A DNA stretch of 64,000 nt from Owenia fusiformis (taxonomy: Eukaryota; Annelida; Polychaeta; Sabellida; Oweniidae), in assembly GCA_903813345.2 (NCBI GenBank), contig CAIIXF020000008.1, positions 35,426,867 to 35,490,866 of the forward strand, read 5' to 3'. Positions 1 through 64,000 of the stretch are shown piece by piece. Numbering within the stretch: position 1 is the first letter of the stretch; every line of letters begins with the position of its first letter. Made by a program: the position numbers and the translations under genes. The notes below the pieces were generated by a model. The model had not been told where the DNA came from. It did no database searches and saw only the letters and a list, made by a program, of their open reading frames with translations.

Positions 1-132
1 TCTAATTCTACAAGGAAAATAACTGAAAACTACATGTAATATATTACTGATGTTTTCAAAGAAATAGTGACCTTTTTTGTAGCATTCTTCACATATATAT
101 TTGAATACGCTCCTATTTGGAACCAACAGGCT

Positions 133-618
133 TTATTTATAAACCTTGGTCTTCCTTGCCAGGAGGTGATACCCTAAGATCCACTCTAGCTTTGGGCATG
201 GCCCTTGATGTAATTGCAGTTGCATACATGAATATAGATCACATTTAGAATTGACATCATGCAGACTTAACAACAAAGGAATGTTTCGTAAAATGACCTT
301 TAATTTCTTATGATCTGATCTTAGCCATGGTAACGTATAAGGCAAATCTTCAAAAGTTGATGCAAAATGTGGAGTAACCAAAATTATTGGTTTTTGACGA
401 CTTATGACCTGATCAGAGTGCCGCCTATAAGGTTCCTTAGGAACTACCTTATCGTAATCAACAGGGGGCTCTGTTTTTGATCGTCCAATATCTTTCAATG
501 TGGGGTTTACATTTTTGAGAACAGGGCTACCATTGCAGGACTCAGTCTCTTCTTCAATATTGTTGTTAATACTCTTGCGAGAAGTTGGTGGAGTCATCGC
601 CTTTTTCAATTCGGCAAA
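133..618 (-). CDS. SMP-C2 gene, coding exon 18 (C-terminal tail)
   Basis: 486 bp ending in TAA, adding about 161 residues after C2C. The first half is polar and probably disordered (FAELKKAMTPPTSRKSINNN, then acidic EEETE). The second half is more structured (PYTLPWLRSDHKKLKVILR). I do not recognise it. The stop codon lies inside TATAAATAAAGC, so a canonical AATAAA overlaps the stop; another poly(A) site may lie below position 133, outside view. Acceptor TTTTATTTTAG, phase 0. Confidence 0.75.
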   Translation of the reverse strand, partial: FAELKKAMTPPTSRKSINNNIEEETESCNGSPVLKNVNPTLKDIGRSKTEPPVDYDKVVPKEPYRRHSDQVISRQKPIILVTPHFASTFEDLPYTLPWLRSDHKKLKVILRNIPLLLSLHDVNSKCDLYSCMQLQLHQGPCPKLEWILGYHLLARKTKVYK

Positions 619-3600
619 CTAAAATAAAAAAATAAAATATAAAAATAAAAAATTAACATATCCATCAGAGTTGTTCCATCTGACAGAATTAAATTAGTGA
701 ACAACTTGCACCTTTTTAATTTAAAGCGCAATTTATTCATTTTCTACATGAACTTTTCAAGATCCAGTTATTTTAAAAATGAAAATTTATATCAAAGTCT
801 AGTAATTGTGTTAGTAATATATCAAAAATCAGAAATATTTCACGGATTATCAATGATGGGAATAAAGCTATTAGCCTATTTAAATGTTAAGTTTTGAAAC
901 ATTTTAATAATTTATAATTTTTGTCCTTTAATTTCACTAGTTATGTGCCAAGCTTCCTCACTCTCCAGAGAGCTGTGAACAGTTAGCCCCTAATTGTTCA
1001 TAAATACAACGCAGACTTCTGACTGAACTGGGAATTGAGCCAGGGACCTCTTGCACTGAGAAGCACATATTTAACAATCAGACAATCTTACCACAGCATC
1101 CTCTCCTGCTGCATCAATCTCATCTTGGATGACTTTGAAACTCAGTAGAATCTCTCCCTTCTTTGTTTCTTGTAGAGTATGCCATTGTGGGCCATCCTGG
1201 TGTAATAAAGACATAAATCATACAGGCGTACAAAGACCGACCACCGACCTCCAAGCACCCAAGCGTGGATTTTGCACCAAAGCGTGGAGATTGGAGATTG
1301 TTTGGTCTTTTCTGCACAGCCTATATCATACTATTTTTTTATGTAAGCGTGGTAATGTTTGTGTTTTATTATATTTTCTATTTTATTTGTTACAACCTGT
1401 AGAATACTCTAGCAGCTACTTGAGAATCCATCACTTATTTTGGACCCAAGAGAATTTTTAATAACAAATTCATAATATGATCCCACATTTAGCCAAGTTT
1501 GATAGCAAGTGAACAATTGCACTTTAATGAAAATTAAGTGAATTTCATGTACTGGTCTTTTTATTTGTTCTGTAGTTATCTTATTACATGCTTCAGGAAC
1601 GGAAAATCAAACATTGTTAATGTAGTGGGACACCAATATTTCAATATTATGTTATCACAAAATTGCCCCTTTGTGCTGTATTCATTGTCTCTATTTATTT
1701 TAATTTCAAACCTTCCTTGAAATGTTGGTCCAAAAATGGCAAAAATCACTTAAAAAGTGCTCAGAATGGTGAAAAACTGCATGATTTTGAAATAAATTTT
1801 GGCCAGGGGGGGGGGCTATGTTTTTGTATCAGCTGAATTTAATTGGACATTAAGAAAACCAAATTTCTTATTAAAAGAGTAAACTTTGCAAAGTGCTTCT
1901 AAAAGGGTGTCCATACCTTCTTAGATTGCTCCTGTATATCTGCATATGTGAATTTAACACTTCCCATGAAGTCTCTTGTGATCAAAAAGTCCTTGTCCCA
2001 TACTTTCTGAAATAAAAAAGCAGATTTTTTAAAGTAAATAATTTTGTATCAAAACTTTTTAAATATTACATGATCCCACAGTCTCTGAAATGAAATACCC
2101 ATATTTTTTAAAGCAAATCATTTCATATCAAAATATGGTATTCATCACGTGATCAAAAAGCACTTGTCCAATAATTAATCTCTGAAAGGAAATAAGCATA
2201 TTCTTATAAGTAAATCATTTTTAATCAAAACATAGTGTTAATCAACTATCAAGTAAAAAAAAACAAAAAAAACTATCAAGTGGCCATGTTGAAAAATTCT
2301 CCTTGAGCAGAGATCCTACACCCATAAGGCATAAGATTTGAACAATTATTATATAATAGTCATTGCGAAACAGAGCCTCTTGTGGTTCCATGTGGCGCAA
2401 TACCTATTTGTTGACTTATCGGCACTTCCCTTTATATAATTATCAATAAGTATCAAATTAATTATTACTGTCTTACAACTGAGAAGCTCTGTGAGGAGAA
2501 ATGTGAATAACAACAATCATGTTTTTAGCTATGTCTCAAACATAACAGATAATTAGAACTTTGAATTCCTGTGATTATAATATTGACTTACATGTACATC
2601 TTCATCGTATAATTAAGCAGCCATAATAGTATGGAAACATGCAAACCTAATTTGCCAGTCTGGCAACATACCAACCTTTCATACCAATCTGGTATGAAAG
2701 AACTGACATGAGTGTTGCACTGAGACAAAATAACCTTTTGTATATAATACATGGACAAACACATTAACAAATCAAAATGATCAATTGAGTCTCAACAAGT
2801 GAAACTAGGTCATAGCAACGCCAAAGGGTAGCAAATCCCATCAAACAGTCATGGCTGCCATTTTTACTTCTTTTTCAGTTGTAGCAAAAATCGTAAAATA
2901 ACACACATAAAAATGGACAGTTTTATATATTGTGCCTAAATTACTGTAAAATTCACACTAAAATGGCTGCCATTTTTAAACGAGCAGCCATTTTTAAAAT
3001 CAGGTTTCAAGCAGATATTTGAATGAGGATATCGTGAATAAAGAACAACTGGTAAAAGAACTTTTCAGGATAAAGTTACATACTTGAACTAGACTCAGTT
3101 GGATAATGAGAGGCTTTTTCTATTAATAAGTTCATGATGATTAACAATATAAGTTGACAATGATGACTTTGAAGTTTAATTTGAACAGGTGCAGAAATAG
3201 GTATCAAGTATCCATTCACTAAAATTGTCAATAATATTGCAAAGATTTTTGTTACAAAAAGAATATAATCTGGAAAGTCCAATAACTTCGTTACAAAACG
3301 GCAATAATAAAACATACTAGAAAATATTTATGGCCTTAATTAAGCACTTGTATAAAGGACGATTCTCGGTTTGGAGAACGAAGTTCATCAATCTAAATTA
3401 GCATTATCCCTGCTTCGGACAAATTTGATTTTTTTACATAATATAGATTTGAATGTCTTCGTTTGAATAGTCATAATTTAATTTGGGTAATATTTCTAGA
3501 TTTTTCGCAAAAAAATATTCGCGCAGTACACTGATGAACTTCTTTCCCCAAATCGAGACTTGTATTTTATTGAATCGGTCAAATTGAGCGTTATCCCTGC

Positions 3601-6600
3601 TTCAGACCAATTTGTTATTTTTACATCTTGTAGATTTAAATGTCCTCTTTTGAATATTCATAGTTTAATTTGGGTAATATTTCTATATTTTTCATGAAAA
3701 AATTATTAGCCCAGGAGACTGTTCTCCAAACCGAGAATCGTCCTTTAACTTAAAATACAAGTACAATTCCGGTCATCAAATATCTCCCTTAGTTTTTGCG
3801 TAAATATGGCTAATTTTATAAATTAAAATGTTTTAAAAACTTGAATTTACTAAATAATTTTTCTCTCATAATACTTGACTTAGATTTCCAAAGATTCATT
3901 ATCATAATATTTAAGGTATTATCAATCATTTTTTGAGAGATTTTTGACGTAATTTTACATATAAATGTACAATCAAATCCATTTAGTTCTTTAGTATCAT
4001 TAATTGAAATTTATGAAATATGGCTTTTATTAGACTAGATACGTAGAAATAATCCTGTTTTGCGTCATTATACAAGATTAATGTATCAGTGTGAATTGTC
4101 ACTTTAATATATCTTCAAAATCAGAGTGTGTCTCTTTAAGAAATTGAATAATGATGTAACTCTACAAGGTAGGTATCAGTTAACATGTATTTAATACATA
4201 AGGCATGAAACAAGTTATTACATATTCAGATGTTCTCATGTTGGAGGGAGTATTCGCAATAAGGTATGTTTAAGTTATTCAATTGAATAACATTTATTTT
4301 CTATTTTTAACAGTGCAGAAATAAAAAGTTAGGATAAAAGAGTATGACTGAAATAATCAGATAATAAGAGTAACATTGATAGAAATTAATCTGGAAAGAT
4401 TAATTGAACTTAAGAGAAACTATTTATTGGTCTTAATTTCAAACCCCACATCAGCACTTTTAATAAGGTACAGTTTCTTTGTGTGTCATATCATTATGTG
4501 TGATTGTGGGGTTTGTTTGAAAACTTCGTTTATTCTCAACTTTGTCTACATCTTTCAGATTTGCACAAAAAGTCCAATTATGTACCTAGATAATTAGTTG
4601 AGGGTAAATCAATTCCCACAATGTATGAGAATTTTGAATATTCAGTGACCTTATTTCTAAAAGAACACAAATATAGGTCACTGAATTTCCCCTTTTTACA
4701 TGCATATCTACATGCACTTACTAACCCTCAACTAATAACAATCTAGGAATGTTTATGTACTCTTTGTGCAAATCTGAAAAATCAAATCTGTAGACCATGT
4801 AAGGAATGAGTTATGTGCTCCTGAAAATAACATGGACTTCAATTTAGGGAGCCATTGAACAGTATACGCAACTACCTAAAAAAGTTGTCAAATGAATATT
4901 ATTGTAATCCTTTGGACTTTATTCGGAAAAACATATTGTTTTAATGAAAAATTTCACATTTTTTCAGAAAATACTCCTGATCAAAAATATGACTGTTTAA
5001 AATGGCTTGCTGTGTATATGGACCATTTCTAAAAGAAAGACAAGTAAAACATATTTCTACAGTTTATAGTTATTTTAAATAGTTCCTCTTTAATTTATGA
5101 CTATCATTCCAGTTAAAAGCACACGCAGCACATGAGGCTTTCATTACCAACCAGGATACATGACAATTAACTGATATAATCCTAATTGATACAACAGTTA
5201 TACAACATATATACATGTACATATTGATCAAACAATTAATGGTGGCGCAATCAAGTAGAATAGAATCAAGAACAACAAGTTGAAGAGACCGAAATATGGA
5301 GTTGTCGGGATATAACGGAACTGTTATTTCTAAATATAATACAGTTTACGCAGAGAAGAATTTAATTACGCTGATATTCATGTTCCTAATGTTGATCATC
5401 GGGACACTCGGGAACTTGTTGGTGCTGATTGTGTACAACTTTAAAACAGCGAAAACAACAGCCAACTGCTTTAGTCAGACTCTCGCTGCCGTTGACTTCT
5501 TCAGTTGTCTACTGGTCCATCCCTTTATCATTGACAATTTAATCAACATGTACAACCAGATTGGTGCCATTTGTAAAATATTCACATTTCTGAACTACAC
5601 AAGTCTCGCTGTGCAAACATTTCTGCTGCTGTCTATAGCTATAGACAGATACTACGCTGTATGTCAACCTCTGATGTCGGTTAGAATACGAAAGAAAAGG
5701 ATGATTATTTTGATTTCAGTGTCAACCTTTGTAGGAACTGTCATCTGTTTACCAGTGATAGAGATTTATGGAATAAATACCACTGCTACTGTTGTTGGTG
5801 ATGTGCAATTTCATGGGCGAACATGCAGTACACAACTAAAACACAAAAGCAATGTTCTTGTTTCTATTTACAACTTATGTTTAATGATAGTTGTTTTTGT
5901 CACTTTTATAATTATGATGTTTTTGTATGGGAAAATAGCAAGAACTGCCTATTTGAGTTCAAGTCGAATTGGGAATTCTTCTAATATCAGAAATAAAAAT
6001 CAAACAAAAATATCGTTAAAAAAAGTTACAGCACAGATTCAGACATCACATTGTGATGGAGAGTCGTGTGATGAAGTTGTTGATCACAATTCAAAGCTTA
6101 AATTTACAGATGCTATTGACAAAGAGCTATCAGTTCATCTTGGAAATGGTGAAACGTCATCAACACAAGCTAAGGCAGAAACATCTTTAAAAACACATGA
6201 TGTGATGAAAGCCAATTCAACAACACTTGATGGGTCACAAAACGCTTTAGCAGCAGACAGCAAGATAAAGAACACTTTACCTAAACTTGATGGGTCACAA
6301 AACCCTTTATCAGTGCACAGCGAGACACAAAATCCTTTACCAACACTCGATGGGTCACAAAACCCTTTACCAGTACACGGCGAGACACAGAACCCTTTAC
6401 CTACACTTGATGGGTCACAAAACCCTTTATCAGTGCACAGCGAGACACAAAATCCTTTACCAACACTTGATGGGTCACAAAACCCTTTACCAGTACACGG
6501 CGAGACACAGAACCCTTTACCTACACTTGATGGGTCACAAAACCCTTTATCAGTGCACAGCGAGACACAAAATCCTTTACCAACACTTGATGGGTCACAA

Positions 6601-9600
6601 AATGCTTTAGCAGGACACAGCGAGATAAAGAACACTTTAACAACACTTGATGGGTCACAAAACGCTTTAGCAGGACACAGCGAGATAAAGAACACTTTAA
6701 CAACACTTGATGGGTCACAAAATGCTTTAGCAGGACACAGCGAGATAAAGAACACTTTAACAACACTTGATGGGTCACAAAATGCTTTAGCAGGACACAG
6801 CGAGATAAAGAACACTTTAACAACACTTGATGGGTCACAAAATGCTTTAGCAGGACACAGCGAGATAAAGAACACTTTAACAACACTTGATGGGTCACAA
6901 AATGCTTTAGCAGCACACAGTGACATAAAGAACACTTTAACAACACTTGATGGGTCACAAAATGCTTTAGCAGGACACAGCGAGATAAAGAACACTTTAA
7001 CAACACTTGATGGGTCACAAAATGCTTTAGCAGCACACAGTGACATAAAGAACACTTTAACAACACTTGATGGGTCACAAAATGCTTTAGCAGCACACAG
7101 TGACATAAAGAACACTTTAACAACACTTGATGGGTCACAAAACGCTTTAGCAGCACACAGTGACATAAAGAACACTTTAACAACACTTGATGGGTCACAA
7201 AATGCTTTAGCAGCACACAGTGACATAAAGAACACTTTACCTACACTTGATGGGTCACAAAATGCTTTAGCAGCACACAGTGACATAAAGAACACTTTAC
7301 CTACACTTGATGGGTCACAAAATGCTTTAGCAGCACACAGTGACATAAAGAACACTTTAACAACACTTGATGGGTCACAAAATGCTTTAGCAGCACACAG
7401 TGACATAAAGAACACTTTACCTACACTTGATGGGTCACAAAATGCTTTAGCAGCACACAGTGACATAAAGAACACTTTACCTACACTTGATGGGTCACAA
7501 AACCCTTTATCAGTACACGGCGAGACACAAAACCCTTTACCAACACTTGATGGGTCACAAAACCCTTTACCAGTACATGGCGAGATAAAGAAACATTTAC
7601 CAACACTTGATGAAAGTTCAACCCCTTTTCAAAAACATGACACACAAATCCAATTCAAGGCAAGTGATGATATACAGATAGTTAATGTAAATTTTGACCC
7701 CAAAAATATTAGAAACATTCCTGCAGAAAATGAAAGGTCCAAATCTAGACAAATTAAGGACCCGAGAACTACTGAAAATGAAATAACCACAAATACAACA
7801 TCCAATATTAAAAACAGTGGTTTGAAAGCTACAAAAATATTATTTTTAGTTACTGCGATATTTCTACTTTCGTGGATTCCATATTGGGTTATTACAATAG
7901 GAGAATTGACCAATGACGAATCGTGGCACAAAAAGACAGAACTTGAATCGCCATTGCAGACTTTACTCTGTCGTTTTCTTCACCTAAACAATGCCATAAA
8001 TCCAATATTATATACAGTTGGACACAGGCATTTTGTGCTTGATTGCAAAGTATGCTTCAGGAAAATTAAAAGTTTCTTATTGTAGAATAGTGTAAGTCAT
8101 AAACAAGGGATTAACATGCAAAATGCTACCACCTGCCACTTGTTACAGATGCCAACCGCTGACTGCCGAATGCCAAACACAGTCCACAAAAAGTTTGAGA
8201 CTATAACAATGTGTCTCTTATGGAGGTGACAGAAACAATTTTATGATTTAAGAAGAATACTTTGTTTCTTTATACAGATGTATTTGATTGTAAAAACAGT
8301 TGCAGGAAAATGTGAGTAATAGTAATATACTGTATATAGTAAAACCTGTACATAGAATAGAACACCTCTGTAAATGGAACAACTTTAATTTTTCAAGTCA
8401 TGTTACCCATTTATTTAATTCAAAACGATCCTCTGTTCATATTGGATATTGGAGGACTTTTTGTACAGATGTGTTCTACTTAATTATAGAGGTTTTATGG
8501 TAAATTTGGACACTGCTAAAAATAATTAGGAGCCAGTTAAATGATGGATAAGCAAAGTAAGCAAAGATGTTTGTGTAGGAATTGAAAAGGCAACATTACA
8601 TAGGGGTTCCCTCATTTCACAAGGTTGTAAATCCAACTTTACTTAATATCAAGTACATGACCAAATCTCAATTACAAAAATGCTTTTAAAAATATTGTTT
8701 ATTATTCAGATATATTGTTGTACTTGGTGTTGTATTTCAATTGGTTGTAAATACAGCTAAATTGTATATAATGGTTATGTAATAGAAGGTTTTAGATTTA
8801 AGGTTCCAAGGCTGCTCCACTTGTTTCACTATTTTTTAACACGTAAGCAATATCATGATATACTACCGAATGTTAATTACAAATTTTAGTGAATTAAAGT
8901 TCTATTTAATCAAACATTTTAACAATATACTTCTTCCATGGTTTCAAAAAAGTTTCAAGGCATCTGCCATTTGTTGCAGATGTCAAGCTTGTAGTGATGA
9001 GATAAAAATTAAGTAAAAATTAGAGTGAAAATTCATATCTTTTGTATCTCAATGGATATGGGAAGTAATAAAAAATGTAAGTTGATTTCATGATGATAAT
9101 TTTGAAATGCTTAATACACCTAATCATATAGATCAATGTAGAAAATATCAAGCTACATGACTGATACGTGAACTGGTGCAATTAATAATAATATGTACAT
9201 AACGATAATATTATGATATACATGTAATGTATTATAGAGTACTTGATAACCTGTCATCAATTTCCTAATTGCTATGTTAGTGTAAGTGTATGCTACAGAA
9301 TACCTGTAACAATAATTAACGTGATGTATATCACGCCTACCTGATTTTACTATTCTATCTATGCTTGCGTGTGTGAAATTGGATTTTTGAAACTAAAAAA
9401 ACGGCAACTCTAAGGAGTAGTAACTTCCACCAAAGAAACATATTTGATAAATACCTTGTCGTTTGACACTTGAGCAGAGTCCTATGTCCCTTGAGGATCA
9501 AGCTATACAATTTGAACCAAATCTGTCAACTGGTATTTGAATTATCGTTCTTGAAAATGGTGGCTATTTGAAATAATCGACCATATTTAAAATGCCTTTT

Positions 9601-12600
9601 TTAGTAGAGGTCTTTTGCCCATAAAATATTAGCCAATGAAATTCCATGAATTCTTAATGATTCAATGTCAATGTGGTATTTGATGTCAATGTGGTATTTG
9701 TGTTATCAGTTTACAAAAAATTGTGACCATTTGAATTCAGTGACTATCTTGAAAATATCTTCTTGAGCAAATCCTATTTGTCCAGGCATCAGCATATTAA
9801 ATTTGAACCAAATCTGTCAACTGGTATGTGACTCATAAAAGAAAAGATAACATTTCTTAGGAAAAATGGCAGCCATTTTGAATTGAGTGACCATATCTAA
9901 AATTTTGCTTGAGCAAAGATCCTACACACATAAGCCTGTAAAATTTGAACCAAATCTGTCACTGGTATTCGAGTAATTACCCAAACAGTCTGAAGGACAG
10001 ACAACTGAATTAACAACTTCTCTATATCCCGCCCAAACTTCGTTAAGTGGGATAATTATTTTATGTTTAGTGAGTCATTGAAGCTTATTAAGGTGCGTCA
10101 GGTCATACTAAATCTTATTTAATAGCATTTAACAATAAATGTGATATAAATTTTTCTAAAGCTTGACTTTACAATTAATGATTCTTTTTATATTCAACAA
10201 TATTAGAGTGTTTATCCTGGTTTAATTCTGAAATTTCATTGGTTAACAATTCCCTTGAACTTCTGAACATCCACATAAAATAAAAAAAAGCACAAATAAT
10301 AAAAAACAGCCCATTTATAAAATACACTATAAATATGTTTATTCCTTTCCATTTCTCTTTAAATGTGAATAATATTTTTATCTAATTTACTATTTTCATG
10401 GTTATTCATTCATTTAATGTCAAAATTCTTTGTCATACATCTCTCTACTTGCCTTTTTAATGAATAAAACCATAAATGCTTAGTTATCTTATCAACGGTT
10501 TAACCCAGACTCTTAGGTATTTATACTGATTAAAAGATACATACTGCGCAATAGATTTTTAACTTTAGGACTTGGAAAGATTTGGACCTCAGAGAATATT
10601 CTTAATATACAAACAATTAAAATTACTACTTAAAACATTTGCAGTTGTTCAGCAGTTTGAACGTAGAATTTTAATTCTGAAGATTGGAATACATGTACGA
10701 GTCGACATTTAGACAATCTACATGTAATGACAATATAATAAACTTTTTTTCATTTGTTAATAATGAGAACAAACCTGAGCTATTGAACTGTAAGACAAAC
10801 AGATAATGATGTCATAAGGAGTCTTTTATATCAATGATGATGATATGATCAAGTGATGATGCATTTCTAGAGAGGGAAATTATTAAACATCATAAAAGAG
10901 ATAGAGTGCATAGTCCAGATACACTAAACAATCAGCACTGAAAAATAAAAGCATTTGCAAGTCAAACTGTTATACTTAAACTTAAACAGACAACTGGAGT
11001 CAATAAAGGGTCTATAATATCAGTGAGAAAAGTGATAATGCATTTCTAGTGAGGGAAATTATTACACATCATCTAGGAGATGAGTGCATAGTCCAGAGAC
11101 ACTGAACAATCAGCACCGATGAATAAAAGCATTTGCAAGTCAAACTGTTATACTTAAACTTTAACAGACAACTGGAAACAACAGACAATAGCGTCTACAC
11201 TAACTATTGATACATTTTATTCCCAAGCAATCAACATTTCAGTTAAACTCTAAGAAGCACTGGGTGAAGCTATCTGGAATATACCATTGATTCCCTCTAT
11301 ACATACAATCTGACTTGCTAGGTTTTTTACTACTGACCAAGCATCTTAAGGAATATATGATACAATATAAAACATCGAGGAATATAGGAATTGGCCCGAG
11401 TGACTCAAATGACATACTTCAATTTATCAAGATGTAACTTGGATTTTGGGTGTGAACAGTGCATATGATAATAGGGACTTCTTGCAAGATTGAATTCATA
11501 TGCTATATATTTAAAATATAGACATATTATAGCCCAAAATTTAAAGAGTAAAGTATCCATATTTATATAGATGAATCAAATGAAATTTAAATCAAATTAA
11601 AATAGTCCCAATTTACATGAACAAATATTCTTTGACTACCTAAAGAGATAAAGAAGCCAATGCAAGTTTGAAATAAATTTTGTGCACTGTGAGACAGCAT
11701 GGATCAAGCCACTGAGAGAAAAATACAGCAGTTATTGGCAGGCCTAGTATTATGCACTGGAATTTCAAAACCATACCTCTCTGCAATCAATTCTATATAT
11801 ATTTACATTGAAATAAACTGGGAACTATTTCGAACAATAGATCCCACTTTTAAATTCATTTTATATTTTTCATTCCTTTCCCTTCATCTAATATTGCAAG
11901 CATTTATATTGAATTTCTTGTTCTTCAATTACCATCCAGGCTATTTGATATTTTGGCTTCTCATTATGTTGATGGATCTACTAGTTAATTATTATTTCTC
12001 AGTTCTAGGTATTGAAAAACTTCTCAATTATGCGGAATACAACAAATTTTATTTACTCTTTCATACATTAGTTCTGGTAAGTGCCTCTATTTCCCATTAT
12101 CATCATTGCTACCCTGATGGGAAGATAATATCCCATGTTCTCTTTATTCTATGTATTACACTTTACATATGCATGCTAAAAATGCATAAAGACACCAACA
12201 CTGGGAGAAAAATACAGATGTTTCAATCTGACCTACTCTGGTAACTTAACAGTGAATGAAAGAATAAGCTTCATGAATCGAATCAACATGACTGAAATTT
12301 GTCACTTTGAAATAAAATTTACGGTACCCATTCTTGTTTCTACTCAGACCTCCCTTGTCCTATAACCCAACCAAATGGCAATATATGCTTGGTTATGTTT
12401 GAAGAGGATCAAATAAGTCACTGATGGAGACTGTTTCTCAAAGAGCAAAATGATGTACCAATATCATCTTCTAATTATGGATTTTTGAGGTCAATTTTTC
12501 TGAATATGTTATGAAGTAGGCTATTGATCAAAAATTGCATAAATATGTAAAAAAAATGTGTAAATGAAAATGTTTAAATGTTAACTAATTGTTGAATTTT

Positions 12601-15600
12601 TTTATCTAATGATTCATTGTAATACCAAAGTATTAGACTAAGTATTTTCTAATCAGTATGTATATATTTTTGTATATGTACATTCAATATAGATTTTTAT
12701 ACCATGATCAGTAAGATAAAAATTATATTCAGTTTTTGCTGTTAACCTTGTATACAACCCATATCGGTGACATATACATTCTGTAAATAACTCATATTTT
12801 GTATTTTTGTAAGCTATATTTTATTTCTGAAACAAATATCTGAATTAAGTAAACACATTTTTAAAAATTTTCTGTAAAATATTGCCCTCGAGTTTTAATT
12901 CTGAATATCATTGTGATCTATGTATTATGTATTCATCCAAGATAGCTTTTTTTGCGTTCAAATGTTCAAAATTCAAATGTTGAGATTTATTTAATTTCGA
13001 TTTTTTAAACTATTGCATTTTTCATTTGTTGATCGTTATCGTTCAAGATGATAAGATATCTTCCCTCTGGATAAACCCAATAGTACGATAACATCATTTC
13101 TGCGGGCAATATTGAACAAATATTTCACTCTATTGAGGTGAATACCTGTACATCTTTCACAAGTAATATTCCACGAAGCCCGAAGGGCAAGTGGAATATC
13201 ACCTTGTGAAAGTGCTACAGGTATTCACCGAAAATAGAGTGAAATATTTGTTTTATTATATCACTGTCTAGCTAAACATCCCTAATATTATTAAGTCATT
13301 AAGTCTTCAGATATTTTTACAAATCTACTCGGTTCGTCTGCCATTTTGACTTAAACTGAACTAAATTATTTACACTGAACGAAAACAAATTCTTTGAAAA
13401 TTCCCGGGAGCGTGGGATATCGCTAGATATCTCATGGTTGTCTTATCTGATTAGCATTGCCATTGAATATCGCCAGATATCCCACGACATGTGACCCGGT
13501 TTTGACCAATCATACTGTCGCTAGCTAGATAGTGATATAATAAAGTGAAATATTGGACCAAGGGCCGAAACTAAAACCCCTAGAACTGGCCCGGCAAGGT
13601 GGTAATAATACATAATTTCTTCCTAAGTATAACATACTGTACATATATGGAATATGGATGTGAAAACCATAATCATTCATCAGTAAAGTGGTTGAATAAT
13701 ATTTTTAATATTTTAATTTTATTTTTACTTTTAATATTTTTGATCTTTGACAGCAAAAAATACCAGGCTAAGTAACAAACTAAACCAGGATTGTTTTAAA
13801 GAAAACAGATGTAAACTATGAAGGAAACAAATCGAAAGATGATAAATGGTTATGTTGATATGCATGACAAATGATTATGTTGATATGCATGACAAATGAT
13901 TATGTTGATATGCATGACAAATGATTATGTTGATATGCATGACAAATGATTATGTTGATATGCATGACAAATGATTATGTTGATATGCATGACAAATGAT
14001 TATGTTGATATGCATGACAAATGATTATGTTGATATGCATGACAAATGATTATGTTGATATGCATGACAAATGATTATGTTGATATGCATGATGACATTG
14101 TAACTATAGCAGAGGTACTTCTGATATTTTTAAAAAAAGTTGACATGACACGGTTATGTGTGTGATTCCTACATCATGGAACATATCATCCAGCATATCA
14201 AAGATATGCGAGTAGTAAACAATTTGAATTTTGAGCGTTATTCTAGGTCCATTGTTGGTCAAGTAAGATTATCTTATTGATCAATATATGTGGACATATA
14301 ACTACATGTAAATAAAAATGTGTAATCATTCTGAAATCATGAAATTGATAGGTGTCAATGTTGAGATCATGCATCTTTTATTGAAGTTATTGCTGTTAAT
14401 AAATGTTTTGAGATTTGCATTAATGTATCAATAGTAAGATAGGAGGTGAATACTATGCAAATCCTATCCTATGTATACGAAATGTAGCTATGGGATAATC
14501 AAAGGATAAATCCCAAAGCACATCATTAGAATTCTCATGTACATCTATACCTTCCCAAGAATTTTTGTGGTAAACTTTAAAAGTAATGGTATTCACATAA
14601 AAAATGTTAATGCAATATGTAATCTACTTACCATTATTAATTATGAAAGCATAAAATAATGACTTATAGCGCTTTCTGTATTTTAATGTTTATCATGTGA
14701 TTCACTATAATAATATCATAATGACTAAGTAAAATGAAAATAAAAAAATGTAATAAAGTATTATTTGTTATTTGGAAATTTGAATAAAAAAATATTATAA
14801 ATGCCAGTCACTTCAAAGCAACCTGGGATGTTAGTATGGGTGATATTCAGCTGACTTAAAATGATTCATAAATGTAAATTCAAAATTCATGTAATTTATT
14901 TTATCTTTATTATGAATGTTGTGCCTAAATACTTTATGCTTAAATACATTATACATTATGCATAAAACTGGCTACTGTTAAGAATCATATTAATGAAATA
15001 TTCAGCACAGTGATGTGATATTCAAAATGATTAGACTGACGTACTTTCAATTCAAAATGGCCCCTTAAACAGCTTAATTTACCAAAACATGATTGTGTAA
15101 GAGACAATATCAGATTTCAAACTTAGGAGAACAAATAAATTTAAAAACACGATATACCCGATGATACATTTTGAGATCCCACAAAGATTGAATCAATTAT
15201 ACAGAAACTTTGCCAGATCTAATGTAATTTCTTCTATAATAGCAATGTAAAATAGGATAGTTGCCACTGCCATCAATTCAAAATAATGAAAGAACTGTTC
15301 AAGGAATAACCAAACTTTTCATTATTGAGCAGCCATATTAAAAAAATCCTTCTTTAAGTAAATGTCTTTCATCCACAAAAATTTGAATCAAAATCAAAAA
15401 CATGAATATGAGTATTACGGATACATGTACAGTAGATGAGTATAACGGATACATGTATATGAGCATCACGGATACATGTATATGAGTATCACAGATACAT
15501 GTATATGAGTATCATGGATTCATGTATATGAGCATCATGGATACATGTATATGAGTATCACGGATACATGTATATGAGTATCACGGATACATGTATATGA

Positions 15601-18600
15601 GTATCACGGATACATGTATATGAGTATCAAGGATACATGTATATGAGTATCATGGATACATGTATATGAGTATCATGGATACATGTATATGAGTATCATG
15701 AATACATGTATATGAGTATCACTCTCTTATAATCACAGGTAAAAAAATATACACACAATAAATATACAATATAATAAATATACATACAATTTCCAAGGTA
15801 TCTCCTTCCGATGGCATTGTTAATGTTGCAACTTCATCCCATGCAGGAACTAATGTCTTCTTCTTAACAGCACTTGTGTACTTCTTTTTATCATTAATCG
15901 CAACTTCTACAAAGGGATCACTGAACCCATTCATGTCCATCGAGACTAGGTTACGTGCTCGTATGATTCCAACTTCAAGGATGCCTAAATAAAGTAAATA
16001 AATAAATTAATCTGCTATTCACTTTTTTTTGAAGTGATATTTTAAAAATACTTGATGATCGTAACACTACAATAGTTTCAGACAGTTTTGCAATAGTACA
16101 AATGTATTAGATTCTGGATTGGATCATTTTTACAAAAATTAAAAAAAATTATGGAACCTTTATGCTGATTTCTTAAACAATCTGATGAATCACAAAATTA
16201 CACCATTAGACAAGATATTCTAAGATAATCACTGTAAAGTGCAAGTTTTGTGTTTATACCTTGATTTGGTAAGGTTCCATATGGGCTGCTACTTGTGCTC
16301 CGAAAAGAAGGCATTCTGGGAGCTTCTAGACCATGATCTGAAAAAATGACTTAATCTAGAATGTTTGACGGATAAACAAAACTTCTTGGAATGTCTAAAT
16401 ATGTAGCAAAATGTTGTGGTAAAAAAGAAAGGAAAAACAAAGGAATACAGTAGTGAAGTATTTTTGTACGCAAACCCCTACCGTACACACCTAATGCTAT
16501 ATCTGAGCCACTGGGTACATATCGGAATATGACAGACACAGTAATGGCACCCATATACTTTTCACTTTTCTTTCCAGCCAACATATTGTAACCTAGTGTC
16601 AATGGATGCTTCACGAAACAACTATTTTCCTGAAAGAAATAACAACTTTTTTGTAGTTTGTTTATTTGATTGTACATTGTAGGGTGGTGTTCAAATTGAT
16701 GTTCTACAGATTTTATATCTTTTAAGATAATGAAAATTTGGGTGTATTTTGTGAGAGCTAAACATCTGTTACATAACAATTAAATGTGTCAAGTGAATGA
16801 TTCCAATATTTAAATCCAAATGAACTGAAACTGAAAACTTTGTCACTTATGTTAGAAGTTATGGAGACATAGCTAGGAAATTTCACTCTGTGAAAAAAGC
16901 AAGAGGGCAGAGTTAAAATGTCACTCACCTTTGAAAGTGGCAAGTAGGCGGAGCCAAGAAAGTCATCATCTCCTGCTCCCTTTCCATCCCAGTCATATAC
17001 AATGAAAGACATCAGAGTCTGAAAAGTAACTAAAAAAATCAGTTTTCCCCATTAAACTGGCAGAAAGTATATATAGAGGTTCTTGTATGAGTACCTGTGC
17101 AAGATCATCTAGTCTTCAAGAGCTTTGATAATTCTTCTTTATCAAGTCGAAGAAACATTATCAAAGCGAGTCGAGAATGGACGATATTGCAAAGGTATGA
17201 GTACAAGAAAGTTTTTCTCATATGACTCTAAATTATGCCATATTTTCACCGTTTTATGATAAAAATGAGTGAAAATAGCTTCAGATCAATGGAACTTCAT
17301 TTTTCAATTGTTATGACGTCAAAAAATGTTGTAGAAAACACATGGTTACGCGTGGCAAGAAAGTTCGATTGTTATGACGTCACAACTTATTTTGTAGAAT
17401 GAGCATGGATACTCATAGTAGCCGTGTATCCGTTGTTTTTTTTTTGTTTTTTTTTTAAGGTTAAGTTTTATTTCTTTGCACAATTTTATATAACAATATT
17501 TAACATACTAGGAAGGCCGAGGTAAAATTAAATTGTTGGCCTCCCTATTAAATAAAAGTAGCAAAATAAAGTTGATATAAATGGTTTCAGACATGTATTG
17601 TAAATGTATTGTTTATAAGAGTCTCAGTGGCCACAGTTGAGATGATGATAACAATAGTGATGATGATGGTGATGAAATGTTGAGGCTAATGCTAAATGAT
17701 AGAATCAACAAAATTTGCCGTAAGGTTCATAATATCAGCATTACATTTATCTGAGAACTTATGATCTCCAAAAAGTATGGTGTGGACTTTATCTACACTA
17801 TTTAGACTGGCAAATTCTCTAAAGTTAAAATTTTGCAGCTCTTGTAGTTTTTGGGTAAAGATTGACCTTGTTCCAGTTGATAGAGGGCAGTAAAGTAATA
17901 AATGGGACTTGGTTTGCTGGGAATGTCCACAAGGGCAACTTGGTATTTAGGGCATAATGTGGTGAACAATTATAAAAGATTGATCCGAATTCTAATTTTG
18001 GCAAAATGAACGATAAGTACATTCTTTCAAGGTGTTTGGATGAAATTTTATTTTTCAATGCTGTAAGTGGATTTAGCATTTTATCAATTTTGACTTTTAA
18101 CTGGGCTATATGTTCTTTGAAGTCAAGGTGGTTATCTAAGATAACTCCAAGATGTTTATGATAATTTACTCTTTCAATTATTCTGTTGCTCAAGGTCAAA
18201 ATAGGAAAGTTTCTTACATTTTGAATAGATTTGGAAAAAATTATCTCTTTGGTTTTTCATGTTGTAATAATGTATTTGATGTTAAAACATTTTCAAACTT
18301 GTGAACGGGGACATATATAGAAGTATCGTCAGCATAAATATAACATTTTGATTGGATGACCTCTGGGAGATCATTTATAAATAGCAGAAATAGGATGGGG
18401 CCTAGAATAGAGCCTTGAGGCACACCAGAGTTTATAAAATTTCCTTCAGAGAATTCGGACAAAGATCCATTAAGGCGTGTGCATACTCTTCTATTGTCTA
18501 GGTAGGATTTCATAAGTTTCAACAGGTTATCATTGAAGCCATAAGAATTTAGCTTGTGGATAAGTAAATTATGTCTGACTTTATCAAACGCAGACTCCAG

Positions 18601-21600
18601 GTCCAAAAAGACTCCCCGTACATCCGCTTTGTCTTCAAATGCATTCATTATAAAATTAGTAATACTTAGTAGCTGACTGTCAGTGCTGTGACCAGGCAGG
18701 AAACCTGATTGATTTTCATATAATAACTTATTATCTAAAAGGAACTTCATCATCTGTTGATGCACTACTTTTTCGAATAATTTGGATATATTACTAAGTA
18801 ATGTGACAGGTCTGTAGTTTGTAATATCAGATTTATCACCTTTATTCTTATAGATTGGAATTATTATTCCATCTTTCCATGATCTTGGAAAAATGTTTTC
18901 AGTTAGAATTCTATTAAACAATAAGGCTAATGGTTTGTCAATAGATAAAATGCTCATGGTGAGCATTTTATTTGTAATACCATCCAAACCCTCACTTTTT
19001 GATGTGTCAAGGTCAGCTATGAGGGTTCTTATTTCCGATGGTGTGATTAAATTACAAGTCAAAAGGTTGTTTGTTCTATTTGGAAAAAATGGTAATGCAT
19101 TTGTGTCGCGGGTATTATCAAAGTGAAATTTACCTACGAACAATTTCAAAAATTCGTTTCGTTTTTCTTCATCTGTACTACATATGTTTGTCAAAGATGA
19201 ATTTCTTAAAGTTGGAATTCCAAAGGAAAATTTATTTCCAAGTAATTTTTTAATAGCGCTCCAATAAAAATGTTCCCCACTTGAATAAGTGTGAAGATTT
19301 TCACAAATTTCCTGTTCATGGTTAAGTTTAGCCTTGTTAATAAGATTATTCAACATTTCAACTTTATTTTTATATTTCAACTTCGAATCCAAAGTGTTGT
19401 TTCTTTTGAATTTCTTATAATATTTGTCACGGTTATTCACAGCCTTTTTGATTTCGTCATTAAACCAAGGTAAATCTTTTGGTTTCCTCACCTTGATTTT
19501 GTGAGGTATGTTATGGTCAAAAATAGACAGTAACTTGGAGGAAAAATTTAAAGTTGACTCATCAATTGTGCCATTATTTATAATGTTGTTCCAATTCACA
19601 GAATTTATATCATTATTCAGGGCTTGCTGGTTGCAGTCTTTGTATTGCCAAGTTTTAGTAGTAATTTTAGGTTGATTTTTACTTGTAGCTAGCTGTAAGT
19701 TACACACTATAGTACTATGGTCACTGCCCCCTATTGGGGCTAGGACTTCAGTACCAATCATGAGGCCTGGAGAATTTGAAAAAATTAGGTCAATGCATGA
19801 TATACTATTTTCAGTTATTCTAGTTGGTTCATGAATAAATTGTTCAAACCCAAGATTAGTCATTGTCTCATATAATTTGGTTCCTGCTGTATTATCAATA
19901 TCATGATCATAAAAGAATTTACTCCTGGCATTAAAATCCCCATTAATTAGTATCATGTCATATTTCCTTTCCCTCATAGCAGTTTCTACACTTTGCTCTA
20001 GTAATGTATTAAATTGTTCAATGTCCCCAATCAATGTCTTTGATGGAGACCTATAGCATGTGCCTAGGAGGATTTTTTTGTGTTCAATGACTATCTCTAA
20101 CCAATCAATCTCATTGAGTGTGCTAAGGTCATCCCTAGGCTTGAAAGCTAAATTTTCGTCCACATACATTAGAATTCCTCTCCCTTGGAAATTTTGAGGT
20201 TGGTATGGTTTATGAAAGCCATCAATCATTAATTTGTCTAAGTCAAGATTTTTCCCTGCTTCACAGACCGAGATTATTTGGCAATTTTGTAATTTGGCTG
20301 TTAATCCCAATTCTACAAACCTAGGACTATTTTCACCATCAGCAATTTTACCATTTATGTTACAGGACAATATATTAGTTTCTTGGTATCTTGGCCCTGG
20401 ATTTACTTCAATGTCGTTAGCCAAAATTATAATTAATCTTATTATTACATTTGAACATAACAGAAGATATGATGCTAACCCTGGTACCATGAACAAGGTT
20501 CCTATACAGAGAAATAGTTTACTTTTTGGCTTAACAGTATGTCGACTCACTTGGTTGTCATGCTGATGATGTTTTTAAAACCGTGATGTCATAAGTAAAT
20601 CTCATCTAGCACTTGTGACTTTTTAAGATGAAAGATGGCAATATCTTGCATGGGGTAAAGATGGCTGTATCTTTGTAAGTCATATGAGAAAAGTATATAA
20701 AACATGGATTTCCTGATTAGTGAAGCAGCCGGATTGAAAACACCTTGCACTGAAGAGAAAAACACACCATGACTTGAAGATTTTGATTCATTTTTGAACA
20801 TTCATTGATCAGTTGCAACATTACTACACTGCACTACTTTTACTACACTCTGAAGCAAGTCTTTGGCTATCAATTCATTTTTGTGCTGATTTAAGAAAAC
20901 AATGGTGCAGAATAGAGGCTGATAACCGAGTTTATTTTGTACACTTCGACCAAGTTTCAAGGGTTGAAGAAGCTCCATTGAACACAACCCCAAACTATGA
21001 ATGTGACTTTTACCATAGACTGACGTCATAAATATGGTTTTGTCAATTCACAGAAAATCCTTCAAAAGGTGATCTTGTAAAACACAAATTGTAAATACTT
21101 TGACAAATTCATCCAATCTTTTTGTGATTTGTTTATTCATGCAGACCTGAAAAGATAGTACAATGATATAGTCGGGCTTATTTCTTGAAGGGATTGGCAG
21201 CCATATTCCTAAGATTGGCAGCTAGACTTGCTCCAGATGGTATGGAGGTGATAAACTCAAATGATCCTTACCTTTGACACATCCTCAACAAAGAACTCTG
21301 TCTCGCAATTCCACACAGGACTCTTGGTTCTAGGTACATAATGGGTGGTCTTCATCTGAAACAAAATGACAGGTCATTTCAAACAGAACTCTTGGTTCTG
21401 GGAATAAAATGGGTGGTCTTCATCTAAAACAAAATAACAGGTCATTTCACACCGGACTCGTGGTTCTGGGAACATTAAGGGTGGTCTTCATCTGAAACAA
21501 AATGACAGGTCATTTCACAAAGGACTCTTGGTTCCGGGAACATAATGGGTGGTCTTCATCTAAAACAAAATAACAGGTCATTTCACACCGGACTCGTGGT

Positions 21601-24600
21601 TCTGGGAACATTAAGGGTGGTCTTCATCTGAAACAAAATGACAGGTCATTTCACAAAGGACTCTTGGTTCCGGGAACATAATGGGTGGTCTTCATCTAAA
21701 ACAAAATGACAGGTCATTTCACACAGGACTCTTGGTTCTGGGAACATTATGGGTGGTCTTCATCTTAAACAAAATGACAGGTCATTTCACACAGGACTCT
21801 TGGTTCCAGGAACATAATGGATGGTCTTCATCTCAAACAAAATGACAGGTCATTTCACACAGGACTCTTGGTTCTGGGTACATAATGGGTGGTCTTCATC
21901 TGAAAAAAATGACAGGTCATTTCACTCAGGACTCTTGGTTCTGGGTACATAATGGGTGGTCTTCATCTGAAACAAAATGACAGGTCATTTCACACAGGAC
22001 TAGTGGTTCTGGGAATATTATGGGTGGCCTTCATCTGAAACAAAATGACAGGTCATTTCGCGATCTCTAATAATATGCCTGAGGAGAAAGGAAAATGAAA
22101 TATTAAGTTACTGCCATAATCCCCAACTTTGAAGTTTGTGAGGATACCAGGTATTATACCATGCTATGTAGCAGGTTTGTCGAAAGTCTTTCAAAAGAGA
22201 GTAAGATTTGCTTGGCAAATTTGCTTTGGAATAATCCCAATAGCCTGAGCCTCCTAAAATAGGATAATCTTTGTACCTGTATAGTACTGCTTAAATATCT
22301 TTAAAATATTCAAATTAAATTGAAAAAACAAATGAATGAATTTTCATTACCATGTACAGCCTTAGAGAGAAGTGATCCTCTACATATACCACATACTTTA
22401 TTGTTTCACTAAACAATTACCTTTTTGCCGTTGTTGAAGATGATGCAATATGGGTCTGATGTGTCACCTTGATCTAGCCCTAGTAGACCCGCAGCGCCAT
22501 GAACACACACATATAACACCCCAGATACTGGAATACATGAGGAAACAATATTTGGTGCAAACTATGATACCACAAATGCATTTTATATCTTAAACCTGCA
22601 CATCACTCCAAAACGCAATCTTGGGTTGTTTCGGGGGTGAACTTTATCATTTTGAGCTTAATGAAAGATTATAGAATGATGAACAAATGGGGCAAATCTT
22701 GTGTAGAAATACTTACGATAAATGTGTCATTTCAAAGATTATTCATTGAATTGCTTCGATCGGCGCCGAAGATATGATTTTGGAAAGGTTTCTAAATGAA
22801 GAACGTGACGTCACTTCCGAATCATAGCATTCAAAATAAGTAGCGTTTAATTACTTCCACCATTCATAATAACACGGTGGTCTAGCGGTACAATTCTCGC
22901 TTAACACGCGGGAGGCCCGGGTTCGAATCCCGCATTCGCCTTTTTATTTTTTTTAACTAAATGATTGTTCTTTGATATAACGCAGAAAAAACAATTTTTA
23001 TTTACATAAACTTTATATTAGAGCTTAAAAATGTAAAAACAATATATGTCAACATATTGCGTTTTGGAGCGATGTGCAGGTTTAAATATGGCTGCTAAGT
23101 CCAAGTGGGTTGAGTTCAGATTATTTTCTAAAATAAAAAAACTAATACTAGCAAAGTTGATTAACTTTCAAGATTTCCATTTATCTTCACCTTTTTCATC
23201 TGTTATGGCATCATCTTCCATGTGTACCATCTTATCTAGGTCAATAGGTGGCATTTCAGTATACTCTAGGGCAACCTCCATGTTAACAAGACCCGTGTTC
23301 TCCATTGTTGTTACCTCTTTGGATATATCCGTATTGACCCTGGAAAACAAATTTACTGGGCCTTTTGATGGTTTCTAATGGCAGAGGGTGGTATATTGTT
23401 TAAAGCTTTTGAGAAAGGGTATGGGGGGGGATTTTTATTTTCTGACAAACCCAGCAAAAATCTCACTTTATGCAACATGATTTCCTCAAACTATTTGTTA
23501 CTTCTAAATTTTCTCTAGTAAATAGATGACAAGGCATTCATATGCAAAATATCACCACCTGGCACCTGTCATTTGTTACAGATGCCAAATGCCATCTACT
23601 GAACACCATCCACAAAGTTTGAGACTATAACAATATGTAACCACTTCTGATGGTGACATAAAAACTACATTCCCTTGGAACTAGCAAGCATAAACCCTGA
23701 TATTGGGCATATTTCCAAAATCACAACCTCGATCTTTAATATTTGATCAAGAATACCTTATTATAGTTAAAACTATTGGAGCGACACAATTAGAGCAACA
23801 GAATTCAAATGAAATACTTACACTTGTTGTTGTCTTAGTGGATAGTTAGTTAGTGGCAAATCAAACTGAGCAAGGGTCAGCGTACTCAACATTCTCTTAC
23901 TTTTTACTTTCACACAGAGCTACAAATCAAACACATGTTAAATTAGGGATCAAACACATGTTAAATTAGGGATCAAATACATTTCATTTGGATCAAACAC
24001 ATGTTAAATTAGGGATCAAACACATGTCAAATTAGGAATCAAACACATTTCATTTGGAATCAAACACATGCTAAATTAGGAATCAAAAACATGTTCAAGT
24101 AGGAACTGAACACACATTAAATTGGGAAAAGAAAAAAATTAGGAATCATACATATGTTCAACATAATCCAATGTTTTCTCTTCAAAATTTCTCTATATTA
24201 TGTTTAGGATGCAGATAATTTGGAAATACATGTTTTATCAATAATGCACAATCGAAAAAGAATTAAAGCAGATATGAAATGGTATTTTTAACCTAAAGGA
24301 ATCAATATGATTTTTTGATAGATGTATTTGGACATGTTTTCTCATCAGTAGTGTGAAAACTATTTCACTCTAACGATCGTTATAGCTGCTTAATAAGCAA
24401 TATTCAAATTGGTTGTGACGTTATTGGCCCCCACGTGATCTCTCACTGGTCCCCACGTGGCCCATTTTGGTTCCATTAGATCATGACGTCATAATGCCAA
24501 AATGTTTTGTTATTTGTTTACACAACAATCCTATGGTTGCCATGACGTTGTGATTACTATGGAAAAAATAAACCAAAGCTATATTTTGTATATGACGTTA

Positions 24601-27600
24601 CTAATCACGTGGGGGCTTTTATAATGGCTATCGCAAGAACTCTACGGTGGGCTTACAATGGAGAAAACCGCATTTTTGTAGCTGCAAGTTGAGAAAAGCT
24701 ATTTCAGTTGTCCTTTAAGATTAATTGAAGAAATTCAAAATGAAGTTAGAAAGAGCACACACAAAAGTTAAAGAGGAAGCTGCTATTTCTTAATACTTTT
24801 TAACAGTAATATCAAACATGTGACAAGATGTCACCACCTAGTTGCAATTACAAAAGTGTAACAATTGTTACAGATGCCACTGATGCCAAAACACAGTATA
24901 CAAATGTGTTGAATATAACAATATGCCAACACATTTTGGTGGTGACAGAATAAATGTATTTTACATGCAGTTTCTTGAAAAATATACAGTAAAACGTGTC
25001 TTAAGTGGAACACTTTTTGTACTTCTAAAAATGTTCCACTTGGGAGGTGTTCTACTTATAGAGGTTTAATTAACATTAAGTCAGTTGGACTGGGGGCTCT
25101 GTTCTACTAACGGAGGTGCTCCACTTCTAGAAGTGTTCCACTTTACAGGTTCAGCTATATGTAATAATGCCAATCTTCAAAATATAGTTATCTTATTTAG
25201 GAATACAGTAAAGGCTATAAAAGATACACATTTAGACTGTCGCACTCTCACAAAAAACACTTTGAACCTGTATTCCCTGAAAGAGCTGTTCACTAAGACA
25301 GGTTCAGCTATACTTCATTATCTAAGAACTCAAGAAATCCTTTGACTCTCTCTCTACAAAATACCTGTTCTGTAGTTCTATCTCGAACTAGAAACCAATG
25401 GGAGCTTGCCCAGCTACTGTCTGCAGCTGCTGAACTTGTGTTCTCTTTATCTTCACCAAGTTTTAGTTGGCAATAGTGGATATCATCGAGAAACTTCTTT
25501 CCCTCAACTGGCTTGTTCAGTATTGTCACTTTTAATGCACCTTGACCTGAAATTCAGTATTAGCACGTTTAATGCACCTTGAGCTGAAATTCAGTATTGT
25601 CAATTTTAATGCACCTTGAGCTGAAATTCAGTATTGTCAATTTTAATGCACCTTGAGCTGAAATTCAGTATTGTCAATTTTAAGGCACCTTGAGCTGAAA
25701 TTCAGTATTAGCACTTTCAATGCACCTTGAGCTGAAATTCAGTATGTCAATTAGCTTATGCTGAAATTCAGTTTTAGCACATTTAATGCACCTTGAGCTG
25801 AAATTCAGTATTGTCATTTTTAATGCACCTTGAGCTGAAATTCAGTATTGTCACTTTTAATGCACCTTGAGCTGAAATTCAGTATTGTCACATTTAATGC
25901 ACAGTGAGCTGAAATTCAGTATTGTCATTTTTAATGCACCTTGAGCTGAAATTCAGTATTGTCAGTTTTAATGCACCTTGAGCTGAAATTTAGAATTGTC
26001 ACTTTCAATGCACCTTGAGCTGAAATTCAGTATTGTCACCTACAATGCACCTTGAGCTGAAATTCAGAATTGTCACTTTCAATGCACCTTGAGCTGAAAT
26101 TCAGTATTGTCAATTTCAATGCACCTTGAGCTGAAATTCAGTATTGTCAATTTCAATGCACCTTGAGCTGAAATTCAGTATTGTCATTTTTAATGCACCT
26201 TGAGCTGAAATTCAGTATTGTCAATTTTTAATGCACCTTGAGCTGAAATTCAGTATTAGCACATTCAATGCACATTGAGCTGAAATTCAAAATTGTCACT
26301 TTCAATGCACCTTGAGCTGAAATTCAGTATTGTCATTTTTAATGCACCTTGAGCTGAAATTCAATATTGTCATTTTTAATGCACCTTGAGCTGAAATTCA
26401 GTATTGTCGATTTTAATGCACCTTGAACTGAAATTCAGAATTGTCACTTTCAATGCACCTTGAGCTGAAATTCAGTACTGTCATTTTTAATGGCCTGAAA
26501 TTCAGTATTGTCATTTTTAATGCACCTTGAGCTGAAATTCAGTATTGTCAATTTTAATGCACCTTGAGCTGAAATTCAGAATTGTCACTTTCAATGCACC
26601 TTGAGCTGAAATTCAGTATTGTCATTTTTAATGGCCTGAAATTCAGTATTGTCACTTTTAATGCACCTTGAGCTGAAATTCAGTATTGTCACTTTTAATG
26701 CACCTTGAGCTGAAATTCAGTATAGCCAATTTTAATGCACCTAAGCCTGAAATTCAGTATTGTCAATTTTAATGCACCTTGAGCTGAAATTCAGTATTGT
26801 CACTTTTAATGCACATTGAGCTGAAATTCAGTATTGTCAATTTTAATGCACCTTGAGCTGAAATTCAGAATTGTCACTTTTAATGCACATTGAGCTGTAA
26901 TTGGGTGTACATGTAGTCATCTTTAATGCATGTTGAGCATTCAGTAGTCACTTCAATGCACCTGACCTAAAAGGACGATTCTCGGTTTGGAGAACGAAGT
27001 TCTTCAATCTAAATGAGCATTATCCCTGTTTCGGACAAATTTGATTTTTTTACATAATATAGATTTTAATGTCTTCTTTTGAATAATTTGGGTATTATTT
27101 TTAGATTTTTCGCAAAAAAATATTAGCGCAGTACACTGATGAACTTCTTTCCCCAAAATCAAGACTTGTATTTTATTGAATCAGTCTAATTGAGCATTAT
27201 CCCTGCTTCAGACCAATTTGTTATTTTTACATCTTGTAGATTTAAATGTCCTCTTTTGAATATTCATATTTTAATTTGGGTAATATTTCTATATTTTTCA
27301 TGAAAAAAATTATTAGCCCAGGAGACTGTTCTCCAAACCGAGAATCGTCCTTTAAGTATTATAATTCACTTTAGAACATTCATTTTTCTAAACGAATTAC
27401 ACAGAAATTGGTTTTGAATATGGTACTTAATGGTGAAATGTGTTTTGTTTTTCTTGCCATGTAATTTCTTGTTAACAAAAATGTTTACCCAATTTCTTCT
27501 TGTTGGTATCTGTTGGTCTGTATGTAGGTCCTGTTGATCCCAGTTTCATTTGAACCTTCCCAGGATCCACCAGAGCTGATGTGATGCTATCCATAACGAG

Positions 27601-30600
27601 ATTATGCATCCACGATTTCAAAATCGGCACCTCCATGAGGTCAATGGATTTCAGCGCCCTCACATTAAACCAGATGTCAGGTCTGAAAATAGTTGAATAT
27701 TGTACTTAATTTTTTTTTTCGAGAACATTTAGTCAGTAAAACCTCTATATCTGAACACCTCTCTCATCCAAACACCTATCAATTTGAACACTTTGAGTCT
27801 TAATTTTATTTTGTCAGTTTTGATAAATACTACAAATACACAATACATTAAGAATAAAGATACAATAAATAATAAATAAGTTTACAATAAATTATGAACG
27901 TGCTATTTTCATTTTTATATACATAATTACCACTTGTATAAATATCCGTTTAAAATAATGATAAGTGTAGATTAGATAAAAAATGCAAAAGCAAAAAAAT
28001 TTGTGAAATATTCTGTAAAGGAAATATCCATCGCTCTGTTCCTCAGGGGATTTTATTTGTTAGAGAAATCTCCATCCTTGTAAACACTCAAGAGGTTCAA
28101 ACTGCACAATGGCACTCAGGTAATAATTTGCCTGTTCCCTGTATCATTTTCAACTCAACAATGATTTGTTAATGACATGTATTTCACTAATTAGGCCTCA
28201 AAGGAGTATTGTATGATGAAGTCACCTGATACCTGGAACAGCAACAATGAGTGACATTTGCAACTGTGATATTACAGCCTATAAGATTAATACAAAGAAT
28301 ATTAATGGCCACTGAACCTTTTAATAAGACCACAAAAGGCCATTGTATGAGGAATCTCAACTGATATCAACTGATATGGTCCCTCGATTTAACAGGAATG
28401 ATAAGTAAGGTTTGCTTCTGTGTTACTATAGTTCTTGGCAACAATCTTTACTGAATAAAAATGCAAGTAAATCAGCCAGTGCATTCACACTTTGAGGGGC
28501 TTGAAGTATTTCCTCACCTTAGAGAAAAAAACTTGAGATAGGAAGCAGGCATGAGTATTTTGTCATACATGACCCCCATTTCCCATACAACTGACTTACT
28601 TTTCCAAAAATGAGATGGATGCTTTGCTAATATGTGGGAAGGGTGTATCCATAGACATGTGTAGGATCAGCTGTAATTGGCCTTCCAAGTGGAGCTTCTC
28701 TATAGCTATAGGTATAGACATCCCCATACTGAAATATAGACATAATCATACTGAAACATAGACATACCCCCATACTGAAATAAAGCCTGATTATTGTGAA
28801 ATATAGACATTCCCCTACAGAAATAAAAAATAAAAACCCATACTGAAATGTATACATTCCCATTTTGAAATATAAAACATTCCCAAACTGAAATATAGAC
28901 ATATATACCCATATAAAATACAGACAATATACCAATATGAAATATGGATACCCATACTGAAAATTGATTACTTATCCCTTCGATTATGAAGAATGGGTAA
29001 AACAAATGAAATCTTAAAATATCTTTTAAAAAATTGGAGCATCATGGAAATTGAACAAACATCTTTAAAATATATTTAATGGTTGAAAGTTAAGGTCCAA
29101 CTTACAATTTTTTGCTCATCCTTGTATTGAAGACCATGACAAAATCTTCCGAAAGAACACCTAGAATTTAGAAAAACTTTTGATAAAAATTATGTAATGT
29201 CATTTTTCTATTTAATCCACATATTTCTGTATATAGTAGATGGGTTAACTACATTTGGACTTCATTGTATGATGCAAATGTCCCATTTGGCATGGAAGTA
29301 CCTTAGGGCAATATAAATAAATTTATCCAAAGACACAAGCTAGATGGCGCTTCATATTGGAAATATACACATTTTTCAAAATGGCCGCCAAAAATACATC
29401 AGAGACAATATCTTTGCTTCTGTGCATGCTACAATTATAAGATTGGTGTCAAAATATACAGTGATGTAGTCGTAGAATCTATTTTATTAGATCTTGAGTC
29501 TTGAAAATTAAGAACTTCGACTTTATATTCAAAATATACGCGTTTTTCAAAATGACTGCCGGAAATATAACAAAGAAGAAATCTTACCTTAAGAATACTT
29601 ACAAATTAGGATATCTTACCTTACAAAATGTCCCCTCTGTCATGGAAATATCTCAGGGCAATAGAAACAAATTTATCCAAAGACACAAGCTTGATGGTGC
29701 TTTGTATTGGAAATATACACATTTTTCAAAATGGCCGCCAAAAATACATCAGAGACAATAGTTTTGCTTCTATGCATGCTACAATTATAAGTGGTGTCAA
29801 AAAATACATTAATGTAGTTGTAGAATCTATTTAATTAGGTTTCGAATCTTGTAAATTCAGCACTTGCACTTTATATTCAAAATATATGCATTTTTCAAAA
29901 TGGCTGCCAGAAATATAACAAAGATGATATCTTCGCTTCGAAGATTGCTACAATGATAAGAGTGGTGTCAAAGTATACATTAATATTGGGTTGTAGAATC
30001 CATTTAAATAGGTCTTTCATAATAAGAATTTTCACTATTGGAAATTATGTGTTTCTAAAAATGGCCACCAGAAATATAACAATGATGATATCTTCACATC
30101 AGTGCATATGATACACATACAATTGGTGTCAAAATTTAATATTTATGGGGTAGGAGAATCAATTTCATTAGGTCTTGTGAGATTATAATTTTCAGTTTAT
30201 ATTGGAAATAAATGCAGCTGAAAATATAACAAAGATTGTATCTTTGCTAACAAAGATTGTACCTTTGATAACAAAGATTGTATCTTTGCTAGCAAAAATT
30301 GTATCTTTGCTAAAAGTTTCTTTGCTTCTGGGCATAATATTTCATAAAATTGGCTTCAAAATCTACATTTTTGGGAATGTAAAATCTATTTAATTACTCA
30401 GATGCAAGTAGCTAGTTACTATTTTCCCCACCGGACGGTTAATTCGGGTGAAATAACATTGCAGGGTATCACAAAGTTCACTTAAACTTAGTGGTTCATA
30501 TTACTCTTTTGTATCTGACAGTTGTATAAATTAAAATATCTCCAGTAAAAGAAAATATTATCTGCACAACACAAGAAAAGATATTTCACTTTTTGTGTTT

Positions 30601-33600
30601 TACAACATGGGGACTATGGGAAATCTCCCTGACCTAAATGTCACATTTTCAAAGAAAATTCAATTTTAAAGTTGATGGACTCATTTCAAATGTGTATTTA
30701 TTTTTCAATGTTCCTTTTACTCAAATTCACCAGAAAGACCAGAGTCAGCTCTTTAATGTAACTTGCAATAAACATGCATCTGCAATGGTAGTGCAACTTT
30801 AGTTGTTGCAATGCAACATACATAAGAGAGAAATGTGATAGATAGAAACCACGCAGGAGAGACATACATATGCACCTATAGTTAGAAAGGGCCAGAAATC
30901 TTCTGGCGAGAGAAAATCTTGAAGATCGGAATAGGCTGTATATTATGACAGTATTGCAGAACCCTCTTCATCTCCTCTTTTTCTCAATTAAAACATATCA
31001 AAAGTTTCTTCACTTTATATCAACAATTACTTAAAAGGGGATGGCATTTGAAATGCGCTGAAGTTGAAAACCACATCTCCCATGCTATCCATAGTTTTCA
31101 TCATAGTTTCCATTACAAATTGATATTCAAAACTACACTTTCAAACTATTCTACTTTTGAAGAAGTTTAAGAGCCCTTGTTAGATACAATTTGTTGTAAT
31201 ATTTTCCACAGCCATTGAGAAAAGGGCATACATTTTCAATAAAAAGTGAAAATGTTTGTTAACTAATAGATTTGCAGTACAATATCAGAATTTCCGCTGA
31301 TTTTAACATTTTGTTGTCCATTAAGTCAATGCTAAAATCATATTTCATAAAATTAACATCATCTTCAATTTAATTGAGTACATATGGCCATACTTTGAAG
31401 GAATCTGAAAATAATTGCAAAATCATACATAAGACAGATGATGGACTGACAGACTGACGGACGGAGGGCTTTACTATCCCCACTGAGCTTTCTTCGTTGG
31501 GAAAAAAATACTATAAACCTTATCAAATGGATTCTACCACCCATTAATGTATACTTGGACATCAATCTTACTTTTGTAGCATGCATACAAGTGAAGATAT
31601 CATCTTTGCTACATCTCTGGCAGCCATTTTGAAAAGGCATATTTTTTAATATAAAGAGGAAGTTTCTCATTTTCAAGACACAAAACCAACACTAAATTGA
31701 TTCCTCGACCACAAAATGTATATTTAGGCACCAATCGTATCATTATAGTATGCATAGAAGAAAATATATTGTCTCCGTTGTATTTTTGGCGGCCATTTTG
31801 AAAAATGTGAATATTTCCAATATAAAGCGCCATCTAGCGTGTGTCTTTGGATAAATTTGTTTCTATGGTCCTAAGGTACTCTCATGCCAAAGGAACCGTT
31901 TGCATCATAGATTGAAGTCCAGACCCCCTAAAATGCAGTTAACCCATCTACTAATAGTTACTTTTATATTATAATATATGAAGGTTATTAAATGGGAAGT
32001 TTTGGATACAGGGTATATCCTGCTTAGGGAAATACATGTACAATATATCTATACATTGTATTTCCCGAGGGTTATAACCTGTATTCAATACCGAGTAGTA
32101 AATAACTTATTGATCCCATACTTTAATAGAATATGATGATTAAAAAATGCAGGAAAATGCGCTGAACAAAATACCTAGGGATTGATGAGTGGAGGGTACA
32201 GCGGGACATATATATATCTCCCACTCACCTCAGATATCAATTATATTCCCTCATGTTATTTACAGATAGCAGTACTAAGTGTGGGATAAAAACAATATTC
32301 AATCCCTCCCAGTAAATAACTTCTACAGCATATTATAAGTATCAAAACCTACCTATATCAATCACAAGGCCTATCTGGTAGTCAGACACCATAGAAAGAC
32401 CATTAGGAGGATGAATCATGTCTAGCCAAGATACTGGAGTCGTCCCTTCTGGTATACCATCTGCGTTCTCGAAAGCTCTCACATATTTGATATAAGGGGT
32501 CTGTTCTCCCAGACTGAATTTGTCTAACTCGACCTGGTCTGAAATGTATGATTTGTATATAAGTATGAGGAAACAGGCCCGTAGCCAGGATTTGTCAAGA
32601 GGGGCGGGGGTTTCACTTGTATCAATTTTGGTCCAAATGGCCAAAATCACTTAAAAAGTGCTCAGAATGGTGAAAAACTGCATGATTTTGAAATATTTTT
32701 TGATCCAGGGGGGGGGGGAACCAATCAAACCCCCCTGGCTACGGGCCTGGGAAATGTGATATAATGCTACTGAACACATGCTTTGTTGATAAGAGTAGTA
32801 TAATTAGATCCTTTCCTATAAGTATTCTGAAAAATTAACTTTTTTATTGTTAGTTTTTTCTTTTGTTAATTTAGTGGGATCAGAATTGAAGAAGCTGCAT
32901 TATAAAGAGGGGAGGAAAGAACCATAAGTTCTGAGAAGGCCAGGGGATCTCCTTCAATAGCTACCATGATATTCCACATTGTACAGGATGAATTGCTGAG
33001 TTACTGGATATAGTACTCTTACTCTCGGGGAGTTTACATATGCGTGAAACCTCATCCATCCAAGGAGGGTTAGAAATTTGACAAATAATTTTGTTCCAGG
33101 GGTTGGGATTTTGACGGCTTGAGATAGAGACTGAGTAGAGACTTTTGGAATGGATATTTAAATTTGTTTTCAATTGCCTAGTTTATGTGGGAGGAGCAGA
33201 TTTTGGAACTAATTTATCTGCCACTAGAGATTTTGTAGATTTTAGACCTAAATAATAATGCTGATTCCAAGCACTGATTTTGTAGAAACTAAATAATCAC
33301 AATTTCTGTGATATTAAAATTTTGTCAGGCAAATGCACAAAATGATTCCAATTAGCTGATATATGGTACTGTTAAGGCAATGAACTCTAGTAAATTAATT
33401 GGCTACGTTCAAACACAAAAGTAATGAAACATTCTCATGAAATTAGCAAAGTGGCATACAAATGACATATGTACATGGGAACTGTTCACTTATACTGTTT
33501 AATAGCATACTATTATGAATCATAAATATGTCAAGGCTCAGATTGTTGCCATGTTGCATAATATATTAAAGGCAGAATCAGAGATATAGGGATGATGACA

Positions 33601-36600
33601 ACAACATGTACAATTAAATTGATCTTCAGTGTACCAATAACAGCAGATTATATAAAAATGGACTGTAACAAATACCCGGATTTGTTGGTATAAAATGGGA
33701 TATCACTTTTTATGCCAGCATAAAATGGGACATCACTTTTTTTGCCAGCATAAAATGGGACATCACTTTTTATGCCAGCATAAAATGGGACATCACTTTT
33801 TTTGCCAGCATAAAATGGGACATCACTTTTTATGCCAGCATAAAATGGGACATCACTTTTTATGCCGGGCATAAAAAGTGATATCAAAAAATACCAACAA
33901 ATTTTTATATGATCTGCTGTTCAATGTATTCTTTACCATTTGAAATACATTTCCATAATCTATCATATCAACTGAGTGCATAAGTGCAGAAAATTCCCCT
34001 TAATGAATCTAAATATCTTCAAGTTTTCCTGGTACAAAGCATAGGAACCGTGGGTATTATAATGGGCATATTGAAAGCCCATGGTATTATTAGAAAATAT
34101 TTTAGAACACAAATTTATATAAGCCCAAAATATTGGAAAGCTTGCTAACTTAGTCTGATTCTCCCTTTAATGTTACTACTTTATATAGCATTGCCACTTT
34201 ATAAAATCTTTTGTGATACCACAGCAATAGATAATGTTCCCTTGTGTTTGCTAATGAAATGTAGCACAATGATTAATAAAAAATGCATTATGGGCCCATT
34301 AAAAAATTGGAGTAAAAATAGTCTCATAAGTGGGTTGTGGGTGGGATTTACAATGAGTTATTCATAATTTTATGGCAAAGCTGGTGTCATATACTGGTAA
34401 TGAAAATGGATTTGTTGCAAATGAAATTAATCAAGCTGATGTGAAAAAGTCGGCTTAACTTGAGATTCCAAGGTGTAAAATTTATCATGTCTATTGTTTT
34501 TTTAAGTCATTGTCACTATTTTGTCTAGTCATTGTTGATATTCTTTAGACAAGTCATTGTCACTATTTTGTCTAGTTATTGGTGATATTCTTTAGACAAG
34601 TCATTGTCACTTTGTTATTGATATTCTTTAGATAAGTCATTGTCACTATTTTGATTAGTCAATGTCATTCTTTTGTCCAGTCATTGTTGATTCTTTAGAT
34701 AAATCATTGTCATTCTTAAATGTTTAGTCATTGTCAATTATTTTGTCTAGTCATTGTTGATATTCTTTAGATAAATCATTGTCATTCTTTTGTCTAGTCA
34801 TTGTTGATTCTTTAGATAAATCATAGTCATTCTTAAATGTAATTAGTCGTTGTCAATTATTTTATCTAGTCATTGCTGATATTCTTTAGATAAATCATTG
34901 TCATTCTTTTGTCTAGTCATTGTTATTCTTTTGTTTAGCAAATTCTCTTATTTTGCCATTGTTATTTTTTTCTTTTGTCAATTGTTTCCTGGTATCTTTT
35001 TTATTTTTTCCTCTTGAAATCAGACTTTCTCCATTTGTAAATAGTGCAGGATGGACCAATATCTACAACCAGGAATGGAGTAAAAAGTTCAGTGAGGTGC
35101 CCTGCCAAGTGAAAAGGCATTGTCGAGATCATTGCTTTTACAAAATTAGATACTGAATTTTTCAAATCAATTGTATCTTATCTAAAAATGTACGTACCAA
35201 CGAAAGCTGGTTTTACATTTGACAGGACAGGATCCAAGTGACGCTTCAGTAGATCAGCAATGGTTGGGGAACTGAACACCCACCTGGAAAAGAAGAAAGT
35301 ACAATTGGATAACTAGAAAGTATACTTGAAAACCACGGGGTGCCATCGAATAATTTTGGCAACGTACCGGAGAACGACATTTTACTAAGAAATGGAATAA
35401 TTTAGCACAATATATTTTTAACTAGAGTTCTATTTTGATTTTGACAAAAGTAAGTATTCCATGCAATAACTATTTCATTCATGAGTTTGTAGGAATTCTG
35501 TTGGAACCCAGTTCTGATCAAGTACGAAGTTATTGAAATCGGCGCAGACGGACTTTACTCCGAAAGATGGTTTTTCGATTATAACTTTTCACAACATTTA
35601 GGTATAGACTTCTGAAAAAAGTACAGAATAGTCCTTATACTTTTGAATAATTCTGTTATTTCTGATTCACACGACTCTGATTTGTTTAATTAAAAAAAAA
35701 GTTTTAAAAATATTACTTAGGAACGTAACCGGAGCTGGGAACGTAACCGGAGCAGATCAGTTGAATTATTTAATCAAAAAAAATTAAAATATATGATTTG
35801 TAACATGGTCATTTTCACATTGTTTATATTTCTACTTTTCATATTGACCAATCCCCAACCATGTCATTTTAACAGGTCCCTTCATTACTTTACACCAGTG
35901 TTTCAAATATTTAATTCCAATGTTTTCAATTCTTTTGTATACTTTCTACTATATCTTCCTTTATAAGCAATTTTTAGCTTTTCATGGTGTGATTGTTTCG
36001 TACTGTTTTTGTATTCCATATAATAGCATTCACTCACATGTAGCTGAGTTTGGGTGTTGGCCCAGCCTAAGTAGTTGCTTAGAGTTAGATGATAATGTAG
36101 ATTGTACAGAGAACGTTTGAAGTTTATTTGAAATAGACTATTTTATATATTTTAACTTTAGTTATCTGTTACTTTTATTTGCCACCCACGGGCCTTACAC
36201 TCGCCCCGTTACAGATTTAAAGCACATATACTAATTTAAAAACATACGGGATTGTTCGAATGCGTATTTATTACATTTAATTTAAAGAAAAAAATTTATC
36301 CATTGTGAAAAATTAAATTTGGTATTTACCATGCATAAGTGCACTTACCTTAGAAAGGCTATCAGACATAGAACAATCCACTGTGAAAAAAGCCAAATAT
36401 AGTTTGTACTATAGCAAACTATTTTTTAGAATATCCCCCATATAGTTTGAATATCACCTAAAATATGGGCGAGAATAGTTTCTCCCATATTCCTAAAAAC
36501 GGAACACTTTAATATAAGTCCTGATATACTCTCCCATACGCCCATATAAACTGAAATAAGCTGCATATATCATTGCAGAGTGTATATCTTTACTGAACTA

Positions 36601-39600
36601 TTTTCCACTTATACGCCTCAAAGTAGGAATCAAACCTACTATATGCGGTGAAAAACAACTTATATTAAATTAAAACAGACTATATCAAACTATACTTGAC
36701 CGATTCTTCTCTTATTCTACCTCAAAACAAACTATACGCGTCTTATACGCGATATTACGTAATAGCTTCAGTTCCCGAGTTTGTTGTTTTAACAGATTAA
36801 AAGCAAAGTCCAGCATCGAATGTATTTTGTTTTTAATGCTAATTAATGCGCTTGTTCAGATTAATCTGGTCATTTCTACAACTGAGGGTTCTAATTTCCA
36901 TCAAAAAGTCATTTATAAACTAAGCTTTTTACTTTTACTAAATTGGGCAATGGCAGTCGAATTATAATTAACACTGTGTTAAATTTTGGATTCATTTCAT
37001 TAAGTCTGTGAAAAGTTACATTTTTCAATTAACTTGGTATTGAAGTAAAAATAATATAGAATAAAATGTTTAATATAGTTGCAATTAGAGGGAATCGTAG
37101 AGAATATTTTTTCCTGTACAGTAGGCAGTTATTTCCTGTATTATTGCGGAATAAGATATAATAACTATTTTTAAAAACTAATTTTTCTTTAATGATATTA
37201 TTCGTGTATTATTTGAAGGGAACAACATATATTGCCATATAATATAGAATAATATTCTAGTCAGGAGCAAATAATATGTTGGCATTTGCAATCAAAACCG
37301 GATTATATGAGTTTATTTTTGAGCCGTTAATCCCTAAGTATTCCATTCCTATGAAATGAGTTTCATTCACACTAATTAATCCGTTTGTTAGGATTAATTT
37401 CTCCAGCGTATGGTTCTTATTTCTCAAAAAGATTATTTGCAAATAAAGTTTTTACATATTTATTTGATTGTATAATGTCCATCGAGTTATGATTAAGATT
37501 GTGTTAAATTTGGGATTCAATCGATCAATCCATTAGAAAGTTAATTTTTTATTCTTAATTGATGAGTTTTCCTCACATTTTTACTGTATTGTTTCTCTGT
37601 CACATCAGGTTTACAACAAACAACATTTAAATCCCCCGGCCTCTTACACAGGTACGAACAACCATCTGTACTATTCACTTTGCCAACCAAAAAACAGTCA
37701 TGACACAAACTGCTCACTATTCAATTAATATATTACGCATTTTATACAAGCCCGTACCTAAGGACCCCCTTCCCATGGCCAACAATTTCTTAAAAGAGAT
37801 GCAGTTTTTCATCATTCACATACCTGTACATGTATTGACATGTCAGAGCAATGTAATTAGTAAAACTTTAATCCCTAAGTATTCAATTTCTATGAATTGA
37901 GTTTTGTTCACCCTAATAAATAATCTGTTTGTTAGAGTTAATGGATTAATCTCTACAGTCTATGTTTCTAATTCCCACAAAAATAAATTACAAATTAAGT
38001 TTTTCATATTTATTTGATTGTATAGTATACCTCGTGCTATGATTAACAATGTGTTCAAATTTGGATACAATCGATTAACTCATTGGGAATTAATTTTTTG
38101 ATTTTTAATTGTGGGGTTTCCTCACAATTTAACTCGATTGTTTCTCTATAACAAACAACATTTAAAGCCCTCTCTTACACAGACACAAACAAACACCACT
38201 ATTCACTTCGCAAACCACACAAAACTGCAAAAATATTCAGCTCAATACATTACACATTTGATACAGGTATGTGGCCATGAGGGGAGGGTCGTTGGGTTCA
38301 TGTGAATCCCCCACCCCTTTGCCAAGATTCTTTCAAAATCATTGGTATGTTTTGAAAATTGACCCCCTGGGCTCAAACTTATTACGAGCCTGTAATATAC
38401 CAGAAATATTGATTCCATCTGACAAATCACTTATAATAAATTAAGAAATAACATGCATTATGTAACTGATACAAGTTCATGTAGTATTAAGCCATATTAG
38501 AACAAAGTCAAAACTTATATTCTTTCACATTTCACAATTCATGCGGTTTCTGTTATCCATATGATATCTGAGATAAACACCCGTGATAAACAACAGAGAT
38601 TAGCCTTTGCAATACAATTGTTTCTATTAGAATCGGACCATTTCTGTTTATTACAGCTGGTTTTATTAATTATTCTTTGTTTTCCGTTTCAATATATACA
38701 TATACAAAAGGTGCAAGATTCGGTATGTTTAGTTGATAATGTGATAATGCAACTAAAGAAACGGGCGCATTTTACATTTATTGCAAATGTTTCATCTGAC
38801 AAATCGATGATTATGTTTTGAGCAAATTGGTGCATGGAAGAACAAACTGTTCCAAATAACATACGGTATGGACATACAGCTATGTCAGAGCAATATGATA
38901 AGTAAGACTTTAATCCCTAATTATTCAATTTCTATAAAATGAGTTTCGTTAACACTGATAACTAATCTGTTTGTTAGAGTCAATGGATTAATTTCCTACA
39001 GCCAACGATTCTAAGTTCAACAAAAAAAATTTGCAAATTAAGTTTTTTATATTTATTTGATTGTATATTATCCCCCATGTTATGATTAACATTGTGTTAA
39101 AATTTGGATTCAATTGATCAATTAATTGGAAAAATAATTTTTTAATTCTTAATTAATAAGTTTTCCTCACATGTTTACTCTATTGTTTCTCTGTCACATC
39201 AAGGTTACAATAAACGACATTTAAATCCCCCTCTTATATTACAAAGGCACAACCACCTGTATTCACTTTGTCAACCACAAAAACAAACAGTTTTGACACA
39301 GAAATGCTCAATATTCAGCTAAATACATTACGCATTTTATACAGGCCCATACCTAGCGACCCCCTCCCCTTGGCCAACAATTCTTTCAAGATCATGCAGT
39401 TTTTCACCATCTCGTACATGTATTGATATGTCAGAGCAATATAAATAAAACTTTAATCCCCAAGTATTTAATTTCTATGACATGAGTTTTGTTCACTGAT
39501 AACTAATCCGTTTGTTATGAATTAAAGGATTAATATCTACAGGCGATGGTTCTGATTTCCACAGACAAATAATTTGCAAATTAAGTTTTTCTAATTTATT

Positions 39601-42600
39601 CGATTCTGTAGTGTCCCTCTTGCTATGATTAATATTGTGTTAAAATTTGGAATTAATCGATTAACTCATTGAAAAGTTAATTTTTTGATTTTTAATAAAT
39701 GACTTTTCTTCACCTTTAATCCACAGTTATTACCCAAAAGTTGAAAGAAACAGTGAAAGGTTAAACTAGGCTCATGAGTATGTTTCAATTTGAGGCATAG
39801 TATGTGATGTGCTCCAGGTACATCAGTATATTAAAAAGTTCAATTTGGCGCATTAGTATAGTTAAATTTGGCGCATTATTTATGATGTTCAAAGTACATC
39901 CTTACAGTGAAAGATTAAACTTAGCTCATGAGTATGTTTCAATTTGGGGCATAGTATGTCATGTGCTCCAAGTACATCAGTATTTTAAAAAGTTCAATTT
40001 GGCGCGTTAGTATAGACCAATTTGGCGCGCTATTTATTATGTTCAAATTTCATCCTTGTATTGAAAGGTTAAACTTGGCTTATGAGTATGTTTCAATTTG
40101 GGAATAGTCTGTGACATGCTCTAAGTTCATCAGTATATTAAAAAGTTCAATTTGGCGCATTACCATAGTTCAATTTGGCGCGTTATTTATGATGTTCAAA
40201 GTAATCCTTACATTGAAAGGTTAAACTTGGCTCATGAGTATGTTTCGATGAGACATAGTATGTGATGTGCTCCAAGTTCATCAGTATATTAAAAAGTTCA
40301 ATTTGGCGCATTTTCATATTTCAATTTGGCGCGTTATTTATTATGTTCAAAGTACATCCGTAACATTGAAAGGTTAAACTTGGCTCATGGATATGTTTCA
40401 ATTTGGGACATAGTATGTGATGTGCTGTATGTTCATCAGTGTATTAAAAAGTTCAATTTGGCGCATTATCATAGTTCAATTTGGCGCGTTATTTATGTTG
40501 TTCAAAGTACATCCTTACATTGAAAGGTTAAACTTAGCTCATGAGTATGTTTCAATGGGACATAGTATGTGATGTGCTCCAAGTTCATCAGTATATTAAA
40601 AAGTTCAATTTGGCGCATTATCAATGTTCAATTTGGTGTGTTATTTATGATGTTCAAAGTACATCCGTACATTGAAAGGTTAAACTTGGCTCATGAGTAA
40701 GTTTCAATGTGGGACATAGTATGTGATGTGCTGTAAGTTCATCAGTATATTAAAAAGTTCAATTTGGCGCATTAGTATAGTTCAATTTGGCGCATTATTT
40801 ATGATGTTCAAAGTACATCCTTACATTGTAAGGTTAAACTTGGCTCATGAGTATGTTTCAATTTGGGACATAGTATGTGATGTGCTCCAAGTACATCAGT
40901 ATATTAAAAAGTTCAATTTGGCGCATTAGTATAGTTCAATTTGGCGCATTATTTATGATGTTCAAAGTACATCCTTACAATGAAAGGTTAAACTTGGCTT
41001 ATGAGTATGTTTCAATTTGGGAATAGTCTGTGACATGCTCTAAGTTCATCAGTATATCAAAAAGTTCAATTTGGCGCATTACCATAGTTCAATTTGGCGC
41101 GTTATTTATGATGTTCAAAGTACATCCTTACATTGAAAGGTTAAACTTGGCTCATGAGTATGTTTCGATGAGACATAGTATGTGATGTGCTCCAAGTTCA
41201 TCAGTATATTAAAAAGTTCAATTTGGCGCATTATCATAGTTCAATTTGGCGCGTTATTTATGATGTTCAAAGTACATCCGTAACATTGAAAGGTTAAACT
41301 TGGCTCATGGATATGTTTCAATTTGGGACATAGTATGTGATGTGCTCCAAGTTCATCAGTATATTAAAAAGTTCAATTTGGCGCATTATCATAGTTCAAT
41401 TTGGCGCGTTATTTATGTTGTTCAAAGTACATCCTTACATTGAAAGGTTAAACTTAGCTCATGAGTATGTTTCAATGGGACATAGTATGTGATGTGCTCC
41501 AAGTTCATCAGTATATTAAAAAGTTCAATTTGGCGCATTATCATAGTTCAATTTGGTGTGTTATTTATGATGTTCAAAGTACATCCTTACATTGAAAGGT
41601 TAAACTTGGATCAATTGTATGTTTCAATGTGGGACATAGTATGTGATGTGCTGTAAGTTCATCAGTATATTAAAAAATTCAATTTGGCGCAATAGTATAG
41701 TTCAATTTGGCGCATTATTTATGATGTTCAAAGTACATCCTTACATTGTAAGGTTAAACTTGGCTCATGAGTATGTTTCAATTTGGGACATAGTATGTGA
41801 TGTGCTCCAAGTACATCAGTATATTAAAAAGTTCAATTTGGCGCATTAGTATAGTTCAATTTGGCGCATTATTTATGATGTTCAAAGTACATCCTTACAT
41901 TGAAAGGTTAAACTTGGCTCATGAGTATGTTTCAATTTGGGACATAGTATGTGATGTGCTCTAACTTCATCAATATATCAAAAAGCTCAATTTGGCGCAT
42001 TAGTATAGTTCAATTTGGCGCATTATTTATGATGTTGAAAGTACATCCTTACATTGAAAGGTTAAACTTGGCTGATGAGTATGTTTCAATTTGGGACATA
42101 GTATGTGATGTGCTCAAACTTCATCAATATATTAAAAAGCTCAATTTGGCGCATTAGTGTAGTTCAATTTGGCGCATTATTTATGATGTTCAAAGTAAAT
42201 CCTTACATTGAAAGGCTGAACTTGGCTCATGAGAGTATGTTTCAATTTTGGACATAGTATGTGATGTGCTCAAACGTCATCAATATATTAAAAAGCTCAA
42301 TTTGGCGCATTAGTGTAGTTCAATTTGGCGCATTATTTATGATGTTCAAAGTAAATCCTTACATTGAAAGGTTGAACTTGGCTCATGAGAGTATGTTTCA
42401 ATTTTGGACATAGTGTGTGATGTGCTCAAACTTCATCAATATATTAAAAAGCTCAATTTGGCGCATTAGTGTAGTTCAATTTGGCGCATTATTTATGATG
42501 TTCAAAGTAGATCCTTACATTGAAAGGTCAAACTTGGCTCATGAGTATGTTTCAATTTGGGACATAGTATGTGATGTGCTCAAACTTCATCAATATATTA

Positions 42601-45600
42601 AAAAGCTCAATTTGGCGCATTAGTGTAGTTCAGCTTGGCGCATTATTTATGATGTTCAAAGTAAATCCTTACATTGAAAGGTTGAACTTGGCTCATGAGA
42701 GTATGTTTCAATTTTGGACATAGTATGTGATGTGCTCCAAGTTCATCAGTATATTAAAAAGTTCAATTTGGCGCATTATCATAGTTCAATTTGGCGCGTT
42801 ATTTATGATGTTCAAAGTTCAACCTTACATTGAAAGGTTAAACTTGGCTCATGAGTATGTTTCAATTTGGGACTTATTATTTGATGTGCTCTCAGTTCAA
42901 TATTAAAAAGTTCAATTTGGCGTGTTAGCATACTTCAGTTTGGGGCATTATGAACATCATAAATAACGTGCCAAATTGAACTATACTATAATGCGCCAAA
43001 TTGAACCTTTTAATATACTGATGAATTTACAGCACATCTCATACTAGGTCTCAAATTGAATTAAACATACTCATGAGCGGAGTTTAACCTTTTTAACCAT
43101 TTTATTCATGAAATTGTAAAATATAATGTACTCTGTAATTACTGTATGCTATGTAATTGACAAATATATTGAAATATATGCATATTTTATACTTAAACTT
43201 TGTGTTTTGTTCTGTATCGTTTTGTGACACTTGTTGATAAGGTTGATCCGTACTATTATATATGTTATAGATTGTACATGTAACCTAATAATTTGCATAC
43301 AAAAATAAGTTTTCGTTCAGCGCAATCCCTCATCCTTCATAATATTTAATCCCTGGGATTTTATAACGATTCCTTATTGTATTTCATACATTTGAATATT
43401 GTTTTCTTTTTAAAATTTAAAAATGCATCATCATCATCATCATCAACTTCTGCCTTATAATTATACAAGAATTAATTTTCCAATCCTCCATATGGCTTCA
43501 CTCTTAACCTCCGAACCCCCTCCCTGACTAGGGGTATAATTTGTCATAGGAAAGTCAGGATTGTCTCAATTTAAAACTAACAAAGAAATCAAGATACGCT
43601 TTACCTCATTTTAATTTTAATTTTAACTACACCGAAATTGCTGCTGATTTTTGGTAAGACTAAAAACAAACTTCAAATTAATATGCGCTTATCTTACTCA
43701 AAATGGATAATAAATAATTTACCGATTTACCCAAATTTTTCATTCCACTTTTTATATTGACTTACATTTTTAAAATGCATTTAAATTCATTTAAAATCAT
43801 ATACTTCAACATCATAAAATGTTTAATGAGATCTCAGACATTAAGTTTGATTAAGCTTTCTTAAGTGAAATGCATGATTTTATTTGTTTACATTAGCGCT
43901 TAATTGAAAAATAAAATAGGATTAACTCCAAGCAAATTAAGGCACATCAAAGAATATATAGCCTCGCGTATAAGAGGCGTATAGTTTGTTTTTTGATTAC
44001 GTAATACATACTATACTCATCTTTTCTATGCACTTATATCCTACTATTCCTGGCTCTTAAGAATAGTCGGAGAATAGTTCAAACGATATTTAGTATCGTA
44101 GAGTATATACCACCAATACTAAATGTTCCGCTTCTGAGGCAAGAATAGTTTGTTTCCCATACCAAATACAATATAGTGAGGACATACTGAACTATATTCA
44201 CAAATAGTTTGCCACTTATACGCTACTATATTTGGCTTTTTGCACAGTGATCATTGTATGGAGAATGAAGTGATTAAATGTAGTAAGCAAATAATTCCAT
44301 TTGATTTCACCCATTGTATTTGTTCAGCAAACTATTAGAACCCACTCTGTTATACTAATTTCTAATTAATTTCTAATTTATACTAATTGCCATGCATTGA
44401 TTTTCCTGTAAGTGAAGGGTAATAAATAATGCTCATTTTAACATTCATATGTGTTTGTAAATAATATATATGCTTTAAATCATATATTGTATTTTTTTAA
44501 ATTATATAATTCAACTGATCTGCTCCGGTTACGTTCCCAGCTCCGGTTACGTTCCTAAGTAATATTTTTAAAACTTTTTTTTTAATTAAACAAATCAGAG
44601 TCGTGTGAATCAGAAATAACAGAATTATTCAATAGTATAAGGACTATTCTGTACTTTTTTCAAAAGTCTATACTTAAATGTTGTAAAAAGTTATAATCGA
44701 AAAACCATCTTTCGGAGTAAAGTCCGACTGCGCCGATTTCAATAACTTCGTACTTGATCAGAACTGGGTTCCAACAGAATTCCTTCAAATTCATGAATGA
44801 AATAGCCATTGCATGGAATACTTACTTTTGTCAAAATCAAAGTAGAACTCGAGTTAAAAAATATATTGTGCTTAATTATTGCCATTTCTTAGTAAAATGT
44901 CGTTCTCCGGTACGTTGCCAAAATTATTCGATGGTACCCCGTGAAAACTGGGAAAGTACATTTGAATTATAAGAAAGTACACTTAAATATTCAGATTTAG
45001 TACATGTAAACTGTACTTGAATTATAAGAAAGTCTACTTGAATATTTAGAAAGTACTATTGAATTTTAATAAAGTATAATTGGATAATTAGAAAGTACAC
45101 TTGAAAACAAGAAAACATACTTGAATAATTAGTAAGTACGCTTGAATATTTAAAAAGTACACTTAAGAAAAAAAATACAATGAATAATTAGTAAGTACAC
45201 TTGAATAGTACAGGATTTTATTCTGTATTTTCAATAACTGTTATACTTGAACAATAATAAAGTATTATTGAATAATTTCAAAGTAATACTTGAGTAATAA
45301 AAATAACTGAGAAAAAGAAATACAAGTATACTTAAATAATTAAAAAAGTATACTTGAAAAATCATGAAGAAAAAGAAAGTTTACTTGAATAATTTGATAA
45401 GTATAACTGAAAAATTAGAAAGTATACTTGAATAAGAAAGCACCACGGAAGATAATAGTTACAAAGCAAATGTGGCTAATGATGAAAAAAGACCAGATAT
45501 TAGTAATGAAAAAGTGGATCCCATCAAGTTAGAAATTACAAAAGGTATACTCGTAAATATGGGAATAATTACTATTTTCGTATCATTCACCTCTTTATAA

Positions 45601-48600
45601 TCTTCTCAAAGTTCTTTTATTGGATAATTAAAATGTGCTTAATACTTATATTCTCTTTTTATATCTTGTCTTTTCTTTAAATCTTTAAGCTTACATGATA
45701 AAACAGCTTATTTAGTGGCATAATCAAAACAAAGCTCGGGATTGTGATTATACACCGAGTATTTTCAGTGGATTTATGATCATAGGACTCAGAGCAAATA
45801 TGTTCTGCGAGTTTCTCTTTGTTATTCAATTCTGATTCACGGCAGATATTTCCGTTATTCATTTGTCGTTATGTCATTTAAAGGAAATGCCAAATCCTCA
45901 TCTTTGTTGGGATAATAGTAAAAGGTAATTTCATACTAATTGAGAATACTATTAACATTTAGTTTTCTGATGCGTTTTGTTCTACAATGATTAGAGAACA
46001 TGATCTGTTATTGCTACAACTCTGTCTTTCATCATAAAAACTTTGAAGTTAGCTTTAAAGGACTGAATAATGATAGCTGTATTTTTCACGTAAATAACCC
46101 ACAAATAATTTTAGAGGTAGAATCAGATCTATGGGTGGTGACAAAATTACAAGCAAAATGTACAATTTGACCTACCAATCTATTCCTTACAATCTCAAAT
46201 ACAATATCTCCAAAAAGGTCCACAAATTAGTGAAGTTGTTAAGAATTAAAAGTGTAAAAATTAGGAAAAATGTTTAAATTCTCCCAAATAATAAAAATGG
46301 TGAACCATGATAAAAGAAAAATAATACATAAGTCATTATTGTAAAAATATTTAGTTTTCCTAAAGTAAAGTACATGTATGCACTTTGGGAATTTTTCGAA
46401 AAAAGGCATAATATGAGCCAAAAATATTCTAAACTTGAGTCAATTTTTTGTTTAGCTTGCTCACTAGATCAAATTCTCTCTTAAATGTAACGTACATGGT
46501 TATTAGACTTGGACAAAACCCTTCTTTTCAACAATAGTTAATGTAGAAAGTGAATTAACTGCCTCTTAAAACTGAAAAAGGAGCGAAAAGTTTATTCAAT
46601 TTGGAACTACTCATACAATGCTATTATATGAGATTATATGAGGAATTACTTTCAAGCTGAGATATTTCAGAAAAGAAGATTTATCTTAAGTCTATTGATT
46701 TTGTAAATTAGACATCATGATGAGTAATAGATCAGCATTTATCTTATCCGCCTATCCGGCCGTTTTGAACAATGCCCGGGTAGATTTTAAAAACAACCAA
46801 GGCTGACATTTGGAACAGCCTACCTTAGTGTGAGGTAAACACTGGTTAGGATGAGTATTTCACGCAATCAGGGGTTTCACTAGAATTTCTCAAAACAGGC
46901 TAAATAAATGAAAACAATATAGGTAGTGAGGTAGCACCAAAAAATGTACCCGCTTCTAAACAAATTGAAATTACTTGTTTCTTATGTATTTTTATGTGAT
47001 ACTTCAGAAAATTTTTGTCTGACGCGCCATATCCGGGGCGAAAGTTGTCAAAATTGGGTTTTTGACCCTAAAAAGGAAAATTACAGGGGGTACATTAACA
47101 TCATTGAATAATTCACTCAGTTAGTCTTCAATCATCATAATGATTTTATTGAGAGTTGATGAGATCATTTTAAGGTAGTATGCAAACTTTCAATGGTCTG
47201 TCACTCGTGGTTGCCATGGAAACCACAATGTTTGCTGAGAAAATCCTTAATTTTGGTAAAACCTGTACCTGTACATAATATAGAATGTGAATTATTTTTC
47301 AAATCAACAGATATCAGAACATTTTGGCACTCTAAAAATCACCAGGGCTGTCCATACATTTGTTTAAAGAGAAAGAATATTGCAATTTATATGACTGGTA
47401 AGTGTCAAAGACCATACAATTACATAAGTGATCAAAAGTGGGCGTCGCCCTCATAATAGTAGTTGATTGCCATTCTCTATAAATACAGAGTTTTACTTGA
47501 CTTTTGAGATACATTTATATTGAATTTCTTTGGTTATACTTAATATCAAGCATTTTTACATCTAAGTGTTATAGTTATTGCATGGGGATACAGGGGGGAG
47601 GGGGGGGGGGGGGTAGTAACAGAATTGGGAGGGGGCAGAGCTTATCAGCCTTAAGTGTAAATCTCATCTACATGGTTCTAGATTTCATAGGGTACAGCTT
47701 CTGGGTCTTATTATATTCATCTCAATATATAAGATATAAGAATTTACATGGTTGGTAAGTGTCAAAGACCATAGAATTACACATGTGATCAAAAGTGGGC
47801 GTCGCCCTAATCATAGTATATGGTTCACTCTCTATAAATACAGAGTTTAACTTGACTTTTGAAGTACATTTACTTAAAAACATCTTTGATTTATACTTAA
47901 TGTCAAGCATTTCTGGTAAGTTATATATATATATCTAATTGTAATAGTTATTGTCTGGGGGTGGAGGAGGGGGGGTGCATCTTCTTGGTCTTCTTCACAT
48001 TCATCTCAATACATGGGATATTCCAATTTACATGATTGGTAAGTGTCAAAGACCATACAATTACATAAGTGATCAAAAGTGGGTGTTGCTCTAACAATAG
48101 TAGACAAGGCATTAACATGACAAAAGGTCACCACCTAGTTGCTCACAATATTATGAGTTCAAACTTAAGTCAGATTTGAATTTCTGAGAACTTGTAAAGT
48201 CAAATTAGAACTTCTGAAAAGATGTAGATGATTTTGAAAAAAAAATTTGGTCAATTTGAAGCAAGTTGAAAACAGATCTTTTTGACCTTTTTGACCTTGA
48301 GAAGGTCATTAAAGGTCAAATGTCAAATCTAAAGTCAGATTTGAATTTCTGAGAACATGTAGATGATTTTGAAAAAAAAAATTAGTCAATTTGAAGCAAG
48401 TTGAAAAAAGACCTTTTTTGACATTGAGAAGGTCATTGAAGGTCAAATGTCAAATCTAAAGTCAGATTTGAATTTCTGAGAACATGTAGATGATTTTGAA
48501 AAAAAATTTAGTCAATTTGAAGCAAGTTGAAAAAAGACCTTTTTGACCTTTTTTGACTTTGAGAAGGTCATTGAAGGTCAATTGTCAAATCTTAAGTCAA

Positions 48601-51600
48601 ATCTAAAGTCAGATTTGAATTTCTGAGAACACGTAGATGATTTTGAAATTTTTTTTTAGTCAATTTGAAGCAAGTTGAAAACAGACCTTTTTGACCTTTT
48701 TTGACCTTGAGAAGGTCATTAAAGGTCAAATGTCAAATCTAAAGTCAGATTTGAATTTCTGAGAACATGTAGATGATTTTGAAAAAAAAAATTAGTCAAT
48801 TTGAAGCAAGTTGAAAAAAGACCTTTTTGACCTTTTTTGACTTTGAGAAGGTCATTAAAGGTCAAATGTCAAATCTAAAGTCAGATTTGAATTTCTGAGA
48901 ACATGTAGATGATTTTGAAAAAAAAAATTAGTCAATTTGAAGCAAGTTGAAAAAAGACCTTTTTGACCTTTTTTGACTTTGAGAAGGTCATTGAAGGTCA
49001 AAAGTCAAATCTAAAGTCAGATTTGAATTTCTGAGAACACGTAGATGATTTTGAAAATTTTTTTAGTCAATTTGAAGCAAGTTGAAAACAGACCTTTTTG
49101 ACCTTTTTTGACCTTGAGAAGGTCATTAAAGGTCAAATGTCAAATCTAAAGTCAGATTTGAATTTCTGAGAACATGTAGATGATTTTGAAAAAAAAAATT
49201 AGTCAATGTGAAGCAAGTTGAAAACAGACCTTTTTTGACCTTGAGAAGGTCATTGAAGGTCAAATGTCAAATCTTAAGTCAGATTTGAATTTCTGAGAAC
49301 ACGTAGATGATTTTGAAAAAAAAATTTAGTCAATTTGAAGCAAGTTGAAAACAGACCTTTTTGACCTTTTTTGACCTTGAGAAGGTCATTGAAGGTCAAA
49401 TGTCAAATCTAAAGTCAGATTTGAATTTCTGAGAACATGTAGATGATTTTGAAAAAAAAATTTAGTCAATTTGAAGCAAGTTGAAAAAAGACCTTTTTGA
49501 CCTTTTTTGACTTTGAGAAGGTCATTGAAGGTCAAATGTCAAATCTTAAGTCAAATCTAAAGTCAGATTTGAATTTCTGAGAACATGTAGATGATTTTGA
49601 AAAAATTTTTTAGTCAATTTGAAGCAAGTTGAAAACTGACCTTTTTGACCTTTTTTGACCTTGAGAAGGTCATTGAAGGTCAAATGTCAAATCTTAAGTC
49701 AGATTTGAATTTCTGAGAACACGTAGATGATTTTGAAAAAAAAATTTAGTCAATTTGAAGCAAGTTGAAAACAGACCTTTTTGACTTTTTTTGACCTTGA
49801 GAAGGTCATTGAAGGTCAAATGTCAAATCTAAAGTCAGATTTGAAGGTCAAATGTCAAATCTAAAGTCAGATTTGAATTTCTGAGAACATGTAGATGATT
49901 TTGAAAAAAAATTTAGTCAATGTGAAGCAAGTTGAAAAAAGACCTTTTTGACCTTGAGAAGGTCATTGAAGGTCAAATGTCAAATCTAAAGTCAGATTTG
50001 AACTTCTGAGAACATGTAGATGATTTAGAAAAAAATTGAAGTCAGTCTAAACAGTATTTGTTAAGTTATAGGAAGTTGTAAGAAATTGTTACAGACGCCG
50101 GACGCCAACCGCCGGACGCCAACCGCCGGACGCCAACCACCAACCGCCGGACGCCGTCGCAAAAAAAACGGAGACCATAACAATATGTCACCACTTTTGG
50201 TGGTGACATAAAAACGGAGACCATAACAATATGTCACCACTTTTGGTGGTGACATAATAATTCATTCTCTATGAATATGGAGTATAACTTGACTTTAAGA
50301 TTTATTTTTAAATTAAAACTTCTTTGATTACATTTAGTATTGTAATAGTTATTCCCTGTGGGGGGGGGCAAGGGGGGTAGTAGCAGGAATGGGAGGGGGC
50401 AGAGCCAATGGCCAGTCAGTCTTAAGTATTAATATCATAGTCTGATCATTTTCATTCACCTCCCGATGTTAATATATTAACAATATGGTAGCAACAATAT
50501 CATGTGGGAGAATATACCACTACACTTACAGATTTGAGAGTCATTCAGTTGAGTGTATCTATATGGCGCTCCACCTTTGCCTTTTAAAAAGGTGCTATTG
50601 CCCCTTCTGCATGGCACTTCATCTGTGAATGTGTGAAGTGCTAGGAAGGCTGCATATATGTCAGGGTCTATATTGGAGGAAATACCACTGACATCAGTCT
50701 TCATTTGTTTCCAACTCAAGTATCCAGCAGCACACTTTGCTGTATTTGCTTTTTGTTTTCATCATCATACAAGAACTAATTCCAATCTTTAGGGACTCGT
50801 GTTTTTCTACCTTAAATAGAGCAAGGTGTCCCTCCCCTCTTTCAGGTTCCTAATTTTTGATGTAATTATCACATACAAAAACTAATCAATCTGCAATTGT
50901 AGAATCTTGAAACAGTGTCCGCCAGATCCAGAAACAAAACTACCTTTCAAGTTGAATTATGGTTTGGGATAGTTGGGGTTTGTTTTCCTTATGACTTGTA
51001 TACATTTAGAAGTTTTCTTTTTCTTGCTGGGTTCTATTACAAATTTTGGTCCTTTCCCTTTGGCACTTGTGGGTGCATTTTCATGCATAGGGATGCGTTT
51101 CTCTGTTCTTGCAAGAAGTCCAGTCAGTGTTCCTAGAGCCCAAGGCACAGGTCTCAATAGGAACTGCAGGAGACATTCTAGGCTAATTTTATGTTCTTAA
51201 GCAAGATCGAAGCTGTTCAAAGATGTTTCATTCAGAATGTATTTGTATAAGCTTGTTCTGAATACTTTTTTGCTGTCACTGTTGCTGCTGTAGTTTGCTG
51301 CTATAGTTTTCAATTTCATATGTTTTATTAGATCATGAAATCTTTTTTTTTCAACTAATCTCAGATGGTATCTCTTCATGCAATTTCCCCTTTTGACTAA
51401 AATTAGATGAGATCTGCAGTGACATCATTTGGCACAGATTTTCCTTTAGATACATCGTAGAGATGACCTTCATCCTCAATGGTAAATGGATCAAGGAAGT
51501 CTTTGATTGCGGTTTTTGTCATCTTTATTTCTTTTTCTATACTTGCTATTTGTGCCTTTCCAAGGTCATTATGGGTGTCACACTCATCTCATCTCTAGAT

Positions 51601-54600
51601 AATTTTCGTAAGTTGGTCTTATGAAGGACTGTCTGATTGTTGTAACCATCTCATCCATATAAAGCACTTATTGTCTGTATGGCCCATATTGCAAATCCTC
51701 GTAGTGAACCACCAGGTGGACTTGAATGGAAACTAAATGACTCCATATCTTTCCAGTGGGTATTGACTGATATTCTCATACAAGAGATTGGTGATATAGC
51801 AACACCAGGAGATGAATCAGAAAACTCCAGAAGATGTACCCTATGAAATCCAGAATTAAAAAGATGAGATTTATACTTAAGGCAGATTAGATCTACACAT
51901 TCTAATTCTGTTACTACTCACCCCTGCCCAAATGTAAAAACTATAATACTTACACAGATGTATTTACCAGAAATGCTTGACATAAATTATAATAACAGCA
52001 GTTCAGAATAACTATGAATGTATCTCAAAAGTCAAGTTCAATTTTGTATTTATACAAAGAACCAATCATCTACTATTGTTAGGGTGACACTCCTTTTGAT
52101 CATTTATAAATATGTAATTGTATGGTGTTTGACAAATCCTGTAAATTGTAATATCCCATATATTGAGATGAATATGAAGAAGACCCAGACGATGTGCCCC
52201 ATGAAGTCCAGAACTATGCAGATGAGATTTATACTTAAGGCTGATTACCTCTACCCCCTCCCTATTCTGTTACTACTCTCCCCCATCCTCCCCCAGGCAA
52301 GAACTATTACAATTAGATGTGCATTACTAACCAGAAATGCTTGAAATTAAGTATAATCAAAGAAGTTATAATGTAAATGTATCTCAAAAGTCAACTTAGA
52401 CTCTGTATTTATAGAGAATGAATCTATGATAAGGGCGACGCCCACTTTTGATCACTTGAGTAATTCTATGGTCTTTATACTTACCAATCATGCAGAATTA
52501 TAATATCCTATATACTCAGATGAATGTGAAGAAGACCCAGAAGATGTACCCCATGAAATCCAGAACTATGTAGATGAGATTTATACTTAAGGGTGATTAG
52601 CTTTGCCCTTTTCCAATTCTGTTACACCCCCCCCTCCCCATCTACCCCCTCCCCAATGCAATAAGTATAATACTTACATGTACATTATTTACCAAAAATG
52701 CTTCATATTTAGTATAACCAAAGAACATCATTATAAATGTATCTCAAAAGTCAAGTAAAACTCTGTATTTTTAGAGAATGGCAATCATCTACTATGATAA
52801 GGGCGACGCCCACTTTTGATCACTTATGTAATTGTATGGTCTTTGACACTCCCCAGTTATGTTAATTGCAATATCCTTTATATTTAAATAAATGTTTGAA
52901 CTGCCCTGGTAATTTTGAAAATGCTAAAATGTTCTGATATCTGTTGATTTGAAAAATAATCCACATTCTATATTATGTACAGGTACAGGTTTTACCAAAA
53001 TTAAGGATTTTCTGAGCAAAAATTGTGGTTTCCATGGCAACCACGAGTGACAGACCATTGAAACTTTGCATACTACCTTAAAATGATCTCATCAACTCTC
53101 CATAAAATTATTATGATGATTGAAGACCAACTGAATGAATTATTCAATGATGATAATGTACCCCCTGTAATTTTCCTTTTTAGGGCCAAAAACCCAATTT
53201 TGACAACTTTCGCCCCGGATACGGCGCATCAGACAAAAATTTTCTGAAGTATCACATAAAAATACATAAGAAACAAGTAATTTCAATTTGTTCAGAAGCA
53301 GGTACATTTTTCGGTGCTACCTCACTAACTAATAGGCAGAATTAATGGAAATCAAAAATTAAACATGGAAAATTGTCCCCAAAAACAACAGGCAATTTTG
53401 TGAAAACAACTACTGAATTTCAAACAGTCTGCATTTAAGTTTTTGATGGTAGTCTTAACCTTTAGCAGACCACCGGCGGCCGCGTCCGCCCATTCAAAAC
53501 TACCCCCAGAATCCACCGGCGGATCTGGACGACACAAATCTAACTTTTGAAAACTTTACTTTTTCCCGCCGTTCTTATGATCCAATTAGATTGCCCGATT
53601 TATTCAGTCCTTAGTAGGTGACTTCCTGTTGACCTAGAAATGGCGATGTTTCGAAAAATATTTCTCAATTCAACAATTCAACAGTGTTTAAGTCGTTTTT
53701 AGTGAACAAATCGTACAAAATGACGGCCAAATACGATCACAACGAAAATGTGGAGGAAATGGATTGCGATTTCGAGCTCTTTAGGCTCTTGGAAGCCGAT
53801 AATGGTCATCGAAAATAGAAACTAGAATATTTTCTGAACTGAAAAGAAGAACATTCGATCTCTGCAAATTCAGTTTTGGATTCTGACCAGACGTTGAATC
53901 TCCCGAGGGGCGAAACGGCGGATTCTGGAGGAGTATTCATGGTATATTCAAGCCCAGTCGTGTTTATGTACGAAAAAAATTCATGAGAACATTTTTCTCA
54001 TGAGCCACGCTAGTGTATCTTCCCTTTGTGAAAATTTTATCCAGATTCATTCAGTAGTTATTGAGATATTAATTATTTAGTCCAGGCATATCATTTTTGA
54101 AAAATAAGTCAGATGCGTGGGATATATTTGCTGAAATAAGTCGGAGTGCAGAAGGTTAAAGATGTAAAGATGAAAGAGGAAAAGTGTGGTAGGTCAAAGG
54201 AGGAGAGCTGCAACACTTTGCGGGTAGATGTGAGGATGGCACAGAATGAACGAGGATATGTACCCAATTATGAAACAATAATATTCACCTTCAAAATTAA
54301 AATAAATATCTCTTACCAGTAATGTAAAGTACTAGAAAGGGTTTATCTTAACAAGATTGTGTAACTGAACTGATGTGTAAAAATACATAAATAGAACTTG
54401 TACACTAAATACAGGGTGTTCAAAAAAACGCAACCCAAGGAAATCGCTATATCTTGGAAAATACTCATCAAATTATGTTCATATTTTCAGGAAAGAAAGG
54501 ACTGTGTATGTATAGCCCCTGTTGTAAGTTAGTTGTAAAACATGATGTCTTGGACACTTGCTCAAAAGACAATTGTACTAGCAAAATACGAAAAACGCGA

Positions 54601-57600
54601 ATGGAAAATCACTATATCTTGGAAAATACTAATTCAATTTATATGTTAATTTTTTCAGGAAAAGAAAGAAGAGACTGTGTATGTATAGCTCCTGTTGTCA
54701 GTAAGTTGTAAAACATGATGCCTTGGACACCTGCTCAAATGACAGTTGTTCTAGGAAAACATGAAAACGCAGTCTGAGGTGACAGCCACAGCAATAAAAC
54801 CAAATTAACTTTCTAACCATGGTGTTTTGGCACTTCAGATTTTGCACAAATTATCCTCATTCAATGTGTGGTGAATTTGTGGAGTTTCATCAAAATCACT
54901 CCAGGGACTTTACAGTCATGGTCAAAATGCCTTCTTAAGTCTCCCTGAACCAGGGCATTTGACTGCGATTTGAAAGCATTTCAACCATGACTGTAAAGTC
55001 CCTGAAGTGATTTTGATTTCACTCTACAGATTTACCATACAGTGAATGAAGATGATTTGTGCCAAATTTGAAGAGCCAAAACACTATCGTTAGAAAGTTA
55101 TTTAATTTTTTTGAGGTTGCAGTCACCCCTGACTGCGTTTTTCATATTTTCCTAGTACAACTGTCTTTTGAGCAGGTGTCCAAGGCATCATGTTTTACAA
55201 ATAACCATTTACAGGAGCTATACATACACAGTCTCTTCTTTAGTTCCTGAAAATATGAACATAATTGAACCAGTATTTTTCAAGATATAGCTATTTCTTT
55301 GGGTTGCATTTTTTTGAACACCCTGTAGCCATCAAATGTCAGAAATAAAAAAAATTCCACAAAATGTATAAAAAGATATTTCCAGTATTGATTCAAGACT
55401 AATAAAACAGCTACAGTTAAATCCACAGTACTTCGGTTAAAGGTTGTGTACTTCAATTTATTAAAGGTTGTATACTTTAATTAAAACTGTATACTTAAGT
55501 TAAAGGTTGTGTCCTTCAATTTAAGATTGTATGCTTCAGTTACAGGTTGTATACTTCAATTTAAGACTGTATACTTGAGTTAAAGGTTTTGTACTTCAAT
55601 TTATTAAAGGTTGTACACTTCAATTAAGACTGTATACTTAAGCTAAAGGTTGTCCACTTCAATTTAAGATTGTATACTTTAGTCACAGGCTGTATACTTC
55701 AATTTAAGATTGTATACTTCAGTTTAAGGTTGTATACTTCAGTTCAAGGTTGTGTACTTCAATTAATTAGGTTGTATACTTCAATCCGATGTTGTGTGAT
55801 TCAGTTAAAGATTGTATACTTTGGTTAAAGGTTGTAAACTTCAACTATAGGCTATGTACTTCAATGAAAGGTTGTGTACTCCAGTTCAATGTTGTGTAAT
55901 TAAAAGTTGTGTACTTAAGTTCAGTGTTGTATATTTCAATTTAAGGTAATGTACTTCAGTTAAAGGTTGTATACTTTAAATGAAACTTGTATACTGTTAA
56001 TTTTGCTGAAAGTTAGCTATAGTATTTTGATTTTTTTGATTTGCCCCTAATATTGTTTTCATGGAGCCTTTTTAATATGCCCTTGTTCACCAAAAAATTT
56101 GCAAGGAAAACTATGATTATACAGAATATTTATGAAAACTCAAACATAAAATCTCACCACAGCCATTATCAATGATTCAATGTCATAGATCAAGCAAGAT
56201 GTGTCAGAGTGTCCCTATAGATCTAAAACATTTACGAAAAGTTCCAATATGTCAGTATAAAGCAATGCCACAGAAAAAGTATAATTACATAACATAAATA
56301 AATGGGAGGATAACCTCTTTTGGGAGCTGTGCACTGTTGGAATCACACAGTGATGTGTTTGTTATTTATGCTGACTGCGATGACAGAATCGGTGTTGTTA
56401 AAATAATTGAAGAAAGGCTCTGTGGAATACACGAAAGATTTCATAATGCAAATCTCTTCAATCTTGGTTTAAAATTAATTCAAGCCATTTTGACTCCTTT
56501 TTGACTTTTACTGCACTTTTCATTTGTTGATTTTAGAACTACAGTATTCACTTTGGTTCTTTGGCACATACTGGTTATCCATTTTGGGACAATCAGTATC
56601 AAAACAGAACTGACATTAGAAAAATTATTTGGCCCCTACAGCTTTCAGTCAATCATACACTTTGAAGTTGAACATACAGATGTACATCAAGGTATAGCTG
56701 GTTATGATCACATCTTTCTGATTATTAATGAGCAATGTCTGGAGTAAAAAAAACTGAAAGAAGGCTGTCAGCTCTAACAATGACATCAAGGAGGGAGAGC
56801 CACTAAATCCATATCCATTAGGACTGATTCTTTTGACAGGTTGCACGAATTATATAACGAGGAAAGCCTAAATTATATAATAAACAATAGACCCTTATTA
56901 GCTGACCTTAATTTAAAAGTCATTAATGGTCATGTAGTAAAACCTTTAAAATGAAACACCTCTATGTGGAACAAACTGGCCTTAAGACCCCAATAAGTGG
57001 GCCTTTTTGACACTACTGGGTCTTCTAAGGCCTTATGTTTTAATTTAATGCCAAATTTTGAAGAAAATGAGCCTCAAAATTTGGGCCCACTTTTTGGTTT
57101 TAAGGGCCCATAATTATTTCATCAGACTTGAAATTTGGGCACCCCCTTGTTGGTTCCCAGAGCCGCCCCTGGATCATCTCTCCATAAGCAGAACTCTTCA
57201 AATTCGTTACCAATAAACTAAATGTAAATGAACCTCTATAAGTGAAACACCTTCTATTTTGACATATCAAATGTATTTTACTGATACAGTGTCTAATATA
57301 CATATGTAGTTCAACTCACGTCAGCCATCCTTAGAACATTTGTTAACAAAATAATGATTCAGTATATGTTCCAAGTTCTTATCTGGCTAATATACAATTA
57401 TCCTTTTGGCAAGTTGGCAAAGTTGCAGGTAAGAATGTGCTACATTGAATATAAACATCATATATAAATGCTACTTATTAACTAGAGAGATCAGTTCCAC
57501 TTATAGGGTGTTTTATTTCATAGGTTTTATTTGGAACATGACCATTAAAACATATGAGAGATCCGACAGGTGGCGAATAAAATATTTTTCATGCAAACAA

Positions 57601-57918
57601 AACAAAATGGTTAGCTTACCATCGGTTTATAACAAAATTCAGCCATTCAGCCGATTCACTCCTCCCGAGTGCTTTCTTGCGGTGTAGTAAAACCTCATAA
57701 AATTTTAGATGTTCTTCTGTAAGGCGAAGCACTCTCGCCCACCATACTACGAAAACAACACCAACTAATCCAAAAATCCAGATGATCGAGAAAGAATATT
57801 CTCCAAGTTTCCATGCCATCAAAAGTGATAATCCAACAAATATGTAGATGAACAAAAGTTGGTTTTCTCGTCGCCGCTTCCTAGAATACTCCATTTCCAG
57901 ATCTAGTTTTTTACCCAT
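133..57918 (-). CDS. SMP + triple-C2 domain membrane tether (extended-synaptotagmin-like), whole gene, 18 coding exons
   Basis: Predicted ER-anchored lipid-transfer and tethering protein of 917 residues. Coding exons, 5' to 3' on the minus strand: 57918-57620, 35283-35198, 32538-32353, 29160-29106, 28728-28600, 27682-27489, 25546-25365, 23919-23822, 23339-23191, 22527-22421, 21355-21272, 17018-16929, 16629-16491, 16337-16260, 15984-15788, 2006-1917, 1196-1092, 618-133. All introns are GT-AG, all phases agree and the total is 2,754 nt. Domains: membrane hairpin about residues 21-63, SMP about 88-310, C2A 318-437, C2B 461-597, C2C 627-756, tail 757-917. C2B and C2C keep the calcium-site aspartates; C2A lacks them. 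The layout matches E-Syt2/3 and tricalbin/plant synaptotagmin families, which join ER to plasma membrane and move lipids through the SMP barrel. It may instead be a separate invertebrate SMP-C2 family, so I give no symbol. Alternative splicing is not excluded. Confidence 0.9.
619..1091. other. Intron 17 of the SMP-C2 gene
   Basis: Intron between coding exons 17 and 18. Begins (minus strand) with GTAAGA and ends with an A/T-rich acceptor region. I see no repeat or RNA gene in it. Confidence 0.7.
1092..1196 (-). CDS. SMP-C2 gene, coding exon 17 (end of C2C)
   Basis: 105 bp: DGPQWHTLQETKKGEILLSF then KVIQDEIDAAGEDAV. This is the 'w--L-----GeilL---v' last strand of C2C followed by an acidic stretch. 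Acceptor TTACACCAG, donor GTAAGA, phases 0 and 0. Confidence 0.9.
1715..1815. repeat. Truncated copy of the CAGGCCCGTAGCCAG MITE family
   Basis: The core (aatcacttaaaaagtgctca, then ggtgaaaaactgcatgattt, then a G-run) is nearly identical to the full copy at 32,574-32,749, but both termini are missing. Confidence 0.75.
1917..2006 (-). CDS. SMP-C2 gene, coding exon 16 (C2C calcium loop 3)
   Basis: 90 bp: KVWDKDFLITRDFMGSVKFT then YADIQEQSKK. It has the loop-3 'v-D-D----rDfmG' pattern, so C2C also keeps its aspartates. Acceptor TTTATTTCAG, donor GTATGG, phases 0 and 0. It is separated from exon 15 by a 13.8 kb intron containing the GPCR gene. Two degraded copies of its start lie upstream in the intron. 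Confidence 0.92.
1975..2250 (-). repeat. Three-copy tandem array built on the 3' splice site of coding exon 16
   Basis: Reading plus strand, the exon-16 start, acceptor and about 60 bp of intron (gtgatcaaaaagtccttgtc ... ctgaaataaaaaagcagatt) recur twice more, at about 2,071-2,150 and 2,151-2,245, with CTCTGAAATGAAAT and CTCTGAAAGGAAAT in place of the acceptor. Unit about 80-95 bp, strongly diverged, so this array is old. Confidence 0.75.
2251..3353. other. Intron 15, first repeat-poor part
   Basis: No gene seen. 2,300-2,345 contains a fragment (ccttgagcagagatcctaca) of the same dispersed family as 9,470-9,990. A perfect hairpin, CTTTCATACCAATCTGGTATGAAAG, lies near 2,676-2,700. Confidence 0.5.
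3355..3745. mobile_element. MITE, copy 1 of a TA-flanked family (AAGGACGATTCTCGGTTTGG termini)
   Basis: 391 bp bounded by inverted repeats AAGGACGATTCTCGGTTTGG and its complement, flanked by TA on both sides. The interior is an imperfect tandem duplication: two about 185-bp halves, each holding TTATCCCTGCTTC and TAATTTGGGTAATATTTCTA. A second copy is at 26,971-27,352. No ORF. Confidence 0.85.
3747..5295. other. Intron 15 stretch upstream of the GPCR
   Basis: AT-rich with no supported gene. It includes a foldback at about 4,553-4,785 (inverted CAGATTTGCACAAAAAGT arms, with inner TTAGTTGAGGGT arms at about 4,597 and 4,735), probably a small MITE. The proximal promoter and 5'UTR of the GPCR should lie in the last few hundred bases; I see no clear TATA or initiator. 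Confidence 0.5.
5296..8085 (+). CDS. Class A (rhodopsin-like) GPCR with a giant repeat-filled third intracellular loop
   Basis: Intronless, 929 residues, antisense inside an intron of the SMP-C2 gene. N-terminal glycosylation site NGT at 7-9; TM1 GN at 39-40; TM2 aspartate D67; TM3 cysteine C93; DRY at 117-119; TM5 about 186-211; TM6 with SWIPY about 859-863 (CWxP box with Ser for Cys); TM7 N902-P903-I-L-Y906; short tail. The usual TM4 tryptophan appears absent. Intracellular loop 3 runs from about 215 to 843, roughly 630 residues. About 480 of these (296-775) are a 60-bp, 20-residue tandem repeat with core TLDGSQN. The fold resembles invertebrate peptide or amine receptors, but I cannot name the ligand. 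An intact frame through all repeats argues that it is expressed. The reading frame opposite to the repeats is only a shadow. Confidence 0.93.
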   Translation: MELSGYNGTVISKYNTVYAEKNLITLIFMFLMLIIGTLGNLLVLIVYNFKTAKTTANCFSQTLAAVDFFSCLLVHPFIIDNLINMYNQIGAICKIFTFLNYTSLAVQTFLLLSIAIDRYYAVCQPLMSVRIRKKRMIILISVSTFVGTVICLPVIEIYGINTTATVVGDVQFHGRTCSTQLKHKSNVLVSIYNLCLMIVVFVTFIIMMFLYGKIARTAYLSSSRIGNSSNIRNKNQTKISLKKVTAQIQTSHCDGESCDEVVDHNSKLKFTDAIDKELSVHLGNGETSSTQAKAETSLKTHDVMKANSTTLDGSQNALAADSKIKNTLPKLDGSQNPLSVHSETQNPLPTLDGSQNPLPVHGETQNPLPTLDGSQNPLSVHSETQNPLPTLDGSQNPLPVHGETQNPLPTLDGSQNPLSVHSETQNPLPTLDGSQNALAGHSEIKNTLTTLDGSQNALAGHSEIKNTLTTLDGSQNALAGHSEIKNTLTTLDGSQNALAGHSEIKNTLTTLDGSQNALAGHSEIKNTLTTLDGSQNALAAHSDIKNTLTTLDGSQNALAGHSEIKNTLTTLDGSQNALAAHSDIKNTLTTLDGSQNALAAHSDIKNTLTTLDGSQNALAAHSDIKNTLTTLDGSQNALAAHSDIKNTLPTLDGSQNALAAHSDIKNTLPTLDGSQNALAAHSDIKNTLTTLDGSQNALAAHSDIKNTLPTLDGSQNALAAHSDIKNTLPTLDGSQNPLSVHGETQNPLPTLDGSQNPLPVHGEIKKHLPTLDESSTPFQKHDTQIQFKASDDIQIVNVNFDPKNIRNIPAENERSKSRQIKDPRTTENEITTNTTSNIKNSGLKATKILFLVTAIFLLSWIPYWVITIGELTNDESWHKKTELESPLQTLLCRFLHLNNAINPILYTVGHRHFVLDCKVCFRKIKSFLL
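6181..7620 (+). repeat. 60-bp coding minisatellite in the GPCR loop
   Basis: GATGGGTCACAA occurs 23 times at exactly 60-bp spacing with no indels; a last degenerate unit ends near 7,620. There are three variant classes: proline type (NPLPVHGETQ / NPLSVHSETQ, alternating as a 120-bp dimer in the 5' part and returning at the 3' end), glycine type (NALAGHSEIKNTLT) and alanine type (NALAAHSDIKNTLT/P). The ordering shows block-wise expansion from the inside. Confidence 0.97.
8102..8235. mobile_element. Short dispersed element, 'CACCACCT...GGTGGTGACA' family
   Basis: Directly after the GPCR stop. It contains TTGTTACAGATGCC, a short GCCAACCGC-type run, CCACAAAAAGTTTGAGACTA and GAGGTGACA. Related copies lie at 23,528-23,665 and 24,812-24,955, and a giant copy at 48,106-50,252. 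Ends are inverted (acCACCACCT / AGGTGGTga). Confidence 0.7.
8338..8500. mobile_element. MITE, pogo-like termini (GTAAAACCT...AGGTTTTA)
   Basis: Left end AGTAAAACCTGTACATAGAA, then GAACACCTC; right end complements to CATAAAACCTCTATAATT with GTAGAACAC; flanked by TA. Related pieces lie at 24,987-25,073 and near 27,737. The termini resemble pogo/Tc1-like MITEs; assignment to that group is inference. Confidence 0.6.
8504..11698. other. Intron 15 stretch between the two nested plus-strand ORFs
   Basis: No supported gene. 9,470-9,990 holds three diverged about 200-bp repeats with AATTTGAACCAAATCTGTCA. 10,785-10,998 and 10,999-11,178 are a direct duplication (shared GCATTTGCAAGTCAAACTGT and AACAGACAACTGGA). 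9,300-9,340 has a CRE-free palindrome ACGTGATGTATATCACG. Confidence 0.55.
11699..12244 (+). CDS. Possible intronless multi-pass membrane protein, 181 residues, unknown
   Basis: ATG follows a purine-poor leader (gagacagcATGG). I do not recognise the protein. Hydrophobic segments about 51-75, 81-104, 113-134 and 141-160 suggest four passes, with a polar N-terminus (MDQATERKIQQLLAG) and a basic C-terminus (KMHKDTNTGRKIQM). It is the longest unexplained open frame in the window, but AT-rich DNA readily yields hydrophobic frames and no introns, domain or codon evidence supports it. It could be a nested orphan gene, a decayed retrocopy or chance. Confidence 0.35.
   Translation: MDQATERKIQQLLAGLVLCTGISKPYLSAINSIYIYIEINWELFRTIDPTFKFILYFSFLSLHLILQAFILNFLFFNYHPGYLIFWLLIMLMDLLVNYYFSVLGIEKLLNYAEYNKFYLLFHTLVLVSASISHYHHCYPDGKIISHVLFILCITLYICMLKMHKDTNTGRKIQMFQSDLLW
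12245..13110. other. Intron 15 stretch, nothing recognised
   Basis: AT-rich. No open frame, RNA gene or repeat that I can support. Confidence 0.5.
13111..13548. mobile_element. Foldback element plus TTATATCAC-ended MITE
   Basis: 13,111-13,250 is a near-perfect hairpin: AACAAATATTTCACTCTAT ... ATAGAGTGAAATATTTGTT with CTTTCACAAG/CTTGTGAAAG and CCACGAAGC inside. It abuts a second unit bounded by TTATTATATCACTGTCTAGC (about 13,251) and GCTAGATAGTGATATAATAA (about 13,541), whose interior repeats ATATCGC(C/T)AGATAT(C)TC. Either one compound MITE or two side by side. Confidence 0.7.
13838..14092. repeat. 25-bp minisatellite, about 10 copies
   Basis: Unit GACAAATGATTATGTTGATATGCAT-like (25 bp; positions 13,863-13,887 show one unit). 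Copies are essentially identical, so the array is recently expanded or homogenised. No coding. Confidence 0.95.
14093..15400. other. Intron 15 stretch, nothing recognised
   Basis: AT-rich, no supported gene. About 15,340 has another fragment of the TTGAACCAAATCTG-type dispersed repeat. Confidence 0.5.
15408..15722. repeat. 23-bp minisatellite near the donor of coding exon 15
   Basis: About 13-14 copies of ATGAGTATCACGGATACATG plus TAT; variants CACGG/CATGG/CAAGG. Each unit contains the palindrome TACATGTA. It ends about 65 bp inside the intron from the exon-15 donor at 15,787. Confidence 0.93.
15788..15984 (-). CDS. SMP-C2 gene, coding exon 15 (start of C2C)
   Basis: 197 bp: GILEVGIIRARNLVSMDMNG, then FSDPFVEVAINDKKKYTSAV and LVPAWDE. 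A full C2 first half with loop-1 aspartates (SMD, FSDPF) and a lysine-rich beta-3/4 face typical of phosphoinositide contacts. Acceptor TTTATTTAG, donor GTATGT, phases 1 and 0. Confidence 0.93.
16260..16337 (-). CDS. SMP-C2 gene, coding exon 14 (C2B-C2C linker)
   Basis: 78 bp, serine-rich linker: APRMPSFRSTSSSPYGTLP. Acceptor TTTTTTCAG, donor G|GTATAA, phases 1 and 1. It could be a cassette exon: its length is a multiple of three and both phases are equal, so skipping would keep the frame. Confidence 0.85.
16491..16629 (-). CDS. SMP-C2 gene, coding exon 13 (end of C2B)
   Basis: 139 bp: HPLTLGYNMLAGKKSEKYMG then AITVSVIFRYVPSG, the final strands of a C2 domain ('w--L-----k-G-i-l---y-p'). Acceptor ATTTCTTTCAG, donor G|GTGTGT, phases 0 and 1. 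Confidence 0.9.
16929..17018 (-). CDS. SMP-C2 gene, coding exon 12 (C2B calcium loop 3)
   Basis: 90 bp: TLMSFIVYDWDGKGAGDDDF then LGSAYLPLSK. It carries the loop-3 'v-D-D----DDfLG' aspartates. With exon 10 the calcium site of C2B is complete. Acceptor GTTACTTTTCAG, donor GTGAGT, phases 0 and 0. The intron before it (4.25 kb) holds a LINE. Confidence 0.93.
17019..17435. other. Intron 11 stretch between coding exon 12 and the LINE
   Basis: No gene. Contains two TATGACGTCA CRE-type octamers (about 17,312 and 17,373) about 60 bp apart in a local duplication (TTGTTATGACGTCA), and a small hairpin around 17,130-17,175. Confidence 0.5.
17825..18199 (-). pseudogene. LINE RT thumb remnant, out of frame
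   Basis: Encodes VNYHKHLGVILDNHLDFKEH and later LERMYLSFILPKLEFGS, the usual post-YADD segment of non-LTR RTs. It is separated from the main frame by about 40 bp and a frame change. Its end (NQVPFITLLPS) also looks shifted relative to the family's ending. Confidence 0.8.
18241..20550 (-). CDS. LINE endonuclease-reverse transcriptase with N-terminal 2A-like motif
   Basis: 769 residues. Residues 11-43 are hydrophobic, like a signal sequence, followed by the 2A-like motif (46-53, DIEVNPGP). APE endonuclease motifs follow: LSCNINGK near 60, LINGDFNARS near 200 and GGSDHSTIV near 275. RT motifs: NYRPVTLLSNISKLFEK, GVFLDLESAFDKV, NSGVPQGSILGPILF and YIYADDTSIY near the end. The frame stops soon after YADD. 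The thumb region continues in another frame (17,825-18,199, YHKHLGVILDNHLDFKEHI), so this copy carries at least one frameshift and is probably inactive, though the long intact frame makes it young. Confidence 0.93.
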   Translation of the reverse strand: MSRHTVKPKSKLFLCIGTLFMVPGLASYLLLCSNVIIRLIIILANDIEVNPGPRYQETNILSCNINGKIADGENSPRFVELGLTAKLQNCQIISVCEAGKNLDLDKLMIDGFHKPYQPQNFQGRGILMYVDENLAFKPRDDLSTLNEIDWLEIVIEHKKILLGTCYRSPSKTLIGDIEQFNTLLEQSVETAMRERKYDMILINGDFNARSKFFYDHDIDNTAGTKLYETMTNLGFEQFIHEPTRITENSISCIDLIFSNSPGLMIGTEVLAPIGGSDHSTIVCNLQLATSKNQPKITTKTWQYKDCNQQALNNDINSVNWNNIINNGTIDESTLNFSSKLLSIFDHNIPHKIKVRKPKDLPWFNDEIKKAVNNRDKYYKKFKRNNTLDSKLKYKNKVEMLNNLINKAKLNHEQEICENLHTYSSGEHFYWSAIKKLLGNKFSFGIPTLRNSSLTNICSTDEEKRNEFLKLFVGKFHFDNTRDTNALPFFPNRTNNLLTCNLITPSEIRTLIADLDTSKSEGLDGITNKMLTMSILSIDKPLALLFNRILTENIFPRSWKDGIIIPIYKNKGDKSDITNYRPVTLLSNISKLFEKVVHQQMMKFLLDNKLLYENQSGFLPGHSTDSQLLSITNFIMNAFEDKADVRGVFLDLESAFDKVRHNLLIHKLNSYGFNDNLLKLMKSYLDNRRVCTRLNGSLSEFSEGNFINSGVPQGSILGPILFLLFINDLPEVIQSKCYIYADDTSIYVPVHKFENVLTSNTLLQHEKPKR
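20392..20415 (-). other. 2A-like ribosome-skipping motif in the LINE ORF
   Basis: Codons 46-53 read DIEVNPGP, an exact match to the D(V/I)ExNPGP consensus, preceded by LIIILAN. In known 2A sequences the ribosome skips the Gly-Pro bond (here G52/P53), releasing the upstream peptide. The released leader would be a 52-residue hydrophobic, signal-like peptide. Confidence 0.85.
20576..21271. other. Intron 11 stretch between the LINE and coding exon 11
   Basis: No gene I can support. Open frames on both strands are short and look like chance. TGATGTCATAA (20,584) and TGACGTCATAA (21,020) bracket about 450 bp and may mark the ends of an unrecognised insertion. Confidence 0.4.
21272..21355 (-). CDS. 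SMP-C2 gene, coding exon 11 (C2B)
   Basis: 84 bp: MKTTHYVPRTKSPVWNCETE then FFVEDVSK. Contains the C2 'T----t-nPvWne--eF-v' motif. Acceptor TTTGTTTCAG, donor GTAAGG, phases 0 and 0. Its first 47 bp plus the acceptor recur about ten times in a 68-bp array immediately upstream in the intron. Confidence 0.92.
21300..22062 (-). repeat. 68-bp tandem array containing the 3' splice site and first 47 bp of coding exon 11
   Basis: About 10-11 units. On the minus strand each reads ATTTTGTTTCAG, then ATGAAGACCACCCATTATGT, then an AGAACCAAGAGTCCTGTGTG-like end, then ATGACCTGTC. The unit nearest the gene is the true exon 11 start. In the other units the exon-like part runs into TGA after ...SPV, so use of any upstream acceptor would put a stop in frame. 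Confidence 0.93.
22421..22527 (-). CDS. SMP-C2 gene, coding exon 10 (start of C2B)
   Basis: 107 bp: SGVLYVCVHGAAGLLGLDQG then DTSDPYCIIFNNGKK. A textbook C2 start with loop-1 aspartates (GLD..., TSDPY). Acceptor GTATTCCAG, donor AAG|GTAATT, phases 1 and 0. Confidence 0.93.
22594..23081. mobile_element. TTAA-flanked MITE carrying a tRNA-like sequence
   Basis: 488 bp bounded by inverted repeats ACCTGCACATC(A/G)CTCC then AAAACGCAAT, with TTAA immediately outside both ends (22,590-22,593 and 23,082-23,085). TTAA duplications are typical of piggyBac and Kolobok groups; I cannot choose. No transposase frame. Confidence 0.88.
22871..22940 (+). pseudogene. tRNA-Val(AAC)-like pseudogene inside the MITE
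   Basis: A box TGGTCTAGCGGTAC, anticodon arm CTCGC-TTAACAC-GCGGG (anticodon AAC, Val), perfect B box GGTTCGAATCC, followed by a T-run Pol III terminator. The 3' acceptor GCATTCGCC has no partner in the 5' sequence (AACACGG), so the acceptor stem cannot form and the gene is unlikely to make a mature tRNA. Pol III transcription remains possible. Confidence 0.75.
23191..23339 (-). CDS. SMP-C2 gene, coding exon 9 (end of C2A + acidic linker)
   Basis: 149 bp, residues 410-460. GLVNMEVALEYTEMPP looks like the last C2A strand, followed by an acidic linker (HMEDDAITDEK) before C2B. Acceptor TTTTCCAG, donor G|GTGAAG, phases 2 and 1. Without the donor the frame would end 8 codons later, so a short read-through isoform ending inside the linker is conceivable. 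Confidence 0.8.
23528..23665. mobile_element. Short dispersed element, CACCACCT/GGTGGTGACA family, copy 2
   Basis: Contains ATATCACCACCTGGCACC, TTGTTACAGATGCCAAATGC, CCACAAAGTTTGAGACTATA and GATGGTGACATAAA. Same layout as 8,102-8,235. Confidence 0.7.
23822..23919 (-). CDS. SMP-C2 gene, coding exon 8 (C2A middle)
   Basis: 98 bp: LCVKVKSKRMLSTLTLAQFD then LPLTNYPLRQQQV, matching the 'l-v-V-s----s-lG---l-L--l' strands late in a C2 domain. Acceptor GATTTGTAG; donor AAGT|GTAAGT, chosen over the overlapping AA|GTGTAA because only it joins the next exon in frame. Phases 0 and 2. Confidence 0.82.
23922..24120 (-). repeat. About 27-bp tandem array abutting the acceptor of coding exon 8
   Basis: Units like ATCAAACACATGTTAAATTAGG, about 7-8 copies with drift, begin 3 bp from the acceptor AG. 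Unlike the arrays at exons 7 and 11, the exon itself is not included. Confidence 0.85.
24121..25364. other. Intron 7 stretch
   Basis: 24,420-24,620 has two CACGTG E-boxes, each within CCCCCACGTG or CCCCACGTGG, plus TGACGTCA and two TGACGTTA, perhaps a decayed inverted-repeat element. 24,812-24,955 is a third copy of the CACCACCT/GGTGGTGACA family. 24,987-25,140 is a pogo-like MITE (CAGTAAAACGTG, GGAACAC, GTGTTCCACTT). No gene. Confidence 0.6.
25365..25546 (-). CDS. SMP-C2 gene, coding exon 7 (start of C2A)
   Basis: 182 bp, residues 317-377. QGALKVTILN starts a C2 beta-sandwich, but the loop-1 'D--G-SDPY' calcium site is replaced by EGKKFLDDIHYCQLKLG and the second half is unusual (ENTSSAAADSSWASSHWFLV). 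C2A therefore probably does not bind calcium. Acceptor GAATTTCAG|GTCAAGG; donor CAG|GTATTT. The acceptor and first 31 nt of this exon form the unit of the large 37-bp array next to it. Confidence 0.88.
25510..26965 (-). repeat. 37-bp tandem array of the 3' splice site and first 31 bp of coding exon 7
   Basis: About 35-40 units. On the minus strand each reads CTGAATTTCAG|CTCAAGGTG followed by CATTAAAAGTGACAATA. The exon-proximal unit is the functional acceptor and exon start (TTTCAG|GTCAAGG). All other units share AGC in place of AGG after the CAG, so the array has been homogenised apart from the working copy. 37 is not a multiple of three, so a misplaced acceptor would shift the frame. Confidence 0.95.
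26971..27352. mobile_element. MITE, copy 2 of the AAGGACGATTCTCGG family
   Basis: Inverted ends AAGGACGATTCTCGGTTTGG; 382 bp; same internal two-fold duplication as the copy at 3,355-3,745. It sits at the far end of the 37-bp splice-site array. Confidence 0.85.
27489..27682 (-). CDS. SMP-C2 gene, coding exon 6 (SMP C-terminal half)
   Basis: 194 bp, residues 252-317. PDIWFNVRALKSIDLMEVP followed by a long helix (LKSWMHNLVMDSITSAL) then VDPGKVQM: the 'P-IDF-V---g-d-m-iP-l---i---I---i---lv-P' end of every SMP domain. Followed by a basic linker (TDTNKKK). Acceptor CTATTTTCAG, donor GTAAAC, phases 2 and 1. Confidence 0.92.
27683..28599. other. Intron 5
   Basis: 27,737-27,790 begins with CAGTAAAACCTCTATATCTG, a pogo-like MITE end. 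Otherwise AT-rich without a recognised feature. Confidence 0.5.
28600..28728 (-). CDS. SMP-C2 gene, coding exon 5 (SMP core)
   Basis: 129 bp, residues 209-252. Reads IEKLHLEGQLQLILHM and then PFPHISKASISFLEK, closely following the SMP consensus 'LEG-v-v-l-l---PFPhi--i-isFle-P'. The acceptor is TATATTTCAG|TATGGGG: the nearer AG at 28,708 puts the exon out of frame with a stop, so this upstream AG is needed. Donor GTAAGT. The exon start is itself the unit of a tandem array running into the intron. Confidence 0.9.
28717..28970 (-). repeat. About 22-bp tandem array on the 3' splice site of coding exon 5
   Basis: About 10-11 drifting units of GACATCCCCATACTGAAATA (plus strand), i.e. minus-strand TATTTCAG|TATGGGGATGTC, which is the acceptor and first 12 bp of exon 5. 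Several units keep TTTCAGTATGGG intact. Confidence 0.88.
29106..29160 (-). CDS. SMP-C2 gene, coding exon 4 (SMP, 55-bp microexon)
   Basis: Only 55 bp, encoding GVLSEDFVMVFNTRMSKK with partial codons at both ends (phase 1 in, phase 2 out). Acceptor AAATTCTAG, donor GTAAGT. Support comes from exact phase fit on both sides and from being the strand expected between exons 3 and 5 of an SMP fold. No similarity search was possible. Confidence 0.8.
29234..31953. mobile_element. 2.7-kb long-TIR element with subterminal tandem repeats
   Basis: Inverted termini TAGTAGATGGGTTAACT, with inverted similarity continuing for about 350 bp (GATGGCGCTTCATATTGGAA, TTTTTCAAAATGGC(C/T)GCC). Inside the left arm are about 5 direct repeats of about 170 bp, each with the AAATGGCNGCC motif, and a short ACAAAGATTGTATCTTTGC run at 30,215-30,320. 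No transposase frame, so probably non-autonomous; target duplication unclear. Confidence 0.82.
31954..32352. other. Intron 3 end
   Basis: Contains an inverted pair around CCCTCGGGAAATACA-type sequence (32,030-32,080, about 60 bp) but no gene. Confidence 0.4.
32353..32538 (-). CDS. SMP-C2 gene, coding exon 3 (SMP)
   Basis: 186 bp, residues 129-191. It reads DQVELDKFSLGEQTPYIKYV and continues to YQIGLVIDIG. This is the SMP region with the 'F-LG--P-I--V' strand and the 'W-D/Y--' beta strands. Acceptor CATTTCAG, donor GTAGGT, phases 1 and 1. A 176-bp MITE sits 35 bp upstream of the acceptor. Confidence 0.9.
32574..32749. mobile_element. MITE with CAGGCCCGTAGCCAGG termini and 5-bp TSD
   Basis: 176 bp with perfect inverted ends CAGGCCCGTAGCCAGG, flanked by GGAAA on both sides (32,569-32,573 and 32,750-32,754). 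Contains a G-run and GTGAAAAACTGCATGATTTT. Other copies: 60,411-60,584 (TSD GTAGT), 63,216-63,392 (degraded) and 1,715-1,815 (core only). Confidence 0.92.
32755..33565. other. Intron 2 stretch, nothing recognised
   Basis: AT-rich; no gene or clear repeat. Confidence 0.45.
33566..34172. mobile_element. MITE (AAAGGCAGAATCAGA termini) with internal foldback and 30-bp array
   Basis: Ends AAAGGCAGAATCAGA / TCTGATTCTCCCTTT. Inside, 33,630-33,925 is a foldback (AACAGCAGATTATATAAAAA vs its complement), and within that lie about 6 units of CATAAAATGGGACATCACTT (30 bp, 33,690-33,867). A related copy without the array is at 46,112-46,485. Confidence 0.8.
34505..34935. repeat. About 60-bp minisatellite of TTTGTCTAGTCATTG units
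   Basis: Irregular array of TTTGTCTAGTCATTGTTGA-type and TTCTTTAGATAAATCATTGT-type half-units, about 8 full periods with many small indels. No coding. Confidence 0.85.
35198..35283 (-). CDS. SMP-C2 gene, coding exon 2 (SMP)
   Basis: 86 bp. It completes the Trp codon of exon 1 and continues WVFSSPTIADLLKRHL, the helix that follows the first SMP segment. Acceptor CTTCTTTTCCAG, donor GTACGT, phases 2 to 1. The acceptor is fed by a GTACTTTC-type minisatellite that a 9.6 kb element interrupts 50 bp away. Confidence 0.88.
35284..35333 (-). repeat. Minisatellite at the acceptor of coding exon 2, left remnant
   Basis: AGAAAGTACAATTGGATAAC-type units run up to the acceptor. The array continues at 44,949-45,440, beyond the 9.6 kb insertion. 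Plus-strand GAAAGTAC becomes the GTACTTTC of the polypyrimidine tract. Confidence 0.8.
37300..39720. repeat. About 540-bp direct repeats inside the CACTGTG element
   Basis: TAATCCCTAAGTATTC-type boxes recur at about 37,330, 37,873, 38,912 and 39,457 (spacings near 540 or twice that). Each is followed by ATTAATCTCTACAG, TATTTATTTGATTGTATA and CCTCACATTTTTACTGTATTG. One unit (38,111-38,880) carries extra unrelated sequence. Confidence 0.8.
39730..42952. repeat. 154-bp satellite, about 21 copies, with paired TTTGGCGC boxes
   Basis: Unit period 153-156 bp: GTTCAATTTGGCGCATTAGT, then a second TTTGGCGC 24 bp on, then ATGATGTTCAAAGTACATCC, AAAGGTTAAACTTGGCTCAT, GACATAGTATGTGATGTGCT. Subfamilies differ (CATTATC vs CATTAGTGT; AGTTCATC vs ACTTCATC) in blocks, showing segmental amplification. 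The short open frames in it are by-products of the repeat. Confidence 0.95.
42953..43095. repeat. Inverted terminal unit of the 154-bp satellite
   Basis: After the last direct unit the sequence continues as the reverse complement of one unit (AACATCATAAATAACGTGCC, GCGCCAAATTGAACC, CATACTCATGAGC), ending near 43,095 with AGTTTAACC. Confidence 0.88.
43096..43958. other. Unique part of the CACTGTG element
   Basis: AT-rich; a (CAT)n run at 43,424-43,445. No frame resembling a transposase. Confidence 0.5.
44949..45440 (-). repeat. 22-24-bp minisatellite, right part of the exon-2 acceptor array
   Basis: About 20 units like GAAAGTACACTTGAATAATTA, decaying with distance. Same unit as at 35,284-35,333; the 9.6 kb element split the array. 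Confidence 0.88.
45441..46111. other. Intron 1 stretch, nothing recognised
   Basis: AT-rich, no supported gene or repeat. Confidence 0.45.
46112..46485. mobile_element. MITE copy related to 33,566-34,172
   Basis: Starts AGAGGTAGAATCAGATCTAT and ends AAATTCTCTCTTAAA; shares ATGTACAATTTGACC-type interior but lacks the 30-bp array. Confidence 0.65.
47390..48105. repeat. Subterminal repeats, left arm of the palindromic element
   Basis: GGTAAGTGTCAAAGACCATA recurs at about 47,397, 47,755 and 48,039, each followed by GATCAAAAGTGGGCGT and a CTCTATAAATACAGAGTTT box. G-runs (GGGGAGGGGGGGGG-like) lie between them. Mirror copies sit at 51,840-52,870 on the other arm. Confidence 0.85.
48170..50030. repeat. 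About 130-150-bp satellite dense in AGGTCA half-sites
   Basis: About 13 units: GTCAGATTTGAATTTCTGAG, AACATGTAGATGATTTTGAA, an A-run, GTCAATTTGAAGCAAGTTGA, then TGACCTTTTTTGACCT, TGACCTTGAGAAGGTCA and AGGTCATT(A/G)AAGGTCA. Units are over 90 percent alike by eye, with some 9-30-bp length changes in the TTTTGACC part. Confidence 0.95.
50093..50160. repeat. GC-rich 14-bp minisatellite
   Basis: GCCGGACGCCAACC repeated about 5 times, interrupted once by CACCAACC. It corresponds to the GATGCCAAC region of the shorter family members, expanded here. The most GC-rich spot of the satellite-bearing element. Confidence 0.85.
50530..51380 (-). pseudogene. Broken transposon-encoded protein fragments
   Basis: Three minus-strand fragments lie in order within the palindromic element: KKRFHDLIKHMKLKTIA (about 51,350-51,280), PVPWALGTLTG (about 51,150) and LALHTFTDE ... 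FLKGKGG (about 50,650-50,570). From memory, 'KR-KLKTF', 'GPVPWALATADG' and 'ALHAFTGCD...GKGK' occur in this order in a poorly characterised repeat-encoded protein common in marine invertebrates. That match was not checked. The coding is interrupted several times. Confidence 0.5.
51840..52870. repeat. Subterminal repeats, right arm of the palindromic element
   Basis: Mirror image of 47,390-48,105: three units with GGCGACGCCCACTTTTGATC-type boxes, C-runs and TATCTCAAAAGTCAA, in inverted orientation. Confidence 0.85.
53459..54155. mobile_element. piggyBac-like non-autonomous element with TTAA duplication
   Basis: 697 bp; left end CCTTTAGCAGACC, right end (complement) CCTTCTGCACTCC, TTAA at 53,455-53,458 and 54,156-54,159. 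It contains one short plus-strand frame, 53,720-53,818 (32 residues, NENVEEMDCDFELFRLLEAD), acidic like the N-terminus of piggyBac transposases. It reads as an internally deleted derivative. Termini match only 9 of 13 bases, so family is likely rather than sure. Confidence 0.72.
54412..55325. mobile_element. TA-flanked foldback element, Tc1/mariner-like termini
   Basis: 914 bp; ends CAGGGTGTTCAAAAAAACGC then AACCCAAGGAAAT, with the complement at the other end, and TA outside both (54,410-54,411; 55,326-55,327). Almost the whole element is an imperfect palindrome (CATGATG-CCTTGGACAC, CTTTACAGTCATGG in both arms). The left arm carries a partial duplication (54,425-54,540 repeated at 54,603-54,730). 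No transposase. Confidence 0.88.
55425..55995. repeat. About 22-bp minisatellite of TTGTATACTTCAATT units
   Basis: About 25 units such as AAAGGTTGTATACTTCAATT with frequent G/A and length changes. No coding. Confidence 0.88.
55996..57619. other. Intron 1 stretch next to coding exon 1
   Basis: No gene. 56,935-57,080 and 57,220-57,260 contain GTAAAACCT..GAAACACCTCTAT-type pieces of the pogo-like MITE family. Confidence 0.45.
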
Positions 57919-58025
57919 GGCTGGATTTTAGATTTTTTTCATGCGTTTTGTGTTTTATGTCTTGTGTTTTACGCCTTGTGTTTTAAGGCTGTCTTGTCGC
58001 AGCCTCTCTATCTCCTCAATTCATC
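57620..58025 (-). CDS. SMP-C2 gene, exon 1 of coding region (5'UTR + membrane hairpin + SMP start)
   Basis: CDS starts at 57,918 in good context (CCAGCCATGG); 57,919-58,025 is 5'UTR bounded by an acceptor (TATTATTTCAG), implying an upstream non-coding exon. Residues 1-100: a basic stretch (YSRKRRREN), two hydrophobic segments (about 21-36 and 44-62) separated by a few polar residues, as in the ER hairpin of E-Syts, then SESAEWLNFVINRW, the typical start of an SMP domain. Donor ATG|GTAAGC, phase 2. The next coding exon lies 22 kb away, beyond two giant transposon insertions. Confidence 0.9.
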
Positions 58026-58830
58026 CTGAAATAATACAAGAACATTTAAAGGTCTTTGCTGCGATAAATCTCCCATTCACGGATTACTTTTAAGGCATGC
58101 CCAGGAGATATCATTAGCAAGAAATTAGCTTAAATTTGAATGAAGAGTCTGATTATAGTGCATTTATATATAATTCAGAGTTTTAACTATTCAAATGCCT
58201 ATTTACTTTTCCCTCTACTTATTTCTCTAATTTCTCTGTAAAATTTGAATGAAGTGTCTGATTTTAGAGCATTTCTATACAATTTAGAATATTAACTCAA
58301 TTCTTGTTTATTTTATTCTTTGCTTATTCCACTCTTTTTCACTGTATCATCCACTTCAAAACCATGTCCATTGCTCACTTGTTCATTTTCTCATAACTAT
58401 GTTCCGAAAGCTGTCAAGTGAGTTATACCTGGCTGCTATGTTTATTAAATGTATAGGAGATAAACTTGTGTTCATTAATTTGCCTTGAAGCCATCAGTTG
58501 TAATATGTAAGTGTGAATTTTTGGGATGTAACCATGCCCTTACAGTTAAAACTTTCTAACTTTGTGTTGATGCCAAATTACACGAATACCACTTGTGTAA
58601 AAATTTCTCTAATGTTTACACCATTTTAAAGAGAATGTCTCTATTGTTTATTCTCTAATGTAAATGTATCTTCAATTTTTATAGTATCACTTTTTTAGAT
58701 CTTTTTTTAATTTGAATACTTTCTAAAATAAACATCTTTTTAATAGGAATACTCTACAAATATTGAATTCTGCGGAGTTGAATATCTGTATTTTTGAGAG
58801 TGTATTTACCACAGCCTGAAGGTAACTTAC
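58026..58830. other. Upstream of the first visible exon of the SMP-C2 gene
   Basis: Either a 5'UTR intron or promoter sequence. AT-rich with no CpG cluster or TATA box that I trust. Confidence 0.4.
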
Positions 58831-59085
58831 TATTATACATACCTATGATGATGTATAGTGCAAAGTGTACAAAAGACAGCGGGCCAATATAAGTTTTGAA
58901 AAGCCCGCGCCCGCTAACTTTCTGATTGGTCAAGGCGCTGACGTCATAACCAATCAATCGAAGATATAACTGCGCGAGCAATTTTTCTAAACTCATTTCA
59001 ATCATTTTCAAACCATTTGTTTGTCTATTCTATAAGAAAACGGTACTCTCTGACCAGTTTACATCATCATAGGTATGTTATAAAT
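58831..59085. mobile_element. About 250-bp MITE carrying CRE and CCAAT boxes
   Basis: Inverted ends ATACATACCTATGATGATGT / ACATCATCATAGGTATGTTA. The GC-richer core (58,905-58,985) holds GATTGG, TGACGTCA and CCAATCAATC within 40 bp. It lies 0.8-1.1 kb upstream of the first visible exon of the minus-strand gene, so it could act as a promoter or enhancer module; this is inference. Confidence 0.65.
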
Positions 59086-59087
59086 CG

Positions 59088-59205
59088 TTTATGTCACTAT
59101 CGTGGCACATATGCCCTCGGTTCTCAGAGATCAATGTCCCTCCCAAGGTTGGGCCATATATCACTGAGGCCTCGGGCATATATGCCACGATAGTGACATA
59201 ACCTC
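59088..59205. repeat. Foldback with TATGTCACTATCGTGGCA arms
   Basis: TATGTCACTATCGTGGCACA ... TGCCACGATAGTGACATA, about 30-bp arms with CATATGCCC(T)CGG inside, loop about 60 bp. Probably a small MITE next to the previous one. Confidence 0.75.
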
Positions 59206-59719
59206 TAATTAGCTAATTATTTCAAAAGTGCATAGTACATGCACCTGAAAAATAATAATTTACTCCCGTAATTCCTAGATTCAGCTAAAATGTGCTATAT
59301 AAAATATGTCAGTTCTGCACTAATTTTTTTCGTTATAGTATTCTGCTCTCGTGGACTCCATATAAGCTAAAAACTATTATCTTATGTATGACCTGTTTGA
59401 AAAGTAATAATACATAAGTGCAAATTAACATCTAACATCCTGCTGACATATTGGTCAATCCTGCTGGTTAAACTTGGCTACATCTTATTTAGCAACCTTG
59501 ATTTCTGTTCTTGACCAGTCTAAACACAGCATGGAAAAATGAGGTAATTACCCATATATATAAACGCAGAGACTATCTCATATTTGGGAGATTTATTGCG
59601 GCCATGGATTGGACTGTATGGTAGATTGACATTTCAGAGCCAAAGTAAGTTAAGTTCCATGGGGTATATATCAAAAGCTAATAAAAGTTATATCTAGCCA
59701 ATAAAAAAATGATTCATGC
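59206..59719. other. Upstream intergenic or intronic stretch
   Basis: AT-rich; no gene or repeat recognised. Confidence 0.4.
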
Positions 59720-61062
59720 TGAGGATGCTTTAGTTGGGAGATAAAAAAAGCCCATAAAAACATATCCTTCACTAAAAAAATCTGTATTCATTTTCTACTA
59801 AAAATCTATAAAATCGATGCGCAGTTATATAAAATGTGCATTGGAAATGTCAATTCAAAACAACTGCACTCTTGCTTTACTGATCTCCCCAGCATTTAGA
59901 CAAGTAAGCTCTGCACCAAGTTTGAGATATTGAATATAACCTTGCACCCATAAGAAATCCCATTTGCACCCACTAGAAGATCAGAAAATTCAAAAGCATT
60001 TGAATATTCGTTGAATATTTTAAGCATTTTAAGGCCAAGTGGTAAAACTAAGGATTTTGCACCAACTTTAGGAAAATCAATAGGGAGAACATCGCGATAA
60101 CCGCGCCCCCTTTGTCTTTATCCTTCCAAACGGCGGATAAGAGGGGCTCTGGCATACCAGAATGTAGGGAGAACATTGGACTCGATCACTATCATGACCT
60201 TGCCGTAGAAAACCTTTAGCTTCAATGTCACACGAAGATCAATTCCAATTGTGATAAGAATACTAAATTGTACCTAAGTAACAGCCTAAGTACCCCATTG
60301 AGGCTAATTATTAAGCCTTTAGATAAAATAACTCTGCTTGTAAACATACAAGATTCTACTCAATTTGTTTCGGTGCCCAGAATATCAATATTATTTTGTG
60401 ATGATGTAGTCAGGTCTGTAGCCAGCTTTTGTCAAGGGGGGTCACTTTTGACAATTTTGGCTCAAAATCACTGGAAAAGTGCCCAGAAAGGTGAAAACTG
60501 CATGATTTGATACTGCAGTATTTTTGCCTTAGGGAAGGGTTCGCTCAACCCCTCCTCCAAAACTCCCCCCTGACTACAGGCCTGGTAGTCGCAGTATTAT
60601 TCTACCTTCCAAAGTTTTAGTTTTTCATTTCAATAATCAAAATCTTATATTCTTTTCTTAGTAATTCAATAGTATATATCCGATTTTTTCAATGTATGTT
60701 TTTCAATTTATTTACCAACCCTAAAGAAAAAAGCCTAACTCCGCTATCATCCCCTTCCCTTCTATTGTCTACTAGCAACTTATGGGGTGCCAGCCTGTGT
60801 GAAGCACAAATGTGAAGAATTCATTTTATGTGAAAAATACATTTTACATATATGACATATAAAGATATGTACCTAATACAACAGAAAATTTTGCGTAAAT
60901 ATTTTCTTCTTCCTATTGGTGGTGCTAATCTATCTTCACAGATGAAAGCATCGATTTTATAGATTTTAGTAGAGAATGAATACACAGATATTTTTAGTGA
61001 AGGATATGTTTTATCACTCTTGCAGACAACTAAAAGCAGTCTTTTGTTCATGATTAAACAAG
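59720..61062. mobile_element. 1.3-kb TIR element with a nested MITE
   Basis: Arms of about 105 bp in inverted orientation: ACATATCCTTCACTAAAAA, TGTATTCATT(T/C)TCTACTAAA, ATCTATAAAATCGATGC at 59,760-59,820 and complement at 60,950-61,015. The CAGGCC-type MITE at 60,411-60,584 is inserted inside. No transposase frame. Confidence 0.75.
60411..60584. mobile_element. CAGGCCCGTAGCCAG-family MITE, copy with GTAGT duplication
   Basis: Ends CAGGTCTGTAGCCAG / CTGACTACAGGCCTG; GTAGT on both sides; same CAAGGGGGG and GTGAAAACTGCATGATTT core as 32,574-32,749. Confidence 0.88.
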
Positions 61063-63215
61063 GACATACATGTATTTTAATATAAAAATTCATATTAACC
61101 TCATCACTTTATCTTGTGTTCATTGATATTGCACTTTAACTTTCTGTACAGTTTTTCACTCAGAATGACATGCTATATGTTGCTAAATGTAACAGTTATT
61201 AGTAACTTTAAGCAATCTTTCATTCAAAATATGTCTAAATGTAAATCTCAATTGGTAAAGGGATAATAAAATGACAGAATTAATAACTATAGTATTCCCA
61301 GAACTTAATGATCACCCTGTATATAATGAAATCAAGTCAAACTGTTTTTATCATAACTTTCTAATTTTAAAGTTTAAAATAAATGATATATTTATGTATC
61401 CTGTAAAGTGCATACCTGTGTCATGTTGTCCTACCAAACTGCTATTAAGTTTCATGTACCCACTCAAGTCTATGTTTTGTGATAGGGAGTCTATAATTCA
61501 AGGTTCTACACTAAGGTTGAAAATGTGCTAGCGTCTATTGCCTTATAACTAAGTTTATATTAAGCTACCAGTTTTTTCAAGTCTATTTGTCAATTGTGAA
61601 AGTTATATTGAAATGAGGCAACCATGTGTTTTTATACACAAATCTGGAGAAAATGTACCTATATTCCAAAATAACATTTTTAAGTGTACTACCTTTCCAG
61701 AAAACGATGTATTATAATATCACTACTGGGGGTATCTGAGGGTATATAATTATTTAATTATTACATTTTGCTATAATTTGTGTTCTAATGATAGAAGACA
61801 ACCTGCATCCTCTAAAGTATATACATGACACCCAAAAAGTTGAAATACATGTATTTATTAATGATTATTTCAATTAATATTTAATCCATGTGGCCCTCAG
61901 AACTACTTGAGTTGTGTCAATGATATATTGTCATCTCCTTGATTAGTACATGTTTATACATTATCTTGTGACTCTTCCTTGCTTATTGACTTCAATATAA
62001 ATTTCTACCCTTTCAAAGATTTTAACTCTACTTTTGATATATTTCTCGGATGGAGCCTATATGTTCGATGTATACAGCCAGATAATCATGTACATGAACT
62101 TCATGAAGCTAGCAATCAAAATGCAATTGAAAACCACAATAAAATCCTTCAATTTTAGTCAGCATTTAATCTGTTAAATCATTTGTAGAGTCAGAGGGTA
62201 ATATAGCTAACTCATAGGGAAACAGGGTAGAAAATAGCTTATATTTCATTATTTCAAGGTACAGGAAGTACCAGTATATAAGCAAAACAACATGCGTTAC
62301 ATGCTATAGATGTACATCGAGCATTGTACTCTGAGGCCCTGTTTCTGCCTTGAAAAATACTGTACAAGAAAATACGAGAAAAATAGTTACAGTATCTTTT
62401 ACGATGAAGATACAATTTATCATTTGACTTCATTTTAACACTTGCTTCAAGCCTAACTCCCCCCCCCCCCTAACCCAAAAATCTGAATTTCTCAAAATTA
62501 TAGGCCGAAAATCTGGAAGATGAATCAAAAGGCGGTACAATGTTTACTTTCCTTATCACAAAAATATTGCCATGACTGATTAAATAAATCCTATAGGAGT
62601 AGTTGAGTACTTACTGATTTATTACACGTGAATTCTTTGCAATAAAATCAATGTTTTTTACATGAGCTTAGGAGAACCATATGCTGAAGCTACATGTAAA
62701 TGCTACTGTACTTATTGATTTTTTCTACCATTTAATTTAATCGAATCATATATACAATTATACATACAGTACTGGTATCTTGATAAAGCTTCTACTTGAA
62801 AAATCATTGATTGGGAGATAATCTTGTCATGAAACTTTGGTTTTTACCAAAATTTTCTCGAGACATGGTTAAAAAACTAGCAGTTTTGTCATATTGTTAA
62901 TTAATTATTTTAGCTAATAAATAGCAATCTTTGCATTCTAGTAAGGTTTTAGTTATTCTAATCATTAAATTAAAACAGTACTCCTGACCTAAATCTGGGT
63001 ATGTAAAATGAATACTACATTTAAGAACTGAATGGACCAGTCCAAGGGGGGCTGACCAGTCAAACAATTAATAATCATTAGAATAGGTTGATTATGACAG
63101 TCAATTCCATCCCTTTTCACAATATTTCCTAAATCTAAAATTAGGGAGAATAATGGGCTTTCAAGAGTCTATGGCGAGAAATATCTGTGATTTCATGATA
63201 ATTTGGTACAAACTA
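61063..63215. other. Stretch without recognised features
   Basis: AT-rich, only short chance frames on both strands. A poly-C run at 62,459-62,470. No gene, RNA or repeat family seen. Confidence 0.45.
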
Positions 63216-63392
63216 CAGGCCCTTAGTCAAGGAGTATTTAGTTTTAAAAATACAATACAATAATATTTGTCAATTTAGGCCCAATATCAATGAAAAAGTG
63301 CTAAAGATGGTGAAAAACTAGATGAATTTGATTGAATTTTTGGCCAGTGCCGAGGTTAGCTTGTCCTACCTACAGACTAATGCTATGGGCCT
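63216..63392. mobile_element. Degraded CAGGCCCGTAGCCAG-family MITE
   Basis: Begins CAGGCCCTTAGTCAAGG and ends ATGGGCCT; core ATGAAAAAGTGCTAAAGATG, GTGAAAAACTAGATGA. Clearly older than the copies at 32.6 and 60.4 kb. Confidence 0.7.
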
Positions 63393-64000
63393 AAAATTTA
63401 TGTAGGATTCATGATCAATACCTCGTCTGTCAAAAAGCTGGATTTCTTGAAAAATTCAAATGCGCATTCTAAATCCTTCAGTGTACTTACTTATGTGGAT
63501 CCCCAATGTAACATGGTGTCTGTCTAGTGTTTAGTTGTTCGATAGCTAGTTATGAAAAATCAAAAAATGAATCAAAACATTGGAGGCAATTCAGAAATAT
63601 TCTTCTTCTCACCCTCTGTTCAAGTGATGTCAGAGTTCCGAGAATTTGCCAGATTTCAATGAATTCCATGAATGAACTATGGTTAAATTTTTGAAGGAGT
63701 GATAAATATCCAAAATAATAAAAATACAGATTCAAATGTGATAATTCAGTTTACAAACTATTCTAAACATATTTAATTTCACATAATGTAATAAATGTAA
63801 TTCATCATCAGATACTCAATTCTGTCAGATTTGACAATTTTATTAACAATCTTGATTCTACCCAGCCGTCTGACAAAAGGTTGGCAAGATATAACATTAC
63901 ATAGTGTTGGCCAAAGTTACCTCACACAAAGAAAAAATGAAGAATAGGGCAAAATGGATAATTTCAGAGACGTTGTACATGCTGAGAAGATGGTAATAAA
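63393..64000. other. Window end, nothing recognised
   Basis: No supported gene; the longest minus-strand frame (about 60 codons near 63,550-63,735) has no recognisable content. Confidence 0.4.

What the first reader, a model, noticed from the sequence alone, without database searches (positions are those of the whole stretch)
1917..45440. Tandem arrays are repeatedly anchored on 3' splice sites of one gene
Six of the 17 introns of the SMP-C2 gene have a tandem array touching the acceptor (exons starting at 2,006; 21,355; 23,919; 25,546; 28,728; 35,283). In four of them the unit contains the acceptor AG and the first 12-47 bp of the exon. Units differ completely in sequence and length (22, 37, 68 and about 90 bp), so these are independent events, not one repeat family. 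I see no comparable array copying any donor. This suggests a recurrent local duplication process at acceptors, or selection for redundant acceptors. I know of isolated tandem acceptors but not of such serial arrays in one gene.
Basis: partly seen in the sequence, partly recalled or inferred. Interest (0 to 1): 0.88.

Follow-up and report, generated by a model that had tools for sequence, protein, structure and literature searches.

The report
Minisatellites straddling four intron ends
In one animal gene, four of sixteen introns end in a run of repeated copies of the splice site plus the first bases of the next exon; such arrays are already known from lancelet genes, and their concentration on acceptor ends here is suggestive but not proven.

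Summary
The core observation is real. I rebuilt the minus-strand SMP-C2 gene as 17 exons and 16 introns, in frame. At 4 of 16 acceptors (exon starts 28728, 25546, 21355, 2006) the intron carries tandem copies of the acceptor plus 16-48 exon bases (periods 22, 37, 68, 79 bp); 0 of 16 donors do. Of the other two claimed cases, the array before 23919 only abuts the splice site, and that before 35283 lies at the end of a dispersed element.

Acceptor versus donor is not significant (P = 0.10). Local copying is common in these introns (327 of 1500 random 31-mers), so 4 of 16 is background by that measure; a null forbidding exon disruption expects 0.35 acceptor-crossing arrays. Redundant acceptors are unlikely: 0 of 56 upstream copies gives an open transcript.

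This is a known kind: lancelet "mirage" minisatellites (PMC3087553, PMC3902484). Most likely, slippage or unequal exchange copied junction segments, and only the exon-attached copy is productive, so arrays grow into the intron with little harm. Four in one gene is notable. Taxon and RNA are unknown.

The parts
21308..22059 (-). 68-bp array, 11 copies; each copy about 24 intronic bases ending in AG plus 44 exonic bases; overlaps the exon by 48 bp
   Evidence: TRF; copy alignment, AG kept in 10 of 10 upstream copies
21272..21355 (-). exon E10 (C2 domain strand); start is the productive acceptor
   Evidence: gene model; joined with neighbouring exons it gives Pfam C2, E 1.2e-16
25516..26976 (-). 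37-bp array, about 40 copies counting two degenerate ones at the upstream edge; 9 intronic bases ending in AG plus 28 exonic bases; overlaps the exon by 31 bp
   Evidence: TRF 25516-26902; copy alignment to 26976, AG in 38 of 39 upstream copies
25365..25546 (-). exon E6 (start of first C2-like domain)
   Evidence: gene model, phase-consistent; Pfam C2 only E 0.035, below cut-off
28713..28967 (-). 22-bp array, degenerate, 8-12 copies; overlaps the exon by 16 bp; AG kept in 5 of 11 upstream copies
   Evidence: TRF 28713-28902, relaxed 28713-28967; copy alignment
28600..28728 (-). exon E4 (SMP domain); acceptor at 28728 preferred
   Evidence: Pfam SMP_MUG190-like 60.2 bits with this start against 54.0 with a start 23 bases further in; weakest of the four boundaries
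2006..2244 (-). 79/97-bp array, 3 diverged copies of intron end; exon part (28 bp, 1978-2005) copied at 2149-2176 at 86%
   Evidence: copy alignment
1917..2006 (-). exon E15 (C2 domain strand)
   Evidence: gene model; Pfam C2 across the join, E 1.1e-24
23925..24128 (-). 23-bp array that stops 6 bases short of the exon at 23919; abuts the acceptor, copies no exon
   Evidence: acceptor copy test score 18, not above shuffles
35283..35333 (-). 2.5 copies of a 21-bp unit that form the pyrimidine tract before the exon at 35283; tandem tail next to a dispersed element
   Evidence: relaxed TRF; self-BLAST of 35334-35799 against 44943-44477; ends printed
15745..15790 (-). small AT-rich 15-bp x 3 array crossing the donor of exon E14 by 3 bp; the one donor-touching array at default TRF settings
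134..57915 (-). SMP-C2 gene, 17 exons and 16 introns modelled; no stop in the joined frame, 3' end of the last exon not established
   Evidence: domains

Best explanation
These are mirage-type minisatellites: local tandem duplications of a short segment straddling a 3' splice site, amplified by replication slippage or unequal exchange in a gene that is unusually rich in tandem arrays. Each arose from the gene's own junction sequence (shown for three sites by the exonic sequence in the units; probable for 28728). Only the copy still attached to the whole exon and its donor gives an open mRNA (shown in silico), so the extra copies become part of the intron and the array can grow upstream without changing the protein. 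Normal use of the exon-attached acceptor is inferred, most likely by exon definition (complete exon plus donor), since local acceptor strength does not single it out. The absence of full donor arrays here is either chance, stronger selection against duplicated donors, or a real mutational bias; I take chance plus selection as most likely.
For: Copies carry acceptor and exon start at 4 of 16 acceptors, AG kept in 55 of 62 upstream copies. The copied exonic sequence codes for conserved domain residues in a frame that continues across the joins (Pfam C2 1.2e-16 and 1.1e-24). The exon copy is nearer to the array copies than they are to each other in all four arrays (0.929/0.913, 0.904/0.869, 0.806/0.686, 0.747/0.613) and ranks first by mean identity in three (1 of 11, 1 of 12, 1 of 3; 17 of 40 in the fourth). 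All four periods (22, 37, 68, 79) are not multiples of three, unlike the 60-bp array in the coding sequence at 6221-7612. 0 of 56 upstream AG copies is productive. TRF arrays cover 20.5% of the window. Lancelet precedents with the same anatomy and reported normal splicing: PMC3087553 and PMC3902484, passages.
Against: No RNA, no second haplotype and no relative was available. Under a coverage null acceptors are not enriched (P = 0.45), so nothing forces a link with splicing at all. In the 37-bp array the exon copy ranks only 17 of 40 and differs from 33 of 39 upstream copies at the first exonic base. E4 rests on a weak upstream donor (AG|GTTTTG) or a missed exon, and its exonic bases alone do not beat shuffles.
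Confidence: 0.72

Rival explanations
1. Acceptor-directed process: something about 3' splice sites (T-rich tract, R-loops, pausing) makes them hot spots for tandem duplication, so arrays are seeded there repeatedly and donors are spared.
For: 4 of 16 acceptors, 0 of 16 donors; with at most 60 exon bases covered, 26 randomly placed arrays cross 0.35 acceptors on average, and 4 or more in 0 of 3000 runs; 31-mers in the last 50 bp of introns have local copies in 30% (n = 80) against 1% (n = 80) in the first 50 bp after donors.
Against: Fisher P = 0.10; last 100 bp versus first 100 bp of introns P = 0.43; 22% of random intronic 31-mers have a local copy anyway; one gene chosen after the fact; precedents duplicate donors too (BflGb9; lancelet PGBD5; human ABCA7 VNTR).
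Confidence: 0.13
2. Selection for redundant or decoy acceptors: the copies are kept because they back up or regulate splicing, for example by giving non-productive mRNA.
For: No deviation at the AG in 34 of 34 copies compared in the 37-bp array and 10 of 10 in the 68-bp array; all 56 upstream AG copies tested would give a premature stop, which would suit a regulatory poison-splicing role.
Against: AG conservation is not more than expected from the overall divergence (P = 0.25, 0.53, 0.84); the last six intronic bases give 0.07, 0.89, 0.10. AG kept in only 5 of 11 upstream copies of the 22-bp array. The base before AG varies in 5 of 10 upstream 68-bp copies. A back-up site that always gives a stop cannot rescue the protein.
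Confidence: 0.05
3. Arrays came first and the exons later grew into them (exonised satellite).
For: Arrays are common in the introns (25 merged arrays in the gene span), and the upstream edge of the 37-bp array meets a mobile element (26970-27355).
Against: The copied exonic bases encode residues inside conserved C2 domains, so they are exon first. The exon copy is the most central in three of four arrays.
Confidence: 0.04
4. Artefact: wrong exon starts or misassembled repeats.
For: No RNA was available; the E3-E4 join needs a weak donor or a missed exon; the first C2-like domain is below Pfam's cut-off.
Against: 17 exons join in one open frame; the copies differ by scattered substitutions and indels, unlike simple collapse or duplication of reads.
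Confidence: 0.06

Closest known systems
Lancelet 'mirage' minisatellites (globin BflGb6/BflGb9, Adh3; also TnC and PGBD5), PMC3087553 and PMC3902484 (passages seen); the Adh3 paper itself is not held
   Same: Tandem units that include an intron-exon boundary; unit length differs from site to site (10-72 bp in Adh3, 150-160 bp in globin, 60 and 108 bp in PGBD5); many but not all copies keep the splice dinucleotide; more than one array in one gene (PGBD5).
   Different: Here four acceptors of one gene and no full donor array; up to about 40 copies; taxon unknown; no RNA or haplotype evidence here.
Human ABCA7 intron 18 VNTR, PMC5954066 (passages)
   Same: Minisatellite (25 bp) whose unit includes a used splice site; the canonical exon-attached site is mostly used, one-unit retention gives a frameshift.
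   Different: Sits on a donor, one array in the gene.
Dual-specific splice sites in tandem repeats (UBC, VCX3A), PMC10809524 (abstract and passages)
   Same: Splice sites repeated in every unit of a tandem array.
   Different: Those arrays are coding and spliced unit by unit through AGGT; here periods are not multiples of three and 33 of 39 upstream 37-bp copies have C after the AG.
Tandem (NAGNAG-type) acceptors (recalled)
   Same: Several acceptors close together.
   Different: Those are alternative sites giving usable mRNAs; here 0 of 56 upstream copies does.

Membership tests
Mirage minisatellites | tandem units that span an intron-exon boundary | tested here: met
   4 of 16 acceptors, copy alignments
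Mirage minisatellites | units of differing length and sequence at different sites | tested here: met
   22, 37, 68, 79 bp; no self-BLAST match joining arrays over 3.5 kb apart
Mirage minisatellites | many but not all copies keep the splice dinucleotide | tested here: met
   AG in 55 of 62 upstream copies
Mirage minisatellites | either exon boundary can be duplicated | tested here: inconclusive
   0 of 16 donors by alignment; one small AT-rich array crosses a donor by 3 bp at default settings
Mirage minisatellites | regular mRNA splicing is not disturbed | not testable with these tools
   no RNA; in silico only the exon-attached copy is productive
Mirage minisatellites | length instability between haplotypes or cells | not testable with these tools
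   single sequence, no genome held
Mirage minisatellites | occurrence in lancelets (where described in the passages seen) | not testable with these tools
   taxon of the window not established; two viral-contig scans found no relative
Dual-specific splice sites in tandem repeats | AGGT in the units, usable as both splice sites | tested here: not met
   37-bp array: C after AG in 33 of 39 upstream copies
Tandem alternative acceptors | alternative sites give translatable mRNAs | tested here: not met
   0 of 56 upstream AG copies open; actual use not tested

The most novel reading that the evidence does not exclude
In this genome the 3' splice site itself is a recurrent seed of minisatellites: duplication is initiated over the stretch from the pyrimidine tract to the early exon, while donors are spared, so introns grow preferentially at their 3' ends by accumulating dead acceptors, and the copies act as non-productive decoy sites that tune expression of the gene.
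Probability: 0.1. Interest if true: 0.75.

Novelty: new member of a known kind. Interest (0 to 1): 0.42.

Why it matters
Four boundary-straddling minisatellites in one gene make it a good natural test of how the spliceosome picks one of up to about 40 near-identical acceptors, and of whether introns lengthen by tandem duplication at their ends. If a genome-wide count confirmed an acceptor bias, it would point to a mutational mechanism tied to 3' splice sites. As it stands it extends a described phenomenon.

Tried and rejected
Genome-wide test: not possible, no genome is held for this window. Relatives: two viral-contig scans, with the SMP part of the protein and with the retrotransposon ORF, found none; I did not use the genome-contig scan. 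Excess conservation of the acceptor within arrays: tested and not significant in any of three arrays. Acceptor strength as the reason for choosing the exon-attached copy: a matrix from only 10 acceptors of this gene puts one upstream 68-bp copy far above it (13.3 against 5.1), four of 38 scored upstream 37-bp copies and two 22-bp copies level with or above it, so rejected. Idea that the most upstream 37-bp copy marks the original acceptor: dropped, since its flank is the end of a dispersed element; no sign of the array on the element's far side (best fit 18.4, best shuffle 32). A start of exon E4 23 bases further in: scores lower (54.0 against 60.2 bits). A missing exon between E3 and E4: 4 mechanical candidates, none convincing. 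Failed or partial scripts: the first copy scan returned nothing because of an alignment setting and was replaced; one search stopped with an error after printing the random-position count and four distance bins, and the rest was rerun. TRF run on the minus strand did not report the 2006-2154 array found on the plus strand, so it was added by hand to the placement simulation, while the trivial AT-rich array at 618 was left in. Rows dropped: the exon copy, the two edge copies and three copies with five or more gaps of the 37-bp array. An earlier count said 54 upstream acceptors; the count is 56. Literature: all 10 paper searches used, listings seen; two cited papers were not held. No claim is made that the four-in-one-gene case is unpublished beyond these searches.
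Full report
What was checked. The gene lies on the minus strand. Joining exons by phase and by domain continuity gives 17 exons and 16 introns in one frame without a stop from 57915 to the end of the last exon, whose 3' end is not established. Domains: SMP (MUG190-like, E 1.5e-15) and two clear C2 domains (1.2e-16, 1.1e-24); a first C2-like domain is below cut-off (E 0.035). The C2 region matches synaptotagmin-1 (4.5e-21) and the SMP part extended synaptotagmin-2 (1.8e-5) in the PDB.

The arrays. At exons 21355, 25546, 28728 and 2006 the intron holds tandem copies of the junction. Copy alignments show 10, 39, 11 and 2 upstream copies, with AG kept in 10, 38, 5 and 2, that is 55 of 62. Searching the exon edge against its own intron separates these four acceptors (scores 30-58) from the other 12 acceptors and 16 donors (10-19). 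The 28728 case is the weakest: with exonic bases alone it does not beat shuffles (22 against 23), and its exon start is preferred by 6 Pfam bits only. Of 441 exonic 31-mers, 13 have a local copy, and all start within 30 bp of an acceptor, in three exons.

The two other claimed cases. The 23-bp array before 23919 stops 6 bases short. The pyrimidine tract before 35283 is 2.5 copies of a 21-bp unit next to an element of about 466 bp that recurs inverted at 44943-44477, where the same kind of tandem tail continues. Neither copies exon sequence.

Is it specific to acceptors? Three comparisons disagree. (a) Acceptors 4/16 against donors 0/16: Fisher 0.10 two-sided, 0.05 one-sided; by TRF contact within 10 bp, 5/16 against 1/16, P = 0.17. 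(b) Against random positions: 327 of 1500 intronic 31-mers have an upstream copy; 4 of 16 is then expected (P = 0.48) and 0 of 16 donors is low (P = 0.019). Near introns' ends, 30% of 80 31-mers in the last 50 bp have copies against 1% of 80 in the first 50 bp, fading with distance, but counted by intron over 100 bp it is 6/16 against 3/16, P = 0.43. (c) Against random placement of 26 arrays, at most 60 exon bases covered: 0.35 acceptor crossings expected, 4 or more in 0 of 3000 runs (0.0003 using 17 arrays of at least 100 bp); with no limit on exon damage 3.48 expected, P = 0.45. So acceptor contact as such is at background, the neat edges inside exons are not, and donors are low. One gene, picked because it looked striking, cannot settle this.

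How it works. The units contain codons of conserved C2 residues, so the exon came first. The exon copy is nearer to the array copies than they are to each other in all four arrays and is the most central copy in three. If any of the 56 AG-bearing upstream copies tested were used, a stop follows; for the 68-bp array always 42 bases after the acceptor. Upstream copies are therefore intron or waste. Choice of the exon-attached copy is not explained by local acceptor strength; exon definition is the inferred reason, in line with classical duplicated-splice-site experiments (recalled, not tested). I see no excess conservation of AG (P = 0.25, 0.53, 0.84), so no evidence of selection for redundancy. 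The array can expand because growth goes into the intron. TRF arrays cover 20.5% of the window, so the local propensity for tandem amplification is high.

What is known. Lancelet globin, Adh3, TnC and PGBD5 genes have tandem repeats over intron-exon boundaries, called mirages, reported not to disturb splicing (PMC3087553 passages; PMC3902484 passages). PGBD5 has two in one gene. Human ABCA7 has a 25-bp VNTR that includes a donor (PMC5954066 passages). The present case fits that kind by anatomy. RNA behaviour, length instability and taxon could not be tested. The window's G+C is 30-37% per 4 kb; I draw no taxon from it.

Verdict. A true and attractive example of a described phenomenon, with an unusual number at acceptors of a single gene. 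The claim of an acceptor-specific process is open, that of redundant acceptors is unlikely.

Noticed in passing
5284-8085 (+): An intronless rhodopsin-type receptor frame (7tm_1, E 8.6e-34) sits inside the large intron between exons E14 and E15 and holds a 60-bp x 23 coding array (20-residue repeat), the period being a multiple of three.
   Followed up: partly
26970-27355 and 3354-3748: A pair of 93%-identical short elements with terminal inverted repeats (read by eye); one copy meets the upstream edge of the 37-bp acceptor array.
   Followed up: partly
35334-35799 and 44943-44477: Dispersed element, 95.7% identical in inverted orientation, each copy followed by 21-bp tandem units; one supplies the pyrimidine tract of an acceptor.
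   Followed up: partly
18241-20574 (-): Non-LTR retrotransposon frame (RVT_1 1.5e-28, Exo_endo_phos_2 3e-12) in the intron between E10 and E11; its N-terminal part carries DIEVNPGP, which resembles 2A-like peptides (name recalled).
   Followed up: no
46920-47971 and 53331-52280: Inverted pair of about 1.07 kb, 88% identical.
   Followed up: no
39750-42951: Large array of 154/307-bp units, about 20.8 copies of 154 bp, not at a splice site.
   Followed up: no
23919 (-): The acceptor of exon E7 scores very low with the gene's own small acceptor matrix (-1.5 against 5.1-13.7 for the other 15 modelled acceptors), next to the 23-bp array.
   Followed up: no
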